From Burkholderiales bacterium (GTDB lineage: Bacteria > Pseudomonadota > Gammaproteobacteria > Burkholderiales > Burkholderiaceae_C): DNA of 64,000 bases. A program made the translations under genes and the position numbers. A model generated the notes under the pieces. It was not told the DNA's origin and did no database searches. It was given only the letters and a program-made list of their open reading frames with translations. Positions 1 to 64,000 of the stretch are shown here, in pieces. Position 1 is the stretch's first letter. Each line of letters starts with the position of its first letter. The stretch lies in assembly GCA_017307855.1 (NCBI GenBank), contig JAFKGD010000010.1, forward strand, positions 62,001 to 126,000, in the 5' to 3' direction.

Positions 1-117
1 GGTGCCGGCCAGGCCGACGATCTCCACTTCGGGCCAGGCCTTGGTCAGCTCGGCCTTGAGGGCCTGGGCCAGCAGGGGTTCGTCTTCGGCGATGAGCAGG
101 GTGGGGCGGGCGGTCAT
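1..117 (-). CDS. Response regulator, N-terminal fragment (cut by window edge)
   Basis: Only the first 39 codons lie in the window. The N-terminus runs MTARPTLLIAEDEPLLAQAL, a receiver-domain start with the acidic pair after the first beta strand (EDE). It should accept phosphate from the histidine kinase encoded immediately upstream, because its ATG overlaps the kinase stop codon as ATGA (114-117), which implies translational coupling. Partners of LytS/AlgZ-type kinases usually carry a C-terminal LytTR DNA-binding domain, but that part is outside the window, so the output domain is inference. Confidence 0.85.
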   Translation of the reverse strand, partial: MTARPTLLIAEDEPLLAQALKAELTKAWPEVEIVGLAGT

Positions 118-1241
118 GAAACGGCGGTGGCAGGCTGTGCCGGCAGGGCGGCAGGCGAGGGTTGCAGGTCGATGGTTTCTTCCAGCGGCAGGCGCAGGGT
201 GATGCGCGTGCCGTGCGGTGTCTCATTGGCCAGGTTCACGCTGGCGCGGCCGCCATAGGCCTTGGCCAGGCGTTCACGCACGTGCACCAGGCCGAAGCCG
301 CCGCCGCTGGCCACGCGGTGGCTGGCCGATTCGGACATGCCCACGCCGGTGTCGGCCACCTCGAGCCGGAGGCCTCCCGACTCGAGTGAGGCGCTCACGC
401 GGATGCCGCCGCATTCCTCGCAGGGCTCCAGGCCGTGCTTGATGGCGTTTTCCACCAGAGGCTGCAGCAGCAGCGGCGGAATGTTCACGCCGCGCAGCTC
501 AGCCGGCAGCTCCAGCGTGTAGTGCAGGCGTTCACCCATGCGGATGGCCATGAGCTGCAGGTAGTCGTCGAGCCGCTCGAATTCGGCCGATAGCGGGTGC
601 GCCGTGGCACGCGAGGCGCCCAGCGTGGCGCGCAGGTAGGCGATGAGCCGGTCGAGCATCTGCTGCGCGCGGCACGGGTCCAGGTTGATCAGCACGCGCA
701 GGTTGGCCAGCGTGTTGAAGAGCATGTGCGGTTCGAGCTGGGTTTCCAGCAGGCGCAGCTGCGCCTCGGCGGCGGTGCGCTGGGCCGATTCGATGCGCAT
801 CTGCTGGCGCGCCGTACGGCCCGAGAAATAGAAGAACAGGCTGGCCGCCAGGCCGGCGAGCAGCGTCACCGACAGCACCAGGCGCAGATCGGCCGAGGGC
901 ATGTCCCAGGTCGACTGGCCGGTGATGGCATCGCCGATCTTGGATCCGATGAGAAAGCCGCCCACGATGCCCAGCGGCACGATGGCGATGCCCAGCAGGC
1001 CCTTGTGCCAGCCCGAATCGGGATCGAGCGGCGCCACCAGCCGGCTCAGGTCGATGATGGCCCACATCACCGTGCCGATCAGCACGCTGTAGAGCAGGTC
1101 GAACTCGTAGGCGTGCTGGCCGTTGATGAGGTGCAGGACAGCCGACAGCGTGAAGCAGAACGCCTGGGTCTGGATGAACCGGCGCAGCAGCGCGTCGCGT
1201 TCGAGCGATGCACCCAGGCGGGTGTCAGCTGCCGCTGCCAT
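114..1241 (-). CDS. Sensor histidine kinase, LytS/AlgZ family
   Basis: A 375-residue inner-membrane sensor kinase. Four hydrophobic helices are visible at about residues 20-40, 47-69, 82-107 and 119-139, with no large periplasmic domain between them. They are followed by the His_kinase signature LEPHMLFNTLANL, with the phospho-accepting His at about 172. The ATPase N-box is PLVENAIKHG (Asn about 265), followed by G-boxes ADTGVGM and GGGFGLVHVRERL. The domain order and the EPHMLFN motif place it in the LytS/YehU/AlgZ group. Its start overlaps the end of the upstream 2TM gene by 17 bp and its stop overlaps the response regulator start, so the three are one operon. The sensed signal cannot be read from the sequence. 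Confidence 0.93.
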   Translation of the reverse strand: MAAAADTRLGASLERDALLRRFIQTQAFCFTLSAVLHLINGQHAYEFDLLYSVLIGTVMWAIIDLSRLVAPLDPDSGWHKGLLGIAIVPLGIVGGFLIGSKIGDAITGQSTWDMPSADLRLVLSVTLLAGLAASLFFYFSGRTARQQMRIESAQRTAAEAQLRLLETQLEPHMLFNTLANLRVLINLDPCRAQQMLDRLIAYLRATLGASRATAHPLSAEFERLDDYLQLMAIRMGERLHYTLELPAELRGVNIPPLLLQPLVENAIKHGLEPCEECGGIRVSASLESGGLRLEVADTGVGMSESASHRVASGGGFGLVHVRERLAKAYGGRASVNLANETPHGTRITLRLPLEETIDLQPSPAALPAQPATAVS

Positions 1242-1527
1242 GGCGTTCGCGCTGCAGCCGTTCGCGCTCGCGGCGCACCATGTTCTCGCGCATGCTGCAG
1301 CCGGGGCCGAGGATGAACACGCCGATCCCGTGGAACGCCAGGCCCAGGCCCCAGCCGATGGCCGGGTACACGGACCAGCGGTGCCCGCCCGTCTTGGTGG
1401 CCAGCACGAACAGGAACAGGTTCACCAGCACGTACACGGTGGCGTGCGCGTACCAGCCGAGCTTGGCCGCGGCACGTCGACGCGCGAGGCGGTCGAGTTC
1501 TTCGTCGGAGATCGTGGTCGAGTTCAT
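1225..1527 (-). CDS. 2TM domain-containing small membrane protein
   Basis: A 100-residue protein starting MNSTTISDEELDRLARRRA. It has a short basic cytosolic segment, two membrane helices separated by a loop (KTGGHRWSVYP), and a basic tail rich in Arg and Glu. This is the pattern of the bacterial 2TM family, often found beside or fused to LytS-type kinases. An upstream GTG at 1563 would add 12 residues; the ATG at 1527 is preferred because family members begin just before the ARRRAAAKLG segment. It sits between a DUF6622-like membrane gene and the kinase and overlaps the kinase start, so it probably accompanies that two-component system. Its molecular role is unknown. Confidence 0.8.
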   Translation of the reverse strand: MNSTTISDEELDRLARRRAAAKLGWYAHATVYVLVNLFLFVLATKTGGHRWSVYPAIGWGLGLAFHGIGVFILGPGCSMRENMVRRERERLQRERHGSGS

Positions 1528-1563
1528 GATTGTTGCAATTTTGACCGATTCGGATGACAGCAC

Positions 1564-2082
1564 TTACAGGGTAAGCGCGCCACCGAACCGGTCACCGCGC
1601 AGCGACAGTTGCCACAGCCGCAGCGACTTCGAAACGAACAAGCCGGTGAAGACGCCATACAGAGCCGCCACCGGCACGGAAAACCCCCACTGCATGGCCA
1701 GCGCTGGCTGCAATGCCAAGGCCACGCCCACCGCGTACTTGGTGCCGAAAATGCCCATCATCAAGGCCAGCGGCTGCCAGCTGCCCGGCAGCGTGAAGAC
1801 GCGCTGCCAGCTGTCATAGCGCGTACCGCGCGGCAGGGGTCGACGCACGGCCCAGCCGAAGACGACCAGCGCCGCGAGGGCCCAGGCCGTGAGCGCCAGC
1901 GCCGAGGCGCCGAAGCCCGTGATCGCGCCGTACACCGACAACCCGGCCAGGGCCAGGCCGGGGCCGAGCACGCGGGGCAGCGACGCGGTGCGGGTGGACA
2001 TCGCATTCACGCCCAGCCACAGCAGGGCGGCGAACACGGCGAACACCCACAGGGGTGTGTGCTGGATGATCTGGAGCGGCAT
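1564..2082 (-). CDS. DUF6622-like integral membrane protein
   Basis: A 172-residue protein starting MPLQIIQHTPLWVFAVFAAL, with about five hydrophobic segments covering most of its length and almost no polar domain. The N-terminus, the LPRVLGPGLAL loop and the conserved TKYAVGVALALQP segment resemble the DUF6622 family of proteobacterial membrane proteins, recognised from memory rather than by search. It is co-directional with and 36 bp upstream of the 2TM gene, so it may be the first gene of the kinase operon. No function can be assigned. Confidence 0.75.
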   Translation of the reverse strand: MPLQIIQHTPLWVFAVFAALLWLGVNAMSTRTASLPRVLGPGLALAGLSVYGAITGFGASALALTAWALAALVVFGWAVRRPLPRGTRYDSWQRVFTLPGSWQPLALMMGIFGTKYAVGVALALQPALAMQWGFSVPVAALYGVFTGLFVSKSLRLWQLSLRGDRFGGALTL

Positions 2083-2286
2083 GTTTCAGGGGTGAAGAGG
2101 TTGACGGGATGCCGCCACTGTGAACCAAAGCCAGTTGCGTGCCACATGACCTGAGACAAAACGTCCCACCCGGGCGATGAAATGCGCTGGCGCCGCGCCA
2201 AATGCAGGCACCTCGCGGGGTCTGCGCGTCTCGCGTCAGGTTGCCAGGCCCATAATTCCCGCCTTTGCGACGAACGAGGACTGTGC

Positions 2287-3165
2287 GTGGATATCGTTTT
2301 GCTGGCCAAGGCGGCCGTGATGGGTGTGGTGGAGGGCCTGACCGAATTCCTGCCGATCTCGTCCACGGGGCACCTGATCCTGGCGGGGGCGCTGCTGGGT
2401 TTCGATGACGCCAAGGCCAAGGTGTTCGACATCGCCATCCAGACCGGCGCCATCTTCGCGGTCATCATCGTGTACTGGCAGAAGATCCGCGACACGCTGG
2501 TGCAGCTGCCCACCGAGCGCCAGGCCCAGCGCTTCGCGCTCAACGTGCTGATCGCCTTCTTCCCGGCCGTCATCCTGGGCCTGCTGTTCGGCGCCGCGAT
2601 CAAGGAACACCTGTTCACGCCGGTGGTGGTGGCGTCCGCGTTCATCCTGGGGGGCTTCGTGATCCTGTGGGCCGAGGCCCGCCAGCGCAGGCTGGAGCAG
2701 GTGGCGGGCAAGGCACTGGACGCCGACGGCGCCTTCCGCCCCACCACGCGTCTGATCGCGAGCGTGGACGACATGACGCCGCTGGATGCGGTCAAGGTCG
2801 GACTGGTGCAGTGCCTGGCCATGATCCCCGGCACCAGCCGCAGCGGCGCCACCATCATCGGCGGCATGCTGCTGGGCCTGTCGCGCAAGGCGGCCACCGA
2901 TTTCTCGTTCTTCCTGGCCATGCCCACGCTCATTGGCGCGGGCGTGTACAGCCTCTACAAACAGCGCGACCTGTTGTCGTGGGCCGACCTGCCGATGTTC
3001 GGCGTGGGCCTGCTGTTCTCGTTCCTGAGCGCCTGGGTGTGCGTGCGCTGGCTGCTGCGCTACATCTCCAGCCACAGCTTCGTGCCGTTCGCCTGGTACC
3101 GCATCGTGTTCGGTATCGTCGTGCTGCTGACGGCCTACACCGGCGTGGTGACCTGGGCCGAATGA
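2287..3165 (+). CDS. uppP: Undecaprenyl-diphosphatase UppP
   Basis: This enzyme removes one phosphate from undecaprenyl diphosphate, recycling the lipid carrier for peptidoglycan and surface polysaccharides; it also confers bacitracin tolerance. The 292-residue multi-pass membrane protein carries both family signatures: [14 protein letters not shown] at residues 16-29 and [10 protein letters not shown] in the second half, with the catalytic Glu, Ser, His and Arg expected there. The GTG at 2287 is chosen because homologues begin MDIV and a GAGGA ribosome-binding site lies just upstream; the longer reading frame to 2182 has no such support. It is a monocistronic gene convergent with the UdgX gene. 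Confidence 0.95.
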
Positions 3166-3193
3166 CGCCCTGAGGCTGCGCGGGCCGACGGCG

Positions 3194-4696
3194 TCAGGCC
3201 GGCGGCCCCTGTGTGGCCAACGACAGGTCGGCCAGCCAGCGTTGCCAGGCCTCGTCCTGCGCGGCGCGGTCCATGCGCAGCAGGGCCGAGGGATGCAGCG
3301 TCACCAGCACGGGCAAGCCATCCTCGCCGCGCTGCAGCCAGCGGCCCCGGTCGCGCGTCACCTGTACGCCATCGCCCAGCAGCGCGCGCGCGGCCGTGGC
3401 GCCCAGAGCCACCAGCGCCTTCGGGCGCACCAGCCGGATTTCGTCCTCCATCCAGTGGCGGCAGGCCATGGCCTCGCGCTGGCCGGCCGTCTTGTGCAGG
3501 CGGCGCTTGCCGCGCAATTCGAACTTGAAGTGCTTGACCGCGTTGGCCAGGTACACCGATTCGCGCGCGATGCCGAGCTGGCGCAGGGCTTCGTCCAGCC
3601 ACTGGCCGGCCGGGCCCACGAAGGGCCGGCCGGCCAAGTCTTCCTGATCGCCGGGTTGCTCGCCCACCAGCATCAACGGTGCGCCCACCGGCCCTTCGCC
3701 GCACACGGCCTGGGTGGCATGTTCGCCGATGGGGCATTCGCGGCAGCGCGCGGTGGCGGCGCGCAGGTCGTCCAGCGAGGCGATGACCTGCGGCACGCTG
3801 CGCGCGGGCAGCAGGCGCACCGTGCGCGCGGGCACGCTGGCCGGCTGCGCCACCATGGCATCGCTGCGCGCCTGTGCGGCGGCGGCCAGCGGCGCGATCA
3901 AGGCGGCCTCGGGCAGGTTGTGCCAGTAGCGCCGGGGCATCTCCTTTTCCATCATCGACAGCTTGAGCCGCGCCGGATTGAAGATGTGCTGGTAGTACGT
4001 GAGCCACAGCGCCTCGCCCGCGTCGGCGGGCGGCGCGTCGGCCCGTCGCGCGGGCGGGCCGCGATGCAGGCGGCCCGGCGCGCCATCGGCGCCAGGCGGC
4101 TGCCAGCGCAGGCTGCCGCGCGGCGTGAGGATGGCCCACGCCATGTTGGTGAAGCGGCGCGCGAAGAACGGCCCCACCGCGCCGACGACGTGATGGCCGG
4201 GCTCGAACCAGGCTACGTGCAGCGTACCGTCGGCGACGTCGTCGGCGGCCACCGGCCGGAAGCGCACGAAGGCCTTCATCTTGTGCGCGTCCCGTCGCAC
4301 GGCCTGCGCCATGTGCGCCAGGCGCAGCGTGTCGGCGTCCAGCGGGTCGTGGCGCAGCGCGGGCTGCTGCTGCAGCCGCCACAGCAGGCGATAGATGAGC
4401 GCGAAGCGCTGCGCGTCGTCATGCAGCGCGGCGTGCGAGATCGTGCGAAGCAGGGCGGCGGGCAGGCGCAACGCATCGGGGCTGCGGGCATCCGCCGGGT
4501 TGGCGCCGTACGGCGGATCGGGCTCGCGCGCAAGCGAAGGCGTGGCCAGAGGCGCATCGAACAAGGTGGCTTCGCCCGTGGACCAGTGCACCTGTTCGGG
4601 TGGCACGCCACCCTGCAACAACGCGCGCGCGGCCGAGCGGAAGCCGGCGAAGTCGTCGTCGGCCGCGAGATGAAGGGTGCGCAGTGCCGGCGCCAT
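3194..4696 (-). CDS. udgX: UdgX-family uracil-DNA glycosylase fused to a DUF4130-type domain
   Basis: A 500-residue two-domain protein. The N-terminal about 270 residues match the domain found with DNA-repair radical SAM proteins (HMAQAVRRDAHKMKAFVRFR, then YYQHIFNPARLKLSMMEKEM). The C-terminal about 210 residues are a family 4/5-like uracil-DNA glycosylase, with CRECPIGEHA cysteines for an iron-sulfur cluster and GEQPGDQEDLAGRPFVGPAG as the catalytic loop. It contains GKRRLHKTAG: in UdgX the loop His bonds covalently to the deoxyribose after uracil removal, and that His is present. It starts at the ATG 10 bp after the radical SAM stop, with a GAGGG ribosome site, so the two genes form one transcript under the LexA box at 6024-6043. 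Alternative annotation: plain UDG family 4. Confidence 0.92.
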   Translation of the reverse strand: MAPALRTLHLAADDDFAGFRSAARALLQGGVPPEQVHWSTGEATLFDAPLATPSLAREPDPPYGANPADARSPDALRLPAALLRTISHAALHDDAQRFALIYRLLWRLQQQPALRHDPLDADTLRLAHMAQAVRRDAHKMKAFVRFRPVAADDVADGTLHVAWFEPGHHVVGAVGPFFARRFTNMAWAILTPRGSLRWQPPGADGAPGRLHRGPPARRADAPPADAGEALWLTYYQHIFNPARLKLSMMEKEMPRRYWHNLPEAALIAPLAAAAQARSDAMVAQPASVPARTVRLLPARSVPQVIASLDDLRAATARCRECPIGEHATQAVCGEGPVGAPLMLVGEQPGDQEDLAGRPFVGPAGQWLDEALRQLGIARESVYLANAVKHFKFELRGKRRLHKTAGQREAMACRHWMEDEIRLVRPKALVALGATAARALLGDGVQVTRDRGRWLQRGEDGLPVLVTLHPSALLRMDRAAQDEAWQRWLADLSLATQGPPA

Positions 4697-4706
4697 TGCG
4701 CTGCCC

Positions 4707-6026
4707 TCAGAACAGCGAGGGCTGCAACTGCGACTGCAGCGCGCCCGCGCGGGGCAACGCAGGCTGCGCCGGCTCGGCCAGTTGCGCGGCCAGCGCCACG
4801 GAGTCCAGCGCGCGGCCAGGCCGCAAGCCGTCCACCTCGATGAACGGCATGACCTTGCGGCGCGGCACGTGCAGGCGCGAGAGATCGTCCAGCCGCAGGC
4901 GGCGCACACGCCGCGCGGCCAGCAGGCGATCGACCGAGCGCACGCCCAGGCCTGGCACGCGCAGCAGCATTTCACGCGGCGCACGGTTGAGGTCGACCGG
5001 GAACCGCTCTCGGTGCGCCAGCGCCCAGGCCAGCTTGGGATCATGTTCCAGCGACAGCATGCCGCCCTGCGTGGCGGGCACGATCTCGTCATGGGTGAAG
5101 CCGTAGAAGCGCATCAGCCAGTCCGACTGATAGAGCCGGTGCTCCCGCATCAGCGGCGGCGCCACCAGCGGCAGCGCGCGCGAGGCATCGGGGATGGGGC
5201 TGAACGCGGAGTAGTACACGCGCCTCAGCCGGTAAGAGCCGTACAGCGTGGCACTCGTCTGCAGGATGGTGCGGTCGTCGGCAGCGTCGGCGCCCACGAT
5301 GAGCTGCGTACTCTGGCCTGCGGGCGCGAAGCGCGGCGCCGCCGCCGCCGTGACGCGGCGACCCGGCAGGCCCGCGCGTGACGCCGGCGCGGCGCGCTGC
5401 TGCTCGCGCGCGGCGTCCTTCGCGTCGTCGATGGACAGGCGCAACCGCGCCATCGAGCGGCGGATGGCGGCGCTGTCTTTCTCCGGCGCCAGGCTGTCGA
5501 GCCCGGCCTGCGTGGGCAGCTCGATGTTGATCGACAGGCGGTCGGCATAGCGGCCCGCGCGTGCCAGCAACTCGGGCGCGGCGTCGGGGATGGTCTTGAG
5601 GTGGATGTAGCCGCGGAAGTCGTGCTCTTCGCGCAGAACGCGGGCCACCTCGGTCACCTGCTCCATCGTGTAGTCGGGCGAGCGGATGATGCCGCTGGAG
5701 AGGAACAGCCCCTCGATGCAGTTGCGCCGGTAGAAATCCAGCGTGAGCTGCACCACCTCGTGCACCGAGAAGCGCGCACGGGGCACGTTGCTGCTGGCGC
5801 GATTGACGCAATAAAGACACTCGTACTGGCAGAAGTTCGTCAGCAGGATCTTGAGCAGCGAGATGCATCGGCCGTCTGGCGCATAGCTGTGGCAGATGCC
5901 CATGCCCTCGGTCGAGCCGATGCCCCGCCCGGCGGACGAATTGCGCGAAGTTGTGCCGCTCGAAGCGCAGGAGGCGTCGTACTTGGCGGCGTCGGCCAGG
6001 ATGGCCAGCTTGGCGATGGTTTCCAC
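4707..6026 (-). CDS. Putative DNA modification/repair radical SAM protein
   Basis: A 439-residue protein of the radical SAM group that accompanies UdgX (TIGR03916-like). The iron-sulfur motif CQYECLYC (CxxxCxxC) appears at about residue 70, preceded by the family stretch MGICHSYAPDGRCISLLKIL. A C-terminal helix-hairpin-helix segment follows (LNRAPREMLLRVPGLGVRSV), consistent with DNA binding. The start is a GTG at 6024-6026, since homologues begin about where the residues ETIAKLAILADAAKYDASCA lie. No ribosome-binding site precedes it and the LexA operator overlaps the codon, so the message may be leaderless. The substrate is unknown; the pairing with UdgX and SOS control point to DNA base-damage repair. 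Confidence 0.9.
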   Translation of the reverse strand: METIAKLAILADAAKYDASCASSGTTSRNSSAGRGIGSTEGMGICHSYAPDGRCISLLKILLTNFCQYECLYCVNRASSNVPRARFSVHEVVQLTLDFYRRNCIEGLFLSSGIIRSPDYTMEQVTEVARVLREEHDFRGYIHLKTIPDAAPELLARAGRYADRLSINIELPTQAGLDSLAPEKDSAAIRRSMARLRLSIDDAKDAAREQQRAAPASRAGLPGRRVTAAAAPRFAPAGQSTQLIVGADAADDRTILQTSATLYGSYRLRRVYYSAFSPIPDASRALPLVAPPLMREHRLYQSDWLMRFYGFTHDEIVPATQGGMLSLEHDPKLAWALAHRERFPVDLNRAPREMLLRVPGLGVRSVDRLLAARRVRRLRLDDLSRLHVPRRKVMPFIEVDGLRPGRALDSVALAAQLAEPAQPALPRAGALQSQLQPSLF

Positions 6027-6043
6027 TGTATGAATGTACAGTG
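6024..6043. promoter_or_regulatory. LexA (SOS) box over the radical SAM start codon
   Basis: The sequence CACTGTATGAATGTACAGTG contains CTGT-N8-ACAG with flanking symmetry extending to seven matched bases on each arm, close to the proteobacterial LexA consensus TACTGTATATATATACAGTA. Read on the minus strand, TACATT inside it could be a -10 element, which would place the transcription start at or next to the GTG. LexA binding here would block the promoter directly. Confidence 0.85.
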
Positions 6044-6114
6044 ATTCGATCCCGCAGGTTGTAACCGCCCCGGTGCCTTCCGGGGCTTGTCGTGGGTTGC
6101 GGGAAGTCGCGAAG

Positions 6115-6810
6115 TCAGCGTGCCGGCGCCAGCCGCTCGCGCACCAGCGCGGCGGTGCGCGAGAAATGCTTCTCGAGCAGGGCGCAGGCGCCATCCGCGT
6201 CGCGGGCAATCACCAGATCGAGCACTTCGCGATGCTCGTCGCCCCGCTGGCGCCGCCGCAGCTTGGAGACGCGCGAGAGATGGCGATAACGGTCGGCCGC
6301 GTCGAACAACTGGGCGCAATAGCCCACGAGCAATTGCGAGCGGCAGGCCGCGATCATCTGGAGGTGGAACGCGCGGTGCGCGGCTTCCCATTGCGGATTG
6401 GGCACGGGCTCGCCTTCTCCGGTGTCGTCCAGATAGCGCGGCGCGCGCGACAGCCGGTGAAAGGCGAGCACCAGCGCCTCTTCCCACGCGGCGTCGCCAT
6501 GGGCCACCGACTCGCGCAGCGCCAGCGCATACAGCCAGCTGCGCGTGCGGGTGAGCTCGTCCAGCCGCTCCAGATCCAGCTGCGCCACCGAGAAGCCACG
6601 CTGGTCGCTCTGCTCGACCAGACCGTCGCCGGCCAGGCGGTTGAGCGCCTCGCGCACCGGGCTGAGGCCGGCGCAGTACCGCGCGCACAGGTCCTTGAGC
6701 AACAGCTTGTGGCCGGCCGGGAAGACCGCCTGGATCACGTCGCGGCGCAAGTCCTCGTAGACCCGCGACGCCAGCGTGGCGGGCAGGGGGGCGGTCAGGG
6801 CAGCACTCAT
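6115..6810 (-). CDS. GntR-family transcriptional regulator (FCD/FadR subfamily)
   Basis: A 231-residue regulator. The N-terminal winged helix-turn-helix is visible (ASRVYEDLRRDVIQAVFPAG, then LSPVREALNRLAGDGLVEQ), followed by an all-helical FCD ligand domain with the metal-site histidines in HRAFHLQMIAACRS and DEHREVLDLVIARD. The start at 6810 has a GGAGAT ribosome site; an upstream ATG at 6831 lacks one. It diverges from the deacetylase/Bug/SDR/reductase cluster and probably represses it through the TTTCGAA repeats at 6845-6889. FCD regulators normally respond to small organic acids from the pathway they control; the effector here is unknown. Confidence 0.92.
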   Translation of the reverse strand: MSAALTAPLPATLASRVYEDLRRDVIQAVFPAGHKLLLKDLCARYCAGLSPVREALNRLAGDGLVEQSDQRGFSVAQLDLERLDELTRTRSWLYALALRESVAHGDAAWEEALVLAFHRLSRAPRYLDDTGEGEPVPNPQWEAAHRAFHLQMIAACRSQLLVGYCAQLFDAADRYRHLSRVSKLRRRQRGDEHREVLDLVIARDADGACALLEKHFSRTAALVRERLAPAR

Positions 6811-6863
6811 CGGATCTCCAGGGTCGGCCAAATGGCGTGGGCATTTTCGAATATTTCACCCGA

Positions 6864-6892
6864 TTGACAAAATTTCGAATTTCGAAATTAAT
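6864..6892 (+). promoter_or_regulatory. Promoter with nested palindromic operator for the 6.9-10.6 kb cluster
   Basis: A consensus -35 TTGACA (6864-6869) is followed after 17 bp by ATTAAT (6887-6892). Between and across them lie two abutting TTTCGAA copies (6873-6879, 6880-6886) and a perfect 12-bp palindrome AATTTCGAAATT (6878-6889). A third TTTCGA lies at 6845-6850. The placement inside the spacer fits repression by the divergent GntR protein. Confidence 0.65.
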
Positions 6893-6920
6893 CGGGACCT
6901 GACAACAGGAGACACGCGAC

Positions 6921-7802
6921 ATGCATCCACACGACATCCATGCGGGCGGCACCGAGACCCACCTGCCCCCCGATTTCCGATGGCCAGGCGGCCGGCGTCT
7001 GGCGGTTTTCTTCCGCGTGGCGTTCGAATGGTGGTCCGATGGCAAATGGCCCGGCGTCGGCCCGATGGGCAACCCGCTGGCTGGCGGCTCCGTCGACATC
7101 AACGCGCTGGGCTTCGCCGAATACGGGCACCGCCGCGGCATCCCTCGCGCGATGGATGCGCTTACGCGCCACGGTGTGCGCGCCACCGTGCTGGTGAGCG
7201 GGATCATGGCCGAGCGCCACCCGGAGATCGTGCGCGACCTTGGCCAGGCCGGCCACGAACTGGTGGCGCACTCGTACGCGATGGACATCGTGCCGGTGTA
7301 CCTGGACGAGACGGCCGAACGCGACAACATCCGCCGCACCACCGACCTGATCGAGGCCGCGTCGGGCCGCCGTCCCGAAGGCTGGGTGAGCCCGCGCGGC
7401 ACCCCCAGCGTGCGCACGCCACGGCTGCTGGCCGCCGAGGGCTACACCTGGCATGGCGACACGCTCAACGACGACCTGCCCTACAAGGTGGACTTCGGCG
7501 CGGGACAGTCCATCGTCGCCTTCCCCGGCAACATGGAAGTCAACGACCTGCCGGTCTACATGCGGCACGGCAACTCGCCGCGCCAGCTCATGGAGCTCTA
7601 CGAAGACTGGTTCGAGTACGCGCGGGACGTGGAGAAGGGGCCGGCGCGGCTCGATCCGACGATCCATTCGCACGTCTTCGGCCGGCCGATCGGCATGGCC
7701 GTGTTCGAAAAGATGATGGCCCACGCCCAGGCCAGCGATGCCATCTGGACCGGCACGCGCGGCGAAGCCGTGGCGCACATCCGCCAGCTCGGCATTTTCT
7801 GA
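6921..7802 (+). CDS. Polysaccharide deacetylase-family hydrolase
   Basis: A 293-residue cytosolic protein with the NodB-like fold used by carbohydrate and allantoinase-type (PuuE) deacetylases. Conserved pieces include RRLAVFFRVAFEW near the N-terminus, RHGVRATVLVSG, GHELVAHSYAMD (the metal-ligand HS-like motif) and GWVSPRGTPS. No signal peptide is present, so an intracellular amide- or carbamoyl-type substrate is more likely than cell wall. A GGAG site lies upstream of the ATG. It is first in a five-member regulatory unit with the GntR gene diverging, and a Bug receptor follows 11 bp downstream. Confidence 0.85.
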   Translation: MHPHDIHAGGTETHLPPDFRWPGGRRLAVFFRVAFEWWSDGKWPGVGPMGNPLAGGSVDINALGFAEYGHRRGIPRAMDALTRHGVRATVLVSGIMAERHPEIVRDLGQAGHELVAHSYAMDIVPVYLDETAERDNIRRTTDLIEAASGRRPEGWVSPRGTPSVRTPRLLAAEGYTWHGDTLNDDLPYKVDFGAGQSIVAFPGNMEVNDLPVYMRHGNSPRQLMELYEDWFEYARDVEKGPARLDPTIHSHVFGRPIGMAVFEKMMAHAQASDAIWTGTRGEAVAHIRQLGIF

Positions 7803-7813
7803 AGGAGACCGCC

Positions 7814-8797
7814 ATGCAACGACGTCACTTCCTGGCGGGCGCCGCCATCGCCGGCGGCACGGGCTGGACCCTGCCCGGCCTGGTGCGGGCCCAGGCCGCC
7901 GACTATCCCTCGCGGCCCATCCGCATGCTGGTGGGCTTCGCGGCCGGCGGCACGCCAGACACCATCGCGCGCACCGTCGCCGAGGCCATGTCCCGCGCGC
8001 TGGGCCAGCCGATCACGGTCGACAACCGTGCCGGCGCCAACGGCATCATCGCCGCCGAGGCGCTGGCCAAGGCGGCCCCGGACGGCTACACGGTGCTGGT
8101 CACCACGGCCTCGCTGGTGGTCAACCCCAGCGTCTACCGCAAGCTGCCCTACGACCTGGACCGCGATCTCGCGCCGGTGACCAACATCGCGCTGGGCGAT
8201 GGCTACCTGCTGATCTGCAACCCCAGGCTCGGCGTCTCCAGCGTGCGTGAGCTGGTCGACTACGGCAAGAAGAACAAGGGCCTGACCTTCTCCTCGCCGG
8301 GCGTCGGCAACACCTTGCACCTGGCGGCGCAGACTTTCGCCGACAGCACTGGCTTCGAGCTCACGCACGTGCCCTACAAGGGCGCGGCGCAGGCGCTCAA
8401 CGCGGTCATGAGCGGCGAGGTGCAGGCCATGGTGATACCGCCCACGGTGGCGCTGCCGCAGATCAAGGCCGGCAAGGTCACCGTGCTGGGCTTCACCGGC
8501 ACACGCCGCTGGCCTTTTCTGCCGGACGTGCCGACGATCGCCGAATCGGTGCGGGGCTTCGAGTTCGACAGCGGCTGGCACGGCCTGTTCGCGCCGGCCG
8601 GCACGCCCGCGCCCATCATCGAGCGGCTCAACGCCGCCGCGCGGCGCGCGCTGGCCGAGCCCAAGGTGCGCGACTTCCTGGTACAGGGCGGCTACGAGCC
8701 CGATCCGCAGAGCCCCGCCGACTACGCGCGCTACCTGCAGGGCGAGCGCCAGCGCTACGCCGCCATCGTCAAGTCGGCGCGCATCGAACCCGAATGA
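7814..8797 (+). CDS. Bug-family (TctC-like) periplasmic solute receptor
   Basis: A 327-residue tripartite tricarboxylate receptor. It starts MQRRHFLAGAAIAGGTGWTL, a twin-arginine (RRHFLAG) export signal ending at about the AQA cleavage site. The mature part shows the Bug hallmarks YPSRPIRMLVGFAAGGTPD, NRAGANGIIAAEALAKAAPDGYT and LTHVPYKGAAQALN. Bug receptors bind small carboxylates or related metabolites for TctAB permeases or signalling. No TctA or TctB gene is nearby, so it is an orphan receptor. Its place between the deacetylase and the SDR suggests it delivers the substrate of this cluster. Confidence 0.93.
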   Translation: MQRRHFLAGAAIAGGTGWTLPGLVRAQAADYPSRPIRMLVGFAAGGTPDTIARTVAEAMSRALGQPITVDNRAGANGIIAAEALAKAAPDGYTVLVTTASLVVNPSVYRKLPYDLDRDLAPVTNIALGDGYLLICNPRLGVSSVRELVDYGKKNKGLTFSSPGVGNTLHLAAQTFADSTGFELTHVPYKGAAQALNAVMSGEVQAMVIPPTVALPQIKAGKVTVLGFTGTRRWPFLPDVPTIAESVRGFEFDSGWHGLFAPAGTPAPIIERLNAAARRALAEPKVRDFLVQGGYEPDPQSPADYARYLQGERQRYAAIVKSARIEPE

Positions 8798-8821
8798 GCC
8801 CCGCGGGGCAGGAGATACAAC

Positions 8822-9601
8822 TTGGATCTGGGCATCAACGGGCGGCGCGCCATCGTCTGCGCCTCGTCGCAGGGGCTGGGCCTGGCCTGCGCCACGTCGC
8901 TCGCGCGCGAGGGCGTGGAAGTCTTCATCAACGGGCGTGACGCCGGCCGGCTCGCGGCCGCGGCGGCCACCATCCGTGAGGCCACCGGGCGGCCGGTGCA
9001 GACGGTGGTCGCCGACATCAACACCGACGCCGGGCGCGCCGCCCTGGTGGCCGCCTGCCCACAGGCCGACATCCTGGTCAACAACAATGCCGGACCTCCG
9101 CCCGGGAAGCTGGCGGACTGGGACCGCGCCGCCTGGACGGCGGCGATCGAGGCCAACATGCTGGCGCCGATCTTCCTCATCCAGGCACTGCTGCCGGGTA
9201 TGCGCGAGCGGCGCTTCGGCCGCATCGTCAACATCACGTCGGCGATGGTGAAGTCGCCCAGCCCGGCCATGGGCCTGTCGACCGCCTGCCGCGCAGCGCT
9301 CACCGCGCTGTCGAAGTCGGTGCAGCGCGAAGCCGTGGCCGACAACGTCACGCTCAACAACCTGCTGCCCGAGCGCATCGACACGGATCGCCAGCGCTTC
9401 ATGGCCGAACGCATCATGAAGCAGCGCGGTGTCACGCGCGAGCAGGCCATCGCGGAGATCGTGCAGACGGTGGCCGCAGGCCGCATGGGCCGGCCCGGCG
9501 AGTTCGGCGACGCCTGCGCCTTCCTGTGCAGCGCACAGGCCTCGTTCATCTCGGGGCAGAACCTGCAGCTCGACGGCGGCTCGTACAAGGGCCTGATCTG
9601 A
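8822..9601 (+). CDS. Short-chain dehydrogenase/reductase lacking the canonical YxxxK
   Basis: A 259-residue Rossmann-fold protein with CASSQGLGLA (dinucleotide loop, residues about 13-22) and NNAG (residues about 90). The catalytic region reads ITSAMVKSPSPAMGLSTACR, so where classical SDRs carry Tyr-x-x-x-Lys this one has Leu-Ser and Arg. A subgroup of Burkholderiales SDRs shares the pattern, and its chemistry is not well defined. Translation most likely starts at TTG (8822-8824), seven bases after a GGAGAT ribosome site. The stop shares one base with the next ATG (TGATG), so the two enzymes are translated together. Confidence 0.88.
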   Translation: MDLGINGRRAIVCASSQGLGLACATSLAREGVEVFINGRDAGRLAAAAATIREATGRPVQTVVADINTDAGRAALVAACPQADILVNNNAGPPPGKLADWDRAAWTAAIEANMLAPIFLIQALLPGMRERRFGRIVNITSAMVKSPSPAMGLSTACRAALTALSKSVQREAVADNVTLNNLLPERIDTDRQRFMAERIMKQRGVTREQAIAEIVQTVAAGRMGRPGEFGDACAFLCSAQASFISGQNLQLDGGSYKGLI

Positions 9602-10590
9602 TGCGCGTCGTCTGGCTCGAACGCCCCGGCGGCCCACAGGCGCTGGCCGTGGTCGAGCGGCCCCGGCCCGAGCCGGGCAGGGGCGAAGTGCGCGTGAGGG
9701 CGCAGGCACTGGGCGTGGGCAAGCCCGACATGCTGATGCGCCGCGGCATCTACAAGTGGATGCCGCCATTGCCCACCGTGGTGGGCAACGAGCTGGCAGG
9801 CGTGATCGACGCCGTAGGCGAGGGCGTGCGCGGCGTGCGCGAGGGCGACCGCGTGTTGGTCAGCTCACGCGAACTGGCACAGCGCGGCGGCTGTCACGCC
9901 GAGGCCGTGTGCGTGCCGGCCGCGGCCGTGTTCGCGCTGCCGGGCGGTGTCTCGGCCGAAGACGCAGTTTCGGCGCCCAACTACCAGATGGCGGCGGCCA
10001 TGCTGTTCGATGCGGGCGGCGCCAGGCCGCGTTCGGTGCTGGTGCACGGCGCCGCGGGCGGCGTGGCCACGGCCGTTCTGCAACTGGCGCAGGCCCACGA
10101 TGTGCTGGCGATCGGCACGGCGAGCACGGCCGCCAAGGCAGCGCACGCGCGCGGGGCCGGCGCGCTGCATGTGATCGACCGTTCGTGCACCGACGTGCAC
10201 GCCGCCGTGATGGAACAGACAGCCGGGCGCGGCGTCGACCTCGTGCTCGACCACGTGGGCGGCCCCGGCTTCGTGGCCAACCTCGACCTGTTGGCGCCGC
10301 GCGGCACGCTGCTGTCGTTCAACGTGCTGGCGGGTGTGCCGCAGGACAACCTGGTGGAGGCGCTGCGCGCGCGGCTGGACCGCAGCCTGGCGGTGCGCTG
10401 TTATTCCATCCACACGCTGGACGACGATGCGCCGCGGCGGCGCGAACTGATGCAGGACGTGCTGCGGCTGATGGGCGAAGGGCGGTTGCGGCCGCCGCCC
10501 GCCGTGCGCTTCGCGCTGGACGACGTGCGCGCGGCCCATGAGTTGCTCGACGCCGGCAGCAGCCCGGGCAAGATCGTGCTCGTGCCCTGA
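9601..10590 (+). CDS. Zinc-independent medium-chain NADPH:quinone-type oxidoreductase
   Basis: A 329-residue member of the quinone oxidoreductase branch of the medium-chain dehydrogenase superfamily. It shows the N-terminal GroES-like domain (MRVVWLERPGGPQALAVVE, then VGNELAGVIDAVGEGV) and the Rossmann half with VHGAAGGVATAVLQLAQ and GVDLVLDHVGG. Catalytic zinc cysteines of alcohol dehydrogenases are absent. It probably reduces an activated double bond or quinone in the pathway of the preceding genes. It ends the cluster and converges with the hydrolase gene across 20 bp. Confidence 0.88.
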   Translation: MRVVWLERPGGPQALAVVERPRPEPGRGEVRVRAQALGVGKPDMLMRRGIYKWMPPLPTVVGNELAGVIDAVGEGVRGVREGDRVLVSSRELAQRGGCHAEAVCVPAAAVFALPGGVSAEDAVSAPNYQMAAAMLFDAGGARPRSVLVHGAAGGVATAVLQLAQAHDVLAIGTASTAAKAAHARGAGALHVIDRSCTDVHAAVMEQTAGRGVDLVLDHVGGPGFVANLDLLAPRGTLLSFNVLAGVPQDNLVEALRARLDRSLAVRCYSIHTLDDDAPRRRELMQDVLRLMGEGRLRPPPAVRFALDDVRAAHELLDAGSSPGKIVLVP

Positions 10591-10610
10591 GCCTCCTGTA
10601 CCGGCAGCGC

Positions 10611-11414
10611 TCAGGCGCCCAGGTTGCGCAGCGACGCCTCGATGGCCGCGGCCGTGGCTTGCGGTTTTTCCATCGGGAACAGGTGGCTGCCGTCCAGCAT
10701 GGCGATGCGGCCCTGCGTGATGCGCTGCGTGAGCGCGAGGCCGACCTGGCGGTTTTCCACCGACGACAAACCGCCGATGAAGGAAGCCGGGCACTTCAGT
10801 GCATGCCGCGTCAGCAAGGCCGGCAGATGATGGGGAATCGTGTTGTAGATCGCGGTCTCGATGTCGCGGTCGAACGAGAGCACGCGCAGGCCGTCCTCGT
10901 CGTGCGTGCAGTGCTCGACGTAGTCCATCAGCACCTGCTCGTCCCAGGCGGCGAACGCTTTCTTGCCGCGCAGGTGTTCGAGCGCGCTCATCATGTCGGG
11001 CCAGCTGTTGCGACGCCGCGCGCTGATCGCACCGGGCGAGAACGAGCCCACCAGTTGCGTGCGCTTGGCCACGCCCACGGCGGTGGCCTTCCAGCCGCCG
11101 AGCAGGGGCGAGTCGATCATCACCACGCCGCGCGCCAGATGCGGGTGGCGCGCCGCGCACATCACCGACAGGAAGCCGCCCAGCGAGTGCCCGACGAAGA
11201 ACGCCTTCTGGCCTGCCTTCGCCACCTCGTCGGCGGCGAAGTCGGCCAGCTGGCGCACCAGGTAAGGCCAGTTGCTGGTGACCGGGTAGGCTGCGTCGTG
11301 GCCGAACTTCTCTATCGCGCGGACGGTGAAGCCGCGCCGGCGCAGGCTGTCGAACAGCACGCGGTAGGTGCTGGCCGGAAAGCTGTTGGCGTGGGAGAAG
11401 ACGATCAGTGCCAT
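10611..11414 (-). CDS. Alpha/beta-hydrolase
   Basis: A 267-residue cytosolic hydrolase. The nucleophile elbow is FFVGHSLGGFLS (Ser about residue 96), the oxyanion region is FSHANSFPASTYRVLFDSL near the N-terminus, and the catalytic His lies in LDGSHLFPMEKP near the C-terminus. Substrate specificity cannot be read; the cap region PDMMSALEHLRGKKAFAAW is typical of general esterase/lactonase-like members. It lies 34 bp downstream of the Anbu gene on the same strand and may be the last gene of the mutS transcript. Confidence 0.88.
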   Translation of the reverse strand: MALIVFSHANSFPASTYRVLFDSLRRRGFTVRAIEKFGHDAAYPVTSNWPYLVRQLADFAADEVAKAGQKAFFVGHSLGGFLSVMCAARHPHLARGVVMIDSPLLGGWKATAVGVAKRTQLVGSFSPGAISARRRNSWPDMMSALEHLRGKKAFAAWDEQVLMDYVEHCTHDEDGLRVLSFDRDIETAIYNTIPHHLPALLTRHALKCPASFIGGLSSVENRQVGLALTQRITQGRIAMLDGSHLFPMEKPQATAAAIEASLRNLGA

Positions 11415-11448
11415 TGAAGCCGACGCGGCCGCCGGCCGCGTTCACGCG

Positions 11449-12282
11449 TCAGATGAGTTTCTCGTCGGGCGTGGCGATCTTGCCCAGCGGCTTGTGGCGC
11501 TGCGAATCCACCATCAGCGGCACCTCGGTGGTGGCGGTGCCACCGGTCCACAGCGGATCCTCGATGCTGTCGAACACCTGGCGCAGCTTCTGGCCCCAGC
11601 TGCTGTGCAGCATGCGGAAGTAGGGGTTCTCGTGATCGATGCAGATGACCTTGTCGGTCTGGAACGCATCGGCGTCATACACCACCAGATCCAGCGGAAG
11701 GCCCACCGACAGGTTGGACTTGAGCGTCGAATCCATCGACACCAGCGCGCATTTGGCGGCTTCGTCCAGCGGCGTGTCGGGCTGGATGACGCGGTCGAGC
11801 ACGGGCTTGCCGTACTTGGATTCGCCGATCTGGAAGTAGGGCGTCTCGGGCGTGGCCTCGATGAAGTTTCCGGCCGAATAGACCTGGAACAGGCGCATGC
11901 CCTCACCCTGGATCTGGCCGCCGAAGATCAGCGAGACGTTGAACTCCACGCCCGCGTGGCGCAGCGCCTCGGCATCGCGCTCGTACACATGGCGCACGGC
12001 AGATCCCAGCACACGGGCGGCGTCGAACATGCTCCTGGCGTTCCAGATGGTGATCGGCTCGCCAGTCTCGACGTCCTTGATCTGCTCGGTCTGCAGGATC
12101 TCGCGCACCGATTGCGAGATGGACAGGTTGCCCGCCGACAGCAGCGTCATGAAGCGGTCGCCGGGGCGCTCGTACACGATCATCTTGCGGAAGGTGCTGA
12201 AATGATCGAGCCCGGCGTTGGTGCGCGAATCCGAGAGGAAGACCAGCCCGGCCTTGAGCTTGATGGCGACGCAATAGGTCAT
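11449..12282 (-). CDS. Anbu (BPH-like) proteasome-type peptidase
   Basis: A 277-residue protein starting [20 protein letters not shown], then [14 protein letters not shown], the signature of Anbu, the bacterial ancestral beta-subunit related to HslV and 20S proteasome. After Met removal, Thr2 would be the N-terminal nucleophile, as in all Ntn hydrolases. It continues with GNLSISQSV and a C-terminal region extending beyond HslV length. The usual Anbu neighbours (ATP-grasp, alpha-E, transglutaminase-like) are absent; instead the ATG overlaps the mutS stop as ATGA (12279-12282). Substrates are unknown. Confidence 0.9.
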
Positions 12283-14933
12283 GGATTGTTCTGGTTCTGC
12301 TGCTGGAGTTTCTTGAGGGCGTAGAGGGCGTCGAGCGCCTCGCGCGGGCTCATGGCATCGGGATCGAGCGCGCCCACGGCCGATTCTACGGCGCTGGGCA
12401 CGGCCGCCTGGACCTCGGGCGGCGGCGCGAACAGGTCCACCTGTACGCGGCTTTCGCTGGCGCCAGTCTCCAGCTGGGCGAGGGCGTGGCGCGCGTGCTG
12501 CACCACGGCCGCCGGCATGCCTGCCAGGCGCGCCACCTGGATGCCGTAGCTGCGGCTGGCCGGGCCGCTCTGGATCTCGTGCAGGAACACGATGTCGGGG
12601 CCGCCGCGTCCGCTGGTTTCGGTGGCGCTCACGTGCACATTGACGGCCGCATGGTGGCTGGCGGGGAACTCGGTCAACTCGAAGTAGTGCGTGGCGAACA
12701 GCGTGAACGCGCGCGCCTTGTCGTGCAGGTGCGCAGCGATGCCCGAAGCCAGCGCCAGGCCGTCGAAGGTGGAGGTGCCGCGGCCGATCTCGTCCATCAG
12801 CACCAGCGATTGGGCGGTCGCGGCGTGCAGGATCTGCGCGCCCTCGGTCATCTCCAGCATGAAGGTGGACTGCGCGTTGGCCAGGTCGTCGGCCGCGCCG
12901 ATGCGCGTGTGGATGGCGTCGATCGGGCCCAGGCGGCATTCGGCCGCCGGCACGTGCGAGCCGATGGAGGCCAGCAGCACGATCAGCGCCACCTGCCGCA
13001 TGTAGGTGGATTTACCGCCCATGTTGGGGCCGGTGATCACCTGCATGCGCGCCCTGGGGCCCAGCACGGTGTCGTTGGGAATGAAGCTGCCGCCCGTGGT
13101 TTCGGCCAGGCGCGCCTCCACCACCGGATGGCGGCCGGCGCGGATCTCGATGCAGGGCTCCTTGACGAACTGCGGGGCGCACCAGTTCAACGTGAGCGCG
13201 CGCTCGGTGAGCGCGGCCAGCGCGTCGAGCGTGGCCAGCGCGCGCGCCAGGCGCCCGAGCGCCGGCACGTGGGGTGCGAGCTGGTCGAGGATCTGCTCGT
13301 ACAGCCACTTCTCGCGCGAGAGGGCGCGCTCCTGCGCCGACAGCGCCTTGTCCTCGAAGCTCTTGAGCTCGGGGGTGATGAAGCGCTCGGCGTTCTTGAG
13401 CGTCTGCCGGCGCCGGTAGTCGTCGGGCACCTTGGCGGCCTGGCCCTGCGTGACCTCGATGTAGAAGCCATGCACCTTGTTGAACTGCACCCGCAGGTTG
13501 GCGATGCCGGTGCGCGCGCGCTCGCGTGTTTCAAGGTCGAGCAGGAAAGCGTCGCAGTTGTCGCGGATGCCGCGCAACTCGTCGAGCTCGGCGTCGAAGC
13601 CGGGCGCGATCACACCGCCTTCGCGCACCAGCGCGGCGGGCTCCTCATGGATGGCGCTGGCCAGCAGCGCGCCGCAGTCGACAGGCGGCACCAGGTCGGC
13701 CGCCGCCGCATCCAGCAGCGGGCTGCCCGTGGGCAGCAACGGCACCAGCGCCTGGGCCCGACCCAGCGACTGGCACAGCGCGACCAGCTCGCGCGGGCGC
13801 ACCTGGCGCAGCGCGATGCGCGCGGTGATGCGTTCGACATCGGCCGTGCCCTTGAGCTCGCGGCGCAGCGCGCTCCAGGGCGCGGCGCCCCCCGCAGGCG
13901 CCTCGCGCAGCCGCGCGATGGCATCGAGCCGCTGCTGCGGCACGGCGCGCTCGCGCGGCGGCTCCAGCAGCCAGCGGCGCAGCAGGCGGCTGCCCATGCC
14001 GGTGGTGCAGGTGTCCAGCAGTGAGAACAGCGTGGGCGAATCTTCGCCGCGCAGCGTCTGCACCAGTTCCAGATTGCGGCGCGTGGTAGCGGGCAATTCG
14101 AGCAGCTCGCCGCTGCGCTGCACGGCGATGCTGCGCACGTGCGTGAGCGCCCGGCCCTGCGTGTGCTCGGCAAACGTCAGCAGGGCGGCGGCTGCGGCAT
14201 GCGCGTCGTGCAGCGCGTCGGCGCTCCAGGCGGCCAGGCTGGCGGCCTGCAGCTGCTCCAGCAGCTTGCGCTGGCCGAGCGCCGCGTCGAACTGGAAGGC
14301 TGGCCGCACGGTGACGGCGCACTGCGCGCCCGCTGCCTTCAGGCGTTGCTCGAACGCAGGCGTGACCTCGCCGCCGTACAGCAGCTCGCGCGGGCCGATG
14401 CGGCCAATCCAGGCGGCCACCTCGTCGGCATCGCACTCGGCCAGTTGCAGCTCGCCCTGCGTCACGGCCATCCAGGCCAGGCCCGCGCGGTTGCGCGCGC
14501 CCTGGTGCACGGCCAGCAGCACGGCTTCGGACTTGTCGGACAGCAGTTCGGTATCGGTGAGCGTGCCGGGGGTGACGACGCGCACCACCTTGCGCTCCAC
14601 CGGCCCCTTGGCGGTGGCGACGTCGCCCACCTGCTCGCAGATGGCCACCGATTCGCCGAGCTTGATGAGCCGCGCCAGATACGTCTCGACCGAGTGGAAG
14701 GGCACGCCCGCCATGACCACCGGCTGCCCGGCCGACTGGCCGCGCTTGGTGAGCGTGATGTCGAGCAGACGCGCGGCCTTTTCGGCATCGTCCCAGAACA
14801 GCTCGTAGAAATCGCCCATGCGATAGAAGAGGAGCGTGTCGGGGAAGTCGGCTTTCAGGCCGAGGTACTGCGCCATCATCGGCGTGTGGCCGGCCTGCGC
14901 TGCATCGGGGCGTGTCACGCCGTCGTTGTGCAT
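12279..14933 (-). CDS. mutS: DNA mismatch repair protein MutS
   Basis: The 884-residue mismatch sensor. The mismatch-reading motif [15 protein letters not shown] (Phe and Glu of FYE) is at about residues 35-50. The connector, lever and clamp domains follow, then the ABC-type ATPase with Walker [14 protein letters not shown], Walker [17 protein letters not shown] and the switch [13 protein letters not shown] dimerisation helix-turn-helix closes the protein ([17 protein letters not shown]). The ATG at 14933 is taken; [13 protein letters not shown] further in is the usual family core. It is followed without gap by the Anbu peptidase. Confidence 0.97.
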
Positions 14934-15057
14934 GGGAATCGAGTGGATGAGGGTTCTGCGCCGCCGCAGGACAGCCTGCGCGCGCGTTCGGTAGTGGAGG
15001 ACAGGCCACCGATTATCGTTGACCCCCCCCGGTGCCCCCGGCGATGGCTGGGCTGCG

Positions 15058-15966
15058 CTAGCGACGCAGTGTCGTCGCCACCTCGAGCACCGCCTCGCGC
15101 AGCCAGCGATGGCCGCTGTGACCCTGGGTGCGTTCGTGCCACAACATGCTCACCGCGAAACCGGGCACAGGGAAGGGTGGGTCCATGACCTTGAGCGTGT
15201 CGCGGCGATGCCGCACCAGCCGATGCGGCACCAGCGCCACGAAGTCAGACTGCGCCACGATCTCGGGCACGAACAGGAACGACGCCGCCGACAGGGCCAC
15301 GTGGCGCTGGTGGCCCAAGGCAGCCAGCCCGTCGTCCACGGGCGTGGTGAAGCCGCCGCCGCGCAGCGAGACCACCACCTGGTCGAGCGCGGCGAATCCG
15401 GCCACCGACAGTCCGCGCTTGAGGCGCGGATGGCCGCGTCGGCCGATCAGCACGTAGCGCTCGTCGAAAAGGTGCCGGCTGCGCAGGCCGGGTGGCCCGT
15501 CGTCGGGCGTCATCAGGGCCAGGTCGATCTCGCCGGCCGCCATCTGTGCTTCCAGTTGCGAGGGGTCGAGATGGCGCGCGGCGATCCTGATGCCGGGCGC
15601 GCGCTGGCGCAGCGCCACCGCCAGGGGCTGCACCACCGTGGACTGCAGGTAGTCGGTGCCGGCAATGCTGACGCTCAGGCGCGCCGTGAGGGGATCGAAA
15701 TGCCGGTGGCCGGACAAGGTCGCCCGGACGTGGTCCAGCGATTCGCGCAGCGGCTCCAGCAGCTCCAGCGCCTTCGCGGTGGGCGTCATGCCCCGCTGGG
15801 CCGGCAACAGCAGCGGATCGTCGAACAGCTCGCGCAGACGCGCGAGCTGCGCGCTGACGGCCGGCTGGCTCAGGTGCAGCCGTTCGGCAGCACGCGTGAC
15901 GTTGCGTTCCACCAGCAGGGTTTCGAGCGTGACCAGCAGGTTGAGGTCGAGTCGTTTGCCATCCAT
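15058..15966 (-). CDS. LysR-family transcriptional regulator
   Basis: A 302-residue regulator. It starts [20 protein letters not shown], and the helix-turn-helix is [25 protein letters not shown] with its recognition helix SQPAVSAQ. The effector-binding domain follows ([20 protein letters not shown]). NodD/LinR-like members share the [15 protein letters not shown] start. It diverges from the NAD(P)H oxidoreductase gene over 96 bp, the usual arrangement for a regulator of the 16-21.7 kb cluster. Longer upstream starts reach into the oxidoreductase coding region and are unlikely. Confidence 0.92.
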
Positions 15967-16062
15967 ATGGTGGATGGTAGAAGAAAAATCTTTCGATTTC
16001 ACGGATAGCTGGCTGTGGTCGAGACTGCGGGCCATCGCCAACAGCTTTCGTGAAAGACCTCC

Positions 16063-16899
16063 ATGCAGTCCCCACACGGCAAGACCGTCCTCATCGTCCA
16101 TGCCCAACCCGAGCCCACCTCAGTGACGCGCCAACTGGTGCACGCCTCCGTCGCCGCGCTTCGGGCGCAAGGCCACGCGGTGCTGCAATCCGACCTCTAC
16201 GCCATGGGGTGGAAGGCGGTGTTCGACGCCGACGATTTCCCCGATCGCGCCCGTGACGCACGCCTGTCCTTCGTCGACGAGTCGGCGCACGCGTACGCCC
16301 ATGGCAAGCAGACGGCCGACGTCGAGGAAGAGCAGCGCAAGATCCTGGCCGCCGATGCGGTGATCCTGCAGTTTCCGCTGTGGTGGTTCGGCATGCCGGC
16401 CATCATGAAGGGCTGGATCGACCGCGTCTGGGCGTACGGGCTGGCGTACGGTTTCCGCGGCGAGGGCAACGCGCTGCGCTACGGCGAGGGTGGCTTCGCG
16501 GGCAAGCGCGCCCTGCTGTCGGTGGCCGTGGGCGGGCCGGCCATCGACTACTCGCCGCGCGGCATCAACGGCCCGCTGGAGCAACTGCTGTTTCCCATCA
16601 CGCACGGCGCGCTGTTCTTTCCGGGCATGCAGGTGTTGCCCACCTTCGCCGTCTATGGCGCGGGCCGCATGGATGCGGCCAGCATGGCGCAGGCATGCGG
16701 CGATTGGCGTGCGCGCGTGGAGCGTCTGTTCGACGACGAGCCGATCGCGTTCCGTCCGCAGAACGGCGGCGACTATCCCGACCGTCACGTGCTGGCCGAC
16801 CACGTCGCGCCGGGGCAGACCGGCCTTCTCGCCCACATCGGCAATGCGCGCGACACGGCTGCATCGCCGGTCCCGGCCGCCGCCCTGCAGGAGGCGTGA
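16063..16899 (+). CDS. NAD(P)H-dependent flavodoxin-fold oxidoreductase (NQO1/MdaB-like)
   Basis: A 278-residue FMN or FAD reductase of the Flavodoxin_2 family. Visible motifs are VLIVHAQPEPTSVTRQLVHA (phosphate loop), DAVILQFPLWWFGMPAIMKG with WIDRV, and ALLSVAVGGP. This family performs two-electron reduction of quinones and related electrophiles, or regulates potassium efflux as KefF/KefG; no kef gene is nearby, so a catabolic quinone reductase is favoured. It opens a cluster of small enzymes and an ABC importer, probably under the divergent LysR protein. Confidence 0.88.
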   Translation: MQSPHGKTVLIVHAQPEPTSVTRQLVHASVAALRAQGHAVLQSDLYAMGWKAVFDADDFPDRARDARLSFVDESAHAYAHGKQTADVEEEQRKILAADAVILQFPLWWFGMPAIMKGWIDRVWAYGLAYGFRGEGNALRYGEGGFAGKRALLSVAVGGPAIDYSPRGINGPLEQLLFPITHGALFFPGMQVLPTFAVYGAGRMDAASMAQACGDWRARVERLFDDEPIAFRPQNGGDYPDRHVLADHVAPGQTGLLAHIGNARDTAASPVPAAALQEA

Positions 16900-16900
16900 C

Positions 16901-17188
16901 GTGAAGACGATCGTCATCCTCACGCGCCGCGAGGGCGCCGCAGCCGAGGCCCTGGCCCGGCTGGCCGCGCCCGAGGCCCGCGCCGTCTGGCAGGGATTCG
17001 CAGACGGTCGCGTGAGCGCCGTGCATGGACTGCAGCACGGCGCCGGTGCCGTGCTGGAACTCGAGACCCCCACGCATCCGGATGCCGTGCGTTTCGTCGA
17101 GGCCCTGCCCTATGTGGAAGAGCACCTGCTGGACGTGCAGTACGTCGCGCTCAAGCCATTTCCCGGTTTCGCCACGCTGGCGTCCTGA
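16901..17188 (+). CDS. Small YCII/muconolactone-isomerase-like protein
   Basis: A 95-residue protein from a GTG start one base after the preceding stop (TGACGTGAAG), with GGAGG just upstream overlapping the previous gene. The sequence VKTIVILTRREGAAAEALAR and the C-terminal PYVEEHLLDVQYVALKPFPG suggest a single dimeric alpha/beta barrel like YciI or muconolactone isomerase, but no catalytic residues can be pinned down. Tight packing with the reductase upstream and a monooxygenase-like gene downstream suggests a shared pathway. Family assignment is tentative. Confidence 0.7.
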   Translation: MKTIVILTRREGAAAEALARLAAPEARAVWQGFADGRVSAVHGLQHGAGAVLELETPTHPDAVRFVEALPYVEEHLLDVQYVALKPFPGFATLAS

Positions 17189-17259
17189 ATGAACCGCGCG
17201 GACGCGAGTCCGCCACCGATACATCTGTTCCGCGAAAACTCCAAGGAGACCTGTTCCGT

Positions 17260-17556
17260 ATGACCACCCTCGTCGTGATCGGCAGTGCCAAGGCCAAGCC
17301 TGGCCGGGCCGACGAATTCCGCACTGTCCTCAAATCCCTGTTGTTGCCGACCCTGGCGGAGGAGGGCTGCCTGCGCTATGAGATGAACGAATCCGAAGAC
17401 GGCGAGAGCTGGATCTTCACCGAGCTGTGGGAGAGCCGCGAGTTGTGGGACCGGCACATGGCTTCGCCCCAGCTCGACAGCTACCGCGCCGTGGTGCACG
17501 ACATGGCGGAGTACTGGACACTGTTCCTGGGCCGCATGATCCGGCCCGGAGCCTGA
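17260..17556 (+). CDS. Antibiotic biosynthesis monooxygenase (ABM) domain protein
   Basis: A 98-residue ferredoxin-like protein, MTTLVVIGSAKAKPGRADEF, with the ABM landmarks EEGCLRYEMNESEDG, WIFTELWESRELWDRHMASP and a Tyr-rich end. Members are cofactor-free oxygenases acting on polyaromatic or quinol substrates, or quinol-sensing partners such as YgiN beside MdaB. The presence of an MdaB-like reductase four genes upstream mirrors the E. coli mdaB-ygiN pairing, so quinone cycling is a reasonable inference. An AAGGAG ribosome site lies 10 bases upstream. Confidence 0.88.
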   Translation: MTTLVVIGSAKAKPGRADEFRTVLKSLLLPTLAEEGCLRYEMNESEDGESWIFTELWESRELWDRHMASPQLDSYRAVVHDMAEYWTLFLGRMIRPGA

Positions 17557-17569
17557 GGCGCGCCGCACG

Positions 17570-18064
17570 ATGCCTGCCCTCAGCCTCTTCCACATCGCCA
17601 TCAAGACAGCCCGGCCCGAGGCCACCCGGCGTTTCTATGCCGAGGTCTTCGGCATGTCGGAGGCACCGCGTCCGGCTTTCGAGTTTCCGGGCTTCTGGAT
17701 GCAGCTCGACATGCCCTACGGCGGCGCGATCTTCCACATCTACACCGGCAGCGCGGCGCTGGGGCAGGGTGGCCACGTGCCCACGGGCAGTGGCGCCATC
17801 GACCATGTGGCGCTGGCCGCGCAGGGCTTCGCTGCCATGCGTGCACGATGCCGCGCGCTGGGCCTGCCCTACCGCGAGCGCGAGGTGCCGGGCTTTCCGC
17901 TATGGCAGCTGTTCTGCTACGACCCCAACGGCATCCAGTTCGAGATGAACTTCCATTCGGCGCACGAGCGGGCCGGGGGCGTGCAGGTCGCCCCCGACAA
18001 CTGGGTCAAGGCCGGATCGGAGTGGTTCGAGCCGGCGGCCTACGAGCGCTTCGGCACGACATGA
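17570..18064 (+). CDS. VOC-family (glyoxalase/dioxygenase superfamily) protein
   Basis: A 164-residue protein of the vicinal oxygen chelate fold: LFHIAIKTARPEATRRFYAE in the first module and AIDHVALAAQG followed by FCYDPNGIQFEMNFH in the second. The His residues of the first and second modules and the Glu of FEMNF are in the metal-ligand positions, so it is probably an active metal enzyme such as a dioxygenase, glyoxalase or isomerase. It starts 13 bp after the ABM gene and precedes the transporter genes. Confidence 0.88.
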   Translation: MPALSLFHIAIKTARPEATRRFYAEVFGMSEAPRPAFEFPGFWMQLDMPYGGAIFHIYTGSAALGQGGHVPTGSGAIDHVALAAQGFAAMRARCRALGLPYREREVPGFPLWQLFCYDPNGIQFEMNFHSAHERAGGVQVAPDNWVKAGSEWFEPAAYERFGTT

Positions 18065-18132
18065 CGCATGGCGTCCGGCGCACCGGCCGGACACGGCTTC
18101 CCGCACAGACATACCGACAAGGAGACACACAG

Positions 18133-19101
18133 ATGACAACCCCCCGATTCCTCCGCCAGCTGGTGACGGCCCTGGCCTGGCTGGCGGCGGCCGCCGCCGC
18201 CGGCGCACAGGACGTGCGGCCCCTCACGATCGGCGTGATCGAACTCTTCCCCAACCCGCACTTCGCCCAGGCGCGCAAGGGCATCGAGGACACCGCGCGC
18301 CGTCTCGGCGTCAAGGTGGTGATCCAGAACGCCAATCTCGACGCGACGCGCGAGGCGCAGTACGTGCAGACCTTCGTCACGCGCAAGGTCGATGGCCTCC
18401 TGATGTCGGCGGTCTCGCCCACCGGCTCGCTCGCCGCCCTGCGGCAGGCCCGGGCCGCCGACATTCCGGTCGTCTGCTACACGACCTGTGTCAATCCGCC
18501 CGACGACCGCGAGCTGGTGCGCGCCTTCGTCATGAGCGACAACCGCGGGCTGGGCACGACCACCGGGCGCCAGGTGGCGGCTTACGTGCGCGAGCGCCTG
18601 GGCGGGCAGGCCCGCGTGCTGATGCTGACCTGCGAATCGCACGATGTCTGCAAGGAGCGCCGCAAGGGCATCAACGAGGCGCTGGCGGGGCTGGATGTGC
18701 GCATCCTCGCGGAGCAGGAGGGCTTCGTGGTCGACAAGGCGCGACCCATCGCCGACTCGATGCTGGCCGCCCACCCGGGTGCCAACGTGTTCATCGCGGA
18801 AAACGAAGACGGCATCATTGCCGCCGCGCAGGCCATCAAGGCCAAGGGCCTGGCCGGCAAGGTGGCCGTCTTCGGCATCGACATCAACACGCAGGTGGCG
18901 CAACTGGTGGCATCGCCCGACGGCATCGTCCACTGGACGACCGGGCAGGATCCGTATGCCCTGGGCGCCATGGGCCTGCAGGCCCTGGTGAAGGCGCTAC
19001 GCGGCGAATCGCCCGGGGCGTTCAACCAGTACGCCGGCTCGCCCACCTTCAGCCGCGACGATCCGGCCGCAGCGCGCCAGTACGCCGCCGACCGCCGCTG
19101 A
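18133..19101 (+). CDS. Sugar-type ABC transporter periplasmic binding protein (RbsB-like)
   Basis: A 322-residue periplasmic binding protein with a Sec signal peptide (FLRQLVTALAWLAAAAAAGAQ). The mature part is a type I two-lobe binding fold: LTIGVIELFPNPHFAQARKG, VDGLLMSAVSPTGSLAALRQ and NEDGIIAAAQAIKAKG. It forms a complete CUT2-type importer with the ATPase and permease downstream. Sugar is the usual CUT2 ligand, but members also carry autoinducer-2, inositol or purine-like ligands, and the neighbouring quinone/VOC enzymes make a non-sugar ligand possible. GGAG lies 9 bp upstream. Confidence 0.9.
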   Translation: MTTPRFLRQLVTALAWLAAAAAAGAQDVRPLTIGVIELFPNPHFAQARKGIEDTARRLGVKVVIQNANLDATREAQYVQTFVTRKVDGLLMSAVSPTGSLAALRQARAADIPVVCYTTCVNPPDDRELVRAFVMSDNRGLGTTTGRQVAAYVRERLGGQARVLMLTCESHDVCKERRKGINEALAGLDVRILAEQEGFVVDKARPIADSMLAAHPGANVFIAENEDGIIAAAQAIKAKGLAGKVAVFGIDINTQVAQLVASPDGIVHWTTGQDPYALGAMGLQALVKALRGESPGAFNQYAGSPTFSRDDPAAARQYAADRR

Positions 19102-19113
19102 GCGGGCAGCGCC

Positions 19114-20661
19114 ATGGATGCGAACGCCATGCGGCATGACGCGCCGCCGGCCGGCGGGCCGCAGCACGCGGTACAGGCCTGCGCGCTGGGCAAGGCCTAC
19201 GCCGGCGTGCCGGCGCTGCAGCAGGTGGACTTCTGCCTGGCCCCCGGGGAGATCCGCGCACTGCTGGGCAAGAACGGCGCCGGCAAGTCGACGCTGCTGA
19301 GAATCCTTGCCGGCGCGCACGCGCCCGACAGCGGAACGCTGCACGTGGGCGGGCGCCGGGTCGCGGCCTTTACGCCGCGCGATGCGCGCGCGCTGGGCGT
19401 GGCCATGGTTCATCAGGAACTGAGCCTGGTGCCTGCACTCGGCGTGGCCGAGAACATCCTGCTGGGCCGCTGGCGGCGCGGCCGCCTGTTCGTCGACCAC
19501 GCGGCCATGCGGCGCGAGGCCGCCGCCGCGCTGGCGATGCTCGGCGCGGCCATTGATCCGGCGTTGCCCGTGCGCCGCTTGTCCATCGCGCAGCAGCAGA
19601 TGGTGGAGATCGCCCGTGCGCTCTCGCTCGATCCGCGCGTGCTGATCCTGGACGAGCCGACGAGTTCGCTGTCGGCCGCCGATGCCGCCCGGCTGCTCGG
19701 CTGCGTGCGCACGCTGGCGGCGCGCGGCGTGGCCGTGATCTACGTATCGCACCGCATGGACGAGATCCAGCAGGTGGCCGACAGCGTGACGGTGCTGCGC
19801 GATGGCCGCCATGTCGGCACGGTGCCGATCGCGCAGGCGCCCACGGCGGAAATCGTGCGGCTCATGACCGGGCGCACGGCCGCTGCCGCGACCCGTCCGG
19901 CGGCGCGCACGCCCGGTCCGGTGGCGCTCGAGGTGCGCGGGCTCAGCACGCGCGGCAAGCTGCGCGGCGTGAGTCTGGACGTGCACGCCGGCGAGATCGT
20001 GGGCCTGGCCGGCCTGCTGGGCGCGGGGCGCACCGAACTCCTGCGCGCCGTGTACGGGCTCGATCCCGCAGAGGTGGGCGAGGTGTCCGTGCGCGGCGAG
20101 CCGGTCGTGCGACGCTCGCCGGCCCGCATGATCGGCCATGGCGTCGGGCTCGCACCGGAGGATCGCAAGAAGGATGGCCTGGTGCTGGGCATGGGCATTG
20201 CCGAGAACCTCGTGCTGGCCTCGCCCGCGCGCGTGATGCGCGGCCCGTGGCTGTCGCGCACGCGGCAATCGTCCCTGGCGCGCCACGCTGCCGCGCTGAC
20301 GGCAGTGAAGTGCGCCTCGCTCGACGATCCGGTGCGCAGTCTCTCGGGCGGCAACCAGCAGAAAGTCGTGCTGGGCAAATGGCTGAACGCCGGGGTGCAG
20401 GTGCTGTTGCTCGACGAGCCCACGCGCGGCGTCGACATCGACGCCAAGCACCAGATCTACGACCTGCTGCGGGCGCTGGCCGCGCAGGGCACCGCCGTGC
20501 TGGTGGCCTCGTCCGAGCCGGAGGAACTGATGGCGCTGTGCGACAGGCTGCTGGTGATGAAGGAGGGCGCGATCGTCGCCCGGCGCGAGGTGCACGGCAC
20601 GACGCTGGCCGAAGTGATGGCGCTGGCGATGGGCGAGCACGTACACGGCCACGACACATAA
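19114..20661 (+). CDS. Sugar-type ABC transporter ATPase, tandem domain (RbsA-like)
   Basis: A 515-residue ATPase with two ABC modules. Module one has Walker A LGKNGAGKSTLL, a degenerate signature LSIAQQQMVEIARAL and Walker B VLILDEPTSSL. Module two has an incomplete Walker A GLLGAGRTELLRA, typical of CUT2 ATPases, and signature SLSGGNQQKVVLGKW with LLLDEPTRGVD. This asymmetry is normal for RbsA/XylG/MglA. It starts 12 bp after the binding-protein stop and is followed by the permease 20 bp downstream. Confidence 0.94.
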   Translation: MDANAMRHDAPPAGGPQHAVQACALGKAYAGVPALQQVDFCLAPGEIRALLGKNGAGKSTLLRILAGAHAPDSGTLHVGGRRVAAFTPRDARALGVAMVHQELSLVPALGVAENILLGRWRRGRLFVDHAAMRREAAAALAMLGAAIDPALPVRRLSIAQQQMVEIARALSLDPRVLILDEPTSSLSAADAARLLGCVRTLAARGVAVIYVSHRMDEIQQVADSVTVLRDGRHVGTVPIAQAPTAEIVRLMTGRTAAAATRPAARTPGPVALEVRGLSTRGKLRGVSLDVHAGEIVGLAGLLGAGRTELLRAVYGLDPAEVGEVSVRGEPVVRRSPARMIGHGVGLAPEDRKKDGLVLGMGIAENLVLASPARVMRGPWLSRTRQSSLARHAAALTAVKCASLDDPVRSLSGGNQQKVVLGKWLNAGVQVLLLDEPTRGVDIDAKHQIYDLLRALAAQGTAVLVASSEPEELMALCDRLLVMKEGAIVARREVHGTTLAEVMALAMGEHVHGHDT

Positions 20662-20681
20662 CGATCACAACGGAGACTCTG

Positions 20682-21698
20682 ATGAATACCGACACCATGG
20701 AACTGCACGCGGGCCGGGGCGCGCACAGCGCGGCAATGGCGCGCCTCGACCCCGAGATCCGCGGTCTTTTGCTGGCGCTGGGCGTGCTCTGCGCGGCGGC
20801 CGTCGCCTTCGCGCCGCACTTCGCGACGGCGGGCAACCTGCTGGACGTGCTGCGCCAGCTGGCGTTCACCGGTATCGTTGCCTACGGCATGACGCTGGTG
20901 ATCGTGGCCGGCGAGATCGACGTGAGCGTGGGTTCGGCCATCGCCTTCTCGTCGGCGCTGTTTGGCACGCTGGTGGCGTCGCTCGGCCTTCCCCTGTGGC
21001 TGGCGGCCGTCGCCGTGGTCGCGCTGGGCACCGCCATCGGAGCGGGCGCGGGCGCGATCCGGGCCTGGTTCAACATTCCCTCGTTCATCGTCACGCTGGC
21101 GCTGTTCTCGGCGCTGCGCGGTGCGGCGATGCTGATGACCGATGCGATCCCGGTGCCCATCCTGGAGGCCGGCTTCGAGCGCTGGGGCAGCGGCACGCTG
21201 CTGGGCATTCCGGTGCCGGCGCTGGTACTGCTGGCGCTGTTCGTGGTGTTCTCGGTACTGGCCTCGCGCACGGCGTTCGGGCGCGCGGTCTATGCGATCG
21301 GCGGCAACGCCGAGGCCGCGCACCTCTCGGGCATTCCGGTGGCGCGAACGCGTGTGCTGCTGTTCGCGCAGACGGGCGGCCTGGCGGCGCTGGCCGGCCT
21401 GCTGATGACGTCGCGGCTGGGCTCGGGCAATCCCAACATCGGCTACGGCGTGGAGTTCGCGGTCATCACGGCGGTGATCGTGGGCGGGGCCAGCCTCTAC
21501 GGTGGCAAGGGCAGCATGCTCGGCACGCTGCTCGGTGGCCTCTTCATCGTGGTGCTCAACAACGCGATGGTGCTGCTGGGCATCAACTCGTATGCGCAGG
21601 ACGTGGCCAATGGCGTCGTGGTCCTGCTGGCGGTGCTGGTGAGCAGCCGTGCGGGCCTGCCCGCCGGTTGGCGCTTGCGGCGCATGCCACGCGCCTGA
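20682..21698 (+). CDS. Sugar-type ABC transporter permease (RbsC-like)
   Basis: A 338-residue permease with eight to ten hydrophobic segments. The family regions are FTGIVAYGMTLVIVAGEIDV (EIDVSVGS motif), NIPSFIVTLALFSALRGAAM, IGGNAEAAHLSGIPVARTRV and GGASLYGGKGSMLGTLLGGL. It completes the CUT2 importer. Two close ATGs (20682, 20697) are possible; the first is preceded by CGGAG. It converges with the LysR gene at 21718 across 19 bp without a visible hairpin. Confidence 0.93.
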   Translation: MNTDTMELHAGRGAHSAAMARLDPEIRGLLLALGVLCAAAVAFAPHFATAGNLLDVLRQLAFTGIVAYGMTLVIVAGEIDVSVGSAIAFSSALFGTLVASLGLPLWLAAVAVVALGTAIGAGAGAIRAWFNIPSFIVTLALFSALRGAAMLMTDAIPVPILEAGFERWGSGTLLGIPVPALVLLALFVVFSVLASRTAFGRAVYAIGGNAEAAHLSGIPVARTRVLLFAQTGGLAALAGLLMTSRLGSGNPNIGYGVEFAVITAVIVGGASLYGGKGSMLGTLLGGLFIVVLNNAMVLLGINSYAQDVANGVVVLLAVLVSSRAGLPAGWRLRRMPRA

Positions 21699-21717
21699 GG
21701 ACAGCGCGCGGCCCCCG

Positions 21718-22647
21718 CTATCCGGCGCGCACCGCGCGCGCCGACGCCGTCCGTCCGGCGCGGTTGGAGGCCAGCATGTCGTGCAACTGTTGCGCCGCAG
21801 GAGTGAGCGACTTGCCGCGCCGGCGGATCAGGCCCATCTTGCGCGTCACCACCGGGTCGGTGAGCGCAATGCTGATCAGCGTCGGGTGATCCTTGCCCGG
21901 CATTGCCAGGGCCGGCACCGCCGCCACGCCCAGGCCGGCTTCCACCAGGCCCAGCAGCGTCGTGACATGGCGGGCCTCGTACTGGCATTGCGGCCGGTCG
22001 GGCACGTTGGCCAGCGCCAGATCCATCAGCAGGCGGTTGCCCGAGCTGCGGCCGACGGACATGAAGTCGTGCTGGCCGAGTTCGGCCCACGTGATCTTCT
22101 TGCGGCGCGCCAGCGGATGGTCGCGCCGGCAGGCGGCCACGAAGCGCTCGGTCAGCACCGGCCTGAACTCGATCTCGGCTTCCTGGCTGCCGATGAAGTT
22201 GAGGCCGAAGTCGGCCTCGCCCTGCGCCACCGCCACCAGCACTTCGTTCGCGCTGGCGTCGTGCACCTTCACGCGGATGCGCGGGAACTTCTCGTGGTAG
22301 CGCCTCACCACCTGGGGCAGGAAGTAGTAGACGGCCGATGGCACGCATGCGATGGTCACCTCGCCCACGCGGCGCGCGGCGATGTCGCCCATGCCGAGCA
22401 TCATGGCGTCGAGGTCGTCGAGCCACTGGCGCGTCTTGCGGAAGAAGTCGCGGCCCACGGCGGTGAGCGTGACGCGCCGTGTCGTGCGGTCCAGCAGGCG
22501 CACGCCCAGCGCTTCCTCCAGCTTGTCGATGCGCCGGCTGAAAGCGGGCTGCGAGATGTGCACCGCTTCGGCTGCGGCACGGAAGCTCTGCAGTTCCGCC
22601 ACAGCCGCGAAAGCCTGCATGTCAGCGAGATCGAACTTGTTGGCCAT
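21718..22647 (-). CDS. LysR-family transcriptional regulator
   Basis: A 309-residue regulator starting MANKFDLADMQAFAAVAELQ, with helix-turn-helix SFRAAAEAVHISQPAFSRRIDKLE and a substrate-binding-like C-terminal domain (RVGEVTIACVPSAVYYFLPQ). The sequence HISQPAFSRRIDKLE is typical of regulators adjacent to Bug and PrpF genes in Burkholderiales. It diverges from the PrpF/GalD gene, and the 106-bp gap holds an exact 7-bp inverted repeat (22691-22706). It most likely activates the PrpF-Bug pair in response to a tricarboxylate-like intermediate. Confidence 0.92.
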   Translation of the reverse strand: MANKFDLADMQAFAAVAELQSFRAAAEAVHISQPAFSRRIDKLEEALGVRLLDRTTRRVTLTAVGRDFFRKTRQWLDDLDAMMLGMGDIAARRVGEVTIACVPSAVYYFLPQVVRRYHEKFPRIRVKVHDASANEVLVAVAQGEADFGLNFIGSQEAEIEFRPVLTERFVAACRRDHPLARRKKITWAELGQHDFMSVGRSSGNRLLMDLALANVPDRPQCQYEARHVTTLLGLVEAGLGVAAVPALAMPGKDHPTLISIALTDPVVTRKMGLIRRRGKSLTPAAQQLHDMLASNRAGRTASARAVRAG

Positions 22648-22690
22648 GGTGTCGTCCGTCGTGGAAAGGGTGGATCCGATTATTCCACCA

Positions 22691-22706
22691 GATGCATCAA
22701 TGCATC
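22691..22706. promoter_or_regulatory. Candidate LysR operator: perfect inverted repeat
   Basis: GATGCAT-CA-ATGCATC: two perfect 7-bp arms with a 2-bp spacer, 43-58 bp upstream of the LysR start and 48-63 bp upstream of the PrpF start. Its position between divergent genes matches a LysR-type recognition site, although the classical T-N11-A spacing is only approximate. Confidence 0.55.
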
Positions 22707-22753
22707 CGAACGTTGCAATTCACAGAAGCGGCGCCGTTGCCGATCATCGCTGC

Positions 22754-23839
22754 ATGGCTCAAACGATTCCATGCGTCCTGATGCGCGGCGGCACCTCGCG
22801 GGGACCTTTCTTCCTCGGCGACTGGCTGCCGTCCGACCCGGCCGGGCGCGACCGCGCGCTGATCGCGGCGCTGGGATCGCCGCACGAGCTGCAGATCGAC
22901 GGCCTGGGTGGCGGTAACTCGCTGACCAGCAAGGTGGCCATCGTCTCCCGCTCCTCGCAACCTGGCTGCGACGTGGACTATCTCTTCGCCCAGGTGAGCA
23001 TCGACGAGGAGCGCGTGGACGTGGCGCCCAACTGCGGCAACATGCTCGCGGGCGTGGGGCCCTTCGCCATCGAACAGGGCCTGGTGCCGGCGCGCGAGGG
23101 CAGCACCCGCGTGAACATCTTCAACGTCAACACCCGCTCGCGCATCGAGGCCGAGGTGATGACGCCGGGCGGCCGCGTGAGCTACGACGGCGACCAGCGT
23201 ATCGACGGCGTGCCCGGCACGGCCGCGCCGATCCGCCTGGCCTTCGCCAACGCCTGGGGCGCGGTGACCGGCCACGTCTTCCCGACAGGCCAGCGCAGCG
23301 ACGTGATCGACGGTATCGAAGTCACCTGCATCGACGCCGCGCAGGTCATGGTGATGGTGCGCGCGGCCGACCTGGGCCTGGCCGGCGACGAAGCGCCCGC
23401 GGCCCTCGACGCCAATGCGCCCCTGATGGCCCGGCTCGAAGCGCTGCGTCGCGCGGCCGGCCTGCGCATGGGCATGGGCGACGTGTCGCGCAGCGTGCTG
23501 CCCAAGCCCGTCATCGTCTCGCCCGGGGCACAGCCAGGGACGATCGTCTCGCGCTACTTCACCCCGTTGCGCTGCCACCGCTCGCACGCGGCCACGGGCG
23601 CCATCGGTGTCGCCGCTGCGCTCGCGCTGCCGGGCTCGGTGGCGGCCGACGCCCGCTGGACACCTGGGCCCGGCTCGCACCGGGTCGGTGTGCTGCATCC
23701 GGCCGGCTGCATTCCTGTCGACCTCGAACTCGGCGGCGACGCCGCATCGCCCACGTTGCAGCGCGCGAGCCTCGTGCGCACGGCCCGCAAGATTCTCGAA
23801 GGCACCCTTTACATCCCGGTCCGCGCGGCGGCCGCATGA
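22754..23839 (+). CDS. galD: PrpF-family isomerase, probably 4-oxalomesaconate tautomerase
   Basis: A 361-residue two-lobe isomerase of the diaminopimelate-epimerase-like fold. Motifs: IPCVLMRGGTSRGPFFLGDW, LQIDGLGGGNSLTSKVAIVS, APNCGNMLAGVGPFAIEQG (active-site Cys region) and PLRCHRSHAATGAIGVAAAL. Length and motifs match GalD, the 4-oxalomesaconate keto-enol tautomerase of gallate degradation, more closely than the about 390-residue PrpF of the methylcitrate route. No gallate dioxygenase or hydratase is nearby, so an aconitate- or tricarballylate-type isomerase role is an alternative. A Bug receptor follows 49 bp downstream. Confidence 0.82.
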   Translation: MAQTIPCVLMRGGTSRGPFFLGDWLPSDPAGRDRALIAALGSPHELQIDGLGGGNSLTSKVAIVSRSSQPGCDVDYLFAQVSIDEERVDVAPNCGNMLAGVGPFAIEQGLVPAREGSTRVNIFNVNTRSRIEAEVMTPGGRVSYDGDQRIDGVPGTAAPIRLAFANAWGAVTGHVFPTGQRSDVIDGIEVTCIDAAQVMVMVRAADLGLAGDEAPAALDANAPLMARLEALRRAAGLRMGMGDVSRSVLPKPVIVSPGAQPGTIVSRYFTPLRCHRSHAATGAIGVAAALALPGSVAADARWTPGPGSHRVGVLHPAGCIPVDLELGGDAASPTLQRASLVRTARKILEGTLYIPVRAAAA

Positions 23840-23888
23840 CACCTGGGCCGGCATGGCCCATCATCAACGTAGACAAGGAGACAACACC

Positions 23889-24884
23889 ATGCAGAGCAAT
23901 TCCTGTCGGGCCATCGGCCGCCGATCGGCCATCGCCGCGCTCGCCCTGGCGGCCTGCGCCGCCAGCGGCCTGGCACAGGCCCAGAGCGCCTATCCCGAGC
24001 GCATCGTCACGCTCGTCGTGCCCACGGCGCCCGGCGGCGGTAACGACGCCATGGCGCGCGTCGTGGCGCAGAAGCTCTCGACGATGTTCGGCCAGCAGGT
24101 CATCGTGGAGAACAAGGCCGGCGCAAACGGATCGATCGCCGCCGAATACGTGGCGCGCGCGCCGGGCGACGGCTACACGCTGCTGTTCGGCTACATCGGC
24201 ACGCACGGCATGAATCCGGCGCTGCAGAAGCTGCGCTACGACCCCGTCGCCAGCTTCGAGCCCATCGGCATGGTGTGCACCTCGCCCACACTGATGGTGG
24301 TCAACCCGGCCGTGCCCGCCCGCAGCGTGGACGAGCTGGTCAAGGCCATGCGCGCGCGGCCCGACCAGTTCAACTACGCCTCGGCCGGCAATGGCACGGC
24401 GCCCCACTTCGCGGCGGAGATGTTCAAGCTCGCCACCAAGGCGGAGATGGCCCACGTGCCCTACAAGGGCTCGGCGCCCGCGATGGGCGATACCGTGGCC
24501 GGCCAGACGCAGGTGATGTTCCCCAGCCTGTTCACTGCCTATCCGTTCGTCAAGGCCGGCAAGCTGCGCGCGCTCGGCGTCGCTGGCCCGAAGCGCTCGA
24601 GCACCATGCCCGACGTGCCCACGCTGGAGGAGCTCGGCATCAAGGGCGTGGACGTGACGCAGTGGTACGCCATCTTCGCGCCTGCGAGGACGCCGCGGCC
24701 CATCGTCGACAAGCTCAACACCGCGCTCAACGCAGCCCTGGCCGACAAGGACGTGGCGAACCGCATCGAGTCGCATGGTGCCGTCGTGGAGACCAGCACG
24801 CCCGACCAGTTGCGCATGAAGGTGCGCAGCGAAGTCGCCAAGTGGCGCGGCGTGGTCGAAAGCGCGAAGCTGCAGCCGGACTGA
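23889..24884 (+). CDS. Bug-family (TctC-like) periplasmic solute receptor
   Basis: A 331-residue receptor with an N-terminal signal (RRSAIAALALAACAASGLAQ, cleavage about AQA). Bug signatures are YPERIVTLVVPTAPGGGNDA, NKAGANGSIAAEYVARAPGD, and AHVPYKGSAPAMGDTVAGQT. It ends with the family's FAPARTPRPIVDKLN segment. It lies behind the PrpF/GalD gene, so the ligand is probably a di- or tricarboxylate related to that enzyme's substrate. No TctA/TctB partner is present. It converges on the nickel operon 21 bp from its last gene. Confidence 0.93.
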   Translation: MQSNSCRAIGRRSAIAALALAACAASGLAQAQSAYPERIVTLVVPTAPGGGNDAMARVVAQKLSTMFGQQVIVENKAGANGSIAAEYVARAPGDGYTLLFGYIGTHGMNPALQKLRYDPVASFEPIGMVCTSPTLMVVNPAVPARSVDELVKAMRARPDQFNYASAGNGTAPHFAAEMFKLATKAEMAHVPYKGSAPAMGDTVAGQTQVMFPSLFTAYPFVKAGKLRALGVAGPKRSSTMPDVPTLEELGIKGVDVTQWYAIFAPARTPRPIVDKLNTALNAALADKDVANRIESHGAVVETSTPDQLRMKVRSEVAKWRGVVESAKLQPD

Positions 24885-24905
24885 TCCGCCGCCCGTGTGC
24901 GTGCA

Positions 24906-25730
24906 TCAGTCCAGGTGCACGTGCGGATGAACGTGCGGATGGGTATGCGCCGGATCGTGTCCGTGCACGTGGTCCGCATGCCGGTGACGATGCCGGTGGC
25001 GGTAGGCCAGTTGCGTGCGCTCCAGCAGTTCGACGTCGTGCAGCGCCGCGTGCGCCTCGCCGTCGTGGGCGATGCGGCCGTCGGCGCCCAGGATGACGCA
25101 GCGTTCGCCGAACTCCGCCGCGAAGGCATGGCTGTGCGTGCTGACGATGACGGTGGCGGGCGTGTCGAGCAGGTGCTCGGCGAGCCAGCCGGCGGTGCGC
25201 GGATCGAGGTTGGCGGCCGGCTCGTCCAGCAGGAGCAGGCCGGGCTGCAGGGCCAGCACGCAGGCCAGCGCCACCTTCTGCTTCTGGCCACCGGAGAGCG
25301 AGAAGGGCGGCTTGTCCAGCAACGGGCCCAGTTGCAGCGCCTGCGCCCAACGGTCCACGCGCGCCGGCGCGTCGGAAAGGCCCAGGCGCTCGGGTCCGTA
25401 GGCGATCTCTTCGCGCACGCTGGGGTTGAACAGCATGGCGTCGGGATTCTGGAACAGCAGCCCCACGTCCGCGCGGAAGCGCCGCACCCAGGCCTTGTCG
25501 CGCAGGCTCGCGGCGTCCACCGGCATGCCGCCGTGCAGGTGACGGCCACTGTGGGCGAACACCAGTCCCGCGAGCAGCTTGAGCAGGGTGGACTTGCCAG
25601 TGCCGTTGGCACCCATCAGCACGATCTTCTCGCCGCGCAGGACGCGCAGGTCGATACCGGCGAGCAGCGGCTCGGCATCGGGCCAGGCGAAGGAGACGTC
25701 ATGCAGTTCGATCAGTGGCATGTCATTCAT
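24906..25730 (-). CDS. nikO: Nickel/cobalt ECF transporter ATPase with His-rich C-terminal tail
   Basis: A 274-residue ABC ATPase of the energy-coupling-factor class: Walker A GANGTGKSTLLKL, Q-loop GLLFQNPDAMLFNPSVREEI, signature PFSLSGGQKQKVALAC and Walker B LLLLDEPAANLDPRT. The last about 33 residues are almost entirely His alternating with Arg, Asp, Pro and Val (13 His), a likely metal-buffering tail. The start MNDMPLIELHDVSF overlaps the end of the CbiQ/NikQ gene by 8 bp. Whether nickel or cobalt is carried cannot be decided from the ATPase, but the NikK and NikL genes upstream favour nickel. Confidence 0.92.
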   Translation of the reverse strand: MNDMPLIELHDVSFAWPDAEPLLAGIDLRVLRGEKIVLMGANGTGKSTLLKLLAGLVFAHSGRHLHGGMPVDAASLRDKAWVRRFRADVGLLFQNPDAMLFNPSVREEIAYGPERLGLSDAPARVDRWAQALQLGPLLDKPPFSLSGGQKQKVALACVLALQPGLLLLDEPAANLDPRTAGWLAEHLLDTPATVIVSTHSHAFAAEFGERCVILGADGRIAHDGEAHAALHDVELLERTQLAYRHRHRHRHADHVHGHDPAHTHPHVHPHVHLD

Positions 25731-26301
25731 CGAAGCAACCCCGCGATCGCATGGCCAGCGCGGTGTCTTCCGCGTTGGCGAGGGATTTGTCGAGCAGGTG
25801 CGCCGCCTGCGCCGCCGCGTGGCGGGTGCGGTCGCGCCAGCGAGCCTGGCCCACATCGCGGCTGGCGAAGGCCAGGCGGAAGTCGCGCAGGACACGCGTG
25901 AAGGTCCGGGCCTGGCCGCTGGCCAGCGTCGCCACCAGCGACAGCGTCGGCGAGCAGCGCAGCGCGCGCAGCAGGTTGACGCGCGAGACCAGCCAGAAGC
26001 CCAGGAACACCATCAGCAGCACTCGCAGGTTGATGCGAAGGAGGTACTGCCCCGTGGCCGCCGTCCACAGGTCGCCGCGCCAGAGCGCCAGCAGCGCATA
26101 GCCCAGGCTCACCGACAGGTTGAACAGCAGCACCGACAGCACGGCGCGGCGCAGCAGGCCGGAGCGCGCCGGCCCGGCGGCCAGCGCCGCGATCGCCAGC
26201 AGCGCACCCAGCACGGCCGGATCGTGGATGAAGCCCAGCGCCAGCAGCGCTGCGGCATAGAGCGCCAGCCACAGCGTGTCGCGGCTCATGCGTGCTGCCA
26301 T
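25723..26301 (-). CDS. nikQ: ECF transporter transmembrane T-component, CbiQ/NikQ type
   Basis: A 192-residue membrane protein with about four helices in the first 110 residues and the cytosolic coupling region RVLRDFRLAFASRDVGQARW near the end. It is short compared with typical CbiQ (about 220-260 residues) but has the expected order. The ATG at 26301 has a GGAG site five bases upstream; a second in-frame ATG at 26289 overlaps the NikM stop as ATGA. It links the ATPase NikO to the substrate-binding NikM. Confidence 0.85.
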   Translation of the reverse strand: MAARMSRDTLWLALYAAALLALGFIHDPAVLGALLAIAALAAGPARSGLLRRAVLSVLLFNLSVSLGYALLALWRGDLWTAATGQYLLRINLRVLLMVFLGFWLVSRVNLLRALRCSPTLSLVATLASGQARTFTRVLRDFRLAFASRDVGQARWRDRTRHAAAQAAHLLDKSLANAEDTALAMRSRGCFDE

Positions 26302-26930
26302 CGGCGCTCCTGTGCGTGCCGCCACACCAGCAGCGTGATGGCGGCTTCGGCCCCCCCCAGCAGTGTGTGCGGCAGCAGCACGGCGGGCAGCACGATGCGC
26401 CAGCCGAAGGGGAAGAACAGCGGCTGGCCGCTGCCGGTGTGCGCCAGCAGCGGCTGTGCGCCCAGTACCAGCGCCACCGCCGCGGCCGACGCCATCACCG
26501 AACACCACGTGGCCAGCACGACGGCGGCAGGCTCGCCCAGGCGCCGCAGCGCATGGAACACCGCCAGCGCCACCGCGCTGCCCACCACACCCATGGCCAG
26601 CGCATTGACCGGCAGCGCCGTCAGCCCGCCGGCGCCGAACAGCAGCGACTGCAGCAGCAGCACGACGCTGTAGGCGAGGAAAGCGAGCCGGCCGCCGAAC
26701 AGCAACGCCAGCAGGGCCACGCCCACCACGTGGCCGGAGGTGCCGCCCGGAATCGGCAGCATCACCAGCCCCAGCGCATAGACCAGCGCCGTGAGTGCGG
26801 CCAGGCGCGGCACCATGCGGTCGTGCAGCCGGTCGCGCAGGCCGCGTGCGGCCCAGGTCCAGGCACCGATGGCCAGCGCCGATGCCGGCAGCCACGTGAT
26901 GGGGGCGAGGAAGCCGTCGGGAATGTGCAT
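26286..26930 (-). CDS. nikM: Nickel/cobalt ECF transporter S-component, CbiM/NikM type
   Basis: A 214-residue membrane protein starting MHIPDGFLAPITWLP. In this family Met1 and His2 belong to the N-terminal metal-binding square-planar site, which fixes the start at 26930. About six helices follow, with GGTSGHVVGVALLALLFGGR containing the third metal-ligand His, and ITLLVWRHAQERRWQH at the end. It determines ion specificity; NikM and CbiM cannot be told apart safely by eye. It lies 13 bp after NikL and overlaps NikQ. Confidence 0.93.
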   Translation of the reverse strand: MHIPDGFLAPITWLPASALAIGAWTWAARGLRDRLHDRMVPRLAALTALVYALGLVMLPIPGGTSGHVVGVALLALLFGGRLAFLAYSVVLLLQSLLFGAGGLTALPVNALAMGVVGSAVALAVFHALRRLGEPAAVVLATWCSVMASAAAVALVLGAQPLLAHTGSGQPLFFPFGWRIVLPAVLLPHTLLGGAEAAITLLVWRHAQERRWQHA

Positions 26931-26943
26931 GGCGTGCCTGGCT

Positions 26944-27444
26944 TCAGTCCTGCGCCGACCGTGCGCGGGCGCGGCGCCGCCGGCGCGCGAACCACAGGCC
27001 GTAGAGCGCCGCGATCGCCGCCACGCCCGCAGCGCCACGCGCGAGGCGGTCTCCTGCCGTCGGAGCCGCGGTCAGTGCGATGGGCGCCGCCGCAGCGGGC
27101 CGTGCGTTCACGGCCGGCAGCAGCAGGTCGATGCCATGGCCGTCGGCCGAGAAGGCGCGCAGGCGCAGGGCGACGACGTCGCTCACGCGCGGGTCGATCA
27201 CGACCCCGCCCGTCTCGCTGGTGCGGCCGGCCTGTACTGGCGAGGCCTCCGCTGGCGCGCCCTGAGCGCGCAACTCGTAGGCTTCGTAGGCGAAGGGTTC
27301 GCCGTCGCCGTAGGCGAGCGTCACGCGGCGCGGCGGGCCGTCCTCGACGACGGCCTGCACGTCGTGCGCGATCGCTGGCCCGACCGCGCCCAGCGCCGAA
27401 GCGGCGACCACGAGCAGGGCGCAGTGGACGAAATGACGTGACAT
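26944..27444 (-). CDS. nikL: NikL-like periplasmic accessory protein of nickel transporter
   Basis: A 166-residue protein with a signal peptide (VHCALLVVAASALGAVGPAI, cleavage before HDVQ), a small beta-rich periplasmic domain and one C-terminal membrane helix (GAAGVAAIAALYGLWFA) followed by a very basic cytosolic tail. The mature N-terminus begins with His-Asp, as in NikK, giving a potential metal ligand. Topology and position match NikL of NikKLMQO systems; the sequence family itself is weakly conserved. Its ATG shares a base with the NikK stop (TGATG). Confidence 0.75.
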   Translation of the reverse strand: MSRHFVHCALLVVAASALGAVGPAIAHDVQAVVEDGPPRRVTLAYGDGEPFAYEAYELRAQGAPAEASPVQAGRTSETGGVVIDPRVSDVVALRLRAFSADGHGIDLLLPAVNARPAAAAPIALTAAPTAGDRLARGAAGVAAIAALYGLWFARRRRRARARSAQD

Positions 27445-28139
27445 CAGGGCGCGGCGAGCACGAGGTTCGCCTCCATCGACAGAACGTCGGCGCGTGCGTC
27501 GCCTGTGAGCGGCTGGCGGTGGGCGACGGAGATCATCTGCACGCCGGGCGGCACGGGCACGCGGGCCTGTCCCCTGGCGTCAGTGACCACGGGCGCGACG
27601 GTGTCCGTCGTGAAGCGAGAAACCTTCGCGCCCGCCAGCGGCTGGCCTTGCACCAGCACCTGCACCGTGACGGCACCGCCTGCGGGCGCGGCCAGCGGCA
27701 CGATCTCCAGCGTCTGCCCCACGGGCTTGAGCGCGGGCGCGCCCCAGGCGAGCACGGTCTTGCCGAACTTCACGGCGTGCGAGGCGCCCAGGGCGCCGGG
27801 CACTTCGTTCATCGGCCCGGGTTTCGATCCTTCCTTCGTGCGGCTGTGGAAGCCGTTGTCGTAGCTCGACGTGATGACGGCGGGCGTGCCGTCCACCTGC
27901 ACGCGCGGGGCGCCGCTGGTGGGCACCAGCCGTGCGGCCAGTGGCTGGCCGGCCGCGTTCACGGCTGCCAGCGCGCTCACCTTGGCGGCGGTGGCGGCCT
28001 CGAGCTTGCCGGCGTGGCCGAACAGGAAGACCAGTTGGCCGTCCTGCGGCTGCACCCAGGCGTCGTGCGCCCGGGCGGTGCTGGCGAGGCCGGCCGCCAG
28101 CAGCAGGCCGCTGGCTCGAAGGATGAGTCGTGTGTTCAT
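27444..28139 (-). CDS. nikK: NikK-like DUF4198 periplasmic metal-binding protein
   Basis: A 231-residue exported protein: signal LILRASGLLLAAGLASTARA, then a mature N-terminus HDAWVQPQDGQLVFLFGHAG typical of DUF4198. The body contains HAVKFGKTVLAWG and a C-terminal Ig/carboxypeptidase-regulatory-like segment PLAGAKVSRFTTDTVAPVVT. DUF4198 proteins are the NikK component that assists NikM/NikL in Ni(II) uptake, and related forms accompany TonB receptors that import nickel or cobalt. It follows the TonB receptor by 27 bp and is translationally linked to NikL. Confidence 0.82.
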   Translation of the reverse strand: MNTRLILRASGLLLAAGLASTARAHDAWVQPQDGQLVFLFGHAGKLEAATAAKVSALAAVNAAGQPLAARLVPTSGAPRVQVDGTPAVITSSYDNGFHSRTKEGSKPGPMNEVPGALGASHAVKFGKTVLAWGAPALKPVGQTLEIVPLAAPAGGAVTVQVLVQGQPLAGAKVSRFTTDTVAPVVTDARGQARVPVPPGVQMISVAHRQPLTGDARADVLSMEANLVLAAP

Positions 28140-28166
28140 GGCTCGGGAGGATGAAGGGGTAAAGGG

Positions 28167-30284
28167 TCAGAACTGGAGCGAGGTGCCCAGCGTGATGCTG
28201 CGCGGCGCGCCGGGGTTGTAGGTGCGGGTGCCGCCCGTGATGCCGGCCGAGGTGGCGTAGCGGCGATCGGTGAGGTTGCCCACCTGCACGTAGTAGCGCT
28301 GCGACTTCGCGCCCAGAGGCGAGGCGGCGTTGCCGCGCACGTCGTGGCTGGCCATGAGGTCGATCGTGCGGTAGCCGCCGTAGTACGCGGCCGGCGTGGT
28401 GGCCGAAGGCTGCGAGATCGCGTAGCGGCCCAGCGAGCGTGCGATCGCCGTGACCGCGAAGCCGGCGGCGGGGCGCACCGTGGCCGTGAACGTGGCCAGG
28501 TAGCGCGGCACGCCGGTGATCTCGGATCCCACGAGCCACGGCGTCGTGGGCAGGCTGGCGAGCACCTCGGTGCGCACGCGTGCCAGCGCGGCGGTGAACT
28601 CGAGCATGTCCGAGGGCATGAAGCGGATCTCGGCTTCGAGCCCCTGGCGCCGCGTGCTGCCGACGTTGGCGTAGGTGAGCGTGGCCGGGTCGGCCAGCGC
28701 CACCTCGTCGCGGCTGTCGGTGCGGAAGTGCGCCACGTCGATCAGCCAGGACTCGCCGGGCGTGAACGTCAGCCCCAGTTCGCGCTGGCGGAACGTGGTC
28801 GGCTGCACGGCGAGTCCGGCCGTGAACTTGGCCGCGTCGCCCGGCAGCGCGAAGCCTTCGGCCACGCTGGCGCGCGCCTCCACCACGCCGGGCAGCCAGG
28901 TGGAGCGCACGCCGACCTTGGGCGTGGTCACGTGGAAGTCCTGCATGTCGTTGCACTGCGCGCTGGCGCCGGTGCGCGTCTCCAGGCCGCGCACCTCGCA
29001 GCCGCCGCCCACGTGGTCGTGGCGCACGCCCAGGCTGGGGCGCAGCAGCGGATGCAGCGCCCATTCGCCCTGCGCGAAGAGCGAGTCGGTGCGCGTGGCC
29101 AGCAGGCGGTCGAGCGTGCCGCTGCCGCCGGCCACGCCGGCGGTGGTCGTGGTGGGCGTGAAGACACCGTTGGCCAGCGCGTCGGCATAGGTGTAGTGCG
29201 TGTCTTCGGAGTAGCGTTCGATGCCGGCCACCCAGTTCAGCGGCCGGTCCGCCAGGCGGTGGCTGCCGTTGAGGTTGAGGCCCGCGCCCAGCACGTCGCG
29301 GTCGTAGGCTTCTTCGCGCTGCTGCCAGGTGGCGGCGTTGGTCAGGCGCGTGAACGAGCGGCGGAAGTCCTGCTGCGTGCCGTAGGCGAAGGCCAGCAGC
29401 TTGAGCTCAGGCGTGATCGTGTGCGAGAGGTCGGCGCGCAGCGTGGCGAAATTCTTGTCGGAACTGTCGTTCTGCACGTTGGGGTTCTTGCGCGCGTAGA
29501 GCTCGCGGTTGTCGAACTGTGCCTGCGTGATGACCGAGGCCGTGTCGGCGCTGCCTGTGTGCAGGCGCGTGGACAGCGCCAGTTGCGTGCCGGGCGCCAG
29601 TTGCATCGCGCCGCGCAACGCGACGGTGCCGCGCTGGTTGCCCGACTGCTCGCGCCAGCTGTCGGTGCGATACAGCTGCACCGCACCGTTGAGCGTGACG
29701 CCGCCGCCCTCGGCGCCCGCGTGTGCGCCGAACGCGCCCTGCAGGTCCAGCGTGCCGTGATCGCCCAGCTTGAGGTCGAGGTCGCGGTAGCGGCCACCCT
29801 TGCGCGAATCGAATGCCACCACGCCCGCGCGGTTGTAGTTGCCGTACAGCGCCGACACCGGGCCTCGGTACACCTTCATCGACGACAGCTCCAGCGGCAC
29901 CAGCACGTTGAGGTCGGCATAGCCATCGGCATGGCTCGACGCCTCGTTGAGCGGAATGCCGTCGATCACGAAGCCGATGTCGCCGCCGTGACCGCCGCCC
30001 GAGAAGCCGCGCAGCGTGATCGAGTTGGCCACGCCGCCATAGCCGAGGCCGCGCACTTCCATGCCGGGCACCTCGCGGAACAACTGCTCGGGCTGCGTCA
30101 CCTGGCGTTCGCGGAACTCCTCGCGGCCGAAGGCCTGCATGCTGTACGGCTGGTCACGGCTGGCGGTCACGGCCTCGCCCTTGACGGTGACGGCTTCCAG
30201 TTCGCGGGCGACGGTCGTCGCCTGGGCCCAGGCCAGCGCGGGTGCGATGAGCGCGAGGCAGGCGAGGGTGGAGGGAGGATTCAT
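28167..30284 (-). CDS. TonB-dependent outer-membrane receptor of the nickel/cobalt operon
   Basis: A 705-residue receptor: signal peptide (LACLALIAPALAWAQ), an N-terminal plug domain with TonB-box-like ELEAVTVKGEAVTA, LFREVPGMEVRGLGYGGVAN and ITLRGFSGG, then a 22-strand barrel ending in an aromatic residue (ITLGTSLQF). The first position in an operon with NikKLMQO suggests it moves nickel or a nickel/cobalt chelate across the outer membrane. A ferric siderophore cannot be excluded, because the promoter has a Fur-like core. GGGAGG lies upstream of the ATG. Confidence 0.9.
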   Translation of the reverse strand: MNPPSTLACLALIAPALAWAQATTVARELEAVTVKGEAVTASRDQPYSMQAFGREEFRERQVTQPEQLFREVPGMEVRGLGYGGVANSITLRGFSGGGHGGDIGFVIDGIPLNEASSHADGYADLNVLVPLELSSMKVYRGPVSALYGNYNRAGVVAFDSRKGGRYRDLDLKLGDHGTLDLQGAFGAHAGAEGGGVTLNGAVQLYRTDSWREQSGNQRGTVALRGAMQLAPGTQLALSTRLHTGSADTASVITQAQFDNRELYARKNPNVQNDSSDKNFATLRADLSHTITPELKLLAFAYGTQQDFRRSFTRLTNAATWQQREEAYDRDVLGAGLNLNGSHRLADRPLNWVAGIERYSEDTHYTYADALANGVFTPTTTTAGVAGGSGTLDRLLATRTDSLFAQGEWALHPLLRPSLGVRHDHVGGGCEVRGLETRTGASAQCNDMQDFHVTTPKVGVRSTWLPGVVEARASVAEGFALPGDAAKFTAGLAVQPTTFRQRELGLTFTPGESWLIDVAHFRTDSRDEVALADPATLTYANVGSTRRQGLEAEIRFMPSDMLEFTAALARVRTEVLASLPTTPWLVGSEITGVPRYLATFTATVRPAAGFAVTAIARSLGRYAISQPSATTPAAYYGGYRTIDLMASHDVRGNAASPLGAKSQRYYVQVGNLTDRRYATSAGITGGTRTYNPGAPRSITLGTSLQF

Positions 30285-30297
30285 TGGCGACGGACTT

Positions 30298-30323
30298 TCA
30301 TACGAATTATCATTTCTTCATAC
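30298..30323 (-). promoter_or_regulatory. Metalloregulator-like site upstream of the nickel operon
   Basis: On the minus strand two GTATGA half-sites lie in direct orientation 20 bp apart (30323-30318 and 30303-30298), bracketing GATAAT, a good -10 element. GTATGA is the E. coli NikR half-site, but NikR normally uses an inverted pair. The same stretch has AATGATAAT, matching the Fur core. Either metal regulator is possible; position about 14-39 bp upstream of the ATG supports repression. Confidence 0.5.
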
Positions 30324-30571
30324 AAATTCCGTGCCAGATGCGACGCATCGTGGTGCACCGAAATGCGGCACCTGCGGCCCACGGCGGGCGACGTTGTCCG
30401 CTGCTCATTTCGCAGGCAATGCGGTGCCAACCCGCGCCGGTGCTCGCTCCGGCACAACCATCCGACGCATTTCCACAAAGTTGTCCACACAAAGGCGGGA
30501 CAACTTCGCAGGCACCTCGACAGTGCACGCGGTGACACACGAGGTGGCTGCCCTTCATCGGGGCACACCCT

Positions 30572-31828
30572 ATGAATGAACCCGCGCGGCCGCGGCATGA
30601 TCCGGCGCCCATGAATGCTGTTCCGCTCCGCCTCCTGCGCGCCGTGGCCGCAGCCGCCACGCATGCCAGCGCCAGCGGCGCGGCGCGGGCACTGCATCAA
30701 TCCACGTCGTCGGTCACGCGCGGCATCCAGGCCGCCGAGTCGATGCTGGAGGAGCGGCTGTTCGAGCGCGACACGCGCGGCATGGTGGCCACGCCCGAAG
30801 CGGCCGTGCTGGTGGAGCGTGTGCTGCGCGCCCAGCAGGTGCTCCATGCGGCGTCGGCCGGCCTGCGTGTGCGTGGCGCGCCCGCGTCTGTCGAGGCGTT
30901 GCCCCGGCTGGTCACAGACGGCCTGCTGCGCGCGCTGGTGGCACGCGCGGAGCACCCGTCGGAGAGCACGGCGGCGGCGAGCCTCGGCCTGTCGCAGCCC
31001 GCGCTGCACCAGGCGCTGCGCAAGCTGGAACATCTGGCGCGGCTGCCGTTGTTCGAGCGCACGCGCGTCGGCACGCGTCTCAATGAATCGGGGCAATGGT
31101 TGCTGTTGCATGCGCAGCAGGCGCTGGCCGAACTGCGCATCGGCCATGAAGAGCTCGCGCGCCGGGGCCGTCATTCCGGCGGCCAGGTGGTGATCGGCGC
31201 GCTGCCCATGGCCGGCGACGTGCTGGTGCCGCGCGCGGTGACGCTGGCCCTGCGCGCGCAGCCCCGGCTTGACATCACCGTCAAGGACGGCACCTACGAA
31301 TCGCTGCGCCACATGCTGCGCGCGGCCGAGGTGGACTTCGTCGTCGGCCCGCTGCGCGGCAGCGCGCTGCCGTCCGACCTGCGCGAGGAAACACTGTTTG
31401 TCGACCGTTTCGTGGCCGTCGCGCGCAGCGGCCATCCGCTGGCCACGCTGCGGCGCCGCCCCTCGCTGCGGCAGATGGCGCGCCATCCGTGGGTGGGGCC
31501 GCTACCGGGCACGCCGGCCGAGGCGGCATTCAGCCGCCTGTTCGCCGAGGCGGGCCTGGCGCAGCCCCACCTCTCGCTGCGCGGGCACAGCGCGCCGGTG
31601 GTGCGGTCGGTGTTGCTGTCGGGCGATCACGTGGCGTTGCTGTCGCCGCTGCAGGTGCATGCGGACGTCGAGGCCGGACTGCTGGTGCATCTGACGGATC
31701 CGATCGCCGGCACCGAACGCCCCATCGGCATCGCGCAACGCGCGCACGCGTTGCCATCGTCGGCCAGCGAAGGCGTGCTGGCTGCCCTGCGGCAGGTGGG
31801 CCTGGAAGCAGCGCGGCACTGGCGATAA
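30572..31828 (+). CDS. LysR-family regulator with two N-terminal HTH domains
   Basis: A 418-residue protein, about 110 residues longer than normal LysR members. The first wing, about residues 18-85 (LRLLRAVAAAATHASASGAA, LHQSTSSVTRGIQAAESMLE), and a second at about 110-170 (SESTAAASLGLSQPALHQAL, KLEHLARLPLFERTRVGTRL) are both LysR-type helix-turn-helices. A single effector domain follows (QVVIGALPMAGDVLVPRAVT). The start at 30572 has GGGGC upstream; ATG at 30611 is an equally reasonable alternative. It diverges from the TonB receptor and precedes a Bug receptor by 153 bp, which is its more likely target. Confidence 0.88.
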   Translation: MNEPARPRHDPAPMNAVPLRLLRAVAAAATHASASGAARALHQSTSSVTRGIQAAESMLEERLFERDTRGMVATPEAAVLVERVLRAQQVLHAASAGLRVRGAPASVEALPRLVTDGLLRALVARAEHPSESTAAASLGLSQPALHQALRKLEHLARLPLFERTRVGTRLNESGQWLLLHAQQALAELRIGHEELARRGRHSGGQVVIGALPMAGDVLVPRAVTLALRAQPRLDITVKDGTYESLRHMLRAAEVDFVVGPLRGSALPSDLREETLFVDRFVAVARSGHPLATLRRRPSLRQMARHPWVGPLPGTPAEAAFSRLFAEAGLAQPHLSLRGHSAPVVRSVLLSGDHVALLSPLQVHADVEAGLLVHLTDPIAGTERPIGIAQRAHALPSSASEGVLAALRQVGLEAARHWR

Positions 31829-31981
31829 GCAGAACGCAACACCAGCAAGCTGCTGCGCAAGGCCGTCGCGGGCCGGCGATGCGCGCGCGGTGGATACTGT
31901 CCTGGGGTGGAGCACCCGCGCGCCGATGCGCGCCGGCGCTGGAACCACGACAACACATCAACTCGAAACGGAGAGACAACC

Positions 31982-33025
31982 ATGACCGTCAGGCCTGGCA
32001 GCGCCGCCGCGCGCACCGAGGGTGTTCGCGCACGCGACCGCCGCAACTTCAACACCCGCCTGCTCGCCGCTGCCGCGGCCGGCCTGCTGCCATCGGCGGG
32101 CGCCTTCGCGCAGGACGCGGCGGCCGGTTATCCCAACAAGACCGTGCGGCTCGTGATTCCGTTCACGCCGGGCGGATCCACCGACATCCTGGGCCGCACC
32201 ATCGGCCAGCAGCTGAGCATGCTGTGGGGGCAGTCGGTGGTGCCCGACAACGTGCCGGGCGCGGGCGGCAGCATCGGCGCCGACAAGGTGGCCAAGGCAC
32301 CGGCCGATGGCTACACGCTGCTCATGGGCCACATCGGCACGCTGGCGGTGACGCCTTCGCTCTATTCGCGCCTGCCCTACGACCCGATCAAGAGCTTCCA
32401 GGCCGTGGCCTGGGTGGCGCGCGTGCCCAACGTGCTGGTGATCCATCCGTCGGTGCCGGCGAAGAACATCGCCGAGCTGATCGCCTATGCCAAGGCCAAT
32501 CCGAACAAGCTCAACTACGGCTCGGGCGGCAACGGCAGCGCGGCCCACATCGCCACCGAATACCTCAAGCTGCAGGCCGGCATCCAGATGCAGCACGTGC
32601 CTTACAAGGGCACGGCGCCGGCGGTGAACGACCTGGTGGCCGGGCAGATCCAGCTGATGTTCACGGGCGTGCCCGCCGTGATCGCACAGGTGAAGGCCGG
32701 CCAGTTGCGTGCGCTGGCCGTCTCGTCGCCGCGCCGCGTGAAGGCCGTGCCCGATCTGCCCACCGTGGCCGAGAGCGGCTACAACGGCTTCGAGGCCGAC
32801 CAGTGGTACGGCGTGGTAGCGCCGGCCGGCACGCCGCCGGCCATCGTCGCCAAGCTCAACAGGCAGATCAACGAACTGCTGTCATCGCCCGAGATCTCGT
32901 CCAAGCTCGCATCGGAAGGTGCCGAACCCACGCCCAATCCGCCCGAAGTGTTCGCGAAGCTGATCGAGACCGAGATCGCACGCTGGCGCACGGTGATCCA
33001 GGCCGGCGGCGTGAAGGTGGAATGA
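31982..33025 (+). CDS. Bug-family (TctC-like) periplasmic solute receptor
   Basis: A 347-residue receptor with a long N-region before the signal hydrophobic core (FNTRLLAAAAAGLLPSAGAF, cleavage about AFAQDA). The mature protein has YPNKTVRLVIPFTPGGSTDI, VPGAGGSIGADKVAKAPADG and MQHVPYKGTAPAVNDLVAGQ. GGAGAG precedes the ATG. It is the third orphan Bug receptor of the window and ends before a strong terminator hairpin. The twin-HTH LysR gene upstream is the probable regulator; its ligand is unknown. Confidence 0.93.
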   Translation: MTVRPGSAAARTEGVRARDRRNFNTRLLAAAAAGLLPSAGAFAQDAAAGYPNKTVRLVIPFTPGGSTDILGRTIGQQLSMLWGQSVVPDNVPGAGGSIGADKVAKAPADGYTLLMGHIGTLAVTPSLYSRLPYDPIKSFQAVAWVARVPNVLVIHPSVPAKNIAELIAYAKANPNKLNYGSGGNGSAAHIATEYLKLQAGIQMQHVPYKGTAPAVNDLVAGQIQLMFTGVPAVIAQVKAGQLRALAVSSPRRVKAVPDLPTVAESGYNGFEADQWYGVVAPAGTPPAIVAKLNRQINELLSSPEISSKLASEGAEPTPNPPEVFAKLIETEIARWRTVIQAGGVKVE

Positions 33026-33051
33026 CGCACTCGCCCACAGGCGGAATGTAG

Positions 33052-33073
33052 ACGGGGCCCTTCGGGGCCCCGT
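33052..33073 (+). terminator. Intrinsic terminator with UUCG tetraloop
   Basis: Nine-base-pair stem ACGGGGCCC / GGGGCCCCGT-type with a c(TTCG)g loop, an extra-stable tetraloop, followed by a weak TTGCAT tail. It lies 27 bp after the Bug stop and separates it from the convergent SIP gene, so it may act in both directions. Confidence 0.8.
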
Positions 33074-33095
33074 TGCATCTGACGCGTCGTGGCTG

Positions 33096-33941
33096 TCAGT
33101 CCTCGTGCGTGTCGTGCGTGCCCGCGCTGCCCCGGCGCCAGTAGCCCGAGGCCTTGACGCGGCGCGGCGCCAGGCCGCGTTCCTTCACGAGGTGGTGGCG
33201 CACGGCCTTGGCACTGGCCGACTCGGCCGCCACCCAGGCATGGGTTTCGCCCGGCGGCAGGTGCAGCGCGGCCACTGCGCGCGCCAGCAAGGCATCGGCT
33301 GGCGCGGCGCCGGCCTGGCGGTGGACCCAGTGCACGTCCAGCGTGGCGGCGCTGGCCAGCGGCACGTGGTCGGCCGCGCTGTCCACCTCGGCCACCACGA
33401 TGGCGCGGGCGGCGGCCGGCAGTTCGGCCAGGCGCCGTGCGATGGCGGGCAGGGCGGTGTCGTCGCCCACCAGCAGATGCACGTCGAAACCCGTGGGCAG
33501 GATGAACGAGCCGCGCGGCCCGCCCAGCCCCACCTGCTGGCCTGGCGCGGCCTGCAGTGCCCATTGCGTGGCGGGACCGGCGTCGTGCAGCGCGAAGTCC
33601 AGCTGCAGCGTGCGCGCCGCGGCGTCGTGCGCGCCGGGCGTGTAGTCTCGCATTACGGGCTTGGCGCCTTCGGGCCAGACCATGCCGTCAGGCGTGGCCT
33701 GGGGCAGGCGCAGCGCGCCGGTGGCCGCGTCGGGCAGGAACAGCTTCACGTGGTCGTCGAAGCCCGGGCTGTGGAAGCCTTCGAGCTCGTCACCCGCGAG
33801 CGTGATGCGCAGCAGGTGCGGCGTCACGCGCTGCACCTGCTGCACGGTGAGGACGCGGAAGCGCAGTTCGTGCCGCACGCGGCGCGGTGCCAGCGCATCG
33901 TCGGCGGGCAGATTGTCGTTGTTGATGGTCGGTGTGGTCAT
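33096..33941 (-). CDS. Siderophore-interacting ferric reductase (YqjH-like)
   Basis: A 281-residue flavoprotein of the SIP family, which uses NAD(P)H and FAD to reduce ferric chelates in the cytosol. The FAD motif VMRDYTPGAH (RxYTPG) is at about residue 100, preceded by VTPHLLRITLAGDELEGF, and the NADPH domain contains LLVGDDTALPAIARRLAELP and ETHAWVAAESASAKAVRHHL. The start MTTPTINNDNLP at 33941 is chosen; it lies 4 bp after the PadR regulator stop. The E. coli pair YqjH/YqjI has the same two functions, so this is probably the equivalent. Confidence 0.92.
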   Translation of the reverse strand: MTTPTINNDNLPADDALAPRRVRHELRFRVLTVQQVQRVTPHLLRITLAGDELEGFHSPGFDDHVKLFLPDAATGALRLPQATPDGMVWPEGAKPVMRDYTPGAHDAAARTLQLDFALHDAGPATQWALQAAPGQQVGLGGPRGSFILPTGFDVHLLVGDDTALPAIARRLAELPAAARAIVVAEVDSAADHVPLASAATLDVHWVHRQAGAAPADALLARAVAALHLPPGETHAWVAAESASAKAVRHHLVKERGLAPRRVKASGYWRRGSAGTHDTHED

Positions 33942-33945
33942 GGGG

Positions 33946-34443
33946 TCAGATCTTTTCGAGGTCTTGCGCCGCGCGGTCCAGCACGGCGGCGAACGCATGG
34001 GCCTGTCCGGGCGTGAGGGGTTCGCCCGCCAGCCGCAGCCGCACGGCGAACTTGAAGTTCTCCAGCGCGCGCACCACCTGCGGCGGCCGGCCCGCCAGCG
34101 TGCCGCGCTCGCCCTGCGCGCCGCTGTCCATGCGGGCCAGCAGGGCGCCCAGGATCTCGCGCTGGTCGGCCAGATGGGCCTGGCCTGCGGGGGTGATGCT
34201 GCAGAGCTTGCGGCCGCCGTCTTCGGCGGCCTGGGCGATCAGGCCCTGCTCTTCGAGCAGCGTGAGCGTGGGATAGACGACGCCCGGGCTCGGGCTGTAC
34301 TGGCCGTGCACGCGCTCCTCGATCTCGCGGATGAGTTCGTAGCCGTGCCGGGGCTTTTCGGCGATGAGGTGAAGCAGCACGAGGCGCAAGCCGCCGTGCT
34401 GAAAAAAGCGGCCGCCTCGGCCGCCAGGGTGAAGTCCGCGCAT
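33946..34443 (-). CDS. PadR-family regulator resembling YqjI, lacking its metal-rich N-terminus
   Basis: A 165-residue winged-helix protein. The core FFQHGGLRLVLLHLIAEKPR, HGYELIREIEERVHGQYSPS, PGVVYPTLTLLEEQGLIAQA corresponds closely to E. coli YqjI, a nickel-responsive repressor of yqjH. YqjI has a long Cys/His-rich N-terminal extension that binds metal. Here only about ten residues (RGLHPGGRGG) precede the core, and no in-frame extension exists upstream. AAGGAC precedes the ATG at 34443. The perfect palindrome 44 bp upstream is the likely autoregulatory operator. Confidence 0.9.
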   Translation of the reverse strand: MRGLHPGGRGGRFFQHGGLRLVLLHLIAEKPRHGYELIREIEERVHGQYSPSPGVVYPTLTLLEEQGLIAQAAEDGGRKLCSITPAGQAHLADQREILGALLARMDSGAQGERGTLAGRPPQVVRALENFKFAVRLRLAGEPLTPGQAHAFAAVLDRAAQDLEKI

Positions 34444-34486
34444 GCGCCGTCCTTTCCGGAAATCGTTCGTGTTCCGGCGGACTTTA

Positions 34487-34500
34487 TTAGATATATCTAA
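34487..34500. promoter_or_regulatory. Perfect 14-bp palindromic operator of the PadR-SIP operon
   Basis: TTAGATATATCTAA, an exact palindrome in otherwise GC-rich DNA, lies 44-57 bp upstream of the PadR start. On the minus strand a -35-like TAGACA (34510-34505) precedes it and an AT-rich TAATAAAG overlaps its end as a possible -10, so binding would occlude the promoter. PadR proteins of the YqjI type recognise AT-rich palindromes of this kind. Confidence 0.75.
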
Positions 34501-34536
34501 AAGCTGTCTATTTTGTTTCGAAAGACCCTGCGGGCG

Positions 34537-35718
34537 TCATCCCGCCGGGCGCGCCTGCGGCGCCGGCGCGTCGGCCTGCGGCGTGTCGATGTGCACGGCA
34601 TGTTCCATCTTGGGGGCATCGCTGCCGGCGGCAGGTGGCGCGCTTTCGTGGCGGCCCAGCGGCTGGAAGTCGGCCGCCGCCTGGATGCGCAGCTGGGGCA
34701 GGAACTGCGGGTATTCGCGCTGCATGAAATCGATCATGCCCTCGCGGATGCGGCAGCGCAGATCGAACGCCTTGCCCGACGAGCCGGCCGTGGCCAGCAC
34801 GCGCACCTGCATGGTTTTCTCGGTGGTGTCGGTGATCTGCAGCACGAAGACACGGCCATCCCATTCCGGCGCGGCGCGCACGATGCGCTCCATCTCGGCG
34901 CGCAGTGGCGCCATCGGCATGCCGAAGTCGACGTAGAAGAACACGGCGCCCAGCAGTTGCGAGTTGTTGCGTGTCCAGTTCTGGAACGGATTCTCGATGA
35001 ACCACTGCAACGGAATGATGAGGCGGCGCTCGTCCCAGATGCTCAGTACCACATAGGTGCCGGTGATTTCTTCGACGCGGCCCCATTCGCCCTGGACGAT
35101 GAGCACGTCGTCGATGCGGATCGGCTGCGCCAGCGCAATCTGCAGGCCCGCGATGAGGTTGCTGAATACCGGCCGCGCCGCGATGCCGCCCACGATGCCG
35201 ATCACGCCGGCAGAAGCCAGCAGGCTGGCGCCCACCTGGCGCGCGCCGGGGAAGGTCATCAGCATCAGCGCGCCGCCGGCCATCAGCACCAGGATCTGCG
35301 CGGTGCGCGCGAGCACGCGGGTCTGCGTGAAGATGCGGCGGGCCTGCAGGTTGTCCTCGACGTCCTGGGGGTGCTTGGCGATGATGCCGTCGGCAAAGCC
35401 GGAGATGGCGTTGGTCAGCAGCCAGATGAAGCAGCCGATGAGTGCGAGGCCGTTGAAGTGGCGGACGGTGTCGATGAAGCGCAGGCTGTCGGGCGCGGCC
35501 TGCCAGACGCCCTGCAAGGCGATGAGGGGCAGCACGAACTGGGCGGGCCGGTGCAGCGACTCGACCACGTGCTGGAGCACGACGGACAGGCGCGCCGCGC
35601 GCCGCAGCACGACGCCACCGATGCGATGGATGACGAGCGCGATGATGACGGCGATGGTGGCCGGCACGAGGGTCGCCAGCCAGGGCGATGAGCGAAGGGA
35701 GGACAGCAGATCGTTCAT
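34537..35718 (-). CDS. Mechanosensitive ion channel, MscS family
   Basis: A 393-residue membrane protein. Helices occupy about residues 15-35, 60-80, 90-110 and 140-160. The pore-lining TM3 region is SAGVIGIVGGIAARPVFSNL, rich in Ala and Gly, followed by the beta-domain IAGLQIALAQPIRIDDVLIV, GEWGRVEEITGTYVVLSIWD and RLIIPLQWFIENPFQNWTR. The C-terminal about 40 residues are Pro/Ala-rich and disordered. It opens on membrane tension to release solutes after osmotic downshock. Start at MNDLL (35718); nine bases upstream is a second ATG. Confidence 0.9.
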   Translation of the reverse strand: MNDLLSSLRSSPWLATLVPATIAVIIALVIHRIGGVVLRRAARLSVVLQHVVESLHRPAQFVLPLIALQGVWQAAPDSLRFIDTVRHFNGLALIGCFIWLLTNAISGFADGIIAKHPQDVEDNLQARRIFTQTRVLARTAQILVLMAGGALMLMTFPGARQVGASLLASAGVIGIVGGIAARPVFSNLIAGLQIALAQPIRIDDVLIVQGEWGRVEEITGTYVVLSIWDERRLIIPLQWFIENPFQNWTRNNSQLLGAVFFYVDFGMPMAPLRAEMERIVRAAPEWDGRVFVLQITDTTEKTMQVRVLATAGSSGKAFDLRCRIREGMIDFMQREYPQFLPQLRIQAAADFQPLGRHESAPPAAGSDAPKMEHAVHIDTPQADAPAPQARPAG

Positions 35719-35853
35719 CCGCCCCATTGTGCGCAGGGCACGGCGCGATCACGTAAGGGCTTGTGAATGTCTCGGGTGCGGGGTGCGGTTTGGTTGACCG
35801 GGCGCGGCGAGGGCGCTATTCGCATGCGCGATGGCCACCGTCGTGGCTCGCCG

Positions 35854-35949
35854 GTCGGGACCGCGGGGTGGCTGCATCCGCTCGTGTCCCCCGCCGGCTG
35901 CGCCGGCTCCTCCTTGACCTCGCTGCGACAGCCACCCCGCGTTCCCGAC
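35854..35949 (-). repeat. Structured intergenic repeat, copy A
   Basis: Outer 21-bp arms 35854-35874 and 35929-35949 pair at 20 of 21 positions. Between them an inner hairpin GCCGGC-TGC-GCCGGC (35893-35907) is flanked by two conserved unpaired boxes: on the minus strand GCAGCGAGGTCAAGGAGGA before the hairpin and GGGGGACACGAGCGGA after it. The element fills the gap between the mscS start and the inositol monophosphatase stop. It is the same architecture as the copies at 43.8, 43.9, 50.95 and 51.1 kb. Confidence 0.85.
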
Positions 35950-35972
35950 GGGGCGTGTCGCGCTGCGAGGCT

Positions 35973-36983
35973 TCAGTTGCGGCGCGGAGGGCGTTGCGCG
36001 GGGCGAAACTCGCCGGGTTCGCTGGCGGGTCGGGGGATGGCCTTGAGGCGGCGGCGCGCGGGGGCGGCGGGGACTTCGTCCTCTGGCGTTTCGGCCGCGG
36101 GGATTTCTTCTTCGACGGAGGCGGCCGATTCACCGGCGGCGGCTGCATGCACGGCCATCTTGTCGGCCACACCGGCGAATTTGCTGTATTTGGCCAGCAG
36201 CGGCACCAGTTGGCCGTAGATGCGCGGGTTGCCGGCCACGCATTCGCGTTGTTCGATGAAGTCGGCCTCGCCCGTGAAGTTGCCGATCAGGCCACCGGCT
36301 TCGGTGACCAGCAGCGAGCCGGCCGCCACGTCCCAGGGGTTGAGGCCGGTTTCGAAGAAGCCATCGGTGAAGCCCGCGGCCACGTAGGCCAGATCGAGCG
36401 CGGCGGCGCCGGGGCGGCGCAGGCCGGCCGTGCGCTGCATCACGTCGCCCATCATCTGCAGGTACTGGTTGAAGTTGTCGGCCGGGCGGAACGGGAAGCC
36501 CGTGGAGATCAGGCATTCCTGCAGGCGGGTGCGCTTGGAGACGCGGATGCGCCGCTCGTTCATGTACGCGCCGCGCCCGCGCGTGGCGGTGAAGAGGTCG
36601 TTGCGGCTGGGGTCGTAGATGACGGCTTGTTCCACGCGGCCGCGCACGGCCAGAGCGATGCTGACGCAGTACACGGGAAAGCCGTGGATGAAGTTGGTGG
36701 TGCCGTCCAGCGGATCGATGATCCAGACGTGATCGGAATTCGGGTTGCCGTGCGTGGTGCCGGTTTCCTCGCCCAGGATCCCGTGGTCGGGGTAGGCGGT
36801 GAGCAGGGTCTCGATGATGATCTGCTCGGCGGCCTGGTCCACTTCCGTCACGAAGTCGTTCACCTGCTTTTGCGAGATGCGCACCGATTCCACGTCGAGC
36901 GCGGCGCGGTTGATGATGGCGCCGGCGGCGCGTGCGGCCTTGATGGCCACGTTGAGCATGGGGTGCAGGTTGGAGGACGACAT
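35973..36983 (-). CDS. suhB: Inositol monophosphatase family protein (SuhB-like)
   Basis: A 336-residue magnesium-dependent phosphatase. Metal-site motifs are [29 protein letters not shown] (DPLDGT) and the C-terminal [18 protein letters not shown]. SuhB dephosphorylates inositol phosphates in vitro and, in enterobacteria, also assists rRNA transcription antitermination. The first about 265 residues are the enzyme; about 70 further residues are a Glu/Ala/Pro/Arg-rich tail ending [10 protein letters not shown], which is common in Burkholderiales members. The start [20 protein letters not shown] is used. It diverges from trmJ. Confidence 0.92.
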
Positions 36984-37142
36984 GGATTGTGTGAAGAGCA
37001 TCCGCGCACGGCGCGCGCAGGTGGAAGGCGGGGGCCGGCGATGCGGCCAAGGGCGGGATTTTAACCCCGGCGGCCTTCCGCTGCAGGGCGCCGCCGGCCG
37101 GCTGCGACAATCGCGGGCTGCCCGCAGCGCATCCCGCCGTCC

Positions 37143-37889
37143 ATGATCACCCGCTTCATCCTCATCCAGACCAGCCACAGCGGCAACGTGGGCGCTGCCG
37201 CGCGGGCGCTCAAGGTGATGGGCTTCGACGATCTGGTGCTGGTGGCCCCGCGCTGGCCCGACGTCCTCACGCGCGAGGAGACCGTGCAGCGTGCCAGTGG
37301 CGCCACCGACGTGCTGGAGCGCACGCGCATCGTCGCCACGCTCGACGAGGCGCTGGAGGGCATCACCCACCTGTGCGCCACCGCCATGACGCCGCGCGAC
37401 TTCGGCCCGCCCACGGTGGCGCCGCGTGCGCACTTCGCGCAACTGGCTCCGCGCATGGCGGACGCTGCGGGGCAGGGCGTGGCCTTTCTTTTCGGTTCCG
37501 AACGCTTCGGCATGCGCAACGAAGACGTGTATCGCTGCCACACCTGCCTGTCGATCCCGACCGCGCCGGGCTACGGATCGCTCAACCTGGCGGCAGCCGT
37601 GCAGCTGATCGCCTACGACTGGCGCGAGGCGCTGGCCGCGCAAGGCCAGGGTTTTGCGGTGACGCCGGCCACGCCCGAGGCGGCGCCGGCCGATGCGCAG
37701 GCGGTGGCGGGCCTGCTGGCGCACTGGGAGCAGTCGCTCACCGCCATCGGCTTCCTCGATCCCGCCGCGCCCAAGAAGCTCATGCCCCGGCTCAACCAGC
37801 TGTTCAACCGCGCGCAGCTCACGCAGGAAGAGATCCACATCCTGCGCGGCGTGGCCAAGGCGATGGCCCAGCCGCCGCGCGATCGCTAG
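37143..37889 (+). CDS. trmJ: tRNA (cytidine/uridine-2'-O-)-methyltransferase TrmJ
   Basis: A 248-residue SPOUT methyltransferase that modifies position 32 of several tRNAs with S-adenosylmethionine. The knotted-fold motifs are [20 protein letters not shown] (motif 1 with Asn and Arg), [20 protein letters not shown] (motif 2) and [20 protein letters not shown] (motif 3). The C-terminal dimer segment ends [14 protein letters not shown]. It precedes cysE by 84 bp on the same strand, an order seen across Burkholderiales. Confidence 0.95.
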
Positions 37890-37973
37890 GGCCTGAGTCT
37901 CAAAGGCCGCGGTGCGAGCGGGGATGGGGGCGCGGCGATAGACTTCCCGCTCATCTGCTGATAACGACAAGAC

Positions 37974-38750
37974 ATGTTCGCCCGCCTGCGCTCCGACATC
38001 CAGTGCATCCTCGACCGCGACCCGGCCGCGCGCAATGCGTGGGAGGTGCTCACGTGTTATCCGGGCCTGCATGCGCTGGTGATGCACCGCCGGGCGCACT
38101 GGTGCTGGAACCATGGCTTCAAATGGCTGGGCCGTTTCATCTCGCACGTCTCGCGCTGGCTGACCGGCATCGAGATCCACCCGGGTGCGAAGATCGGCGA
38201 GCGCGTGTTCTTCGACCATGCCATGGGCGTGGTGGTCGGCGAGACGGCCGAGATCGGCGACGGCTGCACCATCTACCAGGGCGTGACGCTGGGCGGCACC
38301 TCGCTCTACAAGGGCGAGAAGCGCCACCCGACGCTGGGCCGCGACGTGGTGGTGAGCGCCGGCGCCAAGGTGCTGGGCGGATTCGAGGTGGGTGACGGTG
38401 CCAAGATAGGCAGCAATGCGGTGGTCATCAAGCCCGTGCCGGCCGGTGCGACGGCGGTGGGTATTCCGGCGCGCATCATTCCGTCGAAGACCGGCACCAG
38501 CGCCGACGTGACCGACGCGCCCCGGCCGCAGTTCACGGCCTACGGCATCACGCAGGACGACGATCCGCTGAGCCAGGCGATGCGCAAGCTGATCGACAGC
38601 GCCTCGGGTCAGGAGAACCAGATCGCGCTGCTCTGGCAGGCCATCGAGAAACTCTCTGCAGCGCAGGTCACGCCAGACTGCGTGCCCGACGAAGCCGCCC
38701 GCAAGGCGCGCTTCGAGGCCGAGCAGCTCAACCAGCTGGTCGGCAAGTAG
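37974..38750 (+). CDS. cysE: Serine O-acetyltransferase CysE
   Basis: A 258-residue enzyme making O-acetylserine from serine and acetyl-CoA, the first step of cysteine synthesis. The N-terminal helical part ([37 protein letters not shown]) is followed by the left-handed beta-helix with hexapeptide repeats: [40 protein letters not shown] and [16 protein letters not shown]. The catalytic Asp and His are in FFDHAMG. The C-terminal residues past the helix are longer than the minimal NifP-type, with an extra helical tail. Confidence 0.96.
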
Positions 38751-38777
38751 GACCCAGGGCGACAGCGCCGGGCCGCG

Positions 38778-39365
38778 TCACTTCTTCTTCGGCCGGAAGG
38801 CGCGGCAGATGGCGTCGTCGGTCTCGATGAAGGGTCCGCCGATGAGGTCGATGCAGTAGGGCACGGCTGCGAAGATGCCGGGCACGAGTTGCGCGCCGGC
38901 GCTGTCCTTCAGGCCCTCGAGCGTTTCCTGGATCGACTTCGGCTGGCCGGGCAGATTGATGATCAGGCTCTGGCCGCGGATCACCGCCACCTGGCGCGAG
39001 AGGATGGCCGTGGGTACGAAGCGCAGGCTGATCTGCCGCATCTGCTCGCCGAAGCCGGGCATCTCTTTTTCGGCCACGGCCAGCGTGGCCTCGGGCGTGA
39101 CGTCGCGTGCGGCCGGGCCCGTGCCGCCGGTGGTGAGCACCAGCGAGCACCCGGCATCCACCAGCTCGATCAGGGCCGCACTGATGCCTGCCTGCTCGTC
39201 CGGGATGAGCCGGGGTTCGAATTCGATGGGGTTGCGCACGGCGCGCGTGAGCCAGTCGCGCAGCGCGGGCAGGCCCTTGTCTTCGTAGACGCCAGCGGAG
39301 GCGCGGTCGCTCACCGAGACGATGCCGATGCGCACGGGTGCCAGTGCAGGGGTGCTGTCAGTCAT
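38778..39365 (-). CDS. mog: Molybdopterin adenylyltransferase Mog
   Basis: A 195-residue enzyme that adenylates molybdopterin before molybdenum insertion. Motifs: RIGIVSVSDRASAGVYEDKG, CSLVLTTGGTGPAARDVTPE and LSRQVAVIRGQSLIINLPGQ. MogA and MoaB are hard to separate, but SDRASxGVYxDKG and length favour Mog. The molybdoenzyme served is probably NasA, encoded at 51-54 kb. The start at 39365 overlaps the darP stop by 8 bp, so the genes are coupled. Confidence 0.93.
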   Translation of the reverse strand: MTDSTPALAPVRIGIVSVSDRASAGVYEDKGLPALRDWLTRAVRNPIEFEPRLIPDEQAGISAALIELVDAGCSLVLTTGGTGPAARDVTPEATLAVAEKEMPGFGEQMRQISLRFVPTAILSRQVAVIRGQSLIINLPGQPKSIQETLEGLKDSAGAQLVPGIFAAVPYCIDLIGGPFIETDDAICRAFRPKKK

Positions 39366-40002
39366 TGCCGTCGTCGATGTCGTCGGATTGTGCGGTGTCA
39401 TCGTCGCCGCTGAGCGCCGCGCGCACCAGCTGGAAGATCTCGCGGTAGGCGCGGCCGTGGCGCGGTGCCAGGCCGGGCTTCTCGGGCACGGCGTCCTTGC
39501 GGGCCTGGCGCACCAGCGCGCGCAACTGCTGGCTGTCGGTGGCCGGGTGGGCGTTCAGCCAGTCGCCCACGTCATCGTCGTGCGCGATCAGGCGCTCGCG
39601 CCATTGCTCGGCCTGGTGCAGCACCAGCGTCTGCGCAGCCGAGCCTTCGCGTTGCTCGTCGAGCGCGGCGCGCACGGCGGCCAGCGTCTCCTCGTCGAGC
39701 TGGCGCATGAGCTTGCCGATGAACTGCATCTGGCGGCGGCGGCCTTCGAAGTTGGTGATGCGGCGCACCTCGTCGAGCGCGTCGGCCAGCTTGTCGGGCA
39801 GGCCCAGCGGCTCCATCAGGTCGGCGCGCAGGGTCAGCAGGTCTTCGCCGAGCTTCTGCAGCGCAGCGCTCTCGCGCTTGAGATCGGTCTTGCTCTGTTC
39901 GGTCGTGCCTTTGAGCTCGGCCTTGAGTTCGAGGTCGAGCTCGCTGCCTTCGGCCACGAAGTGGCCACGAACGAAGTAGCCTTTTTTGGGTTTGCGGGAC
40001 AT
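39358..40002 (-). CDS. darP: Ribosome biogenesis factor DarP (YjgA/DUF615)
   Basis: A 214-residue acidic/basic helical protein that associates with late 50S assembly intermediates. The core LKRESAALQKLGEDLLTLRA, ALDEVRRITNFEGRRRQMQF, IGKLMRQLDEETLAAVRAAL and ERLIAHDD are the DUF615 pattern. The start MSRKPKKGYFVRGHFVAEGS is chosen over an upstream in-frame ATG in the pmbA promoter. It diverges from pmbA over 64 bp, an arrangement conserved from gamma- to betaproteobacteria. Confidence 0.93.
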   Translation of the reverse strand: MSRKPKKGYFVRGHFVAEGSELDLELKAELKGTTEQSKTDLKRESAALQKLGEDLLTLRADLMEPLGLPDKLADALDEVRRITNFEGRRRQMQFIGKLMRQLDEETLAAVRAALDEQREGSAAQTLVLHQAEQWRERLIAHDDDVGDWLNAHPATDSQQLRALVRQARKDAVPEKPGLAPRHGRAYREIFQLVRAALSGDDDTAQSDDIDDGND

Positions 40003-40066
40003 GGGATGGGGACGTTGCGGGGGCCCGGCGCACGCGGCGGGGGCGACAAGTATCATAGCCGCCGAT

Positions 40067-41476
40067 ATGAGCACTCCTTCCCGCGCCAAGCCCTCCCGTA
40101 CCCCCAGGCCCTCGTCTTCCGTGCAAGCCGCCAGCGGCTTCAGCTACAGCCGCGGCTTCTTCGAGGAACTGGTCGATTCGGCGCTGGCCCACGCGAAGAA
40201 GCTGGGCGCCACCGATGCGGGTGCCGAGGCGTCCGAAGGCTGCGGCCTGTCGGTGAGCGTGCGCCGGGGCAAGCTCGAAACCGTGGAGCGCAATCGCGAC
40301 AAGTCGCTGGGCGTCACCGTTTACCTGGGTCAGCGGCGCGGCAATGCCAGCACGTCCGACTTCTCGCGCGCCGCGATCGAGCAGACCGTGCAGGCCGCCT
40401 ACGACATCGCGCGTTTCACGGCCGCCGATCCGGTCGCCGGCCTGCCAGATGCCGAGGACATCGCGCAGCAACAACCCGACCTCGACCTGTTCCACCCCTG
40501 GGCCATCACCAGCGAAGAAGCGGCCGAGCTGGCACTGCGCTGCGAGCAGGCGGCGCTTTCCACCGACCGGCGCATCACCAACAGCGAAGGCGCCGGCGTA
40601 TCGGCGCAGCAGAGCCATTTCTTCAGCGCGCACACGCGGGGCTTCCGGGGCGGCTATGCCAGCTCGCGCCACAGCCTCTCGGTGGCCCCGATCGCCGGGC
40701 GCGGCGACGGCATGCAGCGCGATGCGTGGTATTCGTCGATGCGCTCGCCCAATGAACTGGCCAGCCCCGAGTCGGTGGGGCGCTACGCGGCCGAACGCGC
40801 GCTCTCGCGCCTGAAGTCGCGCAAGATCGCCACCACCGAATGCCCGGTGCTGTTCGAGTCGCCGCTGGCCGCCGGCCTGCTGGGCGGCTATGTGCAGGCC
40901 ACCAGCGGCGGCGCGCTCTATCGCAAGAGCAGCTTCCTGCTCGATTCGCTGGGCAAGCCCGTACTGGCCGACCACATCGACATCGACGAAGACCCGCACC
41001 TGGCGCGCGGCAAGGGTAGCGCGCCGTTCGACGAGGAGGGCGTCGCCACGCATGCGCGCCGCGTGGTCGAGGCCGGTCGCGTGCAGGGCTACTTCCTGTC
41101 GAGCTACTCGGCGCGCAAGCTCGGCATGAAGACCACGGGCAACGCGGGCGGTTCGCACAACCTCGTGCTCACCTCGCGCCTCACGCGGCCGGGCGACGAC
41201 CTCGACGCCATGCTGCGCAAGCTGGGCACCGGCCTGTTCGTGATCGAGCTCATGGGGCAGGGCGTGAACTACGTGACGGGCGACTATTCGCGCGGTGCCA
41301 GCGGCTTCTGGGTGGAGAACGGCCGCATCGCCTTTCCCGTCGAAGAGATCACCATCGCGGGCAACCTCAAGGACATGTTCCGCGGCATCGTGGCCGTGGG
41401 CGCCGATGCGTACAACTACGGCGCCAAGACGGTGGGCTCGGTGCTGATCGAGCGCATGAAGGTGGCCGGCGCCTGA
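40067..41476 (+). CDS. pmbA: Metalloprotease PmbA (TldE)
   Basis: A 469-residue subunit that forms a heteromeric peptidase with TldD, trimming small peptides such as microcin B17 and degrading CcdA. The family segments are GCGLSVSVRRGKLETVERNR, DKSLGVTVYLGQRRGNASTS, HSLSVAPIAGRGDGMQRDAW, LDSLGKPVLADHIDIDEDPH and NAGGSHNLVLTSRLTRPGDD. TldE subunits lack the zinc HExxxH of TldD, and none is seen here. tldD is not in the window. A bidirectional terminator follows. Confidence 0.95.
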   Translation: MSTPSRAKPSRTPRPSSSVQAASGFSYSRGFFEELVDSALAHAKKLGATDAGAEASEGCGLSVSVRRGKLETVERNRDKSLGVTVYLGQRRGNASTSDFSRAAIEQTVQAAYDIARFTAADPVAGLPDAEDIAQQQPDLDLFHPWAITSEEAAELALRCEQAALSTDRRITNSEGAGVSAQQSHFFSAHTRGFRGGYASSRHSLSVAPIAGRGDGMQRDAWYSSMRSPNELASPESVGRYAAERALSRLKSRKIATTECPVLFESPLAAGLLGGYVQATSGGALYRKSSFLLDSLGKPVLADHIDIDEDPHLARGKGSAPFDEEGVATHARRVVEAGRVQGYFLSSYSARKLGMKTTGNAGGSHNLVLTSRLTRPGDDLDAMLRKLGTGLFVIELMGQGVNYVTGDYSRGASGFWVENGRIAFPVEEITIAGNLKDMFRGIVAVGADAYNYGAKTVGSVLIERMKVAGA

Positions 41477-41500
41477 GCACGCGCGGCCTCGCCCGGATGA

Positions 41501-41527
41501 CAAAAGGGGCGCCGAGGCGCCCCTTGT
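41501..41527. terminator. Bidirectional terminator between pmbA and yqeY
   Basis: AAGGGGCGCC / GGCGCCCCTT hairpin with a two-base apex, flanked by ACAAA on the left and TTGTAC on the right. The A/T flanks on both sides allow termination of both convergent genes. Confidence 0.8.
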
Positions 41528-41531
41528 ACTT

Positions 41532-41978
41532 TCAGCTGGCCAGCGCGGCCTTCACAGCCGCCGAGACCTGTCCCATCTCGGCCTTGCCCGCCAGGCGCGT
41601 CTTCACGGCGCCCATCACCTTGCCCATGTCGCCAGGGCCCGAGGCTCCCAGTTCGGCCACGATGGCCTTGACTTCAGCGGCGATTTCTTCGGCCGACAGG
41701 CGTTGAGGCAGGTAGGCCTCGAGCACCTTGATCTCCGACGCTTCCTTCCCGGCCAGGTCGGTGCGGCCGGCCTGGTTGAAGGCGGCCACCGAATCCTTGC
41801 GCTGCTTGATCAGCTTGTCGACGATGGCCACGACAGCCGCATCGTCGAGCTCGACGCGTTCGTCCACTTCTTTCTGCTTCATCGCGGCGGTGAGCAGGCG
41901 GATGGTGCCCAGGCGCTCGGTGTCCTTGGCGCGCATGGCGGCCTTCATGTCGTCGGTGATCTGGTCCTTGAGGCTCAT
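41532..41978 (-). CDS. yqeY: GatB/YqeY domain protein
   Basis: A 148-residue helical protein starting MSLKDQITDDMKAAMRAKDT, containing LGTIRLLTAAMKQKEVDERV and ending in the GatB tail-like domain GPGDMGKVMGAVKTRLAGKA. The domain is shared with the C-terminus of the amidotransferase subunit GatB and binds tRNA, but the free-standing protein's role is not settled. It lies downstream of rpsU, as in most proteobacteria, separated from it by a terminator hairpin. GGAG precedes the ATG. Confidence 0.93.
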   Translation of the reverse strand: MSLKDQITDDMKAAMRAKDTERLGTIRLLTAAMKQKEVDERVELDDAAVVAIVDKLIKQRKDSVAAFNQAGRTDLAGKEASEIKVLEAYLPQRLSAEEIAAEVKAIVAELGASGPGDMGKVMGAVKTRLAGKAEMGQVSAAVKAALAS

Positions 41979-42020
41979 GGTGTGCTCCTGAGTTGGCAGG
42001 GAGAAAAAGAACAGCGGAAA

Positions 42021-42056
42021 ACAGAAAACCCGCGCCTGGCGTCCCGAGCGCGGGTT
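42021..42056 (-). terminator. Terminator/attenuator after rpsU
   Basis: On the minus strand a 9-bp stem AACCCGCGC / GCGCGGGTT with a 12-base loop is followed by TTCTGTTTT. It separates rpsU from yqeY; some read-through probably feeds yqeY. Confidence 0.8.
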
Positions 42057-42099
42057 CTGTGGACCTGCCGCGAAGACAGGCCTGAAAAGCGGGAACCGC

Positions 42100-42312
42100 T
42101 CAGTACAGCTTCTTGGGCAGCTGCATGCTGCGAACGCGCTTGTAGTGGCGCTTCACGGCGGCTGCCTTCTTGCGCTTGCGTTCGGCGGTGGGCTTTTCGT
42201 AGAACTCGCGTGCGCGCAGTTCGGTCAGCAGGCCCAGCTTTTCGATGGTGCGCTTGAAGCGGCGCAGGGCGACGTCAAACGGCTCGTTTTCTTTAACGCG
42301 GATGGTGGTCAT
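42100..42312 (-). CDS. rpsU: 30S ribosomal protein S21
   Basis: A 70-residue basic protein starting [20 protein letters not shown], then [20 protein letters not shown] and ending MQLPKKLY. Length and sequence match bacterial S21, which contacts the 3' end of 16S rRNA near the anti-Shine-Dalgarno. A TATAAT promoter lies 130 bp upstream. The longer in-frame extension to 42399 lies in the leader and is not coding. Confidence 0.97.
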
Positions 42313-42441
42313 GACTAAATGGATTTCCGTCCAGTGTGCGGGCAGAGGATTCCGGGGAAGATCGGGCCCCGGCTTCGTGCGTCGCTTGTTTTTCCCCAAC
42401 TTCGGTGATCAGGCCGTTGGGGTTTGCCAGCAAAGCCCGCC

Positions 42442-42469
42442 ATTATACGGTGATCGGGCCGGCTGGCAA
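42442..42469 (-). promoter_or_regulatory. Sigma-70 promoter of rpsU
   Basis: On the minus strand TTGCCA (42469-42464) is separated by 16 bp from a perfect TATAAT (42447-42442). It is the only strong consensus promoter in the 173-bp gap upstream of rpsU, leaving a leader of about 125 nt. Confidence 0.8.
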
Positions 42470-42485
42470 CGACGACGGCCACCCC

Positions 42486-43712
42486 TCATGCCGCGCCAGC
42501 GGCTGCGGCGGGCTCCAGCGCCTGCGCGCAAGCATGGCCGCTGGCCCAGGCCCACTGGAAGTTGTAACCGCCCAGCCAGCCGGTCACGTCCGCCACTTCG
42601 CCGATGAAGAACAGGCCCGGCACGCGCGATTCCATCGTCTGCGACGAGAGCTGGCGGGTGTCGACCCCGCCGGCCGTCACCTCGGCCTTGGCGTAGCCCT
42701 CGGTGCCTGACGGGGTGAGTTCCCAGCCGGAAATGCGGGCGGCCAGGCTGGCCAGCGCCTTGTCGGGGGCCTCATTGACGGGGCGGGCCAGCGCCGGGTC
42801 GCTGGCGGCCCAGGCCTCGGCGAGGCGCCCTGGAAGCAGGGCGCCGAGTTCATTGACCACCAGGCGTCTGGAGCGCAGCTTGGCATCGGCCAGTTGGCCG
42901 GCCACGTCGGTGCCGGGCGCCAGATCGATGCGCAGCGGCGTGCCGGCCTGCCAGTAGCTGGAGATCTGCAGCACGGCCGGGCCCGAGAGGCCGCGGTGGG
43001 TGAACAGCAGGTCTTCGTCGAAGGCCATGCGGTTCTTCTTGCCGCCGGTTTCGATGCGCACGGGAAGCGCCAGGCCGGCCAGGCCCGCGTAGGGCTGCCA
43101 GCCGGCACCGTCGAAGGTGAGCGGCACCAGCGCCGGGCGCAGCGGCACGACGTCCAGCCCGAACTGGCGCGCGAGGCGCTGGCCGAAATCGGAGGCGCCG
43201 ATCTTGGGAATGGAGAGGCCGCCCGTGGCCACCACCACGCTGTGCGCCTCAACGGTGCCACGGTCGGTATCGAGCTCGAATCGCTGGCTGCCGCCCGTGC
43301 GCACGGCCTTTACGCCGCAGGGCTGCCAGCGCTCGACGCCGCCGGCGGCGCACTCGGCCAGCAGCATGTCGATCAGGTCAGTGGCCGAGCGGTCGCAGAA
43401 CAGTTGGCCCTTGTGCTTTTCGTGGAAGGCGATGCCGTGGCGCTGCACCAGCGCGATGAAGTCCTGCGGGGTGTAGCGTGCCAGCGCCGAGCGGCAGAAG
43501 TGCGGGTTGTCCGAGATGAAGTGCTTGTGCGGCGCGCGCGGATCGAGGTCGCGGTTGGTGAAGTTGGCGCGGCCGCCGCCCGAGATGCGGATCTTCTCGG
43601 CCACCCTGGGGCTGTGGTCGATGAGCAGCACCTTCAGGCCGCGCTGGCCGGCGATGCCCGCGCAGAACAGGCCGGCGGCGCCGGCACCGAGGATGATGGC
43701 GTCGAAGTTCAA
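42486..43712 (-). CDS. BaiN/RdsA-family FAD-dependent oxidoreductase (HI0933-like)
   Basis: A 408-residue flavoprotein. The FAD-binding N-terminus is NFDAIILGAGAAGLFCAGIA (GxGxxG), followed by EKIRISGGGRANFTNRDLDP, a family hallmark, VVVATGGLSIPKIGASDFG, and the C-terminal FIGEVADVTGWLGGYNFQWA. Members include BaiN of bile acid reduction and uncharacterised proteobacterial proteins; substrate here is unknown. The start is probably a TTG at 43712, since no ATG or GTG lies at the conserved position; confidence in the exact start is low. It ends 173 bp before rpsU. Confidence 0.88.
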   Translation of the reverse strand: MNFDAIILGAGAAGLFCAGIAGQRGLKVLLIDHSPRVAEKIRISGGGRANFTNRDLDPRAPHKHFISDNPHFCRSALARYTPQDFIALVQRHGIAFHEKHKGQLFCDRSATDLIDMLLAECAAGGVERWQPCGVKAVRTGGSQRFELDTDRGTVEAHSVVVATGGLSIPKIGASDFGQRLARQFGLDVVPLRPALVPLTFDGAGWQPYAGLAGLALPVRIETGGKKNRMAFDEDLLFTHRGLSGPAVLQISSYWQAGTPLRIDLAPGTDVAGQLADAKLRSRRLVVNELGALLPGRLAEAWAASDPALARPVNEAPDKALASLAARISGWELTPSGTEGYAKAEVTAGGVDTRQLSSQTMESRVPGLFFIGEVADVTGWLGGYNFQWAWASGHACAQALEPAAAAGAA

Positions 43713-43788
43713 AGGGGTGATCTCTTGAGGGAAGGCGCGATTTTGCCTCGTCGGTTCATGAGGGAGGGACCACGTTGGTGGCTCGCCG

Positions 43789-43888
43789 GTCGGGATCGCG
43801 GGGTGGCGGCCTCCGCTCGTGTCCCCCGGATCGGCTGAGCCGATCCTCCTCCTTGACCTCGCTGCGACCGCCACCCCACGCTCCCGAC
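43789..43888 (-). repeat. Structured intergenic repeat, copy B
   Basis: Outer arms 43789-43809 and 43868-43888 pair at 19 of 21 positions; the inner hairpin is GGATCGGC-TGA-GCCGATCC (43828-43846). On the minus strand the boxes read GCAGCGAGGTCAAGGAGGA and GGGGGACACGAGCGGA, as in copy A. The inner stem sequence differs completely from copy A yet is perfectly paired. It lies upstream of the BaiN-like gene, back to back with copy E. Confidence 0.85.
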
Positions 43889-43924
43889 AGGGGTTCCGCA
43901 CGACCGCCACGCGACGATAGTGTG

Positions 43925-44020
43925 GATCACGGCGGCAGTGGTGCCTTGCAAAGCGAGGTCAAGGAGGAGGCCGAAGGCCGGGGGACACGAGCGGCGCAAG
44001 GCTCCGCTGGCGCCGTGATC
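43925..44020 (+). repeat. Structured intergenic repeat, copy E (inverted relative to B)
   Basis: Outer 25-base arms 43925-43949 and 43996-44020 pair at 22 positions; the inner hairpin is GGCC-GAA-GGCC (43969-43979). On the plus strand the boxes are AAAGCGAGGTCAAGGAGGA and GGGGGACACGAGCG. With copy B it accounts for nearly all of the 332-bp gap between the BaiN-like gene and the small membrane gene at 44045. Confidence 0.85.
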
Positions 44021-44044
44021 GGGGCAGGATGTCGGTGAGAACGA

Positions 44045-44242
44045 TCAGCGCGAGGTTTGCTTGCGCCGCAACCCCAACCAGCAGCACGCCAGCGCCGGAA
44101 TGCCCAGCCCGATCCACGACACCCAGTCCCACACACCGTTGCCCAGCAACGCCGACAACAGACCGACGGCACTCAGCACCGCCATCACGATCGGCCAGCC
44201 CCAGGTGAACCAGAAGCGGCTCTTTGCGGAGCGCGCGCTCAT
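44045..44242 (-). CDS. Small two-helix membrane protein
   Basis: A 65-residue protein, MSARSAKSRFWFTWGWPIVM, with two hydrophobic helices (PIVMAVLSAVGLLSALLG and WVSWIGLGIPALACCWLGL) and a basic tail LRRKQTSR. Its ATG overlaps the stop of the PepSY gene as ATGA (44239-44242), so it is translationally coupled to it. Similar small proteins accompany PepSY reductases in siderophore operons; function is unknown. Confidence 0.78.
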   Translation of the reverse strand: MSARSAKSRFWFTWGWPIVMAVLSAVGLLSALLGNGVWDWVSWIGLGIPALACCWLGLRRKQTSR

Positions 44243-45393
44243 CGCGTGGCCTCCGGGGCGGCGGGCACTGCCAGCTCGGGGTCGCGCGCCACCGCGGCTG
44301 GCGAGCGCCGCACCCACCACAGGTACAGCCCGCTGCCCAGCACGATGATGGTCAGGATGTCGAGCACCGCCCACAGGATCTGCATCGGCAGACCGCCGTA
44401 GTCGCCGAAGTGCAGCGGCTGCGACACCAGCAGTGCCGACAGGTACCACGGCAGGGCGCGGCTGTCGGTCACCTCGCCGGTCATCGCATCGACCAGCACG
44501 GGCTTGAACAGGCGTGAGGTGAGGTCTTCGTCGCCACGAAGGAAGACGCCGTAGTGGTGCGGCGTGGAGAAGCTGGTGCCCGGGAAGGCGATGAAGCCAA
44601 TCTTCATGCCGGGTGCAAAGGCCCTGGCCGACTGCACGGCCTTTTCCAGAGAGCCGAGCTGGCCCGTGAGCGGCGGCCGGTCGCGGTACGGCGCCACCAT
44701 CTCGGCCACCTGGTCGTTCTGCCAGTACTTGATGACGAGATCGGCCCACGTGTTGATCATGCCGGTGGCACCCACCACGAACAGCCACGTCAGCGTGACG
44801 ATGCCCAGCAGGTTGTGCAGGTCGAGCCACTTCACGCGCGTGGACCGTTCGCGCCGCACCTCGCCGAACGCCAGCTTGCGCATGAACGGCGAGTACAGCA
44901 CCACGCCCGACACCACGGCGATCAGCAGCAGCAGCCCCATGAAGCCCAGGAACAGCTTGCCCGCCAGTCCCATGAACAGGTCGACGTGCAGCGAATTCAT
45001 CACGTGGATGAAGGTGCCTTCGAGCTTCGGCTCGGCCAGCGGCTGGCCGGTGCGCGCGTCGACGGCGACCTGGCGCATGTCGGTCTCGTCCGTCGGCGTG
45101 TTGGAGAGCGTGACGTACCAGACGCGGTCGTCGTCGGGCTCCTGCGAGACGAACATGCCGCCCTTGCCGGGATAGCGCGCGGTGGCCACCTGCATCACCG
45201 TGTCCAGACTCGCGCGCGGCGCATCGGGCGCCAGCTCCGGCGCCTCCACCTCGGTGCCCAGCAGATGGCCGATCTCGTGGTGGAAGATCAGCGGCAGGCC
45301 CGTGAGGCACAGCAGCAGCATGAACACGGTGCAGACCAGGCTGGTCCACTTGTGCAGCCACGACCAGACCTTGATCGCGCGGGAACTGAGCAT
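44239..45393 (-). CDS. PepSY-associated transmembrane protein (putative ferric-siderophore reductase)
   Basis: A 384-residue membrane protein with four helices: KVWSWLHKWTSLVCTVFMLL at the N-terminus, two in the middle (FLGFMGLLLLIAVVSGVVLY and LLGIVTLTWLFVVGATGMIN) and one near the C-terminus. PepSY domains lie in the periplasmic loops. Conserved His residues in the helices (LHKW, LHNLLG, MNSLHVDLFMG) may bind haem. Such proteins are co-encoded with TonB siderophore receptors and reduce or release iron in the periplasm. It lies 109 bp downstream of a receptor and shares its orientation. Confidence 0.87.
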   Translation of the reverse strand: MLSSRAIKVWSWLHKWTSLVCTVFMLLLCLTGLPLIFHHEIGHLLGTEVEAPELAPDAPRASLDTVMQVATARYPGKGGMFVSQEPDDDRVWYVTLSNTPTDETDMRQVAVDARTGQPLAEPKLEGTFIHVMNSLHVDLFMGLAGKLFLGFMGLLLLIAVVSGVVLYSPFMRKLAFGEVRRERSTRVKWLDLHNLLGIVTLTWLFVVGATGMINTWADLVIKYWQNDQVAEMVAPYRDRPPLTGQLGSLEKAVQSARAFAPGMKIGFIAFPGTSFSTPHHYGVFLRGDEDLTSRLFKPVLVDAMTGEVTDSRALPWYLSALLVSQPLHFGDYGGLPMQILWAVLDILTIIVLGSGLYLWWVRRSPAAVARDPELAVPAAPEATR

Positions 45394-45502
45394 GTCGTTT
45401 GAATCCTTCGTCGGGGGGCGGCTGGACGTTCAGCGGTTCATCAAAAGCACAGCCCCGCGGGCCGAAGGAAGCGCGCGCGGGTGTGCGGGATGGGTTGGCA
45501 GG

Positions 45503-47719
45503 TCAGAAGTCGATGCTGGCGCTGAGCACGAAGGTGCGGGGCTGGCCCAGCACCAGATAGCTCTGGCCGGGATAACCGCCGGCCGAGGCCCAGTAGCTCT
45601 TGTCGAACAGGTTCTCGACACGAGCCCGCAGGGTGACCGGCTTGCCGCCGGCTTCGATCAGATAGCGCGCGCCCAGGTCGAAACGCGTCCAGGCGGGGAT
45701 GCTCTGCGTGTTCGACGCGTTGGCGTACTGTTTGCCGGTACGGATCACGCGGCCGTCGACGGCCAGGCCGCGCACACCTGGCACGTCCCAGTCGGCGCCC
45801 AGGTTGAGCTGGTAGTCGGGCACGCCCACGATGTTCTTGCCGTTGTTGGCCGCTACCTGGCTGTTGACCTGCTTGGCATCCAGCAGCGTGAGGCCGCCCA
45901 GCAGGCGCAGGCCCCTGGCGGCTTCGCCGTACACGTTGAACTCCAGCCCCCGGCTTTCCTGGCCGTACTCGCCGGGCACGTTGCCGAACGCCAGGAAGGC
46001 CGACGACTTGCGGATGGTGAAGTAGGACACGCTGGCGCCCAGCGTGCCGGCTTCGTACTTGGCGCCGATTTCGGTCTGGCGTGCCGCATACGGCTTGAGG
46101 TTGGTCGGCGTGCCGCCTAGCGGCGTGATGGTCGCGCCCTTGATCAGTCCTTCGATGTAATTGCCGTACACCGACACGTTCCTGTTCAGCTTGAACACCA
46201 CGCCGCCCACGGGCGAGGTGCGGCTCTGGCTGTAGGCTGCCGTCACTGCACCGGAATTCGGGTCGTAATCGGTCGTGTCCATCTTCTGATGGCGCGCGCC
46301 CAGCGTGAGCAGCAGGGTGTCCTGCAGGAACGACAACGTATCGGACACGGCGAGGCTGGCCGTCTGCGTTTCGTTGATCGTCGTCGGCGCCGTCATGGAA
46401 CCGTTGGCGAAGAAGTTCGCCGGGGGCGGCGGCACGGAGACCGGGCTGTAGAGGTTGCCTGCGAAGCCCGCGAAGTTCGAGAACGCCGATCCGTTGCGCT
46501 CCTTGAGGCCATAGCCGTTGGCCGCGACGGTGACCGTGTGGCCCACGGAGCCGGTGCTGAAGCTGGCGCGCGCACCGACTTCACCGGTCAGGGCGACTTC
46601 CTTGCGATGGTTGTCGAAGCGGTACGTGGAGGTGTCGCCGGCCGCGCTGGTCAGCGTCGGATTGGCCAGCGAGTTCTGTTCTTCGCCGTGGCGTGCGCCA
46701 ATCGCGGCCCAGGCCGTGATCCGATCGTTGATGTCCCACTCGCCACGCAGGGTGCCGAAGGCGTCACGGCTGTTGCCGAAGGTCCAGGGTTGGGCGAAGT
46801 TGCGGCTGGCATCCGGCGCCGCTGCGATCGGTGTCGTGGCGGCTGCGGGCGAATACACGCTCGGCCGGATGGCCGTGCCGTAGTTCTCCTGGAAGCCCGC
46901 GTCGGCCGACAGGCGGACGTTGCGGCTGCGCCAGTCCAGCCCGACGCCCGCCACGTTGAGCTTCTGGTTCTCGCCGTCGACGGCCAGATCGCCGTCACGG
47001 CGCGCGACGTTCAGGCGCACGCCGCTCGACTGATCGGGGCCGAAGCGTCGCGCGATGTCGGCGCCCACGCTCAGCTGGCCCCCGCTTTCCACGCCGAAGG
47101 TGATGCGGTTGAGGGGCTCGTTCGGAGCGCGCTTGGGCACGACGTTGATGAGTCCGCCCACGCCGCCGCCGGCCGCCGCCGCGCCGCCCGAGCCACCGCC
47201 CGACAGGAAGGTGTTGGCGCCGCGGAAGACTTCCACCCGCTCGATGAATTCGGACGCGGTGTACTGGCGCGGCACGAGACCGTAGAGACCGTTGTAGGTC
47301 ACGTCATCGGAATACACCGGGAAGCCGCGGATGATGTAGGCCTGCTGGAAGTTGCCATAGCCGCGCGTCAGGCGCACACCCGGATCGTTCTGCAGAACGT
47401 CGCCGATGCTGCGGGCCTGCTGGTCCAGGATGAGATCGTGGGTGTAGGCCGTGAACGAGAACGGCGTCTCCATCGTGTCCTGGTTGCCCAGCACGCCGAT
47501 GCGCGCACCGCGCGCCACTTGTCCGCCCGCGAACGGCTTGGGCAGGCCTTCGGCAGAAGCGTCGGCACTCACCGTGACGGTGCTGAGCGTGATGCCGGTG
47601 TCGGTAGCCGCATTGGCCGTCGTGGGCGCGGTCTGGGCCAGGGCGGACACGCCATGCAGCGCGATGGCTGCGGCCAGGACGGTGGGGCGCAGCGCGAATG
47701 TGGTGATCTGGGTGGGCAT
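45503..47719 (-). CDS. TonB-dependent siderophore receptor
   Basis: A 738-residue outer-membrane receptor. It has a signal peptide (LAAAIALHGVSALAQ), an N-terminal plug (GVLGNQDTMETPFSFTAYTH, SIGDVLQNDPGVRLTRGYGN, QQAYIIRGFPVYSDDVTYNG) and a barrel ending FVLSASIDF with terminal Phe. Length and the RVEVFRGANTFLSGGGSGGA segment are typical of FhuA/FpvA-type siderophore receptors; the exact siderophore is not readable. A Fur box overlaps its promoter, and the PepSY reductase follows, so it is part of an iron-uptake operon. Confidence 0.93.
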   Translation of the reverse strand: MPTQITTFALRPTVLAAAIALHGVSALAQTAPTTANAATDTGITLSTVTVSADASAEGLPKPFAGGQVARGARIGVLGNQDTMETPFSFTAYTHDLILDQQARSIGDVLQNDPGVRLTRGYGNFQQAYIIRGFPVYSDDVTYNGLYGLVPRQYTASEFIERVEVFRGANTFLSGGGSGGAAAAGGGVGGLINVVPKRAPNEPLNRITFGVESGGQLSVGADIARRFGPDQSSGVRLNVARRDGDLAVDGENQKLNVAGVGLDWRSRNVRLSADAGFQENYGTAIRPSVYSPAAATTPIAAAPDASRNFAQPWTFGNSRDAFGTLRGEWDINDRITAWAAIGARHGEEQNSLANPTLTSAAGDTSTYRFDNHRKEVALTGEVGARASFSTGSVGHTVTVAANGYGLKERNGSAFSNFAGFAGNLYSPVSVPPPPANFFANGSMTAPTTINETQTASLAVSDTLSFLQDTLLLTLGARHQKMDTTDYDPNSGAVTAAYSQSRTSPVGGVVFKLNRNVSVYGNYIEGLIKGATITPLGGTPTNLKPYAARQTEIGAKYEAGTLGASVSYFTIRKSSAFLAFGNVPGEYGQESRGLEFNVYGEAARGLRLLGGLTLLDAKQVNSQVAANNGKNIVGVPDYQLNLGADWDVPGVRGLAVDGRVIRTGKQYANASNTQSIPAWTRFDLGARYLIEAGGKPVTLRARVENLFDKSYWASAGGYPGQSYLVLGQPRTFVLSASIDF

Positions 47720-47739
47720 CGATGCGTACCTGTTGGAAT

Positions 47740-47758
47740 AGGAATGGTTCGCATTATC
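47740..47758 (-). promoter_or_regulatory. Fur box upstream of the TonB receptor
   Basis: On the minus strand GATAATGCGAACCATTCCT matches 13 of 19 positions of the Fur consensus GATAATGATAATCATTATC, including an uninterrupted GATAATG. It ends 20 bp upstream of the ATG, in the only AT-rich stretch of the 182-bp gap. Confidence 0.75.
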
Positions 47759-47901
47759 TGTCGCATGTAGCGATGCCGCGCCGCGGACTCGTCACCGCAG
47801 GGCTTTTGCGTCGCGAAAAAACATCAGGGTCCGCAAGGGACCCCGATGGCATGACGGCACGAAGACGCTGCGGACCCCGGCGGCCCGCGCGGCGGACGGA
47901 C

Positions 47902-49029
47902 TCAGCCCTTCCAGGTGAACGGAAACTTCAGTTGCTTGAAGAAGCCGTTGGGCACGTAGTCGCCCAGCACGCCGTACTGCCTGGGCCACACCTTGTCGCT
48001 CTTCACGGCCGTGCCGAACAGGTAGTCCAGGAAGGCGAAGTGCGCGGCGTAGTTGCGGTCGAGCGCTTCCTCGTCCTGGGCGTGATGCCAATGGTGGAAA
48101 TTGGGTGTGACGATGACGTAGCGCAACGGGCCCAGCCGTACGCTCACGTTGGCGTGGTTGAACACCGCCTGGAAGCCGACGATGACGATGTAGGCGTCGA
48201 TCACTTCCTTGGAGAAGCCGAACACGAAGATGGGCGCCAGCACCAGCGTGCGGGTGATCAGCAGCTCCAGGATGTGCTGGCGCGAGCCGGCCAGCCAGTC
48301 CATGCTTTTGACGCTGTGGTGCACGGCATGCAGGCGCCAGAGCAGCGGCACCTCGTGATACGCGCGGTGCGTCCAGTACTGCACCAGGTCGGCCACCAGG
48401 ATGATGAGGAAGAGGGCCACCCAGAAGTTAAGCCCCGCCACCCAGCCACGGATGCCATCGTGCGCGGCCCAGCCGAAGAACTTGTGCACCATCAGGTTGG
48501 TGGCCAGCAGCACGAAGCCCACGATCATGTGGTTGACGATGAAGTGGTGCAGGTCGGTCTGCCACTCGGGGCGGAACACGGGCTGGTCCTTCCGCAGCGC
48601 GAACAGCTTCTCGATGAAGATGAAGATCAGCGCCGAGCCCAGCAGGTCGAGGATGAACCAGTCCAGTCCGATGTAGGGCGTGTGGTCGGGGAAGTTGGGA
48701 TCGACCTCGACCTTGTGCCCGCCCAGCAGCGCCGAGACCGCTACCAGCGCAAAGGCGAAGCTCGACAGATATCGCGAGCGGTTGAACACGATGTTGGCCA
48801 GACTCAGGCCACCCCCGAGCACCATGGACCAGAACAGCAGTTGCCGGATCATGCTCACGTCGTAGCTGCGGCGCAGCTCGGGCGTGGTCAGGTATTCGGG
48901 GAAATGGAAGGCCAGCACGCCCAGCAGGCACAGCACGCCCAGCGTGAGCGCGATGACACCGCTAACCAGGCCGCGCCCGGTGCGCAGTTCGCCGTGGCTT
49001 TCGGAGAGTTCGTTGAGTTTGTCCAGCAT
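47902..49029 (-). CDS. Sterol desaturase/fatty acid hydroxylase-family membrane protein
   Basis: A 375-residue membrane di-iron enzyme. The histidine clusters are present: LHHFIVNH, WTHRAYHE, LHAVHHSVKS, and NFHHWHHAQ, which bind the two irons. Helices surround them (GLVSGVIALTLGVLCLLGVL, LVSALLGGH). Members hydroxylate or desaturate lipids such as sterols, ceramides, carotenoids or hopanoids; the substrate is unknown. Start at MLDKLNELSESHGELRTGRG (49029). The gene is isolated between the TonB receptor and cobA, with no operon partners. Confidence 0.9.
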   Translation of the reverse strand: MLDKLNELSESHGELRTGRGLVSGVIALTLGVLCLLGVLAFHFPEYLTTPELRRSYDVSMIRQLLFWSMVLGGGLSLANIVFNRSRYLSSFAFALVAVSALLGGHKVEVDPNFPDHTPYIGLDWFILDLLGSALIFIFIEKLFALRKDQPVFRPEWQTDLHHFIVNHMIVGFVLLATNLMVHKFFGWAAHDGIRGWVAGLNFWVALFLIILVADLVQYWTHRAYHEVPLLWRLHAVHHSVKSMDWLAGSRQHILELLITRTLVLAPIFVFGFSKEVIDAYIVIVGFQAVFNHANVSVRLGPLRYVIVTPNFHHWHHAQDEEALDRNYAAHFAFLDYLFGTAVKSDKVWPRQYGVLGDYVPNGFFKQLKFPFTWKG

Positions 49030-49102
49030 GCGGGCTCCCGTCTTGTCGTTCTTTGACGGCCCGCAGTGTAGCGAGGAGCGTGCCGCATCCCGCGGCACGG
49101 GA

Positions 49103-49903
49103 TCAGGCGGCGCGGCTGGTGCCGCAGGGCGCCGCAGAACCGGACTGCAACGCCCGCACGCCGCGCAGCACGTCGCCCACCACGATCACCGACGGGCTGC
49201 CGAGTCCATCGCGCTCGATGGTGGTGACCAGATCTCCCAACGTGGTGAGGACGTGGCGCTCGTCCGGCAGGCTGGCGCGCTGCACCACGGCGGCGGGCGT
49301 CGCGCCGGGCAGGCCGCGCATCAGTTCACGATGGATGGCGGCGGCGCCGCTCATGCCCATGTAGATCACCAGCGTCAGCCTGGCGTCGCGCGCCGTGGCG
49401 GCCAGTTGTGCCCAGTCGCAGCCTGCATCGCCCGGCTTGGCATGGCCGGTGACGAACACCACGCCGTGCGCATGCGCGCGGTGCGTGAGCGGCACGCCCA
49501 GCGAAGTGACGGCCGCCAGGCCCGAGGTGATGCCGTTGATCACCTCGACCTCGATGCCGGCCTCGCGCAGGTGTTCGATCTCCTCGCCGCCGCGGCCGAA
49601 GATGAACGGATCGCCGCCCTTGAGCCGCACCACGCGCTCGCCTTCGTGCACGGCGGTGATCATGAGCTTCTCGATGAAAGCCTGCGGCGTGCTCTTGCAG
49701 CCGCCCCGCTTGCCGACGTGGACGATGCGTACGCCGGCCTGCGCATGCGCCAGCACCTCGTCATTGACAAGGTCGTCCACCAGCAGCACGGTGGCTTCGC
49801 GGATGGCGCGCGCGGCCTTGAGCGTGAGCAACTCCGGGTCGCCCGGGCCGGCACCGACGAGGATGCAGCGGCCGGGCAGGGCAGGGGTGTTGGTGGAGTT
49901 CAT
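49103..49903 (-). CDS. cobA: Uroporphyrinogen-III C-methyltransferase CobA
   Basis: A 266-residue SAM-dependent enzyme that makes precorrin-2, the precursor of siroheme and cobalamin. Motifs: RCILVGAGPGDPELLTLKAA, VVRLKGGDPFIFGRGGEEIE, SGLAAVTSLGVPLTHRAHAH and VIYMGMSGAAAIHREL. It is the single-domain SUMT type, not the fused CysG. Siroheme is the prosthetic group of NirB, encoded upstream in the same direction, so it supplies the nitrite reductase cofactor. It follows the ybiB-like gene by 16 bp. Confidence 0.95.
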   Translation of the reverse strand: MNSTNTPALPGRCILVGAGPGDPELLTLKAARAIREATVLLVDDLVNDEVLAHAQAGVRIVHVGKRGGCKSTPQAFIEKLMITAVHEGERVVRLKGGDPFIFGRGGEEIEHLREAGIEVEVINGITSGLAAVTSLGVPLTHRAHAHGVVFVTGHAKPGDAGCDWAQLAATARDARLTLVIYMGMSGAAAIHRELMRGLPGATPAAVVQRASLPDERHVLTTLGDLVTTIERDGLGSPSVIVVGDVLRGVRALQSGSAAPCGTSRAA

Positions 49904-49919
49904 GGTGTTCTTGTGCGTG

Positions 49920-50864
49920 TCAGGCGGCAACGGCGCGCGGCGGCATGGCGGATGCCGCTTCTGCCTGGCGCGCGACCGCGTCGATATGTGTCACCTGGCG
50001 CGCGAGCCCGGGCGGCAACGGCAACTCGCCCGCCAGCACGCGGCGCGTGTAGTCGGCCGTGGCGGCCACGTCGATGTCGGCCGGCAGGCCGGGCACCTCG
50101 GAAAGCGTTCCGGGCTCTTGTTGCTGCAGCACGCTGTGCACGCCGCCGACGTAGGCGTCGTAGCGCGGCGTGCGGCGCGGATCGGCCGCCACCTCGCCTT
50201 CGAGCCCGCGCGAGAGCACGACGTTCATGGCGCGCGCGCCGAAGGTGTCGTGCAGCATGGGCAGGTATTCGGGGTGCGTGTAGGCCGTGATCAGCAGCGA
50301 CGGCCCTGGCGTGGGCGCCAGCAGCTTCACCACGCTGTGGCCCGGGTTGCGCAGGCCGACCACTTCGCGCACCGACAGCAGCCGTGCCAGGCCCGGGTGC
50401 AGTGCGGCGGTGCCAATGTGCGCGACTTCGCCTGGCGTCACGGCGCGCGGCGCGGCCAGCGGCCCGATGCCCAGGGCCTGCAGCACGTCGCTGGCCAGCA
50501 CGCGGCGGGCTTCGGTGCGCATGCCGTGCAGCAGCACGGGCCAGCCTTCGCGCGCCAGCAGCATCGCGAGCAGCGGTGTGAGCACGGGCAGGCGGCGTGC
50601 GCCGTTGTAGCTGGGCAGCACGATCAGCGGTCGTGCGCTGATAGGAAAGGCGGTGACGCGCGCGTGCACGGCGTCCAGGAAGCCGCACATCTCGGCCGTG
50701 GTTTCGCCCTTGATACGCATGGCCAGGCAGAAGGCGCCGATCTCCAGGTCGGTCACGGCGCCGTCGAGCACCTGACCGAACAGGTCGGCCGCCTGCGCGC
50801 GGTCGAGCGGGCGTGCGCCGTCCTTGCCGCGTCCGATTTCCTTGATGTAGTGGCCGATGCTCAT
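49920..50864 (-). CDS. ybiB: TrpD2/YbiB-like glycosyltransferase-fold, DNA-binding protein
   Basis: A 314-residue homologue of anthranilate phosphoribosyltransferase: MSIGHYIKEIGRGKDGARPL, ALDRAQAADLFGQVLDGAVT, GAFCLAMRIKGETTAEMCGF and VVGLRNPGHSVVKLLAPTPG. The phosphoribosyl diphosphate and anthranilate sites of true TrpD are not conserved in this family; E. coli YbiB binds nucleic acid and is SOS-induced. No LexA box is visible here. In Burkholderiales the gene often sits with nitrate assimilation genes, as it does here between nasA and cobA. Function in that context is unknown. Confidence 0.87.
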   Translation of the reverse strand: MSIGHYIKEIGRGKDGARPLDRAQAADLFGQVLDGAVTDLEIGAFCLAMRIKGETTAEMCGFLDAVHARVTAFPISARPLIVLPSYNGARRLPVLTPLLAMLLAREGWPVLLHGMRTEARRVLASDVLQALGIGPLAAPRAVTPGEVAHIGTAALHPGLARLLSVREVVGLRNPGHSVVKLLAPTPGPSLLITAYTHPEYLPMLHDTFGARAMNVVLSRGLEGEVAADPRRTPRYDAYVGGVHSVLQQQEPGTLSEVPGLPADIDVAATADYTRRVLAGELPLPPGLARQVTHIDAVARQAEAASAMPPRAVAA

Positions 50865-50950
50865 GGGTTCATGAATTGTCCCTGAAGCCTCATGACTTCG
50901 GGTTCTATGCCGAATGATGCGGAAAGGTCTTGAGGTGGGTGTGGCGCGCG

Positions 50951-51052
50951 GGATCGCGCCACTGCGGGACTCCCCTCCGCGAATGTCTCCCGCCGTCCTG
51001 CGGACGGCTCCTCCTTGATTTCGCTGCGGGGAATCCCACAGCGTCGCGATCC
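50951..51052 (-). repeat. Structured intergenic repeat, copy C
   Basis: Outer 25-base arms 50951-50975 and 51028-51052 pair at 21 positions; two of the four mismatches become G-U pairs on the minus strand. The inner hairpin is GCCGTCC-TGC-GGACGGC (50992-51008). Boxes on the minus strand: GCAGCGAAATCAAGGAGGA and GGGAGACATTCGCGGA, a second subtype shared with copy D. It lies between nasA and ybiB inside the nitrate operon. Confidence 0.85.
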
Positions 51053-51106
51053 GGGAACGGCCGCGCCACATCGTCGAGAGGTCCGACGTGTCCTGCGCGA
51101 GGGTGT

Positions 51107-51186
51107 CGGGTGCCTTCCGCAGCGAAATCAAGGAGGAGGCTGCGGCACAGCCGCAGCCGGGGGACATTCGCGGAGGAAGGTACCCG
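51107..51186 (+). repeat. Structured intergenic repeat, copy D (inverted relative to C)
   Basis: Outer 12-base arms 51107-51118 and 51175-51186 pair with one wobble and can be extended by three more pairs. The inner hairpin is GGCTGCGGC-ACA-GCCGCAGCC (51138-51158). On the plus strand the boxes are GCAGCGAAATCAAGGAGGA and GGGGGACATTCGCGGA. Copies C and D together fill the 347-bp gap upstream of ybiB. Confidence 0.85.
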
Positions 51187-51211
51187 GCGACCGCGCGCCG
51201 CCCACGCACGG

Positions 51212-54037
51212 TCATGCGGCCTCCTGCAACGGCAGGTTCTGGCGCACGAGGCGTTTCAACTCGGGCACGCACGATCCGCAATTCGTTCCACACCGCAGAG
51301 CGCCCTGCAACGATGCCAACCGCTCCTCATCACTGCCATGGCACGACGCCAGGTGACCCTCGATCTCCGACTGCGACACCCCGAAGCAACTGCACACGGC
51401 CTTGCCGCGCGTGGGCAGGACGACGGGCGGCCGGGCGCCCGGGGCCAGCACGAGGCGGCCATAGGTCTGCGCCGGCTGGCCTTCGTGCAGCACGGCGCGG
51501 ATCCAGCTTTCGGCCTGCGTGTCGCCCGCCAGCAGCACGGCGTCGAGTGTCACCCCGCCATCGGCCCCACGCACCATGCGGGCGGCACGGTGCTGCTGAC
51601 GCTTCGCATCGGCATAGCGCAGGGTGTCATCGCCCTTCAGGCCCAGCGCGCCTTCGATGGCGCGCAATACGGCGGGGGCCACGGCCTCGGCCGCCGCGGC
51701 GCGGAACAGCAGGCCGTGGCGCGCGGGCGTGCCGTCGGCCAGCGGGCGGTTGTCGGAGAACGGCACACAGGTGGCGAACGCGAATTCGCCCATCAGCGCG
51801 CGCAACTGCTGCCGGCGCGCCTGCACTTCGGCTTCGGGCAGCCAGGCCATGCCGAACATGCCCCACGGCAGATCGGCCTTGAGGATCTTCACCGCCGCGT
51901 GCTTGAGCTCGGGCTGCTTCGAGTCGGGGCAGTACGCGGGCTGGGTGAGTGCATTCACACCTGCGACAAGATCGCCGGCGCTGGTGCGCCCGCCCAGGAA
52001 TTCGCCGCCCCAGTGCATCGCGATGAACGCCTGGCCCGGCGCGACTGTGTCCGAGCCCTGCACCGGCAACACGATGGAGCCACGCCGGCTGGTGACGTGC
52101 ACCAGCGCGCCTTCGGCCAGCAGGCGGCGCGCCATGTCCTGCGGATGCAGTTGCACCACCGGCTCGGGCACATGGGCGAACAGGCGGCCCAGCGTGCCGG
52201 TGCGCGTCATGCCGTGCCACTGGTCGCGCAGGCGCCCTGTCGTCAGCGCGAACGGGTATCGCGCGTCGCGCGGCTCGGCCACCGGCTTGTAGGGCGTGGC
52301 AACGAAGCGCGCGCGGCCATCGGGCGTGGGGAAAGCACCGTCCTCATAAAGGCGCGCGCGGCCCGCCGGCGCCCCTTCGGGCAGCGGCCATTGCTGCGGG
52401 CCCTGCGCATCGAGCATCGTCCATGACAGACCGGTGATGTCCAGGTCGCGCCCGCGCGTGCTGTCGCGGTGCTCGTTCCACACCGACTCGGCGCTGGCGT
52501 AGTCCAGCAGGTGGGCGCCGAGGCCGAGCCGCGTGGCCAACCGCTGGCCGAAGGCGGCGGCGATCGACCAGTCGCTGCGCGCGTCGCCCGCCGCGGGCAC
52601 GGCTGCGCGCACGCGGCTGATGCGGCGCTCGCTGTTGGTCACGGTGCCGTCCTTCTCGCCCCACGTCGCCGCCGGCAGCAGCAGGTCGGCGAAGTCGCAG
52701 GTGGCGGCGGTGGCGAAGGCTTCCTGCACCACCACGAACTCGCTGCGCTGCAGCGCCCGGCGCACCAGTGCCTGGTCGGGAATGGACTGGGCGGGATTGG
52801 TGCAGGCGATCCAGAGTGCCTTGATCTCGCCGTCGGCCGCGGCCTGGAACATCTCCAGCGTGCTCTTGCCCGGCGTCGCCGGCACCGATGGCACGCCCCA
52901 CAGCGCGGCCACTTCGGCGCGGTGCTGCGGATTGGCCATGTCGCGATGCGCCGACATCAGGTTCGACAAGCCGCCGACTTCGCGTCCGCCCATGGCGTTG
53001 GGCTGTCCCGTCAGCGAGAAGGGGCCGGCGCCGGGCTTGCCGATCTGTCCCGTGGCCAGGTGCAGATTGATGAGCGCGGTGTTCTTGGCCGTGCCGCTGC
53101 TGCTCTGGTTCAGGCCCATGCAGTACAGGCTCAGCGTGGCCCCGCGCGCCTGCGGTGTGCGGTCGCCGCCCAGGGCGAACCAGCGCGCGGCCGTCAGCAG
53201 GTCGTCCTGCGCGATGCCGCAGGCCTGCGCCACGGCGTCGGGCGTGGCGTCGCGCACCAGGGCTTTCAGGGCATCGAAGCCGGTGGTGTGCGCGGCGATG
53301 TAGGCGGTGTCTGTCCAGCCTTCCCACAGCATCAGGTGCAGCAGGCCGTGGCACAGCAGCACGTCGGTGCCGGGCTGGATCTGCAGGTGCAGGTCGGCGA
53401 TGTCGGCCGTGTCGGTGCGACGAGGATCGACGACGACGATCTTCATGGCCGGATTGGCGGCGCGCGCGTCTTCCAGTCGCCGGAACAGCACCGGATGCGA
53501 CCACGCGGCATTGCTTCCCGTGATGAACACGCACTGCGCATGCAGCAGGTCGTCGTAGCAGGCGGGCGGTGCGTCGGCGCCCAGCGTCTGCTTGTAGCCT
53601 GCCACGGCGCTGCTCATGCACAGGCGCGAGTTGGTGTCGAGGTTGTTGGTGCCGATCACGCCCTTGGCCAGCTTGTTGAAGACGTAGTAGTCCTCGGTGA
53701 GCAACTGGCCCGACAGGTAGAAACCCACGGCGTCCGGGCCGTGCGTGGCGATGGTCTGCGCGAAGCGGTCTGCGGCCTGGCCCAGCGCCTCGTCCCAGCC
53801 GATGGCCACGGGCGCCTCGCCGCGCGCGGCGCGGCGCATGGGCTGCAGCAGGCGCGCCTGCCGCGTGATGGCGGCGCTTGCCGTCAGGTGCAGCGTCGAG
53901 CCCTTGGTGCACAGCCGGCCGAAGTTGGCCGGATGCGCCGGTTCGCCACGCACGCCGGTGATCTGCGCGCCGCGCGATTCAATGATCACGCCGCAGCCGA
54001 CGCCGCAGTAAGGGCAGGTCGAGCGGGTCTCAGCCAT
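51212..54037 (-). CDS. nasA: Assimilatory nitrate reductase catalytic subunit NasA
   Basis: A 941-residue cytosolic molybdoenzyme reducing nitrate to nitrite. The N-terminal [4Fe-4S] binding segment is CPYCGVGCGVIIES, with the last Cys in GRLCTKGSTLH. Molybdopterin regions include FYLSGQLLTEDYYVFNKLAK, NSRLCMSSAVAGYKQTLGAD and SSSGTAKNTALINLHLATGQ. The C-terminal about 60 residues add a BFD-like [2Fe-2S] domain (VCSCFGVSQSEIEGHLASCH, RCGTNCGSCVPELKRLVRQN), typical of NasA rather than NapA. It lies 24 bp after nirD. Cofactor adenylation would use the Mog at 38.8 kb. Confidence 0.95.
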   Translation of the reverse strand: MAETRSTCPYCGVGCGVIIESRGAQITGVRGEPAHPANFGRLCTKGSTLHLTASAAITRQARLLQPMRRAARGEAPVAIGWDEALGQAADRFAQTIATHGPDAVGFYLSGQLLTEDYYVFNKLAKGVIGTNNLDTNSRLCMSSAVAGYKQTLGADAPPACYDDLLHAQCVFITGSNAAWSHPVLFRRLEDARAANPAMKIVVVDPRRTDTADIADLHLQIQPGTDVLLCHGLLHLMLWEGWTDTAYIAAHTTGFDALKALVRDATPDAVAQACGIAQDDLLTAARWFALGGDRTPQARGATLSLYCMGLNQSSSGTAKNTALINLHLATGQIGKPGAGPFSLTGQPNAMGGREVGGLSNLMSAHRDMANPQHRAEVAALWGVPSVPATPGKSTLEMFQAAADGEIKALWIACTNPAQSIPDQALVRRALQRSEFVVVQEAFATAATCDFADLLLPAATWGEKDGTVTNSERRISRVRAAVPAAGDARSDWSIAAAFGQRLATRLGLGAHLLDYASAESVWNEHRDSTRGRDLDITGLSWTMLDAQGPQQWPLPEGAPAGRARLYEDGAFPTPDGRARFVATPYKPVAEPRDARYPFALTTGRLRDQWHGMTRTGTLGRLFAHVPEPVVQLHPQDMARRLLAEGALVHVTSRRGSIVLPVQGSDTVAPGQAFIAMHWGGEFLGGRTSAGDLVAGVNALTQPAYCPDSKQPELKHAAVKILKADLPWGMFGMAWLPEAEVQARRQQLRALMGEFAFATCVPFSDNRPLADGTPARHGLLFRAAAAEAVAPAVLRAIEGALGLKGDDTLRYADAKRQQHRAARMVRGADGGVTLDAVLLAGDTQAESWIRAVLHEGQPAQTYGRLVLAPGARPPVVLPTRGKAVCSCFGVSQSEIEGHLASCHGSDEERLASLQGALRCGTNCGSCVPELKRLVRQNLPLQEAA

Positions 54038-54061
54038 GGCGGCAGCGAGATCGTCCGGCCT

Positions 54062-54457
54062 TCAGGCGGCCGCGGTGCGGCGCGCGGGACCGGCGATGGG
54101 GCGCGCCAGGTCGGTGGCGAGGCCCGCGAGCTCGTTGGCGTCCAGATACACCATGCCCGCGTCCACGCGCACACTGAACTTCGGCGTGCAGCCTTCGTCG
54201 GCCTCTTTCGCGCAGCCGTCGGCCAGGCCGATGGTCCAGTTGTGCAGCGGGCAGGCCACGCTGGTGCCGAACACGATGCCCTGCGACAGCGGGCCGCCCT
54301 TGTGCGGGCAGCGGTCGAGCAGGGCGAACACCACGTCATCGCCGTTGCGGAACACGGCCACGTCGAGCCCGTGCTCGCGCGCCACGCGGCGCGAGCCGAG
54401 CGCGGGAATGTCCTCGACACGGCAGACGGCCGTCCAGCGCGGAGAGAGGTCGGTCAT
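54062..54457 (-). CDS. nirD: Nitrite reductase small subunit NirD
   Basis: A 131-residue Rieske-type protein that partners NirB in reducing nitrite to ammonium with NADH. The cluster ligands appear as DRCPHKGGPLSQGIVFGTSV and ACPLHNWTIGLADG (C-x-H and C-x2-H). The ATG overlaps the nirB stop as ATGA (54454-54457), which couples subunit synthesis. The C-terminal TRP-rich part of some NirD is absent; here the tail is Ala/Arg-rich. Confidence 0.94.
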   Translation of the reverse strand: MTDLSPRWTAVCRVEDIPALGSRRVAREHGLDVAVFRNGDDVVFALLDRCPHKGGPLSQGIVFGTSVACPLHNWTIGLADGCAKEADEGCTPKFSVRVDAGMVYLDANELAGLATDLARPIAGPARRTAAA

Positions 54458-57018
54458 GCCGTGGCTCCTGCCTGGGCGGTCGACACGGGCGCGAACTGCC
54501 GCGTGTCGACGGCTGCCTTGTCGAGCTCGAACCACGGATCGGGCTCGCCGTCCAGCGCGAACTGCAGGCGCTCCCACAGCGCACGGCGGCCTTCGTGGTC
54601 CTCGAGGATGCGCCGCTTCACGTAGTCCAGGCCCATGCGGTTGACGTAGTGCACCGTGCGCTCGAGGTACCAGCCTTCCTGGCGGTAGAGCTCGCAGAAG
54701 GCGCCGGTGTACTCCAGCACTTCCTCGGCCGTCTTCAGCTTGGTGAAGAAGTGCGCCACTTCGGTCTTGATGCCGCCATTGCCGGCCACGTACATCTCCC
54801 AGCCGCTGTCCACGCCGATGATGCCCACGTCCTTGATGCCGGCCTCGGCGCAGTTGCGCGGGCAGCCGCTGACGGCGAACTTGACCTTGTGCGGTGCGTA
54901 CATGCGCCACATCGCGCGCTCCAGGTCCTTGCCCATCTGCGTGCTGTCCTGCGTGCCCATGCGGCACCACTCGCTGCCCACGCAGGTCTTCACCGTGCGC
55001 AGCGCCTTGGCGTAGGCATGTCCGCTGGGCATGCCGATGTCTTTCCAGACCGCCTGCAGGTCTTCCTTCTTCACGCCCAGCAGGTCGATGCGCTGGCCGC
55101 CGGTCACTTTCACCGTCGGGATCTTGTACTTGTCCACCGCGTCGGCGATGCGGCGCAGCTCGTCGGCCGTGGTCTCGCCGCCCCACATGCGCGGAATGAC
55201 GGAGTAGGTGCCGTCCTTCTGGATGTTGGCGTGGCTGCGCTCGTTGATGTAGCGGCTCTGCGGATCGTCCTTCGCTTCCTTGGGCCAGGTGCTGATGAGG
55301 TAGTAGTTGACGGCCGGGCGGCAGGTGGCGCAGCCGTTGGGCGTGCTCCAGTCGAGCGCGCGGAACACGTCGGCGACGCGCGTGAGGTGCCGTTCGCGGA
55401 TCGCGTCGCGCACGGCCTGGTGGCCGTGGGTGGTGCAGCTGCACACGGCCTTGAGCTTGGGCGTGGCCGAGAAGTCGCCGCCGGCCGTGAACATGATGAT
55501 CTGCTCGACCAGGCCGGTGCACGAACCGCACGAGGCGCTGGCCTTGGTGTGCCGGCGCACGTCTTCCAGCGTGAACAGCCCCTTGTCCTTGATGGCCTTG
55601 CAGATCGTGCCCTTGGTCACGCCGTTGCAGCCGCAGACCTCGTCGGCATCCGCCATCGCGGCGGCCTTGTTCTGGCCCTGGTGGCCAGTGTCGCCCAGGT
55701 TGGATTCGCCGAACATCAGCTTGTCGCGGATGTCGGCCACGCTGCGCCCCTCCCGCAGCAGCTTGAAGTACCAGCTGCCGTCCACCGTATCGCCGTACAG
55801 GCATGCGCCCACCAGCCTGTCGTCCTGGATCACGAGCTTCTTGTAGACGCCGCCGAACGGATCGCTCATCACGATCTCCTCGGTCTGCTCGCCGCCCGTG
55901 AAGTCGCCGGCCGAGAACAGGTCGATGCCCGTGACCTTGAGCTTGGTGGAGGTGAGCGAGCCCGTGTAGCGGCCGATGCCCAACTGCGCCAGGTGGTTGG
56001 CCACCACCTTGCCCTGCTCGAACAGCGGGGCCACCAGCCCGTAGGCGATGCCGCGATGGCTGGCGCATTCGCCCACGGCGTAGATGCGCGCGTCGGTCAC
56101 GGTCTGCAGCGTGTCGCTGACCACGATGCCGCGGTTGCAGTGCACGCCGATCTTCTCGGCCAGCGCAGTGTTGGGGCGGATGCCCACGGCCATGACGACG
56201 AGATCGGCCGGCACTTCGCTGCCGTCCTTGAAGCGCACGGCCCGAACCCGGCGCCCCGCCGGGTTCACTTCACTGTCCTCGCGGCCTTCGGGCCCACCCA
56301 CCAGTTCCTGCGTCTGTGCGCCGATCAGGAACCGCATGCCGCGCTCTTCCAGCGACTTCTGCAGCATGCGGCCGGCCACCTTGTCGAGCTGCCGCTCCAT
56401 CAGCCAGTCGCTCGCGTGCACCACGCTCACGCTCATGCCGCGCTTCATGAGGCCGTTGGCGGCTTCGAGGCCCAGCAGGCCGCCGCCGATGACGACGGCG
56501 TGCCGGTATCGGGCCGCCGCGTCGATCATGGCTTGCGTGTCGGCGATGTCGCGGTAAGCCAGCACGCCGGCCAGATCCCGGCCGGGCACGGGCAGCATGA
56601 AGGGATTGGAGCCGGTGGCCAGCAGCAGGCGGTCGTAGGCGGCCTCGATCGGCTGGCCGTCAGGGCCGGTGGCGCGCACCGTGCGGCGCACGCGGTCCAC
56701 GTCGGTCACCGTGGCGCCGGCGTGCAGCGTGATGCCGTTGTCCGCGTACCAGGCCCAGTCGTTGAGCACGATCTCTTCCAGCGTCTGTTCGCCCGCGAGC
56801 ACGGGAGACAGCAGGATGCGGTTGTAGTTGGGGTGCGGCTCGGCGCCGAACACCGTGATGTCGTAGGCCTCGGGCGCGAGCTTGAGTAGTTCCTCCAGCG
56901 TGCGCACGCCCGCCATGCCGTTGCCCACCATCACGAGTTTCTTGCGGCCCGCCGGTGTGGGTTGGCTGGCAAGGGAAGACGGGCCTGTCTTGCTGGGTGC
57001 GAGCATCGTGGGCTCCAT
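54454..57018 (-). CDS. nirB: Nitrite reductase [NAD(P)H] large subunit NirB
   Basis: An 854-residue sirohaem enzyme. Order: FAD/NADH domain (LVMVGNGMAGVRTLEELLKL; VVIGGGLLGLEAANGLMKRG), a BFD-like [2Fe-2S] domain with VCGCNGVTKGTICKAIKDKG and CGSCTGLVEQ, a second Cys pair GCATCRPAVNYYL, and the C-terminal ferredoxin-sirohaem domain with TCVGSEWCRMG and FAVSGCPRNCAEAG, which hold the [4Fe-4S]-sirohaem ligands. The sirohaem comes from CobA in the same operon. Two ATGs (57018, 57006) are possible. Confidence 0.96.
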   Translation of the reverse strand: MEPTMLAPSKTGPSSLASQPTPAGRKKLVMVGNGMAGVRTLEELLKLAPEAYDITVFGAEPHPNYNRILLSPVLAGEQTLEEIVLNDWAWYADNGITLHAGATVTDVDRVRRTVRATGPDGQPIEAAYDRLLLATGSNPFMLPVPGRDLAGVLAYRDIADTQAMIDAAARYRHAVVIGGGLLGLEAANGLMKRGMSVSVVHASDWLMERQLDKVAGRMLQKSLEERGMRFLIGAQTQELVGGPEGREDSEVNPAGRRVRAVRFKDGSEVPADLVVMAVGIRPNTALAEKIGVHCNRGIVVSDTLQTVTDARIYAVGECASHRGIAYGLVAPLFEQGKVVANHLAQLGIGRYTGSLTSTKLKVTGIDLFSAGDFTGGEQTEEIVMSDPFGGVYKKLVIQDDRLVGACLYGDTVDGSWYFKLLREGRSVADIRDKLMFGESNLGDTGHQGQNKAAAMADADEVCGCNGVTKGTICKAIKDKGLFTLEDVRRHTKASASCGSCTGLVEQIIMFTAGGDFSATPKLKAVCSCTTHGHQAVRDAIRERHLTRVADVFRALDWSTPNGCATCRPAVNYYLISTWPKEAKDDPQSRYINERSHANIQKDGTYSVIPRMWGGETTADELRRIADAVDKYKIPTVKVTGGQRIDLLGVKKEDLQAVWKDIGMPSGHAYAKALRTVKTCVGSEWCRMGTQDSTQMGKDLERAMWRMYAPHKVKFAVSGCPRNCAEAGIKDVGIIGVDSGWEMYVAGNGGIKTEVAHFFTKLKTAEEVLEYTGAFCELYRQEGWYLERTVHYVNRMGLDYVKRRILEDHEGRRALWERLQFALDGEPDPWFELDKAAVDTRQFAPVSTAQAGATA

Positions 57019-57039
57019 GAGATGAGTGGATCGAAAGGC

Positions 57040-57885
57040 TCAGGCGCGCATCGCTGCAGGGGAGGTGACGGTGGTGGCGCGCTGGGTCAGCGACTCCACC
57101 TTGCGCTGCTTCTCGTACAGGAAGGACAGGATCTCCTGCCGGCAGTGGTTGTAGACCGGGTTTTCCACCAGCGCCAGCCGGTTGCGTGGGCGGGGGAGTG
57201 CGACGTCCATCACCTGGCCGATGGTGGCCGCCGGGCCGTTGGTCATCATCACCACGCGGTCGGACAGGAGCACGGCTTCGTCCACGTCGTGCGTGATCAT
57301 CATCACGGTGTTGCCCAGCTCGCCCTGAATGCGGATGACCTCGTCCTGCAGATGCGCGCGCGTGAGGGCGTCGAGCGCGCCGAACGGTTCGTCGAGCAGC
57401 AACACCTTGGGCTCCATCGCCAGCGCGCGCGCGATGCCGACGCGCTGTTTCATCCCACCCGAAATCTCGGACGGCAGGCGATGCAGGGCATGGCCCATGT
57501 TGACCATCTCCAGGTTGCGGCGGATCCAGTCACGGCGCTCTGCCGGCGTCTTGCTGTTGCGGAAAATCTTCTCGACCGCGATCTCGACGTTCTGCCACAC
57601 CGTCAGCCACGGCAGCAGGGAGTGGTTCTGGAACACCACGGCGCGGTCCGGGCCAGGCGAGTCGACTTCGCGGCCGTCGAGGATCACGCCGCCGCCCGTG
57701 GCCTTGAGCAGGCCGGCGACGATGTTGAGTACCGTGGACTTGCCGCAGCCGGAATGCCCGATCAGCGAAATGAACTCGCCGCGCCGGACCTCCAGGTCGA
57801 TGCCCTTGAGCACGGGGTTGACGCTGCCGCCATTGCCGGTGAAGACCATGTCGACCTGCGAGAGGGTGAGGTATGCATTGCTCAT
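57040..57885 (-). CDS. nrtD: Nitrate ABC transporter ATP-binding protein (NrtD/NasD type)
   Basis: A 281-residue ATPase: Walker A LIGHSGCGKSTVLNIVAGLL, signature SEISGGMKQRVGIARALAME, Walker B LLLDEPFGALDALTRA, and the switch MITHDVDEAVLLSDRVVMMT. It lacks the NrtA-like C-terminal regulatory domain of cyanobacterial NrtC, so it is the NrtD-type ATPase; some authors call this gene ntrD or nasD. It energises nitrate uptake with the permease and binding protein encoded upstream. Confidence 0.93.
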   Translation of the reverse strand: MSNAYLTLSQVDMVFTGNGGSVNPVLKGIDLEVRRGEFISLIGHSGCGKSTVLNIVAGLLKATGGGVILDGREVDSPGPDRAVVFQNHSLLPWLTVWQNVEIAVEKIFRNSKTPAERRDWIRRNLEMVNMGHALHRLPSEISGGMKQRVGIARALAMEPKVLLLDEPFGALDALTRAHLQDEVIRIQGELGNTVMMITHDVDEAVLLSDRVVMMTNGPAATIGQVMDVALPRPRNRLALVENPVYNHCRQEILSFLYEKQRKVESLTQRATTVTSPAAMRA

Positions 57886-57913
57886 GATGTATCGCTCCTG
57901 CCGGAAGGAATGG

Positions 57914-58780
57914 TCAGCTGGCGGCTGTCCCGCGCGTGACGAGGCGTCCGGCCCAGGCGACGAGACGGTCGAGCAGGAAGCCGATCAGTCCGACGTAGAT
58001 GAGCGCCAGGATGATGTCGCTGATGCGCGAGGAGTTCCACGCGTCCCAGATGAAGAAGCCGATGCCCACGCCGCCGATCAGCATTTCCGCAGCGACGATG
58101 GCCAGCCACGACAGGCCGACTCCGATGCGTAGCCCAGAAAAAATGAACGGCGCGGCGGCCGGCAGCATGATCTTGGCGAAGTACTCGAGGCCGTTGAGGC
58201 GGATCACCTTCGCCACATTTCGGTAGTCGTCCGGGATGTTGCGGATGCCGATCGACGTGTTGATGATGATGGGCCAGACCGAGGTGATGAAGATCACGAA
58301 GATGGCCGACGGATGCCCGTCGCGGAAGCCGGCCAGCGAGATCGGCAGCCAGGCGAGCGGTGGCACGGTGCGAAGGACCTGGAAGATCGGATCGAGACCG
58401 CGCAATGCCCACGTCGACTGGCCCACCAGCACGCCCAGGCCCACGCCGGCGACGACCGCAAGCGCATAGCCGTAGGCCACGCGCTTCAGACTGGCCAGCA
58501 GCTGCCAGGCGATGCCGACGTCGTTGCCGCCGTTGTCGTAGAACGGATGCACGATCAGCTCCCACGTGTCCTGGACGACCTTGCTCGGCGGCGGCAGGGC
58601 GGCGCCGGCCCGCGAGCCCATCGCCTCCCAGATCAGCAGCAGCACGGCGAGGATGACCAGCGGAGGCAGTACGTGCGCGCCGGCGCGGCGTGCGCGCGCG
58701 GCCAGCCAGGCATAGGCTTTCGGCGCGCCCTGGGGGGCGGAGAGCCTGATCGGCTCGATGGTTTCGGTGCTGCTGCTCAT
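57914..58780 (-). CDS. nrtB: Nitrate ABC transporter permease NrtB
   Basis: A 288-residue inner-membrane permease with about six helices and the EAA-like cytoplasmic loop RNVAKVIRLNGLEYFAKIML before the last helices (IFSGLRIGVGLSWLAIVAAE, MLIGGVGIGFFIWDAWNSSR). The segment DPIFQVLRTVPPLAWLPISL is conserved in nitrate, taurine and sulfonate permeases. Operon context makes nitrate the substrate. The start MSSSTETIEPIRLSAPQGAP has GGAG upstream. Confidence 0.93.
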   Translation of the reverse strand: MSSSTETIEPIRLSAPQGAPKAYAWLAARARRAGAHVLPPLVILAVLLLIWEAMGSRAGAALPPPSKVVQDTWELIVHPFYDNGGNDVGIAWQLLASLKRVAYGYALAVVAGVGLGVLVGQSTWALRGLDPIFQVLRTVPPLAWLPISLAGFRDGHPSAIFVIFITSVWPIIINTSIGIRNIPDDYRNVAKVIRLNGLEYFAKIMLPAAAPFIFSGLRIGVGLSWLAIVAAEMLIGGVGIGFFIWDAWNSSRISDIILALIYVGLIGFLLDRLVAWAGRLVTRGTAAS

Positions 58781-58824
58781 GGCGTGGACTCCTGGGATTT
58801 GGCGGGGGCGGGGCCGACGGCGCG

Positions 58825-60135
58825 TCAGGCGCTCTTGACGTACTTGATCGACAGGCTGTCGAGGTACTTCTTCGGATTGGCCGGATCGAAGACCTTGCCG
58901 TCGAAGAATTTCTCGACACCGCGCGACGTGGAGGCCGGGATGTCCTTGGCCGCGACGCCCAGTTCCCTGGCAGCCGCGCGCCAGATGTCCTCGCGGTTGA
59001 CCTTGGCGATGAGGGCCTGGGTGTCGAGGTTGGGCGGCAGGTAGCCCCAGCGGATGTTCTCGGTCAGGAACCACAGATCGTGGCTCTGGAACGGATAGCT
59101 CGCGTGGTCTTTCCAGAAGCGCATCTGGAACTTGCTGTTGGCTTCCACGCGGCCGGTGCCGTAGTCGAAGTCGCCCTTGACGCGGTCGATGACATCGTCG
59201 ACGGGTGCGCTGATCCAGCGGCGGCGCGAGCAGATTTCGGCCACTTCGGCGCGGTTGGCCGGTTCTTCGCACCACATCTGGGCTTCCATCACCGCCTTGA
59301 GCAGCGCCTTGGTCGCGTTCGGGTTGGCCTGCACGTAGTCGGCGCGCATGGCGAAGGCCTTCTCGGGATGGTTCATCCACAGCTCGCTGGTGGTCAGCGC
59401 CGTGTAGCCGATCTTCTGGTTGATCAGCTGGCGGTTCCACGGCTCGCAGACGCAGAAGGTGTCCATGCTGCCGACCTTCATGTTCGCCACCATCTGGGCA
59501 GGTGGCACGACGATGGTCGTGATGTCCTTGTTGGGATCGACGCCGCCGGCGGCCATCCAGTAGCGGATCCACATGTCGTGCGTGCCGCCAGGAAAGGTCA
59601 TGGCCGCGTTCACGGGCTTGCCCGTTTTCACGCGCTTGGACAGGAGCGCTTTGCCGAAGTCCCGCGTGTCCAGGCCGACCTTGAGGTCCTTGTATTCGTT
59701 GCCGACCGAGATGCACTGGCCGCCGAGATTGAGCCGCGCCAGGATGTTCATCGGCACCGGCACGTTGTTGGCCGTCGTGGCGCCGGTGCTGATGAGGTAG
59801 GGCATCGGTGTGAGGATGTGCGCGCCGTCGATGCCGCCCGACCGGGAGCCCAGCACCAGGTTGTCGCGCGTCGTGCCCCAGGACGATTGCTTGAGCACTT
59901 CCACGTCCGTCATGCCATGTTTCTTGAAGAAGCCTTTCTCTTCAGCCACGAACAGGGGCGCCGCGTCGGTGAGGGCAATGAAGCCGAGCTTGGCCGCGCG
60001 GGTTTCCAGCGCCGCGCCTTGCGCGAAGGCGCTGGACGGCCACAGCGCCGTTGTCGCGGCGGGGCCAGCGACGGCAGCCTGAAGGACGGTGCGGCGCGTG
60101 AGGCCGCGCGGACGAAGGGCGATCGGGTCTTGCAT
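58825..60135 (-). CDS. nrtA: Nitrate ABC transporter substrate-binding protein NrtA, Tat-exported
   Basis: A 436-residue periplasmic binding protein. The N-terminus MQDPIALRPRGLTRRTVLQA contains a twin-arginine signal (TRRTVLQAA) and a long hydrophobic stretch ending AFAQGA. Mature motifs are KLGFIALTDAAPLFVAEEKG, FFKKHGMTDVEVLKQSSWGT, LGSRSGGIDGAHILTPMPYL and CVCEPWNRQLINQKIGYTAL. Similarity to NrtA and the bicarbonate-binding CmpA is shared; the nir/nas operon fixes nitrate. It is the first structural gene, downstream of an antitermination leader. Confidence 0.94.
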   Translation of the reverse strand: MQDPIALRPRGLTRRTVLQAAVAGPAATTALWPSSAFAQGAALETRAAKLGFIALTDAAPLFVAEEKGFFKKHGMTDVEVLKQSSWGTTRDNLVLGSRSGGIDGAHILTPMPYLISTGATTANNVPVPMNILARLNLGGQCISVGNEYKDLKVGLDTRDFGKALLSKRVKTGKPVNAAMTFPGGTHDMWIRYWMAAGGVDPNKDITTIVVPPAQMVANMKVGSMDTFCVCEPWNRQLINQKIGYTALTTSELWMNHPEKAFAMRADYVQANPNATKALLKAVMEAQMWCEEPANRAEVAEICSRRRWISAPVDDVIDRVKGDFDYGTGRVEANSKFQMRFWKDHASYPFQSHDLWFLTENIRWGYLPPNLDTQALIAKVNREDIWRAAARELGVAAKDIPASTSRGVEKFFDGKVFDPANPKKYLDSLSIKYVKSA

Positions 60136-60167
60136 GGGGCAACTCCTGTGCGGTGCGCAAAAACAAA

Positions 60168-60219
60168 AACGGCGTCCACTTCGTTGCGCCCGCAAGGGGT
60201 GCAAGAAATGGACGCCGTT
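60168..60219 (-). terminator. Leader terminator of the nitrate operon (attenuator)
   Basis: On the minus strand the 11-bp arms AACGGCGTCCA and TGGACGCCGTT (60219-60209 with 60178-60168) continue inward with TTC/GAA, TTGC/GCAA and CCC/GGG pairs around a short loop. They are followed by TTTGTTTTTG, a strong rho-independent terminator 33 bp before the nrtA start. Its 5' arm overlaps the second ANTAR hairpin, so only one of the two can form. Confidence 0.9.
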
Positions 60220-60267
60220 GTCCGTTCGAGTCTGGGAAGACTGCGGGTCGGGCCGCCGTTGGCCTGA
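60207..60267 (-). ncRNA. Two-hairpin ANTAR antiterminator-target leader RNA
   Basis: On the minus strand two small hairpins carry the identical hexaloop AACGGC. P1 (60267-60248) is TCAGGCC-AACGGC-GGCCCGA and P2 (60226-60207) is AACGGAC-AACGGC-GTCCATT-like. Each has a 4-bp upper stem, one mismatch at the same place and two to three more pairs below. A1 and G4 of the loop fit the ANTAR-binding consensus. P2 overlaps the terminator arm, so NasR binding should stop the terminator forming. Confidence 0.85.
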
Positions 60268-60281
60268 CTTGAAACGCTACA

Positions 60282-60297
60282 AGCCAGAAGCGTGCCA
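60282..60297 (-). promoter_or_regulatory. Sigma-54-type promoter of the nitrate operon
   Basis: On the minus strand TGGCACG-N4-TGGCT gives an exact -24 block and GG-N10-GC spacing. The -12 block differs at one position from TTGCA/T. Transcription would start around 60271, just before hairpin P1 and about 136 nt before nrtA, as in Klebsiella nasF. NtrC-type activation is therefore expected; clear paired NtrC sites were not found upstream. Confidence 0.7.
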
Positions 60298-60503
60298 GCA
60301 TCCATGACAGATGCCGACTTCGTGCGCTTTCAGTCGGAAAGCACGCTGCCAGCGCGTCGCGCCGGGGTCTGTCGTCGATGCGGTCGATGGCCGCGTTTGG
60401 TGCAGGGCGGTGCGGGCGGCACGATTGTTGTGCATGCCAGCGTGCGCGCGCTCTGGAGTACCTCCGAGGCGAGTCTCTTGGGGCGTGGGGCGACTCGGCG
60501 AGC

Positions 60504-61727
60504 TCATGCGCCGAGGTAATCCGACATCGCCAGCACCGACTCCGCCACGTCCACCAGCTTGCGGTTCTGGCTCATCGCCGTCTGCCGCAGCATGGCGTAG
60601 GCGTCTGCCTCGCTGAGCTTGCGCGAGGCCATCAGCAGGCCTTTCGCGCGTTCGATGACCTTGCGCTCGTTGAGCGCGGCGCGCACGGTCTCCAGTTCGT
60701 CGCCCATGGATTGCAGTCGGCGAGATTGCTCCTGCACCATGCCGAGAACCGAGCGCTCGAGGTGCGGCGTGATCGGTGCAGGCGCCTCTGCGGCATCGGC
60801 CGCGCCGGCTTCGCGCGCCAGCGCCTGCAGCGTCGCCTGCTGGCTGCGCAACTCGGCACGGGCCTGCTCGATGCGCTGGCGGCACAGCGTGCGCAGTTGC
60901 TCGGCCAGAAACGCCTCGACGGATTGCATCGCATCGATGCGGTCGGTGCAGCAGTCATACCAGGTCTGGCTGAGCTCGGCATCGAGCGGCCCGTTGAGTC
61001 CGGCCACGCTGCCCAGGCGGCGCAGGCGCTCCAGCGTGGCGCGCGCCTCGGCGGGCTGGCTGTCGATCCAGGCCGCGCGCACGGACGCATCGGAGAAGTC
61101 GGAGAACACCTCGAAGCAGCGCTGCTGCGATTCGATCAGGTGTTGCCAGTGCGGCTGCAGGCCGGCGTCGGCGTGGCCCGAGGCGAACACGCCGGCCCCC
61201 AGCGCGCGCTCCTGCCCCGCGAACTCCTTTCCCTGCATGAAGTTGAAGAGGGCGACCAATGCGCGGGAGATCGCCGGGTCGGTGGCGCTGTCGGCCGCCT
61301 CGAACACCACGGCCAGCAGCCCCGCCACCAGCCGCACGAAGGCCGCCGTGCTGGCTTCGGGCGAAAGTGCCTGCGTGGTCACGCGCTGGCGCAGCGCGGG
61401 CAGGCCGTCCAGCGCATGCAGCACGACGGCGATGCGGCTGAACAGGCGCGCCCCGTTTCGTGCGCGGTGGGCGTCCGTGTCCAGCGCGGCGAATCGCACG
61501 CGAACGTGCTGCTCGAGTGCGGTGCAATCGCCGATCTGCGCCAGCCGCTGTCCGCCGAAGCGGCTGCCGCGCGAGGCGAGGTATACGTTGGACATGCCGC
61601 GCTCTTTCTGCAGGCCATGGATCAGGCGGCCGATCACGCTGACCAGTTCGCTGGTGAGGGCGAGGTGTTCGAGTTCGCCGATCTCGCACTGGCGGGCGGC
61701 GACGAGGAAGCTGAGGCCGGAAGTCAT
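60504..61727 (-). CDS. nasR: Nitrate- and nitrite-responsive antiterminator NasR
   Basis: A 407-residue two-domain RNA-binding regulator. The N-terminal helical NIT domain (about residues 25-300) includes [20 protein letters not shown], whose Arg matches the nitrate-contact region of Klebsiella NasR. The C-terminal ANTAR domain (about 340-405) has [40 protein letters not shown] and VAESVL. Ligand binding allows ANTAR to grip two-hairpin leader RNAs and block terminators. The leader at 60168-60267, immediately downstream on the same strand, is its obvious target. Confidence 0.95.
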
Positions 61728-61808
61728 CGGGAGCGGGGCACGTCTGCCGGGGCGGCAGCAACATCCGTGCCGCGACGCGGGTCGGGCACCCCACTTAAAC
61801 TCGCAGCC

Positions 61809-62855
61809 ATGCTGGTGCTGGGATTCGAATCATCGTGCGACGAGACCGGGGTCGCGCTCGTGGAGCGCACGCCGGGCGACGCCAGGCCGCGCCTGCTGTC
61901 GCACGCGCTCTACAGCCAGGTGCGCATGCACGAGGCCTATGGCGGCGTCGTGCCCGAGTTGGCCAGCCGCGACCACATCCGCCGTGCCCTGCCGCTGGCC
62001 GACGAAGTGATGACCCAGGCCGGTCGCACGCTGGCCGATGTCGACGTGGTCGCCTTCACGCGCGGCCCGGGGCTGGCCGGTGCGCTGCTGGTCGGCGCGG
62101 GCGTGGCCTGCGCGCTGGGTGCGGCGCTCGACCGGCCGGTGCTGGGCGTGCACCACCTCGAAGGGCATCTGCTGTCGCCCTTCCTCTCGGCCGATCCGCC
62201 CGAGTTTCCGTTCGTCGCGCTGCTGGTGTCGGGCGGCCACACCCAGCTCATGCGGGTGGACGGGGTCGGGCGCTACGAACTGCTGGGTGAGACGATCGAC
62301 GACGCGGCCGGCGAGGCGTTCGACAAGTCGGCCAAGCTGCTGGGCCTGGGTTATCCGGGCGGGCCCGCGTTGTCGCGCCTGGCGGAGCAGGGCGATGCCG
62401 CTGCCTTCAAGCTGCCGCGGCCGCTGCTGCACAGCGGCGATCTCGACTTTTCCTTCGCGGGGCTGAAGACGGCGGTGCTCACGCAGGTGAAGAAGCTCGG
62501 CGACGGGCTCGATGCGCGGCGCGCCGACGTCGCGGCCAGCACCGAGGCCGCCATCGTCGACGTGCTGCTGGCCAAGTCGCTGGCGGCCCTCAAGGTCACC
62601 GGACTCCAGCGGCTGGTCGTGGCCGGTGGCGTGGGCGCCAACCGGCACCTGCGCATGCAGCTGGACGAAGCCTGCGCGCGCCGGGGCGTGCGCGTGCACT
62701 ACCCCGAACTGGCGCTGTGCACCGACAACGGCGCCATGATCGCCATGGCCGCCGCCATGCGCCTGCAGGCGGGCGTCGGGACGGCACGGCGCGACTACGC
62801 GTTCGACGTGCGGCCGCGCTGGCCGCTGGCCGAGCTGGCCGCCGACGCGGCCTGA
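61809..62855 (+). CDS. tsaD: tRNA threonylcarbamoyladenosine synthase TsaD
   Basis: A 348-residue universal protein that, with TsaB and TsaE, attaches threonylcarbamoyl to A37 of ANN-decoding tRNAs. The ASKHA fold shows [40 protein letters not shown] with the His ligands of [11 protein letters not shown] (metal His-x3-His), [16 protein letters not shown] and [20 protein letters not shown]-like [20 protein letters not shown]. It diverges from nasR over 81 bp and is followed by a terminator shared with hsp20. Confidence 0.96.
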
Positions 62856-62872
62856 AGCCCGGCCGGCCGCGC

Positions 62873-62906
62873 AAAAAAAAGGCCGCACGCCCGGGGGCAT
62901 GCGGCC
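62873..62906 (-). terminator. Strong terminator after hsp20
   Basis: On the minus strand GGCCGCA / TGCGGCC with an inner GC extension is followed by eight T residues (62880-62873). It is the clearest intrinsic terminator in the window and probably also limits tsaD read-through in the other direction. Confidence 0.9.
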
Positions 62907-62952
62907 TGCAAGGGGGCGCGAGGGCCCCACGAGGAGTTTCGGGTAACCGGCC

Positions 62953-63330
62953 TTACTTGATGGCCAGCGTGGTGACGTTGGAAACCGGCACCTGCTTGGC
63001 CAGCCGGAGCGTCAGCACGCCGTTGTCCAGGCGCGCCTCGCTGGCCTGGGTGTCGATGGCCTGAGGCAGCTCGTAGGCCGCCTTGTACTGCCGGGGCGCT
63101 TCGGCCTTGGTGGCAACGCGCACCACAGCGCCTTCGATGCCGATGTCCAGCTGCTCACGGCTCACGCCGGGCACGTCGAGCGTGATGGTCCAGTGCGTGT
63201 CGTCCTGCTGCACGTTCGCGCCGGCGGCGAAGCCACCCAGCGCATCGGCGAAGAAGCGGTCGAAGCCGCGATCGAAGGAACGCAGCGAAGGGGTGTAGCC
63301 GCGGGTACGGAGAACGGGTGCGAAGAACAT
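62953..63330 (-). CDS. Hsp20/alpha-crystallin-family small heat-shock protein
   Basis: A 125-residue chaperone. A short N-terminal arm (MFFAPVLRTRGYTPSLRSFD, RFFADALGGF) precedes the alpha-crystallin beta-sandwich (DTHWTITLDVPGVSREQLDI, VVRVATKAEAPRQYKAAYEL) and ends LDNGVLTLRLAKQVPVSNVT. The C-terminal I-x-I/V anchor is weak. It holds unfolding proteins as oligomers without ATP. A sigma-32-like promoter lies 26-53 bp upstream of the ATG, and GGAG precedes the start. Confidence 0.93.
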   Translation of the reverse strand: MFFAPVLRTRGYTPSLRSFDRGFDRFFADALGGFAAGANVQQDDTHWTITLDVPGVSREQLDIGIEGAVVRVATKAEAPRQYKAAYELPQAIDTQASEARLDNGVLTLRLAKQVPVSNVTTLAIK

Positions 63331-63355
63331 GATGGAAGGCTCCTTGTGTCAGTCA

Positions 63356-63383
63356 ACGTGGGGCGCGAGGCACTTTGTGCAAC
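63356..63383 (-). promoter_or_regulatory. Candidate heat-shock (sigma-32) promoter of hsp20
   Basis: On the minus strand GTTGCAC (63383-63377) and CCCCACGT (63363-63356) are separated by 13 bp. The -10 block matches CCCCATNT at all but one fixed position; the -35 block matches CTTGAAA at four of seven. Position relative to the gene supports it. Confidence 0.6.
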
Positions 63384-63471
63384 ATCGCGTCCCGTACACT
63401 GCGCGGCTTTCGACCGTGATCGCCGCATGCCTCCAACATGCGCGCAAGCCGTTGTTTTTCAAGGGAAAAGT

Positions 63472-64000
63472 TTGTCTGAGAATTTTCGCCGCCGGCTCTT
63501 GAAATCACTCGCCGCAGCGCTATTTGTTCCGCCCCTCGCGCAGGCCCAGCCAGCCGGCGTGCCCATCAAGGTGGCGTTGATCGAAAGCCTCTCCGGGCCT
63601 GCCGGCAACACCGGTGAAGCCGTCTTCCGCAACCTGCACTGGGCCATGGAGCGCGTGAATGCGCGCGGCGGCATCGCATTGCCGGGCGGTGCCCGGCCGC
63701 TCACCCTGGTGCGCTACGACAGCAAGGGCCAGACTGAAGAGGCGCTATCGGTGCTTCGGGCGGCCATCGACGGTGGTGCCCGCTTCATCGCCCAGGGCAA
63801 CAGCTCGGCGGTGGCGTCGGGCCTGCTCGAGGCCATTGCCCGCCACAACGAACGCGACCCGGCGCGGCGCGTGGTGTTCCTCAATTACTCCGCGGTCGAT
63901 CCGCCGCTGACCAACGAGCGCTGCAATTTCTGGCATTTCCGCTTCGATGCCCATGCCGACATGCGCATGCGCGCGCTGATGAGCGTGCTGGGCGAGGACC
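63472..64000 (+). CDS. ABC transporter substrate-binding protein, LivK-like (cut by window end)
   Basis: The reading frame is open to the window end. A TTG start at 63472 with GGGAAA upstream gives SENFRRRLLKSLAAALFVPP, a signal peptide ending LAQAQPAG; an ATG at 63427 in frame has no ribosome site. The mature part, VPIKVALIESLSGPAGNTGE, VFRNLHWAMERVNARGGIAL, RFIAQGNSSAVASGLLEAIA and FLNYSAVDPPLTNERCNFWH, is the type I branched-chain amino-acid-type receptor (Peripla_BP_6). Related receptors in Burkholderiales bind amides, aromatic acids or amino acids; the remaining transporter genes would lie beyond the window. Confidence 0.85.
   Translation, partial: MSENFRRRLLKSLAAALFVPPLAQAQPAGVPIKVALIESLSGPAGNTGEAVFRNLHWAMERVNARGGIALPGGARPLTLVRYDSKGQTEEALSVLRAAIDGGARFIAQGNSSAVASGLLEAIARHNERDPARRVVFLNYSAVDPPLTNERCNFWHFRFDAHADMRMRALMSVLGED

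Follow-up and report, generated by a model that had tools for sequence, protein, structure and literature searches.

The five repeats described here belong to a family of dispersed elements, each a hairpin of about 100 bases, whose covariation is overwhelming and whose fold, judging from its substitution pattern, is kept by selection on one strand, the strand bearing two conserved boxes (the box strand). We tentatively read them, at slightly less than even confidence, as dispersed REPIN-like mobile dimers whose working form would be the folded box strand, probably as single-stranded DNA, served by a postulated factor. From the outside in, the unit has an outer stem of ~25–30 bp that is free in sequence, a block rich in G.A, the two boxes opposite each other, and a short capping hairpin.

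Covariance model R1, the basis of the copy boundaries and E-values given here, recovered from the window (the whole stretch analyzed, 64 kb) all five copies that the initial annotation had placed within 35854–51186 (A to E), with E-values between 7e-15 and 5e-21; a sixth copy did not appear at E ≤ 1. The exact two-box pattern matched four times in the window vs. 0.00 expected (100 shuffles), and box 1 alone, with up to three mismatches, five times vs. 0.08 expected; box 2 alone at the same tolerance was not above chance (7 vs. 9.55 expected). By model match the copies are 101–111 bases long, with GC 0.70–0.78. B/C and D/E form head-to-head pairs, a feature the annotation had not pointed out.

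35849–35953, minus strand: copy A, single, whole fold (R1 62.6 bits, E 7e-15; −67.6 kcal/mol, other strand −65.5)
35908–35917, minus strand: box 1 of A, TCAAGGAGGA (exact match)
35885–35892, minus strand: box 2 of A, GGGGGACA (exact match)
43784–43892, minus strand: copy B, left half of head-to-head pair B/C (R1 68.4 bits; −73.0 vs. −62.2 kcal/mol for the other strand)
43847–43856, minus strand: box 1 of B (two-box pattern match)
43820–43827, minus strand: box 2 of B (two-box pattern match)
43893–43922, no strand: spacer of pair B/C, 30 bases from one model end to the other (model coordinates)
43923–44023, plus strand: copy C, right half of pair B/C (R1 85.1 bits, E 5e-21; −60.9 vs. −49.1 kcal/mol for the other strand)
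43959–43968, plus strand: box 1 of C (two-box pattern match)
43980–43987, plus strand: box 2 of C (two-box pattern match)
50948–51054, minus strand: copy D, left half of head-to-head pair D/E (R1 70.6 bits; −69.3 vs. −59.2 kcal/mol for the other strand)
51009–51018, minus strand: box 1 of D (box 1 search, up to three mismatches)
50984–50991, minus strand: box 2 of D, variant GGGAGACA (box 2 search, up to three mismatches, and sequence)
51055–51091, no strand: spacer of pair D/E, 37 bases (model coordinates)
51092–51202, plus strand: copy E, right half of pair D/E (R1 71.3 bits; −69.3 vs. −58.4 kcal/mol for the other strand)
51128–51137, plus strand: box 1 of E (two-box pattern match)
51159–51166, plus strand: box 2 of E (two-box pattern match)

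All five copies of the original observation thus stand, but its subtype assignment, its unrelated stems and its invariant boxes do not. The two proposed subtypes both exist; the sequences assign GAGG/CACGAG to A, B and C and GAAA/CATTCG to D and E, rather than to A, B, E and C, D. The outer stems had been called unrelated in sequence, which fails for A and B, where one stem sequence is common to both, and the box letters first given miss the AAAGCGA that precedes box 1 in C and the variant box 2 of D.

Both stems covary, as had been proposed. Among 25 diverse copies 87.6% of cells were paired, with double changes at 34 of the 36 pairs, and the covariation score was 0.806 (shuffle mean 0.214, slid controls ≤0.185); for 148 distinct copies, in an alignment fitted to the model, it was 0.823 (shuffle mean 0.189, slid controls ≤0.154). 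The boxes, taken initially for fixed single-stranded motifs, vary across relatives and do so together: in 299 copies box 1 and box 2 co-vary in register, with A.G swapped to G.A in 14 copies, spread over 12 genomes or records, and G.G changed to A-T in five, from five genomes or records. The two boxes therefore lie opposite one another, antiparallel, in a non-canonical helix. The block adjoining them obeys a strict code, G.A or Watson-Crick, and the family alignments conserve the letters T[CA]AAGGAGGA and GGGGGACA, box 2 reading GGGGACA plus C, G or T. A two-tier G-quadruplex between GGNGG tracts was rejected, its two middle positions changing in a coupled way: of the 15 copies whose box 1 has GGGGGA, 14 carry GGAGGACA, and the GAAGGA/GGGTGACA change breaks both GGNGG tracts together. 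A kink-turn beside the CAG bulge was dropped as well, the same register pairing throughout, with Watson-Crick pairs there in many copies.

Wobble pairs on the box strand are far more often G.T than A.C (433 vs. 40, against 199 vs. 312 on the other strand), which marks the box strand as the folding one; strand bias in mutation could contribute to this G.T excess. In each of the five window copies the box strand folds better than its complement, RNA folding z being −4.7 to −7.4 for the former, although the complement folds too (−3.6 to −6.4). A double-stranded site of BIME-like kind, whether a cruciform or a gyrase/IHF-type binding site, would suit units that are palindromic, intergenic and dimeric, as in BIMEs. 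The wobble asymmetry, however, is strong and strand-specific, whereas a cruciform uses both strands alike, and the outer stem, free in sequence, is not something that a double-strand reader would see; we consider such a site quite improbable.

Cluster arrangement was counted on 277 of 282 model matches, from 184 loci, with 31 clusters near ends omitted and the loci of two genomes (G214 and G064) and overlapping loci mostly left out. Head-to-head (−+) dimers made up 75 of the 149 clusters and +− dimers one, and same-orientation clusters were rare (three ++ and one −−−, plus one −−+). The head-to-head pairs have a median spacer of 42, and dimers are ~250 bp long. The clusters lie in convergent (44), tandem (65), divergent (13) or undetermined (27) contexts, the divergent ones being 13 of the 122 assignable, by gene calls that are crude (they use a GC-position score, and called ORFs overlapping 22 of the clusters were disregarded). 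Singles between co-directional genes were sense in 11 cases and antisense in 11, and on these counts a cis-acting mRNA element is out. We preferred this count to an earlier one made with the exact pattern (22 sense vs. 14 antisense singles; 34 of 143 clusters inside called ORFs) because many partners had variant boxes. In carrier G020 a −...+ arrangement, 646 bp apart, encloses an ORF for a DUF2306 membrane protein.

One dimer, between pccB and pccA, stays in place in several genera, with compensatory changes. The member antisense to the operon has 19 G.T to one A.C on its own (box) strand and, being conserved on that strand, is no cis element of that mRNA. Compensating mutations kept at a fixed site are not expected of a purely selfish element, so that a host function is likely, and mobility by itself does not account for it.

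The main alternative is a structured RNA. Transcription of the box strand would come from read-through or begin in the spacer, and the RNA, once folded, would bind a protein, or the ribosome via its AAGGAGG letters, acting in trans or like a sponge, with dispersal a by-product. RNA would show G.U wobble and non-canonical covariation at least as naturally, and we found G.U-rich covariation with covarying helices on one strand, G.A blocks and non-canonical box–box covariation; the excess of convergent and tandem over divergent contexts also fits. Against it, the singles show no orientation bias relative to mRNA, the antisense pcc member is conserved on its own strand, and Rfam gave no family at gathering score across the whole window (the initial annotation, too, had named none) and only sub-threshold microRNA hairpins at the loci of five relatives. 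We regard a structured RNA as a serious contender that is nonetheless more doubtful than not.

Transcription enters through one described repeat, the Beta-proteobacterial repeat element (BRE; Hot et al. 2011, PMC3110155), which may be the same family, as compared by description rather than by letters. As described there, BREs are about 90 bp (range 75–91), GC about 69%, and mostly intergenic, with 29 in Polaromonas JS666 and 13 in Delftia among the Comamonadaceae and others in Bordetella; they occur as a conserved 40–60 bp part too and were called possibly mobile. If the families are one, the ~80- and ~200-nt transcripts that BRE overlaps in Bordetella would cover a copy and favor the RNA. The window copies measure 101–111 bases by model match, with GC 0.70–0.78, and some host families are common to both; in Bordetella the copies at a BRE locus stand in tandem, whereas head-to-head dimers prevail here and same-orientation clusters are rare, and fold and covariation are absent from the description compared (PMC3110155), whereas our elements covary. 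In open-licence literature we found no description of the box motifs among search listings and the titles of sampled papers with TCAAGGAGGA letters.

Under the mobile-dimer reading that we prefer, the dimer would spread in folded, single-stranded form, most likely as DNA, since conservation stays with the box strand even when that strand runs antisense to the operon; its two opposed halves would give one correct fold on each strand, and a trans-acting protein reading the purine-purine box helix would cut and join it. In genome G214 whole dimers account for 29 of the 40 regions scored, and the dimer has multiplied there as a unit. None of the 19 G214 dimers with both end motifs has three or more flanking bases in common, and two are shared in 2 of 19 (1.6 expected). 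The D/E site spans only 80–138 bp in five relatives having both flanks. A retro-element, reverse-transcribed from an RNA copy, could explain the 3′ arm and tail repeats that follow some full copies, and the type-2 half kept in 12 of 13 G214 singles away from contig ends (including L458; the exception, the type-1 single L456, disposes of the rule that all single units keep that half). RVT_1 was absent at E ≤ 0.001 from 11 of the 17 genomes searched, this genome (99.95% completeness) among them and one of the 11 being the look-alike genome G643, which comes close to refuting retro-copying as a general mechanism and leaves it extremely improbable.

The search for other mobilizing genes was likewise negative, a point against the reading that we prefer. 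When 436 neighbor ORFs within 1.5 kb of elements (141 loci) were clustered, the 25 largest groups showed no transposase-like member by eye, and we rejected an autonomous gene-carrying copy; two of these groups pointed to the pcc locus. Most carriers possess a Y1 gene, but Y1_Tnp was found at E ≤ 0.001 in none of the carriers G020, G249, G289 and G481. (G643 also lacks Y1_Tnp, but holds a look-alike.) Model matches occurred at 0 of 53 Y1 loci with flanks up to about 1.5 kb; a looser pattern gave one chance match, in L210. The postulated factor is not a Y1 (RAYT-type) transposase or a reverse transcriptase that every carrier shares.

The contrast with REP palindromes in the initial annotation was overdrawn in one respect, habit being REPIN-like, and sound in others: size, fold, the missing tag and the lack of a linked transposase all differ. 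Like REPs, REPINs and BIMEs as described in PMC3733652, the elements lie mostly downstream of genes, form predominantly head-to-head dimers and heterodimers, and are hairpins with a conserved motif; they are also intergenic and rare between divergent genes. REPs, however, are 20–40 bases (PMC3733652) against about 100 here, where the fold is bipartite, with free stem sequence and a covarying box helix, and the REP tag GTAG/CGTC does not stand at the foot of the helices in our alignments. Whereas a RAYT gene is flanked by its repeat, here the Y1 gene is neither linked nor obligatory, although CGTC repeats also occur without a linked Y1 gene in that account (PMC3733652). The TIR repeats of TIRYT genes come closest in letters, their GGGGWSAS resembling box 2 (T at its last place falls outside the motif), and they too form dimers and clusters (as described in PMC3733652; subclass 2.1 in PMC6006769), but they adjoin TIRYT genes, whereas the elements stood at none of the 53 Y1 loci and some carriers lack a Y1 gene. 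A REP/REPIN family moved by a resident RAYT/TIRYT-type Y1 transposase would account for the head-to-head heterodimers, the intergenic habit, the lack of target duplication and the GGGGTCAG inverted repeats at some Y1 loci; given the unlinked loci, the four carriers without Y1_Tnp and the absent tag, we judge it improbable. MITEs, as characterized in PMC10969869, are likewise small non-coding dispersed units with inverted ends, but those of DDE transposases leave a target-site duplication, of which there is none in the one genome, G214, and our elements have a strand-specific fold with free stem sequence.

The family is widespread. The covariance-model search proposed earlier found 18 copies in this genome and more in relatives; the dozens predicted per genome hold for some (one with 68 pattern matches at 66 places, another with 42 matches) rather than for this one. 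Of 299 genomes sampled from the host family, 74 have the exact motif, relatives spread over Comamonadaceae as had been expected (on pattern matches and named records), model matches extend to two further families of the order, and Luteimonas and Stenotrophomonas are among the named records with relatives. Exact-pattern matches without the outer stem (34 rows) include many coding-like viral or foreign sequences and a few true copies with shifted stems; of 26 viral stretches, the two put through the model, L168 and L170, carry model matches.

In a broader form that we put forward as possible though unlikely as a whole, the elements would constitute a dispersed class with a strand-specific fold and a covarying purine-purine core, read by a postulated trans-acting protein common to Comamonadaceae, other Burkholderiales families and Luteimonas/Stenotrophomonas relatives, their opposed dimers spreading without Y1 transposase, DDE signature or reverse transcriptase and then persisting at fixed positions because they serve the host. 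For a repeat lying between bacterial genes the covariation is very strong, and it extends to non-canonical pairs, which gives a direct handle on a recognizer needing the folded box strand. With several carriers lacking both mobilizer kinds, the factor would be an additional mobility enzyme or an unnoticed host RNA- or DNA-binding system in well-sequenced genera, and the pccB-pccA dimer offers a fixed locus at which function can be tested.

The element, a hairpin unit of about 100 bases, is built of an outer stem, box 1, a capping inner hairpin, box 2 and the returning outer stem; the strand carrying the boxes is here termed the box strand. Covariance-model coordinates for its five copies in the window are:

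35849-35953, minus strand: element copy A, standing alone
43784-43892, minus strand: element copy B, paired head-to-head with C
43923-44023, plus strand: element copy C, paired head-to-head with B
50948-51054, minus strand: element copy D, paired head-to-head with E
51092-51202, plus strand: element copy E, paired head-to-head with D

By ORF list and sequence, minus-strand genes flank all three sites. Eight ORFs around them were scanned against Pfam, five with matches and three without. These matches support both neighbors at D/E (Glycos_trans_3N and molybdopterin oxidoreductase), a single neighbor at B/C (HI0933-like) and a single one at copy A (inositol monophosphatase domain). With 150 of 6222 first-look candidates scored by the covariance model, the host genome holds at least 18 copies.

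Pairing is conserved while stem sequence changes, as the initial annotation had proposed. When 25 diverse copies were aligned without gaps, 87.6% of cells were paired, double changes occurred at 32 of 32 outer-stem and two of four inner pairs, and the covariation score was 0.806 (shuffle mean 0.214; slid partners 0.084–0.185). For 148 distinct model-aligned copies, an alignment biased towards the covariance model, the score was 0.823 (shuffled 0.189; slid 0.092–0.154); there the count of double-change pairs did not discriminate (36 vs. 34.8, reached in 28 of 500 shuffles). Two blocks of the fold are non-Watson-Crick in most copies: one reads G.A, C-G, A.G, G-C, its mismatch columns holding 90 G.A and 101 A.G of 148, and the block following it takes one of two forms, tandem G.A/A.G or Watson-Crick. 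The base preceding box 1 tracks that choice: all 63 tandem-G.A copies have G there, and 57 of the 59 Watson-Crick copies have A (another 26 fall in neither class). No Rfam family applies to the window or to five relatives' loci.

The boxes themselves are coupled. Position 7 of box 1 and position 3 of box 2 read A/G in 278 of 299 distinct copies, G/A in 14, A/A in two and G/G in one, with C or T facing G in four; positions 6 and 4 read G/G in 291, A/T in five, A/G in two and G/A in one (Fisher tests, ignoring relatedness, 6e–21 and 1e–9, respectively). The register is antiparallel, so boxes 1 and 2 face each other. The 14 swapped (G/A) copies are spread over 12 genomes or records and differ in their stems. 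A TA start replaces TC in 64 copies with otherwise canonical boxes; box variants are under-sampled, the collection having been seeded by exact canonical boxes.

It is the box strand that folds: arm folds of 186 copies gave 433 G.T pairs and 40 single A.C mismatches on that strand, vs. 199 and 312 on its complement, fixed-register G.T:A.C counts were 307:64 and 245:39, and the box-strand fold was better by 2 to 12 kcal/mol in all five window copies.

At one locus the element is retained in place, between a carboxyltransferase gene (pccB: Carboxyl_trans) and a biotin carboxylase gene (pccA: PCC_BT domain); pcc is our label, the best NCBIfam matches being accC- and mmdA-type models. A first element occurs there in eight loci and a second in seven, the carriers being Rhodoferax (L049, L115), Hydrogenophaga (L058), a beta-proteobacterial MAG (L133) and four family genomes (at L039, pccA lies beyond the stretch examined). 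Seven copies of the first element, omitting L039 with its longer inner hairpin, showed 14 pairs with double changes and a score of 0.380 (shuffled 0.185; slid ≤0.074); seven of the second showed nine such pairs, reached in one of 500 shuffles, and a score of 0.306 (shuffled 0.160; slid ≤0.089). L115 and L133 are closely related. These two close records also share the box swap, which five orthologues do not have. Although it runs antisense to the pcc genes, the first element shows 19 G.T and one A.C.

Head-to-head dimers make up about half of 149 clusters (75 -+, 68 single, three ++, one each of +-, --- and --+), with a median spacer of 42 (n = 75). By crude gene calls, 44 clusters lie between convergent, 65 between tandem and 13 between divergent genes (27 undetermined), and single elements between co-directional genes are sense in 11 cases and antisense in 11. 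In genome G214, the 40 regions scored of 115 candidates for a 341-base dimer query comprised 29 whole dimers and 11 units of the type-2 half only; of five further copies one is a type-2-like single (L458), one a type-1 single (L456), and three are truncated by contig ends. The end motifs TTC[AG]GGG and CCC[CT]GAA are present in 23 and 25 of the 29 dimers, respectively, and target duplication is lacking in this genome: none of 19 dimers with both end motifs shares three or more flanking bases. Three single type-2 units of G214 (L371, L373, L377) retain a leader that runs up to a GCTCTGA motif, whose complement is similar to the opposite end of the unit, so this half may be complete on its own.

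We compared the D/E site with nine regions of relatives, five with both flanks and four with one. The flank matches lie 80–138 bp apart in the five, vs. 374–391 in the host genome; these five therefore lack the ~255-base D/E pair, which was thus probably gained in the host lineage, as judged from relatives all of other genera. Separately, the 3' outer-stem arm and tail are repeated at least once after a full copy at L263, L267, L268, L270 and L275 (G064) and L328 (G310), as though incomplete copies had accrued 3' of the full element.

The search for a mobilizer turned up Y1_Tnp (PF01797), the RAYT/TIRYT-type transposase domain, in 26 of 29 genomes, element carriers and non-carriers mixed, and in 16 of 21 of a second carrier set (G249 is in both), with no match at E ≤ 0.001 in carriers G020, G249, G289 and G481 or in G643, a look-alike. 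No model hit was found in the examined flanks of 53 Y1 loci (up to about 1.5 kb, shorter at contig ends). Reverse transcriptase (RVT_1) was present in six of 17 genomes searched, with no match at E ≤ 0.001 in the host genome. Some family genomes have TIRYT-like loci (L202, L193, L209 and others), with Y1 genes between inverted GGGGTCAG repeats.

Within the host's own family, 74 of 299 genomes and 52 of 141 genera contain the exact two-box pattern, and none of the 299 contains the reversed control pattern; numbers are as high as 68 matches, at 66 places, in G214, and 42 in G064. Model searches, which undercount (12–13 candidates per genome, strict filters), were positive for 13 of 300 genomes order-wide (five from the host's family, six from a single f13 genus, two from f21) and for five of 321 class-wide (two from the host's family, two from f63, plus G643). 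The G643 hits are a look-alike, the boxes being different: in this 1.5 Mb genome, four loci (L384, L386, L389, L393, each at 1501-1604) combine a long outer stem and a GGCCGAAGGCC-type capping hairpin with boxes TAAAGCGCAGGA and GACGAGCCA, and may represent a second family of identical architecture. In a scan of named genomes, where some matches are chance ones without stems and records partly overlap our G genomes, model-confirmed copies among the matches listed came from Variovorax, Rhodoferax, Hydrogenophaga, Polaromonas, Acidovorax, Luteimonas, Thermomonas, Stenotrophomonas and others. Large Variovorax replicons (NZ_CP138514.1, NZ_CP138516.1, NZ_CP070344.1) carry several copies in stretches free of features in an incomplete gene table. 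One query of phage records found no element.

The published Beta-proteobacterial repeat element, BRE, is the best candidate for an earlier description of this family. REP/REPIN sequences have the same habit, but the element is without their tag and transposase; with the TIR repeats of TIRYTs it has at most a degenerate 8-letter motif in common. We infer that a strand-specific enzyme would mobilize the element and that its working form would be DNA rather than RNA; presumably some benefit keeps the copies intact.
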